Assembly (NCBI GenBank): GCA_016787345.1
Contig: JAEUUU010000136.1
Coordinates: forward strand, 1-35,572
Length of the DNA: 35,572 bases
Reading direction: 5' to 3'
From: Saprospiraceae bacterium
GTDB taxonomy: Bacteria; Bacteroidota; Bacteroidia; Chitinophagales; Saprospiraceae
How positions within the stretch are numbered: position 1 is the stretch's first letter; the number at the start of each line of letters is the position of its first letter. The notes under the pieces were generated by a model. That model was not told where the DNA came from. It saw only the letters and a program-made list of their open reading frames with translations, and did not search any database. Positions 1 through 35,572 of the stretch are shown here, piece after piece. Both the position numbers and the translations under genes were made by a program.

Positions 1-34
1 CAATAGAGTTCTATTTTACCAAAAATTAAATACA

Positions 35-478
35 ATGAAGGGTTTTGTCATTTTATTAGTGGCATTTCTGCATTTTTCCCAATGCCAGGTTTATAAAAAG
101 ACCTTTTCAAAAAAAGGAGTATATCATTATGAAGCGACAGCTGATCAACCTTCTTTTTTTAGTATAACAATTAAGTTTTATCCTGATAATACATTTTTAA
201 TGTTTGGCGTTTCTCAAAATCCTGGCAACATGGTGCAGCCTACGTTTCTTCGTTATTTGACTTATGGAGAATGGGGGCAAAAAGGGGATTATTTGGTATT
301 AAATACTAACCTTGCTAAAAAGAAAATAATAAAGGAAAAGTATCAAAAATACCTTGAAATAAGGCCATGGGATTATTCAGAAGCCCTTGTTAAAGTTGAG
401 AATGATTCTTTTCTTATATTGAAAAAACCAAGGCAAATATATTCGTTAAAAAGAAATATCTTTTTAGGGTTGCAATAA
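35..478 (+). CDS. Small exported protein of unknown function
   Basis: This encodes 147 residues and I do not recognise a family. The N-terminus (MKGFVILLVAFLHFSQC) is a short hydrophobic signal sequence ending at a Cys at residue 18. The residues before it (F-S-Q) are a poor lipobox, so lipoprotein versus ordinary secretion is undecided. The body is rich in Lys, Tyr and Phe and is probably a small beta-rich domain. The pattern of hydrophobic strands with a 'YGEWGQKGDYLVLNT' segment resembles Bacteroidota extracytoplasmic proteins that report on expression or lipid binding, but this is only an impression. Base composition is much more AT-rich than in genes after 1540. The ATG at 35 is the only sensible start, though the upstream region is cut by the window edge. 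Confidence 0.7.
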   Translation: MKGFVILLVAFLHFSQCQVYKKTFSKKGVYHYEATADQPSFFSITIKFYPDNTFLMFGVSQNPGNMVQPTFLRYLTYGEWGQKGDYLVLNTNLAKKKIIKEKYQKYLEIRPWDYSEALVKVENDSFLILKKPRQIYSLKRNIFLGLQ

Positions 479-629
479 ATTTATTACATATAGCAACTTC
501 AATATAAATATTTGGTTACAAAAGTACTTATTTTAATATAAGACTTGCAAGTATCGCAATTAAAGGTTAAAACCATCAACGGTATAAATAGAATAGAACC
601 TCGTTGAAAAAACCCTAACAAATAACATC

Positions 630-1309
630 ATGAATAGGAAAAATCTATTTTATATTTTTTTTTTTTTGGCATCTTTTTAGGCAGTTCGCTCGAATGGAGC
701 TGCGTAAAAGATGAAAACCCCACAATTGTTGAAGGGAAAGTAATAGATTCAAAAACAGGAGCAGGCCTAGATTCGGTAGAGATAACATATGAAACAAGAG
801 CAATCCCAAAAGACATACATGATGAACCGCCAGTCTCCAGTCACATCATAAAAACTACCAATGAGGGGCTTTTTTCAATAAACCTGGAACCTGGAATACA
901 GTTTACGGGAGTTGTTTATTTCAACAAACCTGGATACAACCAATTAATTCTTTCTGCGGGCACCTATTTCAGAGTAAAAAATGGTGAAAAAAACAACGTT
1001 TCCATTAACCTGTGGGTTGTGGATAGTTGGTTGAGCCTGACAATTGCTAATACTCAACCACTCCATGACTCTATTTTTATTACTATCGGAAATAAAACAA
1101 TTCACCCGGATATTTTTGCCGGGGGCATTAACAGCAACCCAATCTCCCTTGCATTTGGACATCGACTAACTCAAATCTTCCCTTTTTCATCGAACACATA
1201 TACTACAATTAAATGGGCGAGTAATTTACTTGAATACCAACAGAATCCTATTATTGATTCTGTTCTTATGCCAAATACAGATACATCTCATGTTATTATA
1301 TCGTATTGA
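630..1309 (+). pseudogene. Lipoprotein-like gene interrupted by a frameshift at a T13 run (possible phase-variable gene)
   Basis: The ATG at 630 opens a signal-peptide-like frame (MNRKIYFYIFFF) that reaches a stop at 678-680. The downstream frame is open from the T run through to a TGA at 1307-1309. The two are joined by a run of exactly 13 T at 655-667. One extra T would give an uninterrupted protein of about 226 residues. The restored sequence runs through a hydrophobic stretch to Cys25 followed by V-K-D-E-N. C-x-K-(D/E)2 matches the lipoprotein export signal described in Capnocytophaga, which implies display on the cell surface. The next part (EGKVIDSKTGAGLDSVEITYE) resembles a carboxypeptidase-regulatory-like beta-sandwich. 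The rest is unrecognised. No ATG, GTG or TTG start in the downstream frame lies before the domain. A sequencing error in the homopolymer is the main alternative. Confidence 0.75.
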
Positions 1310-1417
1310 GCAAGGGTTCTGTCAGGTAAAAAATTGGCAAACGGTACAAATCAAAACTTAATCTGACAATTGATGCCCAATCCTGAATTTCCATCCCAAT
1401 CCTCAAAACTACGACCA

Positions 1418-1449
1418 CATCCATTTAAGCATCCAATTACATCCAATTA
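1418..1449. repeat. Three near-copies of a 10-base direct repeat
   Basis: CATCCATTTA at 1418-1427 is followed, after two bases, by CATCCAATTA at 1430-1439 and an identical copy at 1440-1449. The cluster lies in the 230-base gap between the broken lipoprotein gene and the CMD operon. It also marks roughly where composition switches from AT-rich to GC-rich. Confidence 0.7.
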
Positions 1450-1539
1450 AGGCCCCGTCACTTCTACTACGCCCCTCCCCCTCTTCCCAATTCTAATCGT
1501 AACTTCCCCCATTATTTTCCCACGCCAACCCACCCTGTC

Positions 1540-2112
1540 ATGGCATACATCAACGTTGAAGAGCACCTCCCGGGGGTCACAGGCCTGCTCGAATTCAGAA
1601 AAGACACCGCCGAACCCCTGCGCGAACTGACCCAGATCCTCCTGCGCGGCCCCTCCACCCTGACCGAGGCCGAGCGCGAACTCATCGCCACCATCGTCTC
1701 GCACCGCAACGAGTGCCGCTATTGCGTCACCTCGCACGCGGCGGCGGCCGACGCGTACTACGGCAACAGCGACACGACCGATAAAATCAGGGCGGATATC
1801 GAAAGCGCGCCGGTCAGCGAAAAAATGAAAGCGCTGCTGACCATCGCCGCACAGGTGCAGCAAAGCGGCAAAAACGTCAGCCCGGAGGCCATCGAACGCG
1901 CCAAAAACCTCGGCGCCACCGATCTCGAACTCCACGACACAGTGATGATCGCCGCTTTGTTTTGTTTTTACAACCGCTACGTCGACGGCCTGGGCACCTT
2001 TGCGCCCGCCGATTCGGATTACTACTCGGCCCTCGGCGAACGATTGAAAAACACGGGCTACCACCGCCCCGCACAGGGCTATGATTTTATGAAAAACCAA
2101 AAACTGACATGA
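1540..2112 (+). CDS. Carboxymuconolactone decarboxylase / AhpD-like protein (peroxidase-related), copy 1
   Basis: This is a 190-residue alpha-helical protein of the AhpD/CMD superfamily, of the kind annotated as uncharacterised peroxidase-related enzyme. The redox motif is visible as C59-R-Y-C62 followed by H66, in the context E-C-x-x-C-x-x-x-H. This is the CxxC/His centre that in AhpD carries out thiol-disulfide exchange and peroxide reduction. Conserved helices (LTEAERELIATIVSHRNEC, and LELHDTVMIAALFCFYNRYVDGLGT near the C-terminus) support the assignment. It is the first gene of a plus-strand operon. Its stop overlaps the MFS start as ATGA (2109-2112), indicating translational coupling. 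A second copy with the same residue spacing lies at 3341-3889. The cytosolic role is inferred, and the substrate is unknown. Confidence 0.9.
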   Translation: MAYINVEEHLPGVTGLLEFRKDTAEPLRELTQILLRGPSTLTEAERELIATIVSHRNECRYCVTSHAAAADAYYGNSDTTDKIRADIESAPVSEKMKALLTIAAQVQQSGKNVSPEAIERAKNLGATDLELHDTVMIAALFCFYNRYVDGLGTFAPADSDYYSALGERLKNTGYHRPAQGYDFMKNQKLT

Positions 2113-3329
2113 AACCGGCCAGAACGGAACCAGGGGCTTACCACTACCTGCTCTTTGCCGTCTGTTTTCTGGGCGGCGTGTTCGGCGGCGTGGCAAGCAC
2201 CCTGATGTCGGCTTATTTGCCGGATGTCCTGAAAGCGCTGCAAACGCCGGGCGAGCCGGCAAGCGACTCCGTCGGGGCGGTGATCAACGCCGCGTTCCCG
2301 TTCGGGATGATGTTCGGCGGCCTGCTGCTGGGCTTTTTCGGCGACCGTTTCGGGCGCAAACCGGCCTTGCAGGTGGCCCTGGGCTGTATCGGCATTTTTA
2401 TGATCCTGACCGGGTTTTCCGCCGGCTTCACCTCGGTGGGTATTTTCCGGTTTTTCACGGGCTTCGGCGTGGGCGGCATTTTGATGACGGGCGCGACTTA
2501 CCTGGCCGAGGAATGGCCCGAACAAACGCGCAACATCGCGCTCGGTATTTTGAGTATCACGATTCCGGTGGGCATTTTTTCGGCGGGTCTTATCACGTTC
2601 AATTTTTCCGATTGGCGCGCCGGTTTCCGGGTCGGACTGGCTCCTCTCCTGCTGGCCGGACTGGCGCATTTTCGCATCCGCGAATCGGGGGCCTGGCGGC
2701 AAAAACGAACGCGCGACGGCGCCCGGTCGCCCGCGGCTATGTCTGTTTTTCACCCCTCCGTTCGGCGCGACCTATGGCTGGGCAGCGCCATTTACGGTTC
2801 CATGCTGATCGGGCTGTGGGCCGTCTTTTTGTGGTTGCCGACCTGGGTGGAGGGCCTTGCAGACAGCACCGGCGGCCAAAAAGCGCGCGGCACGAGTATG
2901 ATGCTGTTTGCCATCGGCGGGCTCGCGGGCGGTTTCGTGTCGGGCTGGCTGAGCAATCTGTTCGGCGTAAAACGCACGACCCTGGTGTGCTTCGCTGCTG
3001 TTTTTATCCTGACTTTTTGCCTTTTCAAACTCAATTCTGCGCTCCATCCGCTGCTTTTCCTGGAAATCGGCCTGATCGCCCTCTTTTTCGGCCTGAGCCA
3101 GGGCGTGCTGAACGGCTATATCCCCGAACTGTTCCCGACCGAAGTACGCGCCTCGGCAACAGGCTTTTGCTTCAACATCGGGCGGATATTCACCGCTTCG
3201 GTGGTGTTTTTCGTCGGATGGCTGGAAACAGCCCTGGGCGGCATCGGCAACGCACTCTTTCTATTCTCGTTCGTGTTTTTGCTCGGTTTTCTGGCCACCC
3301 TTTTTGCGCGGGAACCCGAGATTCAATAA
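2109..3329 (+). CDS. Major facilitator superfamily transporter
   Basis: The product is 406 residues with about 12 predicted membrane helices, the usual MFS size. The loop 2-3 signature appears as G-F-F-G-D-R-F-G-R-K-P. The equivalent C-terminal-half region is G-W-L-S-N-L-F-G-V-K-R. A YIPELFPTEVRASATGF segment is typical of the aromatic-acid/H+ symporter and sugar-porter type groups. The central cytoplasmic loop (about residues 190-220) is short and Arg-rich. It sits between two AhpD/CMD-type genes, overlapping the first by four bases and ending 11 bases before the second. This suggests that it imports or exports a compound those enzymes act on. A proton-coupled organic acid is the likeliest substrate class, but this is inference. 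Confidence 0.9.
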   Translation: MKPARTEPGAYHYLLFAVCFLGGVFGGVASTLMSAYLPDVLKALQTPGEPASDSVGAVINAAFPFGMMFGGLLLGFFGDRFGRKPALQVALGCIGIFMILTGFSAGFTSVGIFRFFTGFGVGGILMTGATYLAEEWPEQTRNIALGILSITIPVGIFSAGLITFNFSDWRAGFRVGLAPLLLAGLAHFRIRESGAWRQKRTRDGARSPAAMSVFHPSVRRDLWLGSAIYGSMLIGLWAVFLWLPTWVEGLADSTGGQKARGTSMMLFAIGGLAGGFVSGWLSNLFGVKRTTLVCFAAVFILTFCLFKLNSALHPLLFLEIGLIALFFGLSQGVLNGYIPELFPTEVRASATGFCFNIGRIFTASVVFFVGWLETALGGIGNALFLFSFVFLLGFLATLFAREPEIQ

Positions 3330-3340
3330 ATCTTTGAACA

Positions 3341-3889
3341 ATGCCACACATTCATCTTCCCGAAAACCTCCCCGGCATCCGGGGGCTCATGGCTTTCCGG
3401 CCCGATACCGCACAACCGCTCAACGAACTGGCTGAAATCCTGCTGCGGGGCGAAAACACCCTCACGCGTGGCGAGCGGGAATTGATCGCGACCTACGTTT
3501 CGCACCTCAACGACTGCTTTTTTTGCCAAAATGCCCACGGCGGCATTGCGCAGCATTATCTGCAATGCGATCTGAGCTACCTCGACGCCCTCAAAGCGGA
3601 CCCGGAGGCCATGCCCATTTCCGACAAACTTAAAGCGCTGCTGGCTATCGCGGCCAGCGTACAGCGTGGCGGCAAATACGTCACACCGGCGCAGATCGAT
3701 CGCGCCCGAAACCTCGGCGCTACCGACCTCGAAATTCACGACACGGTCATGATCGCCGCCTTTTTTTGCTTTTGCAACCGCTACGTCGACGGCCTGGGTA
3801 CCGAGGCGCCGGCCAACCGGCAATTTTACATCGACCGGGGCCCGATGCGCGCAGAGGAGGGCTATGCGCATTTTGATTTGCGAAAATAA
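3341..3889 (+). CDS. Carboxymuconolactone decarboxylase / AhpD-like protein (peroxidase-related), copy 2
   Basis: This 182-residue paralogue of the 1540-2112 product has C59-F-F-C62 and H66 at exactly the same positions. It shares blocks such as LPGIRGL, ILLRGENTLTRGERELIATYVSHLNDC and the C-terminal LEIHDTVMIAAFFCFCNRYVDGLGT. The redox motif differs (CFFC versus CRYC), which would be expected to alter redox potential or partner choice. The ATG at 3341 follows the MFS stop by 11 bases, so the gene belongs to the same transcript. The two copies have diverged throughout and probably represent an old duplication. They may act as a hetero-oligomer or on related substrates; this is not testable from sequence alone. 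Confidence 0.9.
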   Translation: MPHIHLPENLPGIRGLMAFRPDTAQPLNELAEILLRGENTLTRGERELIATYVSHLNDCFFCQNAHGGIAQHYLQCDLSYLDALKADPEAMPISDKLKALLAIAASVQRGGKYVTPAQIDRARNLGATDLEIHDTVMIAAFFCFCNRYVDGLGTEAPANRQFYIDRGPMRAEEGYAHFDLRK

Positions 3890-3903
3890 TGCTATGCTGC
3901 CGG

Positions 3904-3929
3904 GGAGGCGCAGGCAGATGCGTGCCTCC
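3904..3929 (+). other. Intra-operon hairpin between CMD copy 2 and the DUF3179 gene
   Basis: GGAGGC at 3904-3909 pairs with GCCTCC at 3924-3929. Additional inner pairing (GCA with TGC) is possible across a small bulge. No T run follows, so this looks more like an RNA processing or partial attenuation structure than a terminator. It occupies most of the 60-base gap. Confidence 0.4.
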
Positions 3930-3949
3930 ACGGGTTAAATTCCAACGGA

Positions 3950-5095
3950 ATGAAAAATTTGTTCTACCTCGGTGTCCTCGTGTTGGTTTTGTTTGAAATC
4001 GCCAACGTCTATTTCATCATGCCGCTCCCCGGCAGCCAGGAGATGAACAGTATCGACGCGGCGTACTTTCTGTACAGCTGGCGCTGGTTGTTTCGCGGCG
4101 CGGGCGCAGTGTTGATCTTGCTCGGCCTCAACAGTGTTTTCTCCGCCGGGCGAAAATGGCTGCCTGCGCTCGCCTTGCTGCTCGCCGGACTGGTTGTTTA
4201 CGCCACCAACCTCGAAATGGCGGCCGACACGATGTTTTACCAACCTAAAACATTGCTTTTTCAAAAAATGCCCCAAAACAAGGTGGAAACCGATCGCCTG
4301 GTGATCGGCATCGAACACGCCGGCGAAGCCCGGGCCTACCCTGTTCAGTTCCTGGGTTACCATCACCAGGTGCGCGACAGCATCGGCGGGAAAGCGGTTT
4401 TGGTGAGTTATTGCACGGTTTGCCGCACGGGGCGGGTTTTCGAGCCGGTGGTAAACGGGCGTCCGGAGACCTTCCGGCTGGTGGGCATGGACCACTTCAA
4501 CGCCATGTTCGAAGACGCAACCACGCACAGTTGGTGGCGGCAAGCGACAGGCGAGGCAGCGGCGGGCCCGCTGAAAGGCACGGCTTTGCCCGAATTTCCG
4601 TCGGTACAAACGACCCTCGAAAAATGGGCCGAACTACACCCCGAAACACTGGTTATGCAACCCGACCCGGCTTTTCAGGCCGAGTACGACAGCCTTTCCA
4701 ATTACGAGTCCGGACAGCGAAAAAGCCAGCTGACCCGCCGCGACACAGCCTCCTGGCAGGACAAATCCTGGGTCATCGGCATCGAAACGGGCGGCCGGAA
4801 CAAAGCATTCGACTGGAATGATCTGCAACGGCAGCGCATCATACACGACGAAATCGGCGGACAACCGATCGTGCTCGTTTTGTCGCGGGACGACTGGAGT
4901 TTTATCGCTTTCCGGCGCAATGCCTCGCAGCAGGTGTTCACCCTGTCGGGCGATACCTTGTACGACGGCAGCCAGGCCTTCGATTTTTGGGGAAAATCGC
5001 TGCAACCCGGCGTTTCGGATCTGGAGCGCATCCGGGCTTACCAGGAGTATTGGCACAGCTGGCAGACGTTTCATCCGGGACAAGCCGGAGAATAA
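3950..5095 (+). CDS. DUF3179 family membrane-anchored protein
   Basis: This is 381 residues. The first 85 or so hold about three hydrophobic segments, including residues 2-24 and a pair around 45-85. The rest is a DUF3179 domain recognised by the run from AYPVQFLGYHHQVRDSIGG, through V-S-Y-C155-T-V-C158-R-T-G, to FNAMFEDATTHSWWRQATGEA and GPLKGT. The CxxC sits where DUF3179 proteins typically have a C-P-L-C-like motif, so it may bind metal or undergo redox exchange. The biochemical function of DUF3179 is not established to my knowledge. It lies 60 bases after the second AhpD-like gene on the same strand and is probably the last gene of that operon, which groups three CxxC proteins with one transporter. 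Confidence 0.85.
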   Translation: MKNLFYLGVLVLVLFEIANVYFIMPLPGSQEMNSIDAAYFLYSWRWLFRGAGAVLILLGLNSVFSAGRKWLPALALLLAGLVVYATNLEMAADTMFYQPKTLLFQKMPQNKVETDRLVIGIEHAGEARAYPVQFLGYHHQVRDSIGGKAVLVSYCTVCRTGRVFEPVVNGRPETFRLVGMDHFNAMFEDATTHSWWRQATGEAAAGPLKGTALPEFPSVQTTLEKWAELHPETLVMQPDPAFQAEYDSLSNYESGQRKSQLTRRDTASWQDKSWVIGIETGGRNKAFDWNDLQRQRIIHDEIGGQPIVLVLSRDDWSFIAFRRNASQQVFTLSGDTLYDGSQAFDFWGKSLQPGVSDLERIRAYQEYWHSWQTFHPGQAGE

Positions 5096-5148
5096 AAGCC
5101 GTCGGTGGGGGGCGGCCCCTCGACCCGCGCCCGGCTATGGCACAGAGA

Positions 5149-5805
5149 CTACCGGGCAACTTTCATCTCCCTGTATTCCCATACCGCCACCCCGCTCCCC
5201 TCGCTTTTCGCCGCCCGCAGCATCGCCCCGGCCACGTCGCGCGCGGCGATGGGCTTGTAGCGGGCCGGCAGCAGGAAAGAAAGGGGGCGCATCAGCCATT
5301 CGCCGATCCGCTCGCCCAGCCGGAATTCCGCCCTGTTGCCGAGCAGCAGCGAGGGGCGGAAAAAGACCACCAGCGGGAGGCCCATGCTCCGGATCTTGTC
5401 CTCCACCTCGCCTTTGAGACGGGTGTAAAAATTGCCGCTTTTGCTGTCGGCGCCCACGGCCGACACCAGCAAAAACCGGGAGCAGCCGGTTTCGAGGCAG
5501 TATTGGGCGGCGTGTACCGGGATGTCGTAGTCTACCTTGCGATAGGCCGCGGCATCGCCCTTTACCTTGCGCTGGGTAGTGCCTACGGAACAAAACACCG
5601 CATCGCAGCCGGCAATGGCCGAGCGGAAAGCATCGGCATCGGTAAAATCGAAAACGATGACCCGGATTTTCGGGTGTGAAATATCGACCGGCCGACGCGA
5701 CAGGATGCGAATGCTGCTGACGGCCGCGTCGGCTTCGAGCAATTCGACCAGTTGACCGCCGATGAGGCCGGTTGCGCCGAGCACGGCGACTGTATTGAGC
5801 GACAT
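5149..5805 (-). CDS. NAD(P)-binding Rossmann oxidoreductase (atypical SDR, TIP30/NmrA-like)
   Basis: From the ATG at 5803-5805 this gives 218 residues. The dinucleotide-binding motif VAVLGATGLIGGQLVELL lies right at the start (GATGxxG near residues 10-16). It is followed by the acidic end of beta-strand 3/4 and DAVFCSVGTTQRK, typical of HTATIP2-like and NmrA-like atypical SDRs. The F-L-L-V-S-A-V-G-A segment and a later Y-T-R-L-K-G-E fit the YxxxK catalytic region. A longer frame opens from a TTG at 5841, but its 12 extra residues precede the Rossmann strand and are unlikely. The gene converges on the DUF3179 gene with a 53-base gap. Substrate is unknown. Confidence 0.85.
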   Translation of the reverse strand: MSLNTVAVLGATGLIGGQLVELLEADAAVSSIRILSRRPVDISHPKIRVIVFDFTDADAFRSAIAGCDAVFCSVGTTQRKVKGDAAAYRKVDYDIPVHAAQYCLETGCSRFLLVSAVGADSKSGNFYTRLKGEVEDKIRSMGLPLVVFFRPSLLLGNRAEFRLGERIGEWLMRPLSFLLPARYKPIAARDVAGAMLRAAKSEGSGVAVWEYREMKVAR

Positions 5806-5843
5806 GTGGAATGGAATGATTGTGAACTTAATGCCCGACAAAG

Positions 5844-5876
5844 TTGCAATTTTCGCCGGGTTAGCGCGTCATTTTG
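5844..5876 (+). promoter_or_regulatory. Candidate Bacteroidota-type promoter for the 5934 lipoprotein operon
   Basis: TTG at 5844-5846, a 22-base spacer and TCATTTTG at 5869-5876 approximate the TTG / TAnnTTTG consensus, with one mismatch in the -7 element. It lies about 57 bases upstream of the start codon. Support is modest. Confidence 0.4.
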
Positions 5877-5933
5877 TACTTTTCCCGCTCAAAAATCCCG
5901 CCCGTACAACAGGCCTCTACCTTATTCTTTATC

Positions 5934-6362
5934 ATGTACAAACTTATCTTGTCTCTGTTCGCCTTCACGGCGCTGTTGATCGCTTGCAAAAACACCCCCA
6001 ATGCCCAATCGGCGGCAAAAGATGCGACGCCGGCTACCGGCACGGTCGTTTACTCCGGCAGAATCGCCGAAACCCTGTGGGGCGACACCCAGGTTCCGAT
6101 CACCGTCACCCTCGATCATTCCACCAGCACTTTTCTGCTGAACGTCGACTACGACAATACGAAAACCCAGGAGGGCGAACCGGTCAACGACATCAACGAC
6201 GCCGGCACTTTCACCAAATCCAACGATCCGAAATGGGGCAACCTGTACGAACTGAGCGGCGAAACCGTGGGCACGATGATCTTCCAGGTCGCCAGCAACA
6301 AACTGTTCGAACTGGACCACGAAAAAATGAACTACACCGGGCTTGAACTGGGACTGAAATAA
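5934..6362 (+). CDS. Small lipoprotein, possibly NlpE-like
   Basis: The ATG at 5934 gives 142 residues with a clear lipoprotein signal: a hydrophobic run then L-L-I-A-C, placing the lipidated Cys at residue 18. A frame opening at an upstream TTG (5874) would bury this signal internally and is rejected. After a low-complexity Asn/Ala/Ser linker comes a small beta-rich domain (VVYSGRIAETLWGDTQVPIT, then strand-turn-strand segments, ending LDHEKMNYTGLELGLK). The layout resembles the copper-resistance/stress lipoprotein NlpE N-terminal domain, including the 'L.G...' ending. However, the Cys residues of E. coli NlpE are not seen, so the assignment is weak. It is followed after 12 bases by the methyltransferase gene on the same strand. 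Confidence 0.75.
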   Translation: MYKLILSLFAFTALLIACKNTPNAQSAAKDATPATGTVVYSGRIAETLWGDTQVPITVTLDHSTSTFLLNVDYDNTKTQEGEPVNDINDAGTFTKSNDPKWGNLYELSGETVGTMIFQVASNKLFELDHEKMNYTGLELGLK

Positions 6363-6374
6363 GCGCCCCCCGCC

Positions 6375-7550
6375 ATGTCGCCCCAACTCGACGAGTTTAT
6401 CTGGCAACACCGCCTCGATGCGCCTGCCGCCATTGCCCTTTCCGCAAAAAAACACCCGGAAATACCGGTAGCCTACGCGGCCGGCCAGATCGAATGTCTG
6501 CAAAAAGCCCGGACCAAAATCCCGGCCTGGTACCGTGAGGGCATCCGTTTTTTTTCGGCCCTTTCGCTCGAACAGGCCTCGTCAGAAGCCACGGCGCGTT
6601 TCAAGGCCGGACTGGTAAAAGGCGAAAAAATGGCCGACCTGAGCGGCGGCATGGGCGTCGACAGTTTCTTTTTTGCGCAGCAATTCGGACAGGTCACGCA
6701 CGTAGAACCACAGGCGGAACTCAGCGCCGTCACCGCCCGCAATTTTGAACAACTGGGCGTCTTCAACGTCCGCTGCGCGGTGGCTACTGCGGAGGAATTT
6801 TTACAAAAAACCACCGAAAACTTCGACCTGCTCTACCTCGACCCCTCTCGGCGCAACGAACAAAAAAACCGCGTGCTGCGCCTGGAAGATTGCAGCCCCA
6901 ATATTTTGTCGATCAAAACTTTACTGCTCGAAAAAGCGCCGCTTGTGCTGCTCAAAACAGCGCCCCTGCTCGATATCCAGCTGGCCATGCGCCAACTGGA
7001 AACGGTCGCCCGGGTGTGGGTCGTGGCATCGGGCGCCGAGTGCCGGGAGGTGTTGTACTTGCTCCGGCGGGAGGCCGTGCCGGTCGACGAAGTGCCGGTC
7101 GAAGCCGTGCAGCTCGACAAATCGGGCGATGCCCAGGCGTTTACCTTTACTTTTCAGGAAGAAAAAACGGCCGTAGCGCCGCTGTCGCTGCCGCAACAAT
7201 ATTTGTACGAACCCCATGCTGCGATCCTGAAAGCGGGCGCTTTTCGCAGCTACGCGGCGCATTTTGGCTTAAAAAAATTGCACGCCAACACGCATTTATA
7301 CACCTCGGCACAACACGAGCCGGGCGTTCCGGGTCGGGCATTTCAGATCGAAAACCTGTGCAAATACGACCGCAAGGCAGTGCGGTCGGCCGTCCCCGGC
7401 GGGAAAGCCAATGTGGCCGTGCGCAATTTTCCGGACAGCGCCGATGCCGTGCGCAAAAAACTGGGCTTGTCCGACGGCGGTGATACCTATCTCTTTGCGT
7501 TCACGGATATGGAAGACAAAAAGATGATTGCCGTTTGCCGAAAAGTGTGA
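6375..7550 (+). CDS. THUMP-like domain SAM-dependent methyltransferase (PG1098-like)
   Basis: This is 391 residues. Motif I of a class I SAM-dependent methyltransferase is seen at about residues 88-98 (ADLSGGMGVDS). It is followed by the acidic strand-2 end (VTHVEPQ) and the motif IV-like LLYLDPSRR at about residue 155. The C-terminal third (from about residue 270: LYEPHAAILKAGAFRSYAAHFGLKKLHANTHLYTS) is the THUMP-like extension found in Bacteroidota proteins related to Porphyromonas gingivalis PG1098. These are presumed RNA methyltransferases; the target base is not known to me. The catalytic D-P-S-R tetrad is unlike the NPPY of N6-adenine enzymes. It probably shares a transcript with the upstream lipoprotein (12-base gap). 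Confidence 0.85.
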   Translation: MSPQLDEFIWQHRLDAPAAIALSAKKHPEIPVAYAAGQIECLQKARTKIPAWYREGIRFFSALSLEQASSEATARFKAGLVKGEKMADLSGGMGVDSFFFAQQFGQVTHVEPQAELSAVTARNFEQLGVFNVRCAVATAEEFLQKTTENFDLLYLDPSRRNEQKNRVLRLEDCSPNILSIKTLLLEKAPLVLLKTAPLLDIQLAMRQLETVARVWVVASGAECREVLYLLRREAVPVDEVPVEAVQLDKSGDAQAFTFTFQEEKTAVAPLSLPQQYLYEPHAAILKAGAFRSYAAHFGLKKLHANTHLYTSAQHEPGVPGRAFQIENLCKYDRKAVRSAVPGGKANVAVRNFPDSADAVRKKLGLSDGGDTYLFAFTDMEDKKMIAVCRKV

Positions 7551-7551
7551 A

Positions 7552-7995
7552 TCAGGCCATCCGGAACGTCACGCTCAGCGTGTGCCCTTCCGCGAATATG
7601 GTATACTGACCCGGCTGCATCACACGGCCTTCCAGTTGCAAATCCTGTGCGAGCGCCGAGGGCAATTCGCACGGCTGCGGCAAATGAAACTGCGCGTGGC
7701 GGAAATAATTCCGCAGCAGATGGCTGCACAGATCGTGGCGTTGAAAACGGACTTGCAGGGAATAAGGATCGGGAGCGGAAAGGCTGGCTTTTGCCCGGCG
7801 GCATTCGCGGTGACCGGCGGTGGCCCCGGGGAAATCGCCCTGCGCCTCGATACGGCAAATACCCGTACCGGCGCAATCTTCACGCGGCGAGCCAAAAACG
7901 ACGTCGGCGAGAATAAAGTCCGGGAGAATGGAATCGAATTGTTGCGGCCTTCCGGCCGGCATGGAGGAACCGGTTGTTGAGAAGTAGTGCATCAT
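7552..7995 (-). CDS. Small Cys-containing protein of unknown function
   Basis: From the double ATG at 7990-7995 this gives 147 residues. The same frame stays open far upstream, but that part is antisense to the hemerythrin-like gene and is not coding. Another possible ATG lies at 8050-8052. A conserved-looking core reads D-C-A-G-T-G-I-C-R-I, a Cys-x5-Cys arrangement, with further Cys in HRECRRAK, HDLCSH and PQPCELP. The C-terminus (LQLEGRVMQPGQYTIFAEGHTLSVTFRM) looks beta-stranded. Several Cys and His residues suggest metal binding, but no family is recognised. It converges tail-to-tail with the methyltransferase (1 base apart) and is divergent from the hemerythrin-like gene. Confidence 0.65.
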   Translation of the reverse strand: MMHYFSTTGSSMPAGRPQQFDSILPDFILADVVFGSPREDCAGTGICRIEAQGDFPGATAGHRECRRAKASLSAPDPYSLQVRFQRHDLCSHLLRNYFRHAQFHLPQPCELPSALAQDLQLEGRVMQPGQYTIFAEGHTLSVTFRMA

Positions 7996-8127
7996 GTGGT
8001 TAGTGATCTGATTAAAGAAGAAGAAGACGGGGATTAAATGCTTGTAAGGCATTCTTGCAAGAATTATTCCAATTTGAAAAAGCCGTGTAACCTTTGTTGG
8101 CTTGCGCCTGTCAGAAGCGAAAAAACA

Positions 8128-8817
8128 ATGGAACACATGACTGCTATACTCGCTACCACCCGCAAACGGATGTTCGACATTCCCCATAAAGGCTTGCGCA
8201 ACATCCTGTCCCAACTTTCCCTGATGGCCGGCAACACCGACTACCGCAATGCGTTTGCCATCGGCAAATTGCACCAGACCGGTCAGGAACTTTTCGTCCT
8301 GCTCGACGAACACGCCGCGGGCGAAAACGCCGTGCTGCTCGCCGACCTCGAACAACGCTGCCCGGGCGCCGGCCAGCACAACCTCGACGACCACGAAGAA
8401 ATTGAACACCGCCAGGCCGCACTTGCCCTTGCGCTCGACACCCTGCTAGCCGGCTCGAAAACCGGCGCCGATATGAGCGCCGAAGGACACCAGTTTTTCC
8501 AGTTGCTGAGCCAGTTTCACGCCGCCTACATCCAGCACATGCTGGAAGAAGAGAACGATACCCAGGCGCAACTTTGGGCGCATTTTACCGATGAAGAACT
8601 GGATGGCATGACGGGCCGCATTATTTCAAAAATCCAGCCCGACGTGATGTTGCTATGGGTGAAATGGTCGGCGCCCGCGCTGCCCCATGCCGAACGCACC
8701 GCCTGGGTCCGCGCCATGAAAGCCGGGGCGCCCGCGCCATTCTTCGCGCAGGTGATGGCTGCGCTGGAAGGAGCTTTACCGCCGCTCGATCTTGAAATGT
8801 TGATGGGAGAATTGTAA
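8128..8817 (+). CDS. Hemerythrin-like (HHE cation-binding) protein
   Basis: The ATG at 8128 gives 229 residues; the frame opening at 8038 adds an unlikely Cys-rich leader. The protein is almost entirely helical. Spaced His/Glu ligands fit a hemerythrin four-helix bundle: I-P-H-K-G-L-R, then Q-E-L-F-V-L-L-D-E-H, then D-D-H-E-E-I-E-H-R, and finally Q-F-H-A-A-Y-I-Q-H-M-L-E-E-E. Family members bind a diiron centre and handle O2, NO or peroxide in the cytosol. The C-terminal 70 residues (from about DEELDGMTGRIISKIQP) are also helical and look like an added regulatory domain. It is divergent from the small Cys-containing gene with a 132-base gap. Confidence 0.8.
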   Translation: MEHMTAILATTRKRMFDIPHKGLRNILSQLSLMAGNTDYRNAFAIGKLHQTGQELFVLLDEHAAGENAVLLADLEQRCPGAGQHNLDDHEEIEHRQAALALALDTLLAGSKTGADMSAEGHQFFQLLSQFHAAYIQHMLEEENDTQAQLWAHFTDEELDGMTGRIISKIQPDVMLLWVKWSAPALPHAERTAWVRAMKAGAPAPFFAQVMAALEGALPPLDLEMLMGEL

Positions 8818-8829
8818 GCCGCTATTACA

Positions 8830-8907
8830 CTTCGGCGTTCGATATTCGGTGTTCGATATTCGACATTCAAAGTTGTTAGTTAAAACATCGAATATCGAAC
8901 GCCGAAG
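8830..8907. terminator. Heptamer-based inverted repeat between convergent genes (probable bidirectional terminator)
   Basis: A perfect 19-base inverted repeat (8830-8848 with 8889-8907) encloses a 40-base spacer. From 8831 the sequence is periodic at seven bases: TTCGGCG, TTCGATA, TTCGGTG, TTCGATA, TTCGACA, TTCAAAG, TTGTTAG, TTAAAAC. The right arm repeats three of these units on the other strand. The right arm abuts the TGA (8908-8910) of the minus-strand lipoprotein gene, and the left arm lies 12 bases after the hemerythrin-like stop. Position favours transcription termination for both genes; there is no classical T run. Confidence 0.7.
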
Positions 8908-9570
8908 TCAAAACTTTGAAAAACGGCGAATCGTCGGGTAAGCCCGGGCCGTATCGGTCGCCTTGCGTTCGAGTTCCTGAAACCCGCCGGCCCCGATTTT
9001 GTACACAAAACTGGAATCCTCGCAGGTGATCGAATCCAGGTCGTCTTCCTCTTCGGGCGAACAGAGGGTTTCAAATTGATAAACTTTCCAGCCTTCGGGG
9101 CCTCGGCAGAGTAAAGTTCCGAGACTGTGCGAATCGCCCGCGTCGCCCCATTCGATGGCGGCTTCGAGGCTTTTCACCGTTTTGCCAATTTGCCGGTCGA
9201 ATAAAAAAATCCGGATGGCATTGTCCCAATACTCGTAAGGTTCGCGAAAAATCAAGCCTTCGGTACGCTCGTCGATGCGGAACCGGTAACAGGCATGCAG
9301 GTTGCTGTCGTCGCCACCGACGAAGCGCATTACGTCGGGATCATCGATAAAGGCATACCAGGCCGAATCCAGTTTTTGCCCCCAATAACCGGCCAGTTCT
9401 ACTGCTTCTCTGACGTTACCCGTTTCGATCCAGATCGTGTCGGTCGTCAACTCGGTAAACAGGGAAAGAAACTGGTCGGCAGGCGCTGGCACAGGCTGCT
9501 GCGGCGCGGTTTGTTTCGACTGGCAGGCGCCGAGCAGGCAAAACAGTAGTATGCTAACAGGCCATTTCAT
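8908..9570 (-). CDS. Lipoprotein of unknown function
   Basis: From the ATG at 9568-9570 this is 220 residues with a strong lipoprotein signal (KWPVSILLFCLLGAC), lipidated Cys about residue 17. A TTG two codons upstream is a less likely start. A Gln/Pro/Ala linker precedes a globular domain with many Asp/Glu and aromatic residues (ETGNVREAVELAGYWGQKLDSAWYAFIDDPDV, YEYWDNAIRIFLFD) and four Cys. No family is recognised. It starts six bases after the stop of the E1 gene on the same strand, so it is likely co-transcribed, though no functional link is evident. Confidence 0.8.
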   Translation of the reverse strand: MKWPVSILLFCLLGACQSKQTAPQQPVPAPADQFLSLFTELTTDTIWIETGNVREAVELAGYWGQKLDSAWYAFIDDPDVMRFVGGDDSNLHACYRFRIDERTEGLIFREPYEYWDNAIRIFLFDRQIGKTVKSLEAAIEWGDAGDSHSLGTLLCRGPEGWKVYQFETLCSPEEEDDLDSITCEDSSFVYKIGAGGFQELERKATDTARAYPTIRRFSKF

Positions 9571-9576
9571 GATCAA

Positions 9577-11964
9577 TTATTGAATTCTGCCCGGTTCCGC
9601 TTCGCGAATCAGGTTGAGCACGGCCTCCACCAGGTCTTCCGTTTGCGGTTTGGAGTGGTAATCGCCGTCCTGGCCGTAAGCCGTGCGGTGGTCTTTGGCA
9701 AACAGAGTGACCGGTTTGGAATCCAGCCAGCGATAGCCGCCCTGATGTTCGAGCACCTGTTGCATCATGTAGCCGGTTGCGCCGCCCTGGAAATCTTCAT
9801 CGAAGAAGACCACCCGGTTGGTTTTTTTCAAGCTTTCCACGCACAGTTGGGGAAGGTCAAAGGGCAACAGGGTCTGTACGTCGATCAATTCGACCGACAC
9901 GCCCAGGGTCGCCAGCAAGTCGCCCGCTTCTTCGGCCACCCGTACACTGGAGCCGTAAGTAATCACGGTGACGTCGGCGCCGCTGCGCAGGATTTCGGGC
10001 ACCCCGAGCGGTACGGTAAATTCGCCGACATTATCGGGCAGGCGTTCTTTCAGGCGGTAGCCGTTGAGGCATTCCACCACGATGGCAGGGTCGTCGGAGC
10101 GCAGCAGGGTGTTGTACATGCCGGCGGCCTGGGTCATGTTGCGGGGCACGCAGAAGTGCATACCGCGCAGGGAGCCGAGCATCAGGCCCATGGGCGAGCC
10201 GGCGTGCCAAACGCCCACGAGGCGGTGGCCACGGGTGCGAATGATGGCCGGGGCCGCCTGCAGGTTATTCGAACGCCAGCGGAGCGTGCAGAGGTCGTCG
10301 GAAAGGGGCGACAAGCCGTAAAGCAGGTAATCTAGGTACTGAATTTCCGCCACCGGGCGCAGGCCGCGCATGGCCATGCCGATCGCCTGACCCATGATCG
10401 TCCACTCGCGGATACCGGTGTCGAACACGCGGGCTTCGCCGTGTTTTTGCTGCATACCGCGCAAGCCCTGGTTGACGTCGCCGATGTAGCCGACGTCTTC
10501 ACCGAAAAAGAACAGTTCGGGGTGGTTTTCCAGATTTTTATCGAAGCAAGCGTTGAGCACCTCGTAGCCGTCTTTCATGGGAGCCTCCTCCGAAAAAACG
10601 GCCGGAACAACCGGGACGTTCAGCGGAGATTTCGGCGACTGGCTGAGCAGATGCTGGCTGTAAATGCGGTCGCCCTCCTGCATTTCAGCGGCGGCAAATT
10701 GTTCGAGGGCCGTTTTGGCAGGGCCTGTTGCAAAAAGTGCGGCACGACGGGCAAGTTGTACCAGTTCGAAGCGAAGGGGTTCGCGTTTGGCGGCGAAATC
10801 CTGCATCAACTGGTCGAGGCGGGCTGGGTCACTGGCCGTCTGCCGGGCGGCGGCGAGCAGGGTATCGAGCTGTGTGCGCAGGGCGGCAACCTTGTCGTGA
10901 TAGGCGCGGTAGGCGCGGGTAGCCGCGTCGTTGGCTTCTTTTTTGGCCGCGGCTTTGATGGCTTCAATTTCTTCGGCAGTGGCCAGGCCGGCGTCGATCA
11001 TCCATTCGGCCATGCGGCGGTTGCAGTCGAACTGCTCCTCAAAGGCCAGACGCTCGGGGCTTTTGTAACGCCGGTGGTCGCCCGAGGTGGAGTGCCCGAG
11101 TTGCTGGGTCACCTCCTGAATATGAAACAAGGCGGGCTGGTGCGTGTCGCGCATTTGAGCGATGCCGTTGCGGTAAAGTTGTACCAGTCCGGGGTAGTCC
11201 CAGGCTTTACCGATGTGCATGGCCAGTCCGTTTTTACCCTCAAAACCCGACAGGACTTCCGAGATACTTTCTTTGGTGGTCTGGTATTTTTTGGGCACCG
11301 AGATGCCGTAGCCATCGTCCCAGACGCTCACGGCCAGGGGGGCCTGAAGTACGCCCGCGGCATTGATGGTTTCCCAGAAAGCGCCTTCGGAGGTAGAGGC
11401 ATCGCCGATGGTGACGAAGGCGACTTCGCTGCCCTGGTCGGACAGATTGCCGCAGATCGCCGGGTTTTCGCGGAATTTTTTGGAGGCGAATGCCAGTCCC
11501 AGTCCGCGGGCCATCTGGCCGGCGGTGGGGGCGATATCGGAAGAGATGTTGAAGCGGTTTTTGAGGTCGAGGAAATTGCCCTGTTCATCCACGAAGGCCG
11601 TGGCGAAATGGCAGTTCATCTGACGGCCGCCGGAGAAGGGGTCGTTGTAGGGATCGCCGTAGAGCTGAGCGAAAAACTCGTCGAGGTTCATGAGGCCGAG
11701 GGCCAGCATAAGCGTTTGGTCGCGGTAGTACCCCGAGCGGAAATCACCTTTTTGCCAGGCTTTGGCCATGGCGACCTGGGCCACCTCCTTGCCATCGCCG
11801 ATAATTCCGAAGTTGGCGCGGCCATTGAGCACTTCTTTTCGGGCAATCACGCTGGCTTCACGGCTCAGGCAGCAAATGCGGAAATCCTGCAATACTTCTT
11901 CCCGGTTGAAGCCCGGGGCGCCATTGGTTTTCGGGGTGCGGCTTGTCGTTTTTGTATCGACCAT
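9577..11964 (-). CDS. Fused alpha/beta 2-oxoacid dehydrogenase E1 (branched-chain type)
   Basis: At 795 residues this combines the alpha subunit (about 1-440) and beta subunit (about 465-795) of a thiamine-diphosphate E1 in one chain. The alpha half shows the substrate-channel segment S-G-G-R-Q-M-N-C-H and the ThDP-binding stretch V-T-I-G-D-A-S-T-S-E-G, ending D-D-G-Y-G-I-S. The beta half starts at KDGYEVLNACFDKNLENHPELFFFGEDVGYIGDVNQG and carries QYLDYLLYGLSPLSDDL and a C-terminal transketolase-type domain (VTVITYGSSV). Such fused E1s are common in Bacteroidota and are usually annotated as 2-oxoisovalerate dehydrogenase. They decarboxylate branched-chain 2-oxoacids and pass the acyl group to lipoyl-E2. 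No E2 or E3 gene is adjacent. The start is the ATG at 11962-11964. Confidence 0.9.
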   Translation of the reverse strand: MVDTKTTSRTPKTNGAPGFNREEVLQDFRICCLSREASVIARKEVLNGRANFGIIGDGKEVAQVAMAKAWQKGDFRSGYYRDQTLMLALGLMNLDEFFAQLYGDPYNDPFSGGRQMNCHFATAFVDEQGNFLDLKNRFNISSDIAPTAGQMARGLGLAFASKKFRENPAICGNLSDQGSEVAFVTIGDASTSEGAFWETINAAGVLQAPLAVSVWDDGYGISVPKKYQTTKESISEVLSGFEGKNGLAMHIGKAWDYPGLVQLYRNGIAQMRDTHQPALFHIQEVTQQLGHSTSGDHRRYKSPERLAFEEQFDCNRRMAEWMIDAGLATAEEIEAIKAAAKKEANDAATRAYRAYHDKVAALRTQLDTLLAAARQTASDPARLDQLMQDFAAKREPLRFELVQLARRAALFATGPAKTALEQFAAAEMQEGDRIYSQHLLSQSPKSPLNVPVVPAVFSEEAPMKDGYEVLNACFDKNLENHPELFFFGEDVGYIGDVNQGLRGMQQKHGEARVFDTGIREWTIMGQAIGMAMRGLRPVAEIQYLDYLLYGLSPLSDDLCTLRWRSNNLQAAPAIIRTRGHRLVGVWHAGSPMGLMLGSLRGMHFCVPRNMTQAAGMYNTLLRSDDPAIVVECLNGYRLKERLPDNVGEFTVPLGVPEILRSGADVTVITYGSSVRVAEEAGDLLATLGVSVELIDVQTLLPFDLPQLCVESLKKTNRVVFFDEDFQGGATGYMMQQVLEHQGGYRWLDSKPVTLFAKDHRTAYGQDGDYHSKPQTEDLVEAVLNLIREAEPGRIQ

Positions 11965-12046
11965 TTTGTGGAATGTGGTTAGGGCAATTATACCGACTCA
12001 AACAAATTTTTCTTCGGCCGTTGGGTTGTTTCCAAAAAATTTCGGA

Positions 12047-12074
12047 CAAAGGTAGGGATAATTTTGCCGCCCAA
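12047..12074 (-). promoter_or_regulatory. Promoter for the fused E1 gene
   Basis: On the minus strand TTG (12072-12074), 17 bases, then TACCTTTG (12047-12054) matches the Bacteroidota TTG / TAnnTTTG consensus exactly. It implies a 5' leader of about 75 bases before the ATG at 11964. Confidence 0.7.
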
Positions 12075-12186
12075 CCGAAACTTCCTTCGGTTTTCAAGAC
12101 ATGAGCGGAACACATTTTTTCCAATTTCCGGGTGGTGGCGGGGCAACCTTTTCGCTATTTTCCCGTTTGATGGGCCACTTTATTTT

Positions 12187-12276
12187 TTTGCTTAAAGCAG
12201 GCGCAAGGCAAATGATGATTTTTATGAATCGGGCATTCAGGCAAAATGAATTTTGCTAAAAATTAATTTAAGCAAA
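12187..12276. other. Nested palindromes in the 414-base gap between E1 and the DksA-like gene
   Basis: The stretch 11965-12378 has no gene. It holds opposed promoters at 12047-12074 and 12300-12328 and, between them, this structured part. TTTGCTTAAA (12187-12196) is perfectly complementary to TTTAAGCAAA (12267-12276). Inside lies GCAAAAT-GA-ATTTTGC (12241-12256), a 16-base palindrome. This could be an operator or a small RNA structure. A 16-base direct repeat (TAATTTTGCCGCCCAA at 12059 and again at 12321) also links the two promoter regions. Confidence 0.4.
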
Positions 12277-12299
12277 CATCAAATTTTTCACCGTGTGCC

Positions 12300-12328
12300 T
12301 TGTGCCAAAGTTTTTTGGTCTAATTTTG
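12300..12328 (+). promoter_or_regulatory. Promoter for the DksA-like gene
   Basis: TTG at 12300-12302, an 18-base spacer and TAATTTTG at 12321-12328 match the Bacteroidota promoter consensus. The start codon is 50 bases further on. Confidence 0.7.
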
Positions 12329-12378
12329 CCGCCCAAAACCGAACCACTACCTTCTTCACTTAAACAGTAACCTCGATT

Positions 12379-12960
12379 ATGGTTAACGAACCGAAAGTAC
12401 GGTACAGCGATGAGGAACTGCAGGAATTCAAAACTTTGATCGACGAAAAGATCGCCAAAGCCCAGGAAGAATTGGATTTCACGAATCAGCAGATCGCCGA
12501 ACTCAACGAAAACGGCTTTAATCAGCAAGGGGGCGATTGGTACGACGATTCTACCGCCCACACCGATCTGGAATTGCTACAGCGTATGGCCGCTCGCCAG
12601 CAACGTCACGTGCAAGACCTGAAAAACGCCTTGTTGCGCATCCAAAACAAAACCTACGGCATTTGTATCGTTACCGGTCAACTGATCGATAAACAACGCC
12701 TCCGCCTGGTGCCGCACGCGACCAAAAGCATCGACGGCAAAAACATCGCCAATGCCGGCAAGGAGGTTCCGCTCGAAGGCGGCGACGGCGAAGCTTTCCC
12801 CGGTACCGACGAGCGCCCGGCCAAACCCATCGGCGACAAAGTGCGCATTGCCAGCGGCAAACGCCCCCCGCGCAACGGCGGCGACGATTGGGAACCCGAC
12901 AATGAATCGATGGAAGACGCCGGCTACACCCGCAAATTTGAAGAGGGAGACGAAGAGTAA
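12379..12960 (+). CDS. TraR/DksA-family protein lacking most zinc-finger cysteines
   Basis: This is 193 residues. The N-terminal half is a long helical hairpin (YSDEELQEFKTLIDEKIAKA through to QQRHVQDLKNALLRIQ), as in DksA. The following globular part reads Y-G-I-C96-I-V-T99-G-Q-L-I-D-K-Q-R-L-R-L-V-P-H-A-T. Compared with classical DksA, where four Cys bind zinc, only C96 is retained; the others are Thr, Ser and Gly. The same loss is seen in other Bacteroidota members I recall. A polar tail of about 70 residues, rich in Gly, Asp and Glu, is extra. DksA proteins bind the RNA polymerase secondary channel and modulate transcription with ppGpp. The gene has its own promoter and a strong terminator. 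Confidence 0.85.
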   Translation: MVNEPKVRYSDEELQEFKTLIDEKIAKAQEELDFTNQQIAELNENGFNQQGGDWYDDSTAHTDLELLQRMAARQQRHVQDLKNALLRIQNKTYGICIVTGQLIDKQRLRLVPHATKSIDGKNIANAGKEVPLEGGDGEAFPGTDERPAKPIGDKVRIASGKRPPRNGGDDWEPDNESMEDAGYTRKFEEGDEE

Positions 12961-12978
12961 AAACGGCTCCCGGAATAA

Positions 12979-13018
12979 AAAAACGGCCCATCGTCAGTTG
13001 CGATGGGCCGTTTTTTAT
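12979..13018. terminator. Strong rho-independent terminator, bidirectional
   Basis: AAACGGCCCATCG (12981-12993) pairs perfectly with CGATGGGCCGTTT (13001-13013) around a seven-base loop. A T run follows on the plus strand, and an A run precedes it, so the mirror image works on the minus strand. It separates the convergent DksA-like and DUF4252 genes. Confidence 0.95.
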
Positions 13019-13032
13019 TTACTGCTTGCGGC

Positions 13033-13572
13033 TCAGGATTTGGAGACGGGTATCTTGAACAGCGGTTCTTCCGCACCTTTTTGATCCTTGCCCGGCTTTT
13101 TATCCGCGCCGTATTCGTCGAGCACCTTTTTAAGGTCGTCGTACCGCAGACGGCCGCGCACGCTCACCAGGGCAAATCCGTCGGGCGAATCGACAAACAC
13201 GACCACCTTGCGGATTCCCTTGCCGTTGCGGCGTTCCTTGGCCATCACCCTGACATGCGTCTTGCCATCGCGCACGGTGAGCAGTTCCTCCAGTCCGCGG
13301 CGTTTGGCTTTGCGGGCAAAGCGCCGGGTGTCGCGCGGGGTAATCGGGCTGCCGTCTTCAAAAAACAACACCCGTACCTTGCCCACCTTCTGGGCCAGTT
13401 TGCGCTCTTCCCGATCTTCGATAAACCAGGTGCCGATGTGTATCGCCCAGGCCGGCACGGTGGCGGCAATGGCCCCGTCGTAATCTTTGTATTTCCAGTA
13501 AAGGCCGTAGTCCTGCGCCCGCAAGGTCTGGGCCGCCAGGAACATGATCAGGCTGAGAAAGATGTATTTCAT
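13033..13572 (-). CDS. DUF4252 family exported protein, copy 2
   Basis: From the ATG at 13570-13572 this gives 179 residues with a signal peptide ending L-R-A-Q. The remainder matches DUF4252 in layout. A segment ending L-L-T-V-R-D-G-K-T-H-V-R-V precedes a beta-strand F-V-D-S-P-D-G-F-A-L-V-S-V-R-G, and the tail is basic (GADKKPGKDQKG). It is the last gene of the sigma/anti-sigma-like cluster and 125 bases after the first DUF4252 gene. DUF4252 proteins of Bacteroidota are frequently encoded behind ECF sigma factors, but their function is unknown. The gene converges on the DksA-like gene across a terminator. Confidence 0.85.
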   Translation of the reverse strand: MKYIFLSLIMFLAAQTLRAQDYGLYWKYKDYDGAIAATVPAWAIHIGTWFIEDREERKLAQKVGKVRVLFFEDGSPITPRDTRRFARKAKRRGLEELLTVRDGKTHVRVMAKERRNGKGIRKVVVFVDSPDGFALVSVRGRLRYDDLKKVLDEYGADKKPGKDQKGAEEPLFKIPVSKS

Positions 13573-13594
13573 GGTGGAAGGATTGTTGATAATT

Positions 13595-13691
13595 AGGGTT
13601 GATAAGGGTTTATCAGGTTTATAGAGTTTATAAAAGGGATACGATATACCCTGATAAACCCTCATAAACCTGATAAACCTTTATAAACCCT
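13595..13691. repeat. Long imperfect hairpin built from 9-10 base units, inside the DUF4252 operon
   Basis: Two arms of about 47 bases (13595-13641 and 13645-13691) are imperfect inverted copies separated by only about three bases. Each arm consists of four units related to (A/G)GGTTTAT(A/C) and ends in AGGG. The element fills the gap between the two DUF4252 genes, so the operon mRNA would contain a very long hairpin. A related unit (GGTTTAT/GGTTGAT) recurs at 33505-33660. Confidence 0.8.
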
Positions 13692-13697
13692 ACCGAA

Positions 13698-14222
13698 TTA
13701 ATTTTTGCTTTTGACTTTTTCCAGTTGGTCGATGCCGTCTACGTCGAGGGCTTTGGACAGGGTGGAAATTTTGTCGAGGTCGATTTTGCCGGTAAGGCTG
13801 AGCAGCACGAATTCGTCGGGGGAGCCGACCAGCAGCAGGAGTTCGTGGATGATGTTGCCGGAGTCTTTGACCCAGATGCGGACGTTTTCCTGGCCGTCGC
13901 GCACGGTGAGCAACTCGCTGTACTCGTTGGCCGGCACTTTGCTGAGGGCTTCTTTGTACAGGGCCACGCCGTCGCCGATGCTGTCGGCCGTGAGGACGCG
14001 CAGGCCGGTCAGGTCGCCCACTACTTCGCGGTAGGTTTCCCATTCGGGGTCGTCGGTTTCGATTTTGCCGACCATGTCGAACAGTTTGGGGGCGACGAAG
14101 ACGACGGTGAAGCGCTCGTCTTCCATGTACTTTTCAAAGAAACGCGTAATGGCGTCGTTCTGGGCTTGTGCGGACTGGGTCATCCAGGCAAAGCCGAGCA
14201 GGATCAAAACTAACTTTTTCAT
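13698..14222 (-). CDS. DUF4252 family exported protein, copy 1
   Basis: This is 174 residues. The signal peptide (MKKLVLILLGFAWMTQSAQAQ) is classical. The mature part (DAITRFFEKYMEDERFTVVFVAPKLF) is the canonical DUF4252 start. The domain continues with L-L-T-V-R-D-G-Q-E-N-V-R-I and a strand EFVLLSLTGKIDLDKISTLSKAL. The C-terminal GIDQLEKVK is also typical. The product should be periplasmic or attached at the cell surface. It lies 52 bases after the anti-sigma-like gene on the same strand. The 13033-13572 product is a diverged paralogue, sharing the L-L-T-V-R-D-G block. Confidence 0.9.
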   Translation of the reverse strand: MKKLVLILLGFAWMTQSAQAQNDAITRFFEKYMEDERFTVVFVAPKLFDMVGKIETDDPEWETYREVVGDLTGLRVLTADSIGDGVALYKEALSKVPANEYSELLTVRDGQENVRIWVKDSGNIIHELLLLVGSPDEFVLLSLTGKIDLDKISTLSKALDVDGIDQLEKVKSKN

Positions 14223-14274
14223 AGCCTGATTGAATTTGAAGTGTTCGTTGATAATTGTCTTAGTTGATTGATAT

Positions 14275-14907
14275 TCAGCCTTCGGAGGGCGTTTTGATCA
14301 CCTTGTCGAGGGTTTGTATTTCGTGCAGGTTTTTGGTGGCTTCCCGTTTGCCTTTGTTGAGTTTGGAGGAAATAAGGGACAATGCAGCCTTGATTTCTTC
14401 CAGCGCTTTTTCCGTTTCGGCATCGGAAACGGCTGGCTCCGCGGTCGCTTTTTCAGGTCTGTGTTTTGCGCTGCGGGGTTTGGCCGGTTGGACGCTCGCC
14501 TGCAAAGCCACGGTCGGAGCGGATGTTGCGGGCAGGCTTTCCGCTTTGGGCAGGTCGGCCGGGGTTTCCACTTGGGTGTCGTTGCCGGCCAGCAGCAGGT
14601 TTTGATCGGGTACAACCGGCTGACTCAGCCACCACCAGCCGGCGGCAAGCAGAACAACCGCGGCGGCGGCAGCGGCGGCCCAGCGACGCCAGACGACGCT
14701 CGGACCTGCCTGGACCTTCATGACCGTGTTGCGTTGCCATTCTACGGCCTGTTCCTGCCGGATCGCGGCAAAAAGCGGGGCGACCTGGCGAAGACGCTCA
14801 TCGATCTGGCCGGCTGAGAAGTATGCTTTCAGGAGGCGCTCCTCTTCGAGCGAAGTATCGCCGTCCCAGTACTTTTCCAGCAGTGCGTTGATTTGTTCGT
14901 ATTTCAT
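14275..14907 (-). CDS. Anti-sigma-factor-like single-pass membrane protein
   Basis: This encodes 210 residues. The cytoplasmic N-terminal part (about 1-70: MKYEQINALLEKYWDGDTSL, EEERLLKAYF) is typical of Bacteroidota anti-sigma-like regulators, in which a 'WDGETSLEEE' motif recurs. A single membrane helix spans about 76-94 (Ala/Val/Trp rich). The rest is extracytoplasmic, with a Pro/Ala/Lys linker and a helical C-terminus. It lacks the zinc-binding His-x3-Cys-x2-Cys motif of ZAS-type anti-sigma factors. It lies 147 bases after the ECF sigma gene on the same strand, so it probably holds that sigma at the membrane. The interaction is inferred from position. Confidence 0.75.
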   Translation of the reverse strand: MKYEQINALLEKYWDGDTSLEEERLLKAYFSAGQIDERLRQVAPLFAAIRQEQAVEWQRNTVMKVQAGPSVVWRRWAAAAAAAVVLLAAGWWWLSQPVVPDQNLLLAGNDTQVETPADLPKAESLPATSAPTVALQASVQPAKPRSAKHRPEKATAEPAVSDAETEKALEEIKAALSLISSKLNKGKREATKNLHEIQTLDKVIKTPSEG

Positions 14908-14918
14908 GACTTGATTCA

Positions 14919-15004
14919 GGTTTTGGGTTTTGGGTGTTAGGTTTTGGGTGTTAGGTTTTAGGTTTTGGGTTTTAGGTTTTGGGTTTTGGGTTTTGGGTTT
15001 TGGG
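14919..15004. repeat. Twelve tandem heptamers between sigma and anti-sigma-like genes
   Basis: From 14919 the plus strand reads as twelve exact seven-base units: eight GGTTTTG, two GGTGTTA and two GGTTTTA, followed by GG. The G tracts at regular spacing could form a G-quadruplex on the plus (template) strand, while the operon mRNA would carry C-rich CCCAAAA units. The array ends 11 bases before the anti-sigma-like start codon (14907) and lies 50 bases after the sigma stop. Confidence 0.95.
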
Positions 15005-15054
15005 AAAAGGAGGGTGGATGCTCTCGAAACAGGTTTGGGCTGTGGTTGTTGGGC

Positions 15055-15570
15055 TCAGGCGATTTGGGATTCCAGTTTAAGGAGTTGTTCGCGGATGGCT
15101 TTTCTGGCGCGATGAAGATTGACTTTCACCTGGTCCAGCGAGATCTGGAGGGTATCCGCAATTTCTTCATAACTCAGTTCTTCCACATCCCGGAGGTGCA
15201 TCACCATGCGTTGTTTTTCGGGCAGTTCGTCCATCATCCGCCGGGCCTGGGCCGCCAGGTCGCTGAGTTCAGCCGAGCGGGCGGGCCCCGGGTTCTCGCT
15301 GCTGCGGTCGGCCAGCCCGTCGAGGGGGGCGGTACGGCGCAGCGAGCGCGAGCGGTTGCGGTCGAGGGAGCGGTTGCGCGTCAGGGTCATGCACCAAGCT
15401 TCCCAGTTTTGTACGCTGGACGATTGTTCTGCCGGCGTTTTCCAGACCCGTTCGAGCACTTCCTGCACCACGTCTTCCGCATCGGGGGCGTTGCCCGTGA
15501 TGCGCAGCGCAAAGCGGTAGAGCTTGTGCCGGATCGGGAAAATTTGTTGGTTGAAGATCGTCCAGTTCAT
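15055..15570 (-). CDS. ECF-type RNA polymerase sigma factor
   Basis: The product is 171 residues, the usual ECF size. Region 2 is at about residues 10-75 (PIRHKLYRFALRITGNAPDAEDVVQEVLERVWK, with NWEAWCMTLTRNRSLD). Region 4 is at about 112-165 (MMDELPEKQRMVMHLRDVEELSYEEIADTLQISLDQVKVNLHRARKAIREQL), containing the helix-turn-helix that reads the -35 element. The linker is Arg-rich. It heads a minus-strand cluster of anti-sigma-like and two DUF4252 genes, a recurrent Bacteroidota arrangement. Autoregulation is likely by analogy; I could not identify its own promoter with confidence. Confidence 0.95.
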   Translation of the reverse strand: MNWTIFNQQIFPIRHKLYRFALRITGNAPDAEDVVQEVLERVWKTPAEQSSSVQNWEAWCMTLTRNRSLDRNRSRSLRRTAPLDGLADRSSENPGPARSAELSDLAAQARRMMDELPEKQRMVMHLRDVEELSYEEIADTLQISLDQVKVNLHRARKAIREQLLKLESQIA

Positions 15571-15701
15571 TCGGTCGTATTTGTGCGTCCGTTTGATTAT
15601 CGGGGCAATGTAAACAGAAGACGCCCCTGCGAAAAGGATGTTACAACGACATTGAATTTTTTTTAAAAATCATACCCTTACCGCCATTCGTCCAAAAAAC
15701 A

Positions 15702-15732
15702 TTGAGTCTTGTCGCGGCGTTTCTTAGTTTTG
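15702..15732 (+). promoter_or_regulatory. Promoter for the ARPP-1-like lipoprotein gene
   Basis: TTG at 15702-15704, a 20-base spacer and TAGTTTTG at 15725-15732 match the Bacteroidota consensus. The ATG follows at 15765. Confidence 0.7.
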
Positions 15733-15764
15733 ATGATTCGATTTCACGAAAACACTTGTTCAAT

Positions 15765-16778
15765 ATGAAAAAAATAGCCCTCGTACCCATTCTGGCCCTG
15801 CTCCTGGCTTCCTGCGCCAACGATCCGAAGGATACCGTCAGCACCGTGGTGGAAACTTCCTCCGCTGAAAAATACGGTCTCGCGCTCGTCGACGAAGCCA
15901 ACCCCGAATGGCAATACCAAAACCTGCGCCTTTACCCCGTCGCCGCCGACGCGGCCACGATTGCCGCACAAGGCGATCTCACCAACCTGAAAACGCTGGG
16001 TGAAGCGATGGATACCCGCGGTTTTCGTATTCTCGAACGCAAGCAATTCGGCCGCCAGGAAGCCCAGTGGTATAACGCCCTGACCGTGCAAAACAAATCG
16101 GGCGTGCCGGTTTTCCTCATGAGCGGCGACGTGGTGACCGGTGGCAACCAGGACCGCGTCGTGGCCCAGGATCAGGTTATCGCCGGCCTGGAGGTGAAAA
16201 ACATCGACGTCTTTTGCGTCGAAGCGGGCCGCTCGTCCTACTACGATGAAAGCGCCCCGGAAGCGGAAAAACAGGTCGCTGCCTTCAAAGGTTATTTCAG
16301 CGTAGCCAGTCCGCGCGTGCGCACCGCCGTGCAAAGCACCGGCAGCCAGCAGCAGGTATGGGATGCCGTTGCCGACATCACCAAAGCCAATGGGGCCGAA
16401 TCGAGCACCAAGACCTATGCCGCGCTCGACCGCACTGAAAGCGAACAAAAAGCGCAACGCGACGCCTATCTACGCTTTTTCGACGGCAAATTCGCCGACC
16501 GCTCCGATGTGGTGGGCGTAGTGGCCGTGTGCGGCGACAAGGTAATCGCCGTCGATATTTTTGGTCACCCCGACCTCTTCAAACGCCAATTACCACATTT
16601 GCTGCACGGCTATGCTGCCGATGCCGTGGCACAGGGCGACACGCCGCCTTCGGCTTCGGCCCCTGTCGCGCAGGAATTTCAGCGGGTAGCCCGACTGGCA
16701 GCGCCGGAGGCAAAAGGGCACGACAATGCCGGCAAGTTTGCCTACGAGGGCAAATGGGTACACCTCTTTAAGAAGTGA
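15765..16778 (+). CDS. Lipoprotein with ARPP-1-like (DUF6569-type) domain
   Basis: From the ATG at 15765 this gives 337 residues. The signal (MKKIALVPILALLLASC) has a good lipobox. The body contains the string YQNLRLYPV, then LGEAMDTRGFRILE and VFLMSGDVVTGGNQDRVVAQD, then CVEAGR and a late VVAVCGDKVIAVDIFG. I associate this with the ARG/rhodanese-phosphatase-associated (ARPP-1) family. Members are of unknown function; the G-D-x-V-x-G-G-x-Q-D-R-V block is the most conserved element. An earlier in-frame start (15702) would place the signal internally and sits inside the promoter. The stop codon falls in a heptamer repeat (16775-16795). It is monocistronic. Confidence 0.8.
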   Translation: MKKIALVPILALLLASCANDPKDTVSTVVETSSAEKYGLALVDEANPEWQYQNLRLYPVAADAATIAAQGDLTNLKTLGEAMDTRGFRILERKQFGRQEAQWYNALTVQNKSGVPVFLMSGDVVTGGNQDRVVAQDQVIAGLEVKNIDVFCVEAGRSSYYDESAPEAEKQVAAFKGYFSVASPRVRTAVQSTGSQQQVWDAVADITKANGAESSTKTYAALDRTESEQKAQRDAYLRFFDGKFADRSDVVGVVAVCGDKVIAVDIFGHPDLFKRQLPHLLHGYAADAVAQGDTPPSASAPVAQEFQRVARLAAPEAKGHDNAGKFAYEGKWVHLFKK

Positions 16779-16795
16779 TGAGTGATGAGTGATGA
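16775..16795. repeat. Three tandem heptamers GTGATGA overlapping a stop codon
   Basis: GTGATGA is repeated three times at 16775-16795, followed by GTG. The TGA stop of the ARPP-1-like gene (16776-16778) is inside the first unit. The array separates this gene from the convergent acyltransferase gene (stop near 16807). Confidence 0.85.
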
Positions 16796-16806
16796 GTGTG
16801 GGGGCG

Positions 16807-17886
16807 TTACTTCTTGTCGAGGAAGGGTTTTTCGAGATACTTCCAGCTGAGGCGCGCGCACCCGTAAGTGGCGCCGAAAGCCAATGCGATGTAGATCGCC
16901 TGTACGACCGGCAAGGGCCAGCCCGTTTGTTCGAGCGGCTGGCGGAAGCACCAGAAATAAATCATCCGGAACATTTGGTGAAAAACGTACAAGCCATAAC
17001 TGTACTGCCCCAAATGGCGCAAAAAAGCGGTGTTGCACAAGCGTTGCACGCCGCTTTTTTCGCAGAGGGCGAGGTATAAAAAGCCGGTAAAAAAGAAGGC
17101 TGTGAAGGTGCCGCGCCAGTGCGAATTTTCCGCCACCAGCCAGTAAAACAACAACATACCGCTCACAAAAGTCAGGTCGCGTACAATCGCGTGCCCTGCC
17201 CGGGTGACCTTCAACAATTCCATCCGGAAAGCTATCGCAATCAAACTGCCGGCCGCCAGACCATCCATGCGGCAATACGGCAAAACATAGGATGCAATCG
17301 ACCATTGCTGCCCAAACTGCCGGTCGGTCAACTCCCGCAAATACACACCCGACATCAGTATCCCCGCGCAAAGCGGCAACAACCAGCGCCGGGGCAACAC
17401 CCATACCACAAAGGGCCAGACAATGTAATACTGCTCTTCCACGGCCAGCGACCACAAATGGCTCAGTCCCGCCCAGTTGGTCTGCCACAACCAATCCTGC
17501 TTCAGCGCCAGCGCGACATTGGGCAAAAAAGCAAAATACCAACCCAGCGAGTCGTAGCCCGTCCACAGCCGGTAAGGCGCCTGATCGATTACCACGATGG
17601 CCAAAACCGCCCACAACAATACCGCGTAGTACAAAGGAAAAATCCGCAAGACCCGCCGCCGGTAAAATTCCCGGAAATAGTTGGGCCGCTGTTTGGTATC
17701 GAGCAAAATCCCCGTGATCAAAAAGCCCGACAACACGAAAAACAGATCAACCCCCAGCCACCCGCTGTGCGCCATAGGCCACCACCATTCACCATGCCAG
17801 ACGTCTTCAAACAAAAAATGACTCACCAGCACCATCAGTGCCGCCAAGCCGCGCACGCCGTCCAGGGCAGGTATTCGGGTAATCAT
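16807..17886 (-). CDS. Acyltransferase family 3 (OafA/YrhL-like) membrane protein
   Basis: This 359-residue protein has about ten membrane helices. The N-terminus RIPALDGVRGLAALMVLVSHF is the family signature, with the conserved H in helix 1. It is followed by G-W-L-G-V-D-L-F-F-V-L-S-G-F-L-I-T and then F-Y-R-R-R-V-L-R-I-F-P-L-Y-Y, both diagnostic. Family members transfer acetyl or other acyl groups from the cytoplasm to cell-surface glycans such as O-antigen, peptidoglycan or exopolysaccharide. The acceptor here is unknown. The ATG at 17884-17886 lies only a few bases from the left arm of the octamer inverted repeat. It is divergent from aceE. Confidence 0.95.
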   Translation of the reverse strand: MITRIPALDGVRGLAALMVLVSHFLFEDVWHGEWWWPMAHSGWLGVDLFFVLSGFLITGILLDTKQRPNYFREFYRRRVLRIFPLYYAVLLWAVLAIVVIDQAPYRLWTGYDSLGWYFAFLPNVALALKQDWLWQTNWAGLSHLWSLAVEEQYYIVWPFVVWVLPRRWLLPLCAGILMSGVYLRELTDRQFGQQWSIASYVLPYCRMDGLAAGSLIAIAFRMELLKVTRAGHAIVRDLTFVSGMLLFYWLVAENSHWRGTFTAFFFTGFLYLALCEKSGVQRLCNTAFLRHLGQYSYGLYVFHQMFRMIYFWCFRQPLEQTGWPLPVVQAIYIALAFGATYGCARLSWKYLEKPFLDKK

Positions 17887-17891
17887 TTTTT

Positions 17892-17955
17892 AATGTGCTA
17901 ATTTGGGAATGTGCTAATGTGAGAATGTGCTAATTGGGGAATGTGGGAGTGTGTA
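17892..17955. repeat. Left arm of octamer inverted repeat: eight 8-base units
   Basis: Reading the plus strand from 17892, eight octamers follow: AATGTGCT, AATTTGGG, AATGTGCT, AATGTGAG, AATGTGCT, AATTGGGG, AATGTGGG and AGTGTGTA. The segment 17908-17934 is a perfect 27-base inverted match to 18109-18135, and 17924-17945 to 18090-18111. The arm abuts the acyltransferase start codon. Confidence 0.95.
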
Positions 17956-17973
17956 CTTGGAGGCGGCAAAGGT

Positions 17974-18007
17974 TTGTAAAAAGGTTTGGGAATAAGCCCT
18001 ACTTTTG
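17974..18007 (+). promoter_or_regulatory. Candidate promoter for aceE
   Basis: TTG at 17974-17976, a 23-base spacer and TACTTTTG at 18000-18007 fit the Bacteroidota consensus at the long end of usual spacing. It sits between the two octamer arms, so the aceE leader of roughly 135 bases would carry the whole right arm. Confidence 0.55.
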
Positions 18008-18079
18008 CCGGCCTTAAACCTTTTTGTTTAATTTGGTTTAAATACCTGATGAACGAAGGTATGAAACACAACGCTCATC

Positions 18080-18143
18080 AGCACATTAGCACATTCCCCA
18101 ATTAGCACATTAGCACATTCTCACATTAGCACATTAGCACATT
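18080..18143. repeat. Right arm of octamer inverted repeat: eight 8-base units
   Basis: Eight octamers on the plus strand: AGCACATT twice, CCCCAATT, AGCACATT twice, CTCACATT and AGCACATT twice, followed by ATCAAC and the aceE ATG. It is the reverse complement family of the left arm. The repeat takes the place where a ribosome-binding site would be. Confidence 0.95.
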
Positions 18144-18149
18144 ATCAAC

Positions 18150-20822
18150 ATGGGAGAAGCAATCCAATTCGACGACTGGAAACTTGAACAGGATGAATGG
18201 CTCGAGGCGCTGGAAGAAGTCATCGAGGCGCATGGTACGGCCCGCTCGGCCGAGTTATTTCAGCGGTTGCGCAGCCTGCTGGCCCGCAAAGGCGTAGCCA
18301 ACGGAGGCCCCGCTCTGAACACGCCTTATATGAATACCATCGCACCGGACGATCAGCCCGCCTACCCCGGCGATATCGAACTGGAGCGTACCATTGAAAA
18401 TATCATCCGCTGGAACGCCCAGGCGATCGTGCTCCAGGCACAGGCCAAAGACCTTGCCCTGGGTGGGCATATCGCTACCTACGCGGCCTGCGCCACCATG
18501 TTCGAGGTGCTCTTCCACCATATCCTGCGGAAACGCGGCGCCGACTACGGCGGCGACCTGCTCATGATCCAGGGCCATGCCTCGCCGGGCATCTACGCCC
18601 GCGCACACTGGGAAGGCCGACTGAGCCTGCAACAACTGGCCGACTTCCGCCAGGAACTCCACGGCGGCGTTTCCAGCTACCCGCACCCGCGCCGTATGCC
18701 GAATTTCTGGCAGGCGCCCACCGTATCGATGGGCCTGGGCCCGATGACGGCCATTTACCAGGCGCGCTTTGCCAAATACCTCGAAAATCGCGGACTCAAG
18801 CCCCTGAACGGCGGCAAAGTATTCCACTTCATTGGCGATGGCGAAATCGACGAACCCGAAATCTATGGCACCATCGGCGTAGCCAGCCGCGAAAACCTCG
18901 ACAACCTGATTTTCATCGTCAACTGCAACCTCCAGCGCCTCGACGGCCCTGTGCGTGGCAACGGCAAGATCATACAGGAAGTCGAGCGCCACTTCTTCGG
19001 CGCTGGCTGGGAGGTGATCAAAGTGCTCTGGGGAAGCGAATGGGATGAGGTGCTCGCCAACGACGAAGACGGCCGCCTGCTCGCCCGCCTGGAAGCGCTC
19101 GTAGACGGCGACTTTCAGGAAATGATCAACCTCGACGGCGCCGCAATCCGCCAGAAACTGGTCAACGGCGACGAAAAAATCGCCGCCCTGCTGGCCCCGC
19201 TCAGCGACGAACAACTGAAAAAAATGCGCCGAGGCGGCCACGATCCACGCAAAGTGTACGCCGCCTACCAACGCGCCCTGCGCGCCAAAGGCCCGGTGGC
19301 CATAATCATGCAAACCGTCAAAGGGTACGGTATGGGCAAAGCCGCCGAAGGCAAAAACAAAGCCCACCAGACCAAAGACATCGGCGAAGACAGCCGCCTC
19401 GAAACCCGCACCCGCTACGAAATACCGCTCTCCGACGACGAGGCCAAAAAAGCGCAGTTTTACTTCCCCAAAGCCGACGAACCCACAACGCAATACCTCA
19501 AAGCCCGCCGCGAAGCCCTCGGCGGCTTCCTGCCCGAACGCGTGGTGGACTACCCGAAATTCAAACTGCCGGCCATCGCCGAGCTGTTCAAACGCCAGCT
19601 CGAAGGCGACAGCGCCAAATCTGTCTCTACGACCGGCGCCATGATCAACATCATGGAACAACTCATCCAGACCGACGGCCTGGGCAAATACGTCGTGCCC
19701 ATCGTGCCCGATGAAGCCCAAACCTTCGGGATGGAACCCCTCTTCAACAAATTCCAGATCTGGAACCAGAAAGGGCAGCTCTACACCCCGCTGGAAATCG
19801 GGATGAGCATCATCAAATACAAGGAATCCCAAACCGGCCAGGTACTCCAGGAGGGCATCAACGAGGATGGCGCCACCGCCTCCTTTACTGCCGCCGGTAC
19901 CGCCTACGCCCTGCACGGTATCCCCACGATCCCGTTCTACATCTACTACTCCATGTTCGGCTTCCAGCGCGTGGGCGACCTCGTGTGGGCCGCGGCCGAC
20001 ATGCTGTGCAAAGGGTTTCTGCTCGGCGGCACCGCCGGCCGCACCACGCTCAACGGCGAGGGCCTGCAGCACCAGGACGGACATTCGCTTATGCTCGCCC
20101 AGACGATGCCCTCCGTCATTTCGTACGACCCGGCATTCGCCTACGAACTGGCGGTAATCGTACACGACGGCATCCGCCGCATGTACCTCGAGGGAGAAGA
20201 CAAAATTTACTACATCACCCTCTACAACGAAAATCTGCTGATGCCAGCCATGCCCAAAGGCGTGGAAGAAGGCATCAAACGCGGCTTGTACCGTTACCAG
20301 AAATCAGCGCAAAAGTCGGCAAAAACGGGCGTTAAAGCCCACCTGTTCGGCTCCGGCGTCATCATGCAACAAGTGCTGAAAGCCGCCGAAATACTCGAAT
20401 CGGAAGGCGTCAGCACCGACGTGTGGAGCGCGACCTCCTGGGTCGAACTCTACCGCGACGCCGTGGCCTGCGACCGCTGGAACCTGCTGCACCCGGGCGA
20501 CAAGGAAAAAACACCCTACATCCAGCAAGCCCTGAAAAGCGAAGAGGGCGTGTTTGTCAGCGCCAACGACTGGATGAAAGTCACCGCCGGCCAGCTGGCG
20601 CCCTGGATGCCCAAAGATTTCATCGCACTGGGCACCGACGGCTTCGGCTTGTCGGAAAGCCGGCCAGCCCTGCGCGATTACTTCGAAATTTCACCCCGTT
20701 ACATTGCCTTTGCCGCCGTGCGCCTGCTCCAGCGCCAGGGCAAAGTGTCGGACAAGGCTGTTGCGGATTTCATGAAAAAATACGGCATCGATCCGGAAAA
20801 GGCAGATCCGATGAGCGTTTAA
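18150..20822 (+). CDS. aceE: Pyruvate dehydrogenase E1, homodimeric type
   Basis: At 890 residues it has the size of AceE-type E1. The ThDP motif starts at G229-D-G-E-I-D-E-P-E and continues to N-C-N-L-Q-R-L-D-G-P-V-R-G-N-G-K, as in E. coli AceE. Other diagnostic blocks are GHIATYAACATMFEVLFHHILR, IQGHASPGIYARAHWEGRL and QTVKGYGMGKAAEGKN. The central part (VPIVPDEAQTFGMEPLFNKFQIW) and the C-terminal transketolase-like domain (AHLFGSGVIMQQVLKAAEIL) are present, so it appears complete. It decarboxylates pyruvate and acetylates the lipoyl domains of AceF, whose gene is about 11 kb downstream. Its stop overlaps the stop of the convergent MDR gene by bases 20819-20822. Confidence 0.97.
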   Translation: MGEAIQFDDWKLEQDEWLEALEEVIEAHGTARSAELFQRLRSLLARKGVANGGPALNTPYMNTIAPDDQPAYPGDIELERTIENIIRWNAQAIVLQAQAKDLALGGHIATYAACATMFEVLFHHILRKRGADYGGDLLMIQGHASPGIYARAHWEGRLSLQQLADFRQELHGGVSSYPHPRRMPNFWQAPTVSMGLGPMTAIYQARFAKYLENRGLKPLNGGKVFHFIGDGEIDEPEIYGTIGVASRENLDNLIFIVNCNLQRLDGPVRGNGKIIQEVERHFFGAGWEVIKVLWGSEWDEVLANDEDGRLLARLEALVDGDFQEMINLDGAAIRQKLVNGDEKIAALLAPLSDEQLKKMRRGGHDPRKVYAAYQRALRAKGPVAIIMQTVKGYGMGKAAEGKNKAHQTKDIGEDSRLETRTRYEIPLSDDEAKKAQFYFPKADEPTTQYLKARREALGGFLPERVVDYPKFKLPAIAELFKRQLEGDSAKSVSTTGAMINIMEQLIQTDGLGKYVVPIVPDEAQTFGMEPLFNKFQIWNQKGQLYTPLEIGMSIIKYKESQTGQVLQEGINEDGATASFTAAGTAYALHGIPTIPFYIYYSMFGFQRVGDLVWAAADMLCKGFLLGGTAGRTTLNGEGLQHQDGHSLMLAQTMPSVISYDPAFAYELAVIVHDGIRRMYLEGEDKIYYITLYNENLLMPAMPKGVEEGIKRGLYRYQKSAQKSAKTGVKAHLFGSGVIMQQVLKAAEILESEGVSTDVWSATSWVELYRDAVACDRWNLLHPGDKEKTPYIQQALKSEEGVFVSANDWMKVTAGQLAPWMPKDFIALGTDGFGLSESRPALRDYFEISPRYIAFAAVRLLQRQGKVSDKAVADFMKKYGIDPEKADPMSV

Positions 20823-21829
20823 ACCTCCACCACCACCTTCCCCTTCGTTTTTCCCGTCTGAAACAAGCGGACGGCCTCCGGCAACTGCCCGAAAGGGAAG
20901 CGGTGCCCCACGTACGGCGCATCGAGTTTCAGGTGTTCCAGGTCTTTCAGCAGCTGGTGCAGCAGCGCGGCGCGCTCGTACAACCAGATCAGGTTGAAGC
21001 CCAGCACCGCCCGGTTGGTTTCGGGCAGTTTTTGCGGATCAACCCTGGGGCGGCGCAGCCAGGTCAGCAGCAAATGCAGGCGATTGGGCCGGTCGCCCGG
21101 TGTGGCATAACGCGCCGACCCGAACACGACCATCCGGCCCATGGGTGCGAGTTTGTTGAATGGGATGGTAAAAAAAGGCCCGCCTACGCTGTCCATCACC
21201 AGTTCCAGCGGACGATCCTGCAAGGCCTGGTCGAGTTTTTCGGCAAAATCCGGCCCGCGCACGATCACCCGGTCGTAGCCTTGTTTCAGTGCAAATTGCA
21301 CCTTGTCGGCACTGCCCACGGTGCCAATCGTGAAACAATCGAAAGCCCTGGCAATTTTCAAAGCCTGCAAACCCACGCCGCCCACCGCGCTGTGAATCAG
21401 CACCGTCATGCCGTGCGACAAATTGCCCAAATGCGCCATGCCGTAATAGGCCGTGAGGGTCTGTACCAGATACGCGGCCCCGGTGGCGAAGTCCCAATCG
21501 GCCGGCAAGGGAATAGCGTACCGGGCGTCGATGTTGAGATGGGTTGTGTAAGCACCGAAACGGGTGACGCCCATCACCCTGTCGCCCGGCCGCAAATAGT
21601 CGACGCCCTCCCCCACTGCCAGCACCTCGCCGGCGTATTCGAGTCCGGGCGTAAATTCTCCTTTGGGAGTGGCGCCGTACAAGCCCCAAATAGCGAAAAC
21701 ATCGGCAAAATTGAGCCCGATGGCGCGTACGGCGATGCTGACCTCATTGGGCGCCGGAGCGGGCAGTTCAAATTCCTGAAGACGAAGATCGGCCAGCGAA
21801 CCGGCCCGGAGTGCGTAGCGTTGCGGCAT
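20819..21829 (-). CDS. Zinc-independent MDR / quinone-oxidoreductase-like dehydrogenase
   Basis: From the ATG at 21827-21829 this gives 336 residues of the medium-chain dehydrogenase/reductase family. The N-terminal GroES-like part reads PAPNEVSIAVRAIGLNFADVFAIWGLY, then GLEYAGEVLAVGEGVDYLRPGDRVMG. The Rossmann part starts at MTVLIHSAVGGVGLQALKIAR (a GxGxxG-type A-V-G-G-V-G). The classic zinc ligands Cys/His/Glu are absent, so it is probably a quinone-reductase/VAT1-like NAD(P)H enzyme. It is the last gene of a five-gene minus-strand operon, two bases after the DUF1905 gene. A TTG two codons earlier is a less likely start. Confidence 0.9.
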   Translation of the reverse strand: MPQRYALRAGSLADLRLQEFELPAPAPNEVSIAVRAIGLNFADVFAIWGLYGATPKGEFTPGLEYAGEVLAVGEGVDYLRPGDRVMGVTRFGAYTTHLNIDARYAIPLPADWDFATGAAYLVQTLTAYYGMAHLGNLSHGMTVLIHSAVGGVGLQALKIARAFDCFTIGTVGSADKVQFALKQGYDRVIVRGPDFAEKLDQALQDRPLELVMDSVGGPFFTIPFNKLAPMGRMVVFGSARYATPGDRPNRLHLLLTWLRRPRVDPQKLPETNRAVLGFNLIWLYERAALLHQLLKDLEHLKLDAPYVGHRFPFGQLPEAVRLFQTGKTKGKVVVEV

Positions 21830-21831
21830 AG

Positions 21832-22323
21832 TCAAATTGTCGGATTGTTTTTTTCAGCCACCCATTTGTGGATCAGTTCGATACATTTTCCGAGCCGGCG
21901 GATGCGCGTATCCATGTGTTTGGCGCCCTCGACCAGGTCGACCAGGTATTTCCGACGGCCCTTGATCAAAGCGTCGAAGGTACTGCGCAGTCCTTCTTCC
22001 TCGAGCAGCAGTTCGAGGTCTTCGGGGAGAATGATTTCGCGGGGGCGTTCGTCTTTCTCTATCTGGACGGCAACGGTGTCGCCGCTGCCAACGCCGGCTT
22101 TTCGGAGCACGTCTTTGTTCAAAAAGAGCTGATGCGGGGCGCCGTTGGCGCGGTGAAACAGGGTGGAAGTAAAGGGGATACCGTTGGCCGCGCCCCTCAC
22201 CGGCACGTTGGTCCTTTGCCCGAACACGGCCTCCACGTCGAACGGCGTCTCGACAAAATGCCAGGTTCCGGCGGGGTTTTTCGTGGAGAAAACAACAGCG
22301 GTAAAGTGTTTCATGGCATTCAT
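21832..22323 (-). CDS. DUF1905 / YdeI-OmpdA family protein
   Basis: With the ATG at 22321-22323 this gives 163 residues. The N-terminal DUF1905 domain (MKHFTAVVFSTKNPAGTWHFVETPFDV to GVGSGDTVAVQIEKDERPREI) is a small beta-barrel. The C-terminal helical part (DALIKGRRKYLVDLVEGAKHMDTRIRRLGKCIELI) is the OmpdA/YdeI segment. The family is linked to bacteriocin tolerance in some species, but its biochemical role is unclear. The start codon overlaps the stop of the upstream glycosidase gene as ATGA (22320-22323), which decided the start over the internal ATG at 22314. Confidence 0.85.
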   Translation of the reverse strand: MNAMKHFTAVVFSTKNPAGTWHFVETPFDVEAVFGQRTNVPVRGAANGIPFTSTLFHRANGAPHQLFLNKDVLRKAGVGSGDTVAVQIEKDERPREIILPEDLELLLEEEGLRSTFDALIKGRRKYLVDLVEGAKHMDTRIRRLGKCIELIHKWVAEKNNPTI

Positions 22324-24506
22324 CGAATGGCGTACCACACCCAGCCGCCGGCCGGGATCGTTACATCGAGCGTGGCTTCAAACTGCCGGTTGAGCCGCAG
22401 GGTTCTTTTTTCTCTCTCGTTGTAAAACACGGCCTTGTTTTCCAGCCCGGTGTAATACAGAGGGATATGCAAACGGCGGGTAATCGGTTCATTCAAAGGG
22501 TTAAAAAGCAACAAAAACCCTTTGGTCGGCAACAAGGGGTTGACGTGCAGGATGCCGTCCCAGTCGCGCCCGTCGGCCCGCCGCAGGTGAATAATGTCGG
22601 AGTTGAGGATCTTCCGGTGGGTTTTGTACCAGGCTATCGTACGCGCCACCATCTGTCGGGTTTCTTCGGTGTCGTAGAGCCTGGGGCCGCGGTAACAGGC
22701 CTGCACCCCGGCGCCGTAGTATTGCACCATGAGTTGTTCGTAGTCGGCCAAATGCTCGCTCAGCGGTTCCAGCACCGCCTCCGGTCCGCCGCCCTGGTAG
22801 CGGGTCAGCGGCACGAAACCCCAGCCCATGGAAGGCGTTTTTTCCCAGGTTCCGTCGTAGATGTTCTGCCGGTTGAGGACTTTTTGTTGGTCGCGCGGCA
22901 GCGAGAAATTCACTTCGCGGTAACCGATGGCGATCTTGTTGGTGCCATCGAGGAAGTACCAGTCGGGGGCATTGACGTACACGCCGTTTTCGTTGCACCA
23001 GTGGTACAGGCCCTTTTGCAACTCCATTTGCCGCCACTGGCTGTCGTCGAGGTTTTTGTGGCCCGGGTGCGTGGTGGAGGCGCACACGTCGCCGGGATAC
23101 GGACCGTCGTTTTCCCAAAAATCGAAACCGGTTTCCATCAGGAAGTACTTGATTTTTTCCACAAATGCCAATCCCCAGACGCTGCCCATGCAGGGGGCGT
23201 TGCCGAAAAAAGCGCCGCCGGGCCGACCGGTCCGAGGGTCGATCACGTCGTCGGCATCGCTGATGCGCCGGCTGCTGAACAGGGCGTAACTGCCGAGCAG
23301 CACATTTTTGGAATGGGCGTAATCGGCCAGTTCTTTCCAGCGGCGAATATTGGCCGCCGAAGTATCCTCCATGTTGCAATGGCTGCCGAAACTGAGGATA
23401 ATGCCCTCGTAACCGGTGGCCGCGCATTGATCGATCACGTCGCGCACCTGTTGGTCGTTCTGACTGATGAGGTGCATAAAAATCGGGTTCTGGGTCGTCC
23501 AGGGCGCCATTTTTCGGTACATCTGCCGGATAGCGAGCCCGCGCCGTTCGCGGTCGTAACTGTCGAGCAGCAGTTCGCAGGTGCGGGTCGAATGAATTAC
23601 TTCACCGGGTTGCAATTCGATGCCCGGCGCTTTTTCCGGATAAATTTCAAGGATGCAGGGCGTCTGGTAGTCGTAATTGACCTGCGAGGTGTACGAGGAA
23701 TCGATCTTCCAATGCGTCGTCTGGTCGCTGATGTCGTAGCGCATGGCATTGTTGAAGGCGTAGTTGGTCTCCACATAAATGCCGTGCTGCTTTTTCATCT
23801 GTTCGGGTTTGCCCACCACGGCGCTTTCTTCTTCTACAAAGGCCAGTATTTCATGGACGATGCGGTCTATTTTTATACTATTTTGTCCAAAGTTGCCAAC
23901 CGAAACTTTTTTTACGATCAATGGAATACCATCATACAACTCATATTGGACGGCAATTTTCACCCCTTCCAGTGCCGGTGTCCGGGCTTCGTATTCAAAT
24001 ACCAGGGTACAGCCTTCGGGCTGACGGGGGTTCATGACCCAGGTGCGGGGCCGCCATTCGAGAAAGGGTTTCAAGGGTTCGACATTCACCCGAACCAGTT
24101 GAAAATCGCCGCTGAGCGGTCTGAATTCATCGAGCCATTGCGGTTGCAGATAGGCTTTTTCCCGCTGGCCGGTCAGTCCGCCCACCGTGTAATTTTTGCC
24201 GTCGATCACCAGCCGGGCTTCGGGCGCTACGGTCCGCAGGATTTGCTGCCTGTTGCTCAAATTGACAAAATCGGTACAAGCCACGGCCGGCGTGATGCGA
24301 AAAGTGCGGCGCAGGAGCCCGTTGTAGAGGATCAGGTCGCGGCCATCGGCGCTGCGATACGCCGCCGCTTTGACGGTGCAGGGCTTCACCAGCCAGTCGG
24401 CCGGGCGTTCGTAAATACGGCTTTCATCCCAAACGGGCAAATCGGGAAGAATTTGCGCCCTCACGACAAAAGGGAACAGAATCAACAACAACAGGCATTT
24501 ATTCAT
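22320..24506 (-). CDS. Secreted alpha-galactosidase-like glycoside hydrolase (clan GH-D fold)
   Basis: This encodes 728 residues with a signal peptide (MNKCLLLLILFPFVVRAQ). An N-terminal beta-sandwich of about 330 residues precedes a TIM-barrel-like part and a C-terminal beta domain, a GH36-type order. F-D-F-W-E-N-D467-G-P-Y-P-G-D marks the barrel strand where the nucleophile Asp of clan GH-D is expected. It is followed by VCASTTHPGHKNLDDSQWR, which I recall from Bacteroidota proteins annotated as alpha-galactosidase. No T9SS C-terminal sorting domain is seen. The substrate is not inferable. It follows the antiporter gene by 33 bases and overlaps the DUF1905 gene by four. Confidence 0.7.
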   Translation of the reverse strand: MNKCLLLLILFPFVVRAQILPDLPVWDESRIYERPADWLVKPCTVKAAAYRSADGRDLILYNGLLRRTFRITPAVACTDFVNLSNRQQILRTVAPEARLVIDGKNYTVGGLTGQREKAYLQPQWLDEFRPLSGDFQLVRVNVEPLKPFLEWRPRTWVMNPRQPEGCTLVFEYEARTPALEGVKIAVQYELYDGIPLIVKKVSVGNFGQNSIKIDRIVHEILAFVEEESAVVGKPEQMKKQHGIYVETNYAFNNAMRYDISDQTTHWKIDSSYTSQVNYDYQTPCILEIYPEKAPGIELQPGEVIHSTRTCELLLDSYDRERRGLAIRQMYRKMAPWTTQNPIFMHLISQNDQQVRDVIDQCAATGYEGIILSFGSHCNMEDTSAANIRRWKELADYAHSKNVLLGSYALFSSRRISDADDVIDPRTGRPGGAFFGNAPCMGSVWGLAFVEKIKYFLMETGFDFWENDGPYPGDVCASTTHPGHKNLDDSQWRQMELQKGLYHWCNENGVYVNAPDWYFLDGTNKIAIGYREVNFSLPRDQQKVLNRQNIYDGTWEKTPSMGWGFVPLTRYQGGGPEAVLEPLSEHLADYEQLMVQYYGAGVQACYRGPRLYDTEETRQMVARTIAWYKTHRKILNSDIIHLRRADGRDWDGILHVNPLLPTKGFLLLFNPLNEPITRRLHIPLYYTGLENKAVFYNEREKRTLRLNRQFEATLDVTIPAGGWVWYAIR

Positions 24507-24539
24507 GCCGGTAAAAGTATCAAATCCGCTTGTTTCGGG

Positions 24540-25508
24540 TCAGATATGCGTCAGCAACCAGATCAGATAAACCAGATAACCCGCCAACAGAACGCCGGCA
24601 GCCCGACGCGTAATTTTCCGCTCACTCCCGTCGAAACGCATGCTGAACACCCAAACCAGCGCGGTCAGCACGACGTTGGCAATAAAATCCGAAGGCGAAA
24701 GCCCATCGACCGGCAGCGGCGCAATGACGGCACTGATGCCCAGAATGAAGAATGAATTGAACAGGCAGGAGCCAATGACATTTCCCATGGCAATATCGGG
24801 GTTGCCGCGCACGACAGCGGCTATGGAAGTGGCCAACTCCGGCACGCCGGTGCCCATCGCCACCAGCGTCAGGCCGATAACCGTCTCGCTGATACCCACC
24901 ATTCGCGCCAGATCAACCGCGTTGTCGACCATCAGGCGGCCGCCGAGCGTCAGGCCGGCCAGGCCTGCTATGACCAAACCCACGGCCAGCCAGACCGGCG
25001 TTTGCTTCATATCAGGCGTCGATTCGTTCTCTTTGCTTTGCCGGGCCAGTTCCATCGTGTAATAAAAAAATACCAGAAAAAAGCCGAGCAGCAACAGCCC
25101 GTCGATGCGGCCGATCAGTGAAGGCGCCCGGCCGTCGATGGCCAGATCGCCAGCCATCGCCCATACCACCAGCGCCGAGAGCAGGGTGAGGGGTATCTCT
25201 TTCCGTACGGTGTTTTTTTGCAAACGCAAGGGCAGAATCAGGCCGCTGATGCCCAGAATGACGCCGATATTGAAAATGTTCGACCCTATGACGTTGCCCA
25301 ATGCCACCTCGGGTACGCCCTGAAAAGTCGCGGTCAGGGTCACCATCAATTCCGGCGCCGAAGTGCCGAAGGCCACGATCGTAAGTCCAATAACGAGATC
25401 GCTGATGCCCAAACGACGCGCCAGGCTGGAAGCGCCTTCTACCAGCCATTTGGCGCCGTAGGATACCATTGCGACGCCGACAAAAACCAGTAAAACATTA
25501 ATAATCAT
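24540..25508 (-). CDS. Calcium/sodium antiporter (CaCA family, YrbG-like)
   Basis: The product is 322 residues with about ten membrane helices in two inverted halves. Half one carries A-F-G-T-S-A-P-E-L at about 47-54 and [10 protein letters not shown] at 71-80. Half two carries [11 protein letters not shown] and [10 protein letters not shown]. These are the alpha-1 and alpha-2 repeats with the Glu residues that bind cation in NCX/YrbG proteins. It exchanges Na+ or H+ against Ca2+ across the inner membrane. It begins nine bases after the stop of the trimodular gene, so the two share a transcript. Confidence 0.95.
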
Positions 25509-25517
25509 CGTATTTTC

Positions 25518-28500
25518 TCAAATTTTAAAGCGGTCTTCCCGGAAAACCCGCTCCAGCATTTCCAGCAGAAAATCCGCATCGCGGCGGCTGAAAACCATCG
25601 GCGGTTTGATTTTGATCACATTGTGGTCGGGGCCGTCAGTGCTCATCAAAATACCGAGTTCGCGCATCCGGTTGACCAGATAACCCGCCGCTTCACCCGC
25701 CGGTTCGGGTTGCGCCGGATTTTTTATCAACTCGATGCCCAGAAACAAACCCGGTCCGCGCACGTCGCCCAAAACTGGATGCCGGGCAGCCAGTTCGCGC
25801 AGGCCCCTGGTCAGATAATCGCCGGTTTCCAGGGCGTTTTGCTGCAGACCTTCCTCACGCACCACCTTTAATACTTCCAGCCCGATGGCGCAGGACACCG
25901 GGTTGCCGCCAAACGTGTTGAAATATTCCATGCCGTTGGCAAATGCGTCGGCGATGGCGCGCGTCGTCACCACCACGCCCAGCGGATGGCCGTTGCCGAT
26001 GGGCTTGCCTATGGTGACGATATCGGGCGTCACACCGTGTTCTTCAAAAGCCCAGAAATGGCGACCGTGGCGGCCGCAGCCGGTTTGCACCTCGTCGGCG
26101 ATGTACACCCCGCCGGCTGCCCGCACGGCACGAACCGCCGCTTTGAGGTAGCCCGGCGGAAGGGGTATTTGCCCCCCGCAACTGATGACCGACTCGCAAA
26201 TAAATCCAGCCGGCTTTCTGCCCTGCGCCTTGATATTTTGCACAGCCTGATCCACAAAACCTGCATAAGCCAGACCGGTTGCTTCGGCAGGTCTCCGGTG
26301 CAGCCCCCGGAAAGCGTCGGGCAAAGGTACGATCTGCACCTGCGGCGGCCGGCCCTTGCCGCCGGGGCCATCGAATTTGTAGGAACTCACGTCTACACAC
26401 GCCTGGGTATTGCCATGGTAACCGACCTGTACGGCAATCATGTCCTGTTGCCCGGTGCAGGTTTTGGCGAGCCGCAGCGCCAGTTCGTTGGCCTCGCTGC
26501 CGCTGTTGACGAGGAAGGCCACGCTGAGTTCCGGCGGGAAAGTGGCCAGCAGGGCTTCGGTAAATTGCAGGATGTTGTCGTGCAGATAACGCGTATTGGT
26601 GTTCAGCACCGCCATTTGCCGCTGCCCGGCGCGCACCACTCGCGGGTGTTCGTGGCCTACGTGCGCGACGTTGTTCACGGTATCCAGGTAGCGACGACCG
26701 GTGTCGTCGAACAGGTATTGCCGCCAGCCGCGCAGCATTTTCAGGGGCTTTTGATAGGAAACACTGAGGTTTTTTCCCAAATGGGCTTTTCTGAATTGAA
26801 GCGATTCCGCCGGTCCGCTTGCCTCGGGCCGGGGTGAAAACTGCCCGGTCAGCAGCAACCAGGGGTCGGGACAAAGGCTTGTCCAGACCTCGCGCAGTTC
26901 GGGAAACGCCACGCCGGGGTAATCGCCGCTTTTGCCCAGCATATCGAGTATGACCTGAAAATGCAGGTGCGGCGACCAGTTGCCGTTTTCGGGCATGGGC
27001 CCGATCTGGCAAAATGCCTGGCCGGCAGCAACCGTCTGGCCAACCGAGAGGCCCTCGAGCGAGGTTCGGGTCAAATGCCCGTACAGGGTGTAGAAGCGCA
27101 AATCGCCGGCCACCTGGTGTTCAAGAATGATCGTCGGGCCGTAATCGCGGTCGTGCGCATTGTCCTGAAAACTGTGCACCCGCCCTTCCAGCGGGGCAAA
27201 AACAGGCGTACCTGGCGGCATAAAAATATCCAGGCCGATGTGTACGGTTCGCCATTGCGGTCCCTGGTTGCCGCGCACTTCGTAGGCATCGCTGGTGTAA
27301 AAGGGGCGGACTTCGTCGTAGCGACCGATGCCGGTCTGATCGCCATGCACGGCAAATATGCGTCGGTGCAGGGCCCCGGCGTCTTCGATATCGGCATAGT
27401 TGCCCAGGTCGGCGCTGCCCACGCTCAGGTCGAGCCAAACGGCTTTGTCGAGCTCGCCCGGCACGACCGGCCGCATTTTAGCAGCATTTTGCTGCGCCCA
27501 GGCGACAAATGTGGGGTTATCGGGGCAGGGCTCCCAACCACAGGCGTGTCGCAGAGCAGCCCGCGCCAGTCCGGGAGGGATCTCGCGCAGCTGTCGGATC
27601 AATTCCCAGGCCGGCCGGTCGCTGATTTGCAAATAGGTATTATCGGGGTTTTCCGCCAGGTTGATAGCCGAACACACCACGCTGATGAGCAGTCGGGCGC
27701 CGATCAGCGGAAACAGGGCTTCCACTTCGGGTTCCGTCAGCGGAAAAATCCGGTGACAGCCGCGGGTCAGTTGGCAAATGGCCGTCAGCGGGTCGGGTTT
27801 GTGCATGGCGGCGTAGGCTGCCGCGATGGCCAGGTCGTTGACGGTATGGGTAAACACCGCGTCGCCGAAATCGATCACCCCGGGCACCTCCTGACGGGCG
27901 GGGTCGGCGCTGACGAGCACGTTGTAGTCGTTGGCATCGTTGTATGCGACGCTTTGGCGAAGTTTTGGAAAAAGGGGAACTGCCTGTCGTTCAAAAGATT
28001 GCAGCAGCCAGTCGGCCAGTTTGCGTTGTTCGGGGTCTTTGATCTTCTGCAAATGTTCGCGCGTCCAGGCCGCCTCCGAGGGGTCCCATTTGATCCAGCG
28101 GCGCGCGGCCGGGTGGTCGAATCCGGCGAGGGCTTTGCCGAGTTTGCCGCACAGGGCGCCGACGTTTTCGAGCAGTTCGGGCGAGTGCGGGTTCACTTCT
28201 GCGAGACATCGCCCTTCCACCCAGCCCAGCAACCGGAGCCAGCGGGAGGAGCCGTCGGGGGCCGCGACCGCGATGATCTTTTCACCGCTCAGCGCAGGAA
28301 CGACGCGCGGAATTTGCCAATCGAGACCGGCAGCGGCCAGTCGTTCGATCAGGGCGTGCTGAAATTCGAGTTGCTCGCGTTTTTCGTTCGAGTTGGCTAT
28401 TTTGAGGGTGAATTTTTCGCCGGATGCAGTTTGTACCAGAAAATTCAGGTCGATCTCGCCGGGCAAAGCGGTCGCGCTGACGTCCAGTCCGTAATATTCG

Positions 28501-28538
28501 CGAGCCAGGCCGGCGATTTTTTCAAGGCTAAAATTCAT
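25518..28538 (-). CDS. Trimodular fusion: APH-like kinase, M23 peptidase-like domain, class III aminotransferase
   Basis: This is 1006 residues. Residues about 1-340 form an aminoglycoside-phosphotransferase/choline-kinase-like domain, with A-Y-N-D201-A-N-D-Y-N and V-I-D223-F-G-D. The usual His before the catalytic Asp appears as Tyr-Asn. Residues about 400-545 are a LytM/M23 domain with H433-x3-D437, Y-G-H and H524-L-H526, so the zinc ligands look intact. Residues about 590-1006 are a class III aminotransferase, with the PLP lysine in I-G-K845-P-I-G-N-G and [10 protein letters not shown]. The relatives of the last domain include ethanolamine-phosphate phospho-lyase, so a kinase-lyase pathway on an amino-alcohol is plausible. 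No signal peptide is seen. It is first of a five-gene operon. Confidence 0.9.
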
Positions 28539-28609
28539 GTGTCAGGCAGATCAAGAAAGGTGAGCGCAAGGATTGGGCATTGTACCCGCTTTTTTTCTTA
28601 GCATTGCCG

Positions 28610-28640
28610 CGAAGGTAGATGCCGTGCCAGGGCGCGGCAA
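28610..28640 (-). promoter_or_regulatory. Candidate promoter for the trimodular gene operon
   Basis: On the minus strand TTG (28638-28640), 20 bases, then TACCTTCG (28610-28617), one mismatch from TAnnTTTG. The ATG is at 28538, giving a leader of about 65 bases. Confidence 0.45.
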
Positions 28641-28701
28641 TTTTTTCGGTAAAAATGAATCAAATTCGTGCCGCTACAAGCGCTGAACGGCTTGCCCTCT
28701 A

Positions 28702-29709
28702 ATGATGAAGTTCCGAACGATGTACTCCAAAATTGCCCGCCGTATCCGTTGGGCTGCCAACGACGTGTTTTTTACGGCGGGTTTACGACGGGTGGATGCT
28801 TTGCTGGATTCGCCGGGCCAGTGCATCCTGCTGTATCACGGCATCGACCGGGCCGGTCGAAAGGATCTGAACAGGCGTTTTATCAGCTTGGCAGAACTGG
28901 ACGCGCAATTGCGTTTTTTTAAAGACCATGCACAGGTCGTTTCGCTCCGCGACTTTTTTGCCGGCCGATTCGATCCCTCCGTATTTACGCTTGCCCTCAG
29001 CTTCGACGATGGTTATCGCAACACTCTCGACTATGCGCTGCCCCTGCTGGATCGATATGGGTTGCCTGCCACCTTTTTTCTCACTGCCGTTCGGGAGGCA
29101 GGGTTCGACTACCTTTGGACCGATTTTCTGGACCTTTGTTCGAGGTTATACGATCTGCCTGTGCGAATCGAAGGCATTGATTATCAAAAGAAAAAAAAGC
29201 GCGGCGATTACCATCACCCTGATGGCCGCAAACTGCGCGACATCGCGCGCACAGCGCCCTGGCCCTTCAAACAAGCCATGTTCAAAGCCTTTACCGCGAA
29301 CGGCGCTTTCCGGGAGGCCGCCGACCTGCGCGACTATTGGGAACAGATGAGCCAGGCGGATATCCTCCGGCTGGCAGCATCGCCCCTGGCCGAAATTGGC
29401 GCCCACGGCTACTGGCACAACAACCTCGCCTCGCTTCCATTTGAAGACGCCTGCCAGGAATTGCACGATTGCAAACGCTTTCTTGAATCGGTTTCAGGCC
29501 GCCGGGTCTGCGCGTTGTCATATCCGGACGGCTCGTATTCCCCCCAACTGGTCGATTACGCGGCCCAACTGGGTTTCGAACGCCAGCTGGTGGTGAATTT
29601 CCGGCAACCGTCCGACGCCCGCGACGCCCGCTTGCGCGCCCGCCTGACGATAAACCCAACTATATCTATTGAAAATCAATTGATTGCCATTCAATCGGGC
29701 AAATATTAA
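28702..29709 (+). CDS. Polysaccharide deacetylase family protein (NodB-like)
   Basis: This is 335 residues. The carbohydrate esterase 4 motifs are seen in order: LLYHGI near residue 50, S-F-D102-D103-G-Y with the catalytic and metal Asp, and H235-G-Y-W-H239 for the metal His pair. L-S-Y-P-D-G-S-Y follows as the motif 3 counterpart (usually R-x-P-Y/F). A basic insertion (YQKKKKRGDYHH) lies in the middle. It likely removes N-acetyl groups from a cell-envelope glycan precursor. No signal peptide is evident, so a cytosolic or membrane-associated location is likely. Two ATG codons at 28702 and 28705 are possible starts. The acetyltransferase gene follows after two bases. Confidence 0.9.
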   Translation: MMKFRTMYSKIARRIRWAANDVFFTAGLRRVDALLDSPGQCILLYHGIDRAGRKDLNRRFISLAELDAQLRFFKDHAQVVSLRDFFAGRFDPSVFTLALSFDDGYRNTLDYALPLLDRYGLPATFFLTAVREAGFDYLWTDFLDLCSRLYDLPVRIEGIDYQKKKKRGDYHHPDGRKLRDIARTAPWPFKQAMFKAFTANGAFREAADLRDYWEQMSQADILRLAASPLAEIGAHGYWHNNLASLPFEDACQELHDCKRFLESVSGRRVCALSYPDGSYSPQLVDYAAQLGFERQLVVNFRQPSDARDARLRARLTINPTISIENQLIAIQSGKY

Positions 29710-29711
29710 AT

Positions 29712-30641
29712 ATGTACCAATTCCGGCCAGTCACCGACGACAACTTCGGCGATATCGTTTACTTGTTCCGGGTCGCGGTTCAAAAAACTGTTTCAACCCG
29801 ATACCTGCAACGTAAATACAGTTCCCCCTTTTCAGGCGGCAGATTGTGGGGTTTTATGGCTTTTGAAGAGGCAACAGGCAAACCCGTGGCCATGACGATG
29901 GCGCTGCCCTGCCATATTACCGGCAAGGGGGAGCCCATACCCGCTGCCCAGATGATCGACGCCTTTACAGACCCTTTGCATACGGGCCGGGGATTGATGA
30001 CCTCATTGCTGCGCCTGACCATAGAAGCGCTGGAAAAGCAAGGTATCCGGCTGTTTTTCAGCTTTTGCAACCAGAATAGCTTGCATGTCGTTCTTCATAA
30101 ATTTGGCTGGACCCCATTGGTTCGGATGGAATATTACCTGTTGCCCGCGGCGACAATACCCTTCGAAGCGATTTTTCGTCGATGTAAACTTTTGGGGCTT
30201 TGGCGCTTTTTTGCGGAAAAAATAATGGACAAGTACGCCCTGCCAGCCGACTCCATACCCAACTCCGTACTCGTGGAAGGCTATTCCGGCATAAAACATG
30301 ATGCCGCTTATTTTCAGTATAAAAAATTCACATTCAATCGGTTATTGACTATTGCCGGCACACCCGTCTGGGTAAAACCCGAGGGCGGGCTTTTGGTTGG
30401 CGACGTCCAATTCAAGGAAGATACCGACTTCGATGCGCTGCTGTCTGGTTTGCGTCAACTGGCCAGGCGTCTGGGTTTGCGGCGCGTCGTATTTCAAGTA
30501 AGTCCACAGACCCGTCTGCAAGCGGAGTTGAGCCGTCGTATTGTTCCACACACTTCATGGGTCGTCGCCGGAAAAGCATTGGAAGCCTCCGTTGATCTGA
30601 CGTCCCTTCGGTTTTCGTACGCCGACATCGATACTTTTTGA
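29712..30641 (+). CDS. GNAT-type N-acyltransferase
   Basis: This encodes 309 residues. The N-terminal half shows the GNAT pattern: beta-strand (LWGFMAFEEATGKPVAMTMALP), a D-A-F-T-D-P-L-H-T-G-R-G-L-M-T-S-L acetyl-CoA-binding loop (R-G-x-M), and helix (LLRLTIEALEKQGIRLFFSFCN). A second region of similar length follows (GYSGIKHDAAYFQYKKF to VSPQTRLQAEL), which could be a second GNAT-like half as in FemAB/LicD-associated proteins. The pairing with a deacetylase two bases upstream suggests trimming and reacylation of an amino sugar on surface glycan. This is inference from position. Confidence 0.8.
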   Translation: MYQFRPVTDDNFGDIVYLFRVAVQKTVSTRYLQRKYSSPFSGGRLWGFMAFEEATGKPVAMTMALPCHITGKGEPIPAAQMIDAFTDPLHTGRGLMTSLLRLTIEALEKQGIRLFFSFCNQNSLHVVLHKFGWTPLVRMEYYLLPAATIPFEAIFRRCKLLGLWRFFAEKIMDKYALPADSIPNSVLVEGYSGIKHDAAYFQYKKFTFNRLLTIAGTPVWVKPEGGLLVGDVQFKEDTDFDALLSGLRQLARRLGLRRVVFQVSPQTRLQAELSRRIVPHTSWVVAGKALEASVDLTSLRFSYADIDTF

Positions 30642-30734
30642 CACCGGGTCAATACGGTTTGGTGTGCGAATCAAGGGAGCGGCAGTAGTGGCGAGATGAT
30701 TGATATCAGGGAAAAAATGGGAGCAAACGCGCCT

Positions 30735-31271
30735 TTAATGGTCCATAATAGCCTGGATAATCAATTTGCCGGAGGCTTTGGCATCGGATTGCATTTTGCC
30801 CAGAATGGGGAAAACCGCAACGACCGGAAGTTGTTTGAATTTGAATTCCCCCCAGTTTTTGGCTGTGCTGTGTTTGGGCACCGGTTCAATTTGCAAGGGC
30901 ATTTCCCTGGCCAGTTTGGCTCTTTTGCGTTTTGGCGCCAGCCGCAGCAAGTCTTTGCGGGTTTGAATTATCCTGGCCTTCAACTCCGCGCCTTTTCCCT
31001 GCAATAAAAAAATTTGCGTCGTCAGTTCCTTGTTCCTGCCTTCCACGGGCATACCTGGCTGATCTGGTTTCGGACCGCCGGCAGCTGCCCAGATTTCGGC
31101 GCGCAAAGTATCCACATAACCAACAAACGACTCAACAATTTGGGTGGCTTCCCATGCTTTTGCGAGGGAGAGCGAATCAGCCGGAATGCTGGCCGGCTCG
31201 GATTGAGCCTTTGAAATACAGAGGCTTCCCAACATCAGCCCCATGAACAAGAGGAAACGCAGGACAGACAT
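30735..31271 (-). CDS. Short GldM-like (N-terminal domain) protein
   Basis: This is 178 residues, about one third of a normal GldM/PorM. Residues 1-22 form a hydrophobic helix or signal peptide (ending S-K-A-Q). Residues 45-62 (QIVESFVGYVDTLRAEIW), 78-111 (a helix after G-R-N-K-E-L-T-T-Q) and 140-168 (W-G-E-F-K-F-K-Q-L-P-V-V-A-V, then L-G-K-M-Q-S-D-A-K) resemble the first periplasmic domain of GldM, including the 'W..F...P..A....L...Q.D' block. The later periplasmic domains are missing and nothing in the downstream sequence looks like their remnants. The GldL-like gene is 18 bases upstream, in the gldL-gldM order. The family call is by eye. Confidence 0.65.
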   Translation of the reverse strand: MSVLRFLLFMGLMLGSLCISKAQSEPASIPADSLSLAKAWEATQIVESFVGYVDTLRAEIWAAAGGPKPDQPGMPVEGRNKELTTQIFLLQGKGAELKARIIQTRKDLLRLAPKRKRAKLAREMPLQIEPVPKHSTAKNWGEFKFKQLPVVAVFPILGKMQSDAKASGKLIIQAIMDH

Positions 31272-31289
31272 ATTTGGCCAATAGATCTT

Positions 31290-31769
31290 TTAAAAAAATA
31301 GCGCCAGAAAGGCCGTCAATGGAAGCAGGCGAAAAACAGCATTGCGGTAAAAGCGGCTCTTTTCCGGCTGTTCTTTTCGGGTTACCCATAAAACAATGCA
31401 GGTAAGCAACAGCAGCGCAACCAGAGGAAATGAGAGGATCGACATCTCGTGCCCGCCCTCCCAGGCTTCGATGCGAAAAAGCCAGCCCATTAATCCCAGA
31501 CTCAATGCAAACCCCACGGCATGCGCGCCCAAATGCTGCCGGACGCCCTTGCTGCCGAAAATCAGAATGGGCAGCGCAAGGTAACAGCACATGAGAATGC
31601 TGAACGTCAGAATCAGGATTTCACTGCCGCCTTCCCAGGATTCCAATTTGAGGAAAAACCCGACCAGCGTCAGCAGCCAGAGTGCGATTTCGAAGCCGAT
31701 GGCTACCCTTCGGGCGATCGGGAGACGTTGTGGCGAGCGGTCGGGTTCGTCGATCAAGGGTGTTGTCAT
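31290..31769 (-). CDS. GldL-like membrane protein with duplicated hairpin
   Basis: From the ATG at 31767-31769 this gives 159 residues with at least four membrane helices; a fifth is possible at the C-terminus. Two segments are internal repeats: G-F-F-L-K-L-E-S-W-E-G-G-S-E (37-50) and G-W-L-F-R-I-E-A-W-E-G-G-H-E (95-108), each followed by I-L-x-F. They resemble the first hairpin of GldL, whose G-A-L-F-K-I-x-H segment links two helices with a conserved Glu. The cytoplasmic C-terminal domain of GldL is absent. The gene precedes the GldM-like gene by 18 bases. The GldL assignment is inference from motif and neighbour. The longer frame from 31904 is rejected. Confidence 0.55.
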   Translation of the reverse strand: MTTPLIDEPDRSPQRLPIARRVAIGFEIALWLLTLVGFFLKLESWEGGSEILILTFSILMCCYLALPILIFGSKGVRQHLGAHAVGFALSLGLMGWLFRIEAWEGGHEMSILSFPLVALLLLTCIVLWVTRKEQPEKSRFYRNAVFRLLPLTAFLALFF

Positions 31770-31865
31770 GTTGCGTTTTTTAAAAAATTGCAGGTGTGAA
31801 GGTAGGGTGAAGCGTTCTTTAAGCCGGAAAATTGTGGATACCTGCTTGCAACCTTTTTCCGGGAT

Positions 31866-31895
31866 TTGTATTACCATGAACTTGCCCCATCTTTG
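31866..31895 (+). promoter_or_regulatory. Candidate promoter for aceF
   Basis: TTG at 31866-31868, a 19-base spacer and CATCTTTG at 31888-31895 deviate from TAnnTTTG only at the first base of the -7 element. The ATG is 30 bases further on. Confidence 0.5.
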
Positions 31896-31924
31896 CCCAC
31901 CCAAATTTTAAAGTCGCGAACCGT

Positions 31925-33502
31925 ATGGCATACGAATTCAAACTACCCTCCCTCGGCGAAGGCGTTACCGGAAAAGTACTCGAAGTGCTCGTCAAACCCG
32001 GCGACCAGGTCAAAAAGGATCAAAATATTCTCATCGTCGGCACCGACAAAGTGGACGCCGAAATTCCGGCCGATGCCGATGGCGTGGTGGAAGAAGTCCT
32101 CGTAAAAAAAGGCGACGACGTAACCGAAGGCGCCGTCATCCTGCGCCTGCAAAGCGCCGGCAGCGCTGCCACACCGGCCCCTGCCAAGGCCGCCGACCCG
32201 GCGCCGGTTGCCGCTTCGGCGCCCGCTGCACCGGCTGCCGCCACCGCGGTTTACGAATTCAAACTGCCCTCGCTCGGCGAAGGCGTCACCGGAAAAGTGC
32301 TCGACGTACTCGTCAAACCCGGCGATTCCGTTGCCAAAGACCAGAATGTACTGATCGTCGGCACCGACAAGGTCGACGCTGAAATCCCTGCCGATGCCGC
32401 CGGCACGGTCGTGGAGGTTTTGGTCAAAAAAGGCGACGACGTGACCGAGGGCTCCGTCGTCCTGCGCCTGCAAACCAGCGGCGCCGCACCGGTTGCAGCT
32501 GCGCCCGCGCCTGCTCCGGTAGCCAGCGCACCCGCAGCGCCGGCCGCACCCGCCCCTGCCGCACCGGTAGCCGCACCGGCTAGCGCATCCGCCGCTTCGT
32601 CGTTCCGCATATCGCCGCTCGCCCGCAAACGCGCCAAGGAACTCGGTGTCAACCTCTCCGACGTACGGCCCGCCGAGGGCGCCAGCCGCATCTCGTACAA
32701 AGACGTGGTAGACTACGTCAAACACAAAATTGATACGGGCGGCGGACAATCCGGCGCCGTGGCGGGCGCCATGCCGCACAAAAAACTGCCCGATTTCGCC
32801 AAATTCGGCGAGATCGAACGCCAGCCCCAGAGCCGCATCGGCGTGATCACGGCGGAGAACATGCACTACGCTTTCAACACGATTCCGCATGCCTGGATCT
32901 CTGAAAAAGCCGACATCACCCAACTCGAAAAACTGCGTCAGCAATACAAAGAGCAGGTCAAAGCCGCCGGCGGTAACCTGACCACTACAGCCATCATCAC
33001 CAAGGCCGTGAGCGGGCTGTTAAAAAAAATGCCGCAGTTCAATGCGAGCTACGACGCTGAAAAGCAAGAGGTTATTTTTAAAAAATACGTCAATGTCGGC
33101 ATCGCTGTCGACACCCCGCGCGGCCTGCTCGTGCCGGTGATCCGCAACACCGATCAGAAAGGGCTGCAACAGATCGCCGTCGACCTGACGGAGATCAGTA
33201 CCCGCACCCGCGACGGCAAAAACAAACCCGACGACCTCGACGGCGGCACTTTCACTATTTCCAATATCGGCGGCATCGGCGGCACCAACATGTTGTCGAT
33301 CGTCAACTGGCCGCAGGTGGCCATCCTGAGCATCACAGCCGCCACGACCGAAGCCGTCTGGAACGGCACGGCCTTCGAACCCCGCCTCCTGATGCCCATG
33401 ACCATCGGCTGGGACCACCGCGTGATCAACGGCGCCGACGCCGCGCGTTTCCTGGTGGAATTGAAGCGGATTCTGGAAGAACCGTTTTTGGGGTGGATGT
33501 GA
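31925..33502 (+). CDS. aceF: Pyruvate dehydrogenase E2 (dihydrolipoyl acetyltransferase)
   Basis: This encodes 525 residues. Lipoyl domain 1 (about 2-77) has the lipoylated lysine K42 in G-T-D-K-V-D-A; lipoyl domain 2 (about 110-185) has K149 in the same motif. Ala/Pro-rich linkers follow each. The E3/E1-binding domain is at about 227-262 (RISPLARKRAKELGVNLSDV). The catalytic domain begins near 285 (KLPDFAKFGEIER) and ends with D-H498-R-V-I-N502-G-A-D. Asn at the position that is often Asp also occurs in Azotobacter E2p. The catalytic core aligns by eye with AceF rather than with branched-chain E2, pairing it with aceE. The two lipoyl domains are nearly identical at DNA level, 327 bases apart. 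Confidence 0.93.
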   Translation: MAYEFKLPSLGEGVTGKVLEVLVKPGDQVKKDQNILIVGTDKVDAEIPADADGVVEEVLVKKGDDVTEGAVILRLQSAGSAATPAPAKAADPAPVAASAPAAPAAATAVYEFKLPSLGEGVTGKVLDVLVKPGDSVAKDQNVLIVGTDKVDAEIPADAAGTVVEVLVKKGDDVTEGSVVLRLQTSGAAPVAAAPAPAPVASAPAAPAAPAPAAPVAAPASASAASSFRISPLARKRAKELGVNLSDVRPAEGASRISYKDVVDYVKHKIDTGGGQSGAVAGAMPHKKLPDFAKFGEIERQPQSRIGVITAENMHYAFNTIPHAWISEKADITQLEKLRQQYKEQVKAAGGNLTTTAIITKAVSGLLKKMPQFNASYDAEKQEVIFKKYVNVGIAVDTPRGLLVPVIRNTDQKGLQQIAVDLTEISTRTRDGKNKPDDLDGGTFTISNIGGIGGTNMLSIVNWPQVAILSITAATTEAVWNGTAFEPRLLMPMTIGWDHRVINGADAARFLVELKRILEEPFLGWM

Positions 33503-33504
33503 GA

Positions 33505-33660
33505 TTAGGGTTGATGGGGTTTATAAGGTTTATAAGGTTGATAAAAAAGGGTAGTTTCTGCCCTCTGTTTTATTGAGCTCTTGTGAAAAGACCAATAAAC
33601 TGAGGGCAGAAACAACCCTTTTTTATCAACCTCATAAACCCCATCAACCCTCATCAACCT
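33505..33660. terminator. Long inverted repeat of 9-base units between convergent aceF and esterase genes
   Basis: Left arm 33505-33564 and right arm 33602-33660 are inverted copies. The inner 32 bases (GGTTGAT, A6, GGGT, then GTTTCTGCCCTC) match with one difference. The outer parts are units of the form NNGGTT(G/T)AT. The left arm carries one extra unit-length segment (about 9-10 bases) relative to the right. The middle 37 bases can also partly pair. Position between convergent genes suggests a bidirectional terminator; the TAG stop of the esterase overlaps its end (33659-33661). Confidence 0.8.
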
Positions 33661-34561
33661 ATTTCTTCATTATCTTCCGCAGCGGCTTTTCCAGCCTTTT
33701 CCCCCATGCCCGTTCCGAGTGCTCCTCTCCTTCAAACCGCAGCGTAACCCAGTTTTTGGCCGTATAGCCGCGCTGCACCATTCGTTTGTCCACCTCTTTC
33801 TGATAGGGCTCGTACCAGGCATCGAGCGTGGCTGTGCCGTAGTCGAAATAAAAACAGTGCGTGGCGGGGTCGGGTAAGTGTTGTTCGAGGTAGGCGATAA
33901 AACCGGCGGCGATATTCGGGTCGTTGCGGAAGACGCTGCCCGGCCAGTGCGTCGACAAACAGGCGGCCCCGCCGAACACCTCGGGGTATTCGCAGATGGC
34001 GTACATGGAAATCAGTCCGCCCATGCTCGAACCCATAATGAAGGTGTTTTTGCGGTCTTTTTTGGTGGAATACGCGCTGTCGATAAAAGGTTTGAGTTCC
34101 TCGACGATAAACCGCAGGTAGGCATCCGAGCGGGGCTGGGCCGTCGGGTCGCCCAGGTCTTTGCGCAGCGTATCCTGCAAGGCCGGGGGCAACAAGGCAA
34201 ACGCTTTGGCCGGGTAGTACTCCACCCTGCGGTCGGGCGTGTTCCAGATGCCCACGACGATACAGGGACGGATTTTTCGCCCTGCAATGAGGCGGCTCAA
34301 AGTTTCGTCGACGCCCCATTCCTGCCGGTTCCAGTTGATGCTGCTGTCGAAGAGCATTTGCCCGTCGTGCATGTACAGGACCGGGTATTTTTTTCGGGGA
34401 GAATAGCCCTCCGGCAGCCATACGTCGATGTTGCGCGGCGCGGCGTGCCGGGAGGAAAACTTGTCGTAATGTACCAGTTTGCCGACCGAAGCGGCAGGTA
34501 TTTGCGCTTTTAACAAGGAAGAAAAGAGCAGGAAGGGCAAAAAAGCCAGCAGTTTGTACAT
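33659..34561 (-). CDS. Secreted esterase of the Fes/IroE-like (esterase D) type
   Basis: This is 300 residues with a signal peptide (MYKLLAFLPFLLFSSLLKAQ). It is an alpha/beta hydrolase: NIDVWLPEGYSPRKKYPVLYMHDGQMLFD is the usual family start. The nucleophile elbow is G-S-S179-M-G-G. A likely acid/His pair lies in the C-terminal part (F-E-G-E-E-H-S-E-R-A-W). The family hydrolyses esters of siderophores, feruloyl-sugars or S-formylglutathione-like thioesters; here a periplasmic or secreted enzyme is indicated and the substrate is unknown. It converges on aceF across a long inverted repeat. Confidence 0.9.
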   Translation of the reverse strand: MYKLLAFLPFLLFSSLLKAQIPAASVGKLVHYDKFSSRHAAPRNIDVWLPEGYSPRKKYPVLYMHDGQMLFDSSINWNRQEWGVDETLSRLIAGRKIRPCIVVGIWNTPDRRVEYYPAKAFALLPPALQDTLRKDLGDPTAQPRSDAYLRFIVEELKPFIDSAYSTKKDRKNTFIMGSSMGGLISMYAICEYPEVFGGAACLSTHWPGSVFRNDPNIAAGFIAYLEQHLPDPATHCFYFDYGTATLDAWYEPYQKEVDKRMVQRGYTAKNWVTLRFEGEEHSERAWGKRLEKPLRKIMKK

Positions 34562-34705
34562 GTCGTGGTCCGGTTTAAACTTGACATTGAAACGCTAAAA
34601 ATAAGCGCCCGACCGGAATCATTTTTTTTGTTAACCGGCATCATTTTCAAGACTGCTTACAGGGCTCACCTTTATGCCCTACAAAGCCCAAAACGCCGGA
34701 ACGTC

Positions 34706-35152
34706 ATGAAACGACCTCCCTTGCTTTATGTGTTGGCACTTTTCCACATCGTGCTGGGTGTCGGCGCGCTGTACGGCGGCTGGATGCTGCTGACCGACCC
34801 GATCGGATTTGGCATGAAACCGGAATGGCTCGATCAGTCGCCTTTTGGCAGTTATACCATTCCGGGGCTATTTCTCCTCTTTCTGCTGGGCGTTTTACCG
34901 CTCATGGTCGCGACCGGGCTGCTGCGCCGGCAGTTTTTCCCTTTGGGTTATGTGTTGAACATTTACCGCGACCGCCACTGGGCCTGGACCTTTTCATTGG
35001 TGATCGGTTTGATGCTGATCGGTTGGATTACGGTTCAAATCACGCTGGTGCCCCATTTCTGGATGCAGCCTTTGTTTCTTGGCTGGGGACTGGGCATCCT
35101 GATCCTCACGTTGTGGCCCGCTGTGATGCGATATTTTCAAAAATCCAACTAA
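34706..35152 (+). CDS. Four-helix membrane protein of unknown function
   Basis: From the ATG at 34706 this gives 148 residues; the frame opening at 34565 adds an unlikely leader. Four hydrophobic segments are seen, at about 5-27, 50-72, 90-112 and 115-138. The charged loops are short (RRQFFPLGYVLNIYRDRHWAW). The arrangement resembles small DoxX-like or YrhK-like integral membrane proteins, but I cannot place it in a named family. Three bases separate it from the next gene, on the same strand. Confidence 0.75.
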   Translation: MKRPPLLYVLALFHIVLGVGALYGGWMLLTDPIGFGMKPEWLDQSPFGSYTIPGLFLLFLLGVLPLMVATGLLRRQFFPLGYVLNIYRDRHWAWTFSLVIGLMLIGWITVQITLVPHFWMQPLFLGWGLGILILTLWPAVMRYFQKSN

Positions 35153-35155
35153 GCC

Positions 35156-35572
35156 ATGTTACGCTTCCTATTTGCATTTATCCTGCTCATTCACGGGTTG
35201 ATTCATCTGATGGGATTTACCAAAGCGTTCAAATTCGCCGAGGTTTCTCAACTCCACACCGACATTTCCAAACCGGCGGGTCTGGGATGGCAGGCTGCAA
35301 CCTTGTTGTTTGTCGTTTCTACCGCTTTGTTTTTACTAAAAAAAGACCTTTGGTGGGCGCCTGCAGCCCTGGGTATCGCGGTATCGCAAATCCTGATTTT
35401 CGGCGCCTGGCAGGATGCCAAATTCGGAACGATCGCCAATTTGATTGCCCTGATCGGCGTACTGCCGGGTTTGGGCAACTGGCAATTCCAGTCGAAGCTG
35501 CGCAGTGAACTGGCCGCTTTCCGCCCCCTCGGCCTTCCCGACAGCCAGCCGCTCACGGAGGCCCAGCTAGCC
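35156..35572 (+). CDS. Membrane protein (N-terminal part), cut by the window end
   Basis: The ATG at 35156-35158 opens a frame that stays open for 139 codons to the last base of the window. The protein begins MLRFLFAFILLIHGLIHLMGF and continues through further hydrophobic segments (WQAATLLFVVSTALFLL, WWAPAALGIAVSQILIF, and GTIANLIALIGVLPGLGNW). The H-G-L-I-H-L-M-G-F opening resembles DUF6544/DUF6920-type membrane proteins, whose soluble part would lie beyond this window. The gene follows the previous one by three bases and is probably co-transcribed. Confidence 0.8.
   Translation, partial: MLRFLFAFILLIHGLIHLMGFTKAFKFAEVSQLHTDISKPAGLGWQAATLLFVVSTALFLLKKDLWWAPAALGIAVSQILIFGAWQDAKFGTIANLIALIGVLPGLGNWQFQSKLRSELAAFRPLGLPDSQPLTEAQLA

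Follow-up and report, generated by a model that had tools for sequence, protein, structure and literature searches.

The STRR heptamers of cyanobacteria are short tandem repeats with a unit size of seven nucleotides, and the origin and spread of STRR-like repeats are, to our knowledge, unsettled. Here we describe composite arrays of short words in the genome of an uncultured Saprospiraceae bacterium (G000), which are STRR-like repeats in a new composite variant. Like STRRs and the long simple sequence repeats with 5-11-nt units (PMC4679880), they are intergenic, occur with several units per genome and are patchy between species, with units of 7-10 nt as against 7; unlike STRRs they often surround a common hairpin stem, have a fixed arm polarity and undergo loop inversion. 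In Xanthomonas and Nostoc, the G-rich GGGNATC heptamers, which have been proposed to form quadruplexes, follow the same positional rule as our words (PMC4692102), lying near open reading frames on their 5′ side, on the sense strand after stops and the antisense strand before starts, and being scarce between divergent frames; several of our words, AATGTGCT among them, lack G-runs, and our repeats commonly form inverted pairs with stems. The TAACTGA repeats of Beggiatoaceae, cyanobacteria and some Bacteroidetes (PMC4679880) are a single heptamer with one inverted repeat among 170 sets, and resemble our arrays in their patchy occurrence across distant groups, their position just before start codons and the way in which two close Cyanothece strains differ, by indels mostly in 7-nt steps. 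Palindromes of the REP/BIME type, which go with RAYT transposases (PMC2817692, PMC3733652), share with our elements a number of over 100 extragenic palindromes and a mosaic arrangement; one end typically bears a GTAG or CGTC tag, the excerpts consulted mention no tandem word arms, and the RAYTs of our genome do not track the repeats. In yeast genes and RNA hairpins, template switching between inverted repeats has arm homogenisation and spacer inversion as its signatures (PMC8604942, PMC8794818); the tandem words of our elements are no part of those descriptions. No exact occurrence of the repeat strings compared was found in the literature searched, and nothing closer than these systems stood among the top matches listed.

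The window, the whole stretch of DNA that was analysed, is contig JAEUUU010000136.1 (35,572 nt) of assembly GCA_016787345.1. The first-pass annotation had reported seven intergenic repeat loci, four of them with inverted arms and none well inside a gene; all seven are present close to where it had placed them, the inverted arms were found at 8830/8889, 13595/13649, 17892/18080 and 33509/33623, and the gene calls, which were home-made within this analysis, bear out the position of all seven. Six arrays lie no more than about 25 nt from the edge of a gene; the seventh and weakest, three copies of the 10-mer CATCCAATTA(AG) at 1418-1451 (plus strand; C-rich on the sense strand), ends 88 nt upstream of a CMD-family gene at 1540. 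For comparison we used the metagenome-assembled genome SJ871 (G025), whose orthologous genes have a median identity of 95.7% and which is about 4% apart in gene DNA. Three of the four inverted-arm loci were folded, and all three form strong hairpins. At the first of these, the left arm CTTCGGCGTTCGATATTCG (8830-8868, plus; 7/14-mer array at 8831-8868) faces a right arm at 8889-8907 (minus), whose 19 nt are reverse-complementary to 8830-8848, and the sister ortholog measures 84 versus 90 nt. At the second, where the 9-10-mer array spans 13607-13691, GGTTGATAAGGGTTTATCAGGTTTATA (13595-13635, plus) pairs with CCTGATAAACCCTCATAAACC (13649-13691, minus), and the SJ871 ortholog is of equal length with 87% identity at ungapped positions; on reading, a short AAAAGGG stem remnant lies between the arms. 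The third has the full composite form: a left arm GGTTGATGGGGTTTATAAGGTTTATAAGGTTGAT (33509-33542, plus; 9-mer array at 33518-33544), the left half of a shared stem, AAAAGGGTAGTTTCTGCCCTC (33545-33565, plus; pattern match C78:33545-33565 minus), its right half GAGGGCAGAAACAACCCTTTT (33602-33622, minus; pattern match C78:33602-33622 plus) and a right arm TTATCAACCTCATAAACCCCATCAACCCTCATCAACC (33623-33659, minus; 9-mer array at 33625-33659). The unit sequences had been taken to differ mostly between loci, which needs amending, as the loci at 13595 and 33505 have the common unit GGTTTATAA/GGTTGATAA and the latter encloses the recurrent stem.

The remaining loci are built differently. A single arm of 12.3 GGTTTTG units (14919-15004, plus) continues, by reading, into a variant of the left half of the shared stem, AAAAGGAGGGTGGATGCTCTC (15005-15025, plus), which has no right half and is unmatched by the stem pattern; the sister ortholog holds a few degenerate GGTTTTG copies and no called array. 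The 3.6 AGTGATG units at 16774-16798 (plus) run across the stop codon of a gene called at 15765-16778, and at this site the sister has a 15-nt gap and no array. The arms of AATGTGCT words (17892-17953, plus) and AGCACATT words (18080-18144, minus; array at 18076-18144), both 8-mers in a 16/24-mer higher order, each end 5 nt from a start codon, the former from that of a minus-strand acyltransferase gene (16807-17886) and the latter from that of a pyruvate dehydrogenase E1 gene (18150-20822). They are leaders of two divergent genes on either side of a conserved middle rather than the arms of an inserted hairpin, and both are longer in SJ871.

This genome has hundreds of short-word arrays in its intergenic gaps, where they often form the facing arms of hairpins. 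In a sample of 39 unselected stretches (62,288 nt intergenic and 482,883 nt coding), a period scan gave 77 intergenic arrays versus 1-6 in ten shuffles, with periods of 7, 8, 9, 10 and multiples, and 38 coding arrays, of which 31 have periods divisible by 3, versus 16-18 in three shuffles. Tandem units of 5-11 nt, mainly intergenic and in clear excess over shuffles, are thus present, as in STRRs; the enrichment over background expected in the first-pass annotation is borne out, as is its view of a common design resembling STRR heptamers. The idea of unrelated units arising anew at every locus does not stand, since a few vocabularies are found again at dozens of loci, and four GG-initial word families enclose a common 21-bp hairpin stem, AAAAGGG(N)7TGCTCTC. 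Half-stem matches to this pattern number 119 in the genome versus 1 in the reversed control, and a 22-nt word pattern has 281 matches versus 0 in the control. Of the 100 genomes searched, only our own and SJ871 have more than one stem match, and the distribution of the repeats within the genus is patchy. All 14 GGTTTTG elements in our sample have a common loop motif. The AATGTGCT family mostly goes without a common stem (4 of 22 array ends), and its words enclose different inner sequences in our genome and in G037.

A full copy typically appears to consist of a G-rich word array, a hairpin stem, a loop, the complementary stem and a complementary C-rich word array. Paired arms almost always have one polarity, 58 segments being ordered FR or FRFR, 1 RF and 1 RFR; in convergent gaps the counts are FR 15, RFR 1 and RF 0, and the composition of array-free 3′ edges is nearly even (145:123). 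C-rich words before start codons were rejected as evidence of polarity because array-free leaders show the bias too (79:9 against 457:83). The two stem halves of a locus agree at 7.7 of 9 variable positions, versus 6.3 between loci (24 loci; reached in 0 of 10,000 permutations), and the word family is the same on the two sides in 65 two-armed segments and different in 15 of 80. Stem-bearing segments lie between genes oriented ++ (16), -- (12), +- (14) and -+ (1), while divergent gaps make up 28% of intergenic DNA (p = 1e-5). This concentration of stem copies at 3′ ends would fit selection against damage to promoters as well as a role as two-way transcription terminators.

Comparison with the sister species probably captures intermediates of the process: slippage by whole words, inverted loops, nested duplication, exchanged vocabularies, and the presence or absence of elements. 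Orthologous gaps changed in length by at least 6 nt in 23 of 29 cases with arrays versus 5 of 99 without, and of the 45 array indels of at least 5 nt, 23 are whole units, where about 5.9 were expected, which is the whole-unit change of copy number seen in STRRs. Loop orientation at 26 loci was flipped at 2 and kept at 20, with 4 giving no resolution, L150 having been settled in a later comparison. The loop of the first L150 element is inverted between the species (reverse 54 versus forward 12), and among 43 pooled loops bounded by stems the SJ871 loop has no other relative, its next match outside L150 scoring 19. The L184 loop is likewise inverted (reverse 157 versus forward 20), with the ortholog as its best match in the same pool (123) and the next at 108-111; since loops elsewhere are nearly as similar, its replacement by an oppositely oriented copy may explain this case. 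The spacer inversion characteristic of template switching is thus seen in two loops, that of L184 with the caveat of similar loops. At L043:1218 and the second element of L150 the word family was replaced, with apparently older words outside the new arms, and at L034:15715 an element is found in SJ871 only, without sharp ends or target duplication. Homogenisation of arms after the split is favoured by 12 loci, opposed by 6 and tied at 2 (sign p = 0.24; Wilcoxon p = 0.067). The slippage invoked in the first-pass annotation holds, while of its inverted copying the part supported by two loop inversions, arm polarity and stem pairing stands, and general copying between arms gets no significant support from the sign test.

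We consider it probable that these repeats form one genome-wide class of composite gene-boundary elements, made by slippage, template switching between arms and copying between loci, without a dedicated transposase. The comparison indicates that word arrays lengthen and shorten by replication slippage, a single word per step. Inverted arms may allow the polymerase to exchange one arm for the other as its template and so invert the loop, an outcome met at two loci, and such a switch could also carry changes between arms. Whole elements or their inner parts would be copied between loci, replacing older ones from inside, as the outcome at two loci suggests, and short-homology template switching or gene conversion, aided by the common stem and words, seems a better candidate for this than a dedicated transposase. 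Slippage and arm template switching explain local change, not the spread of words and stems between loci. Recombination between arms would flip loops too, short-homology copying may not by itself account for the spread to dozens of loci, and the GGTTTTG loop motif common to elements looks like movement of a unit. A more speculative extension, which we hold only tentatively, is that the vocabularies are interchangeable, words and stems being separate modules mixed between loci and lineages, with new hairpins grafted inside old ones by hairpin-templated copying or an enzyme and older words left as outer layers; it is suggested by one stem that occurs in four vocabularies of our genome and by a vocabulary whose enclosed sequences differ between G000 and G037.

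That the elements are classical non-autonomous mobile elements of the MITE or REP kind, with the stem as terminal inverted repeat, a transposase elsewhere and the word arrays as decayed or slipped ends, is in our view unlikely. Inverted stems are present, the stem and the GGTTTTG loop motif are common to many loci, elements are present, absent or replaced at orthologous sites, and the patchiness within the genus would suit mobility; the four vocabularies around one stem, the unlike inner sequences that AATGTGCT words enclose in G000 and G037 and the lack of sharp ends or target duplications at the only clean presence/absence locus all speak against it. Nor does any of the three protein families compared follow the repeats: among 42 genomes, RAYTs (4 in our own, 2 in G025, range 0 to 9) and reverse transcriptases (3 in our own, 2 in G025, 1 in G037, 0 in G016; present in 26 of the 42, many without repeats) do not track them, and a search for a co-occurring reverse transcriptase or nuclease, proposed in the first-pass annotation, gave no candidate among reverse transcriptase, RAYT and SbcD. 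Two of the four RAYT loci were read and carry other palindromes, unlike the words, and the stem consensus, by reading, has no GTAG or CGTC end tag, single copies such as that at window position 33545 having GTAG inside the stem. At the RAYT locus on C72 a AATGTGCT array lies about 1 kb away. Loss of SbcD as a cause of hairpin survival does not distinguish the genomes because our own and most congeners alike carry a divergent SbcD-like protein only (38 of 42 match, 5 over the cut-off). A phage or virus vehicle was likewise set aside, as viral contigs contained no exact match to the stem pattern or to the one AATGTGCT word string scanned, and an Rfam search of six sources returned one tRNA and nothing else.

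Somewhat less doubtful, though still not what we expect, is that selection keeps the elements as two-way transcription terminators or stabilisers of mRNA 3′ ends. Loops of 22 to 212 nt (24 loci), versus 3-8 nt in a terminator scan, weaken the case for a plain intrinsic terminator, and the fast turnover of the elements and the restriction of repeated stem matches to our genome and SJ871 among the congeners searched speak against such selection; the A-run before and T-run after the stem on both strands, the strong folds, the position at 3′ ends and the depletion between divergent genes would all accord with such a role, avoidance of promoters explaining the position equally well. Slippage acting independently at each locus, with any likeness due to chance or low complexity, would yield the whole-unit indels and is very improbable, being already contradicted by the excess of the 21-nt stem and 22-nt word patterns over their controls. 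An artefact of assembly or binning of a metagenome-assembled genome, which some contig boundaries that fall within arrays (among them those of C3, C7, C10 and C71) might suggest, has a negligible probability, as the second assembly, SJ871, has the same families at orthologous gaps.

The composite class made by slippage, template switching and copying agrees in part with the common generator, rather than one mobile element, proposed in the first-pass annotation: slippage is borne out, inverted copying in part, and something also disperses the elements, which are present, absent or replaced at orthologous sites. Since likely intermediates lie at orthologous gaps, the generating process can be tested by resequencing strains. 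Arms, stems and words differ in their history, so a repeat family defined by its words is not an element. Two sister species about 4% apart show likely steps at the same gaps, which bears on how STRR-like repeats arise.

All seven short-period intergenic arrays listed in the first-pass annotation (named by their starts: 1418, 8830, 13595, 14919, 16775, 17892/18080 and 33505) are present in the window, four of them with inverted arms, and the phenomenon proves larger than first reported. The window is contig C78 of a genome of 5.28 Mb in 191 contigs. An unselected sample of 39 stretches was drawn from contigs C1-C40 regardless of content, taking up to 20 kb from the start of each; one masked contig, C16 (stretch L046), which is N throughout, was left out of the counts. 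Tandem Repeats Finder (score 40) called 77 intergenic arrays in this sample, in 54 of 313 segments (62,288 nt), far above the 1-6 arrays of ten dinucleotide shuffles. Their periods are chiefly 7, 8, 9 and 10 and multiples of these. The 482,883 nt of coding sequence yielded 38 arrays, where three shuffles gave 16-18, and 31 of the 38 have a period divisible by three. A fuller sample of the genome (1,755,621 nt, chosen in part for word or stem hits) holds 242 arrays in 156 of 997 intergenic segments, at a median of 16 nt from the nearer gene edge, compared with 45 under random placement; gene boundaries come from home-made gene calls. In the sister-species MAG SJ871, a close relative whose three large syntenic blocks match window positions 1535-20000 at 89-96% identity, 75 of 321 segments carry arrays in a sample likewise chosen in part.

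The arrays fall into a limited set of word families, each recurring at many loci: GGTTTTG, GGATTTGA/GGATGCGA, GGTTTATAA/GGTTGATGA, GGTGAATT, AATGTGCT, TTCGATTGA, CGATTTA, AATGATG, AGTGATG, CGCAGAGA, CGCAAAGG and others. Arrays of four GG families are often directly adjoined by a shared hairpin stem, AAAAGGG(N)7TGCTCTC; its search pattern (GAGNGCAGNAANNNCCNYTTT) matches 119 times in the genome and once in a reversed control. GGTTTTG array ends meet this stem in 57 of 63 cases; a strict test gives 8/22 for GGATTTGA, 3/55 for GGTTTATAA and 1/1 for GGTGAATT, figures explained in part by the word pattern there absorbing or truncating the opening letters of the stem. Stem halves are intergenic in 101 of 103 cases, and within a segment the right half never precedes the left, save in one left-right-left-right arrangement. 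The nine variable stem bases agree at 7.7 positions within a locus and at 6.3 between loci (24 loci; 0 of 10,000 permutations). An extra loop motif common to GGTTTTG elements lies inside them 14 of 14 times in the own-genome sample and 8 of 11 times in that of SJ871. Half elements of 57 nt, each a word array plus a stem half, can occur in tandem, with 4 to 5 copies at about 890-1230 of L169 (contig C61) and at C127:4325-4516. Apart from the word arrays, a tandem and palindromic family (GTAGCGCCGACC, with GTAG at its start; L178:15858-16073, L041 and L069) may be a true REP, and further palindromic tandem repeats (AACCCTTACAGGGTT, CATGGGCTG) at L057:9432-9497 and L034:11976 may be separate families.

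The arrays are placed with a polarity relative to genes. With F for G-rich and R for C-rich word arrays, the order within a segment is FR in 56 cases, FRFR in 2, RF in 1 and RFR in 1, with F alone in 48, R alone in 47 and one unassigned; lone F lies closer to the left gene in 38 of 48 and lone R closer to the right gene in 38 of 47. C-rich words prevail before start codons (79:9), which is no proof of polarity because array-free leaders are similar in composition (457:83). At 3' ends, G-rich words stand on the sense strand 125:26, compared with 145:123 in array-free gaps, and convergent gaps, which have no leader, show FR 15, RFR 1, RF 0, F 13 and R 12 times. Among divergent gaps 18 of 224 contain arrays of any family, and among convergent gaps 41 of 134. 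Stem-bearing segments are codirectional in 16 (++) and 12 (--) cases, convergent in 14 and divergent in one, though divergent gaps make up 28% of intergenic DNA (p = 1e-5). Rehm et al. (PMC4692102) report that GGGNATC heptamers of Xanthomonas and Nostoc follow the same rule of placement. The flanking genes in the window are ordinary, encoding a CMD protein, a hemerythrin-domain protein, two DUF4252 proteins, an acyltransferase, pyruvate dehydrogenase E1, an E2 acyltransferase and an esterase, and 2 of 10 have no family.

Of 130 orthologous gaps paired with SJ871 (median gene identity 95.7%), 24 carry arrays in both species, 5 in a single species (2 in our genome, 3 in SJ871) and 101 in neither. 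A length change of at least 6 nt affects 23 of the 29 gaps with arrays and 5 of 99 others, and 23 of 45 array indels of at least 5 nt are exact word multiples, where about 5.9 are expected (three swap or absence loci excluded). Three array gaps on L170 are unaltered or almost so. The array-bearing gaps at L170:2571 and L170:6575 are 100% identical amid regional gene identities of 96-100%, possibly through recent transfer or strong conservation. Five window loci were covered: at 17892/18080 the central part is conserved, and the two word arms, each 5 nt from a start codon, are longer in SJ871; 14919 has 12.3 copies where SJ871 shows a few degenerate ones; 16775 has no array in SJ871; the ortholog of 13595 is equal in length and 87% identical; and 8830 measures 90 versus 84 nt.

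Loop orientation, compared at 26 loci, was kept at 20 (some of them array-free), flipped at 2 and without clear call at 4. The loop at L184:5310 is reverse-complemented between species (reverse 157, forward 20), as is that of the first element at L150:7657 (54 against 12). When 43 stem-bounded loops from the two samples are pooled, those of L150 are similar to each other alone (54 and 49, next 19), so this is an in-place inversion. For L184 the ortholog is the best match (123); since loops elsewhere score 108-111, that flip may instead reflect substitution by an oppositely oriented copy. Elements also differ wholesale: L043:1218 has GGTTTTG arms in our genome and GGTGAATT arms in SJ871, with differing loops; the second L150 element has GGTTTTG versus GGATTTGA arms, its loop in our genome resembling the neighbouring element's (score 64); at both, by reading of the sequence, older words apparently persist outside the new arms in our genome. 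An element at L034:15715 exists in SJ871 only, and L184 has several nested modules against one in SJ871. Slippage explains the whole-word indels, and template switching between inverted arms the loop inversion; recombination between arms could also flip loops. For yeast, PMC8604942 gives arm homogenisation and spacer inversion as template-switch signatures; homogenisation after the species split has 12 loci for, 6 against and 2 ties (p = 0.24; Wilcoxon 0.067). The first-pass suggestion of slippage followed by inverted copying holds in part. Spread and replacement between loci are seen as outcomes rather than as a process.

Among 100 genomes, our own (G000) included, the stem pattern matches 119 times in G000, 92 in SJ871 (G025) and once each in three others; a stricter pattern hit only SJ871 contigs in the GTDB contig collection, which may omit the window genome's own records. 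Across 42 genomes of the genus, AATGTGCT pairs number 63 in G000, 109 in G025, 33 in G037, 2 in G009 and 1 each in G033 and G007, and GAGGAT words 281 in G000, 102 in G025, 41 in G016 and 1 in G006. A 26-nt AATGTGCT string turns up in 2 of the 296 phylum-sample genomes, our own and G263, of a different family; there (L231, contig C2), in a genome of the same class, the array lies beside an apparent gene end. At 2 of 3 loci read in G037, the AATGTGCT arms adjoin an inner sequence that neither the own-genome nor the SJ871 sample contains. Words, stems and genomes therefore do not sort together. Between inverted AATGTGCT arms in L230 (G037:C119:2600-3400) lies an ORF (97-504, 135 codons) whose product, by eye, looks like a four-helix bundle protein. 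None of the enzymes tested (RAYT, reverse transcriptase, SbcD) tracks the repeats, and viral contigs gave no match to the stem pattern or to the one word string tried. At about 2000-2550 of L091 (C137) and about 1270-1460 of L092 (C72), RAYT genes are accompanied by their own palindromic repeats, which are unlike the word arrays. The arrays are a composite form, new as a variant of a kind of repeat already known.
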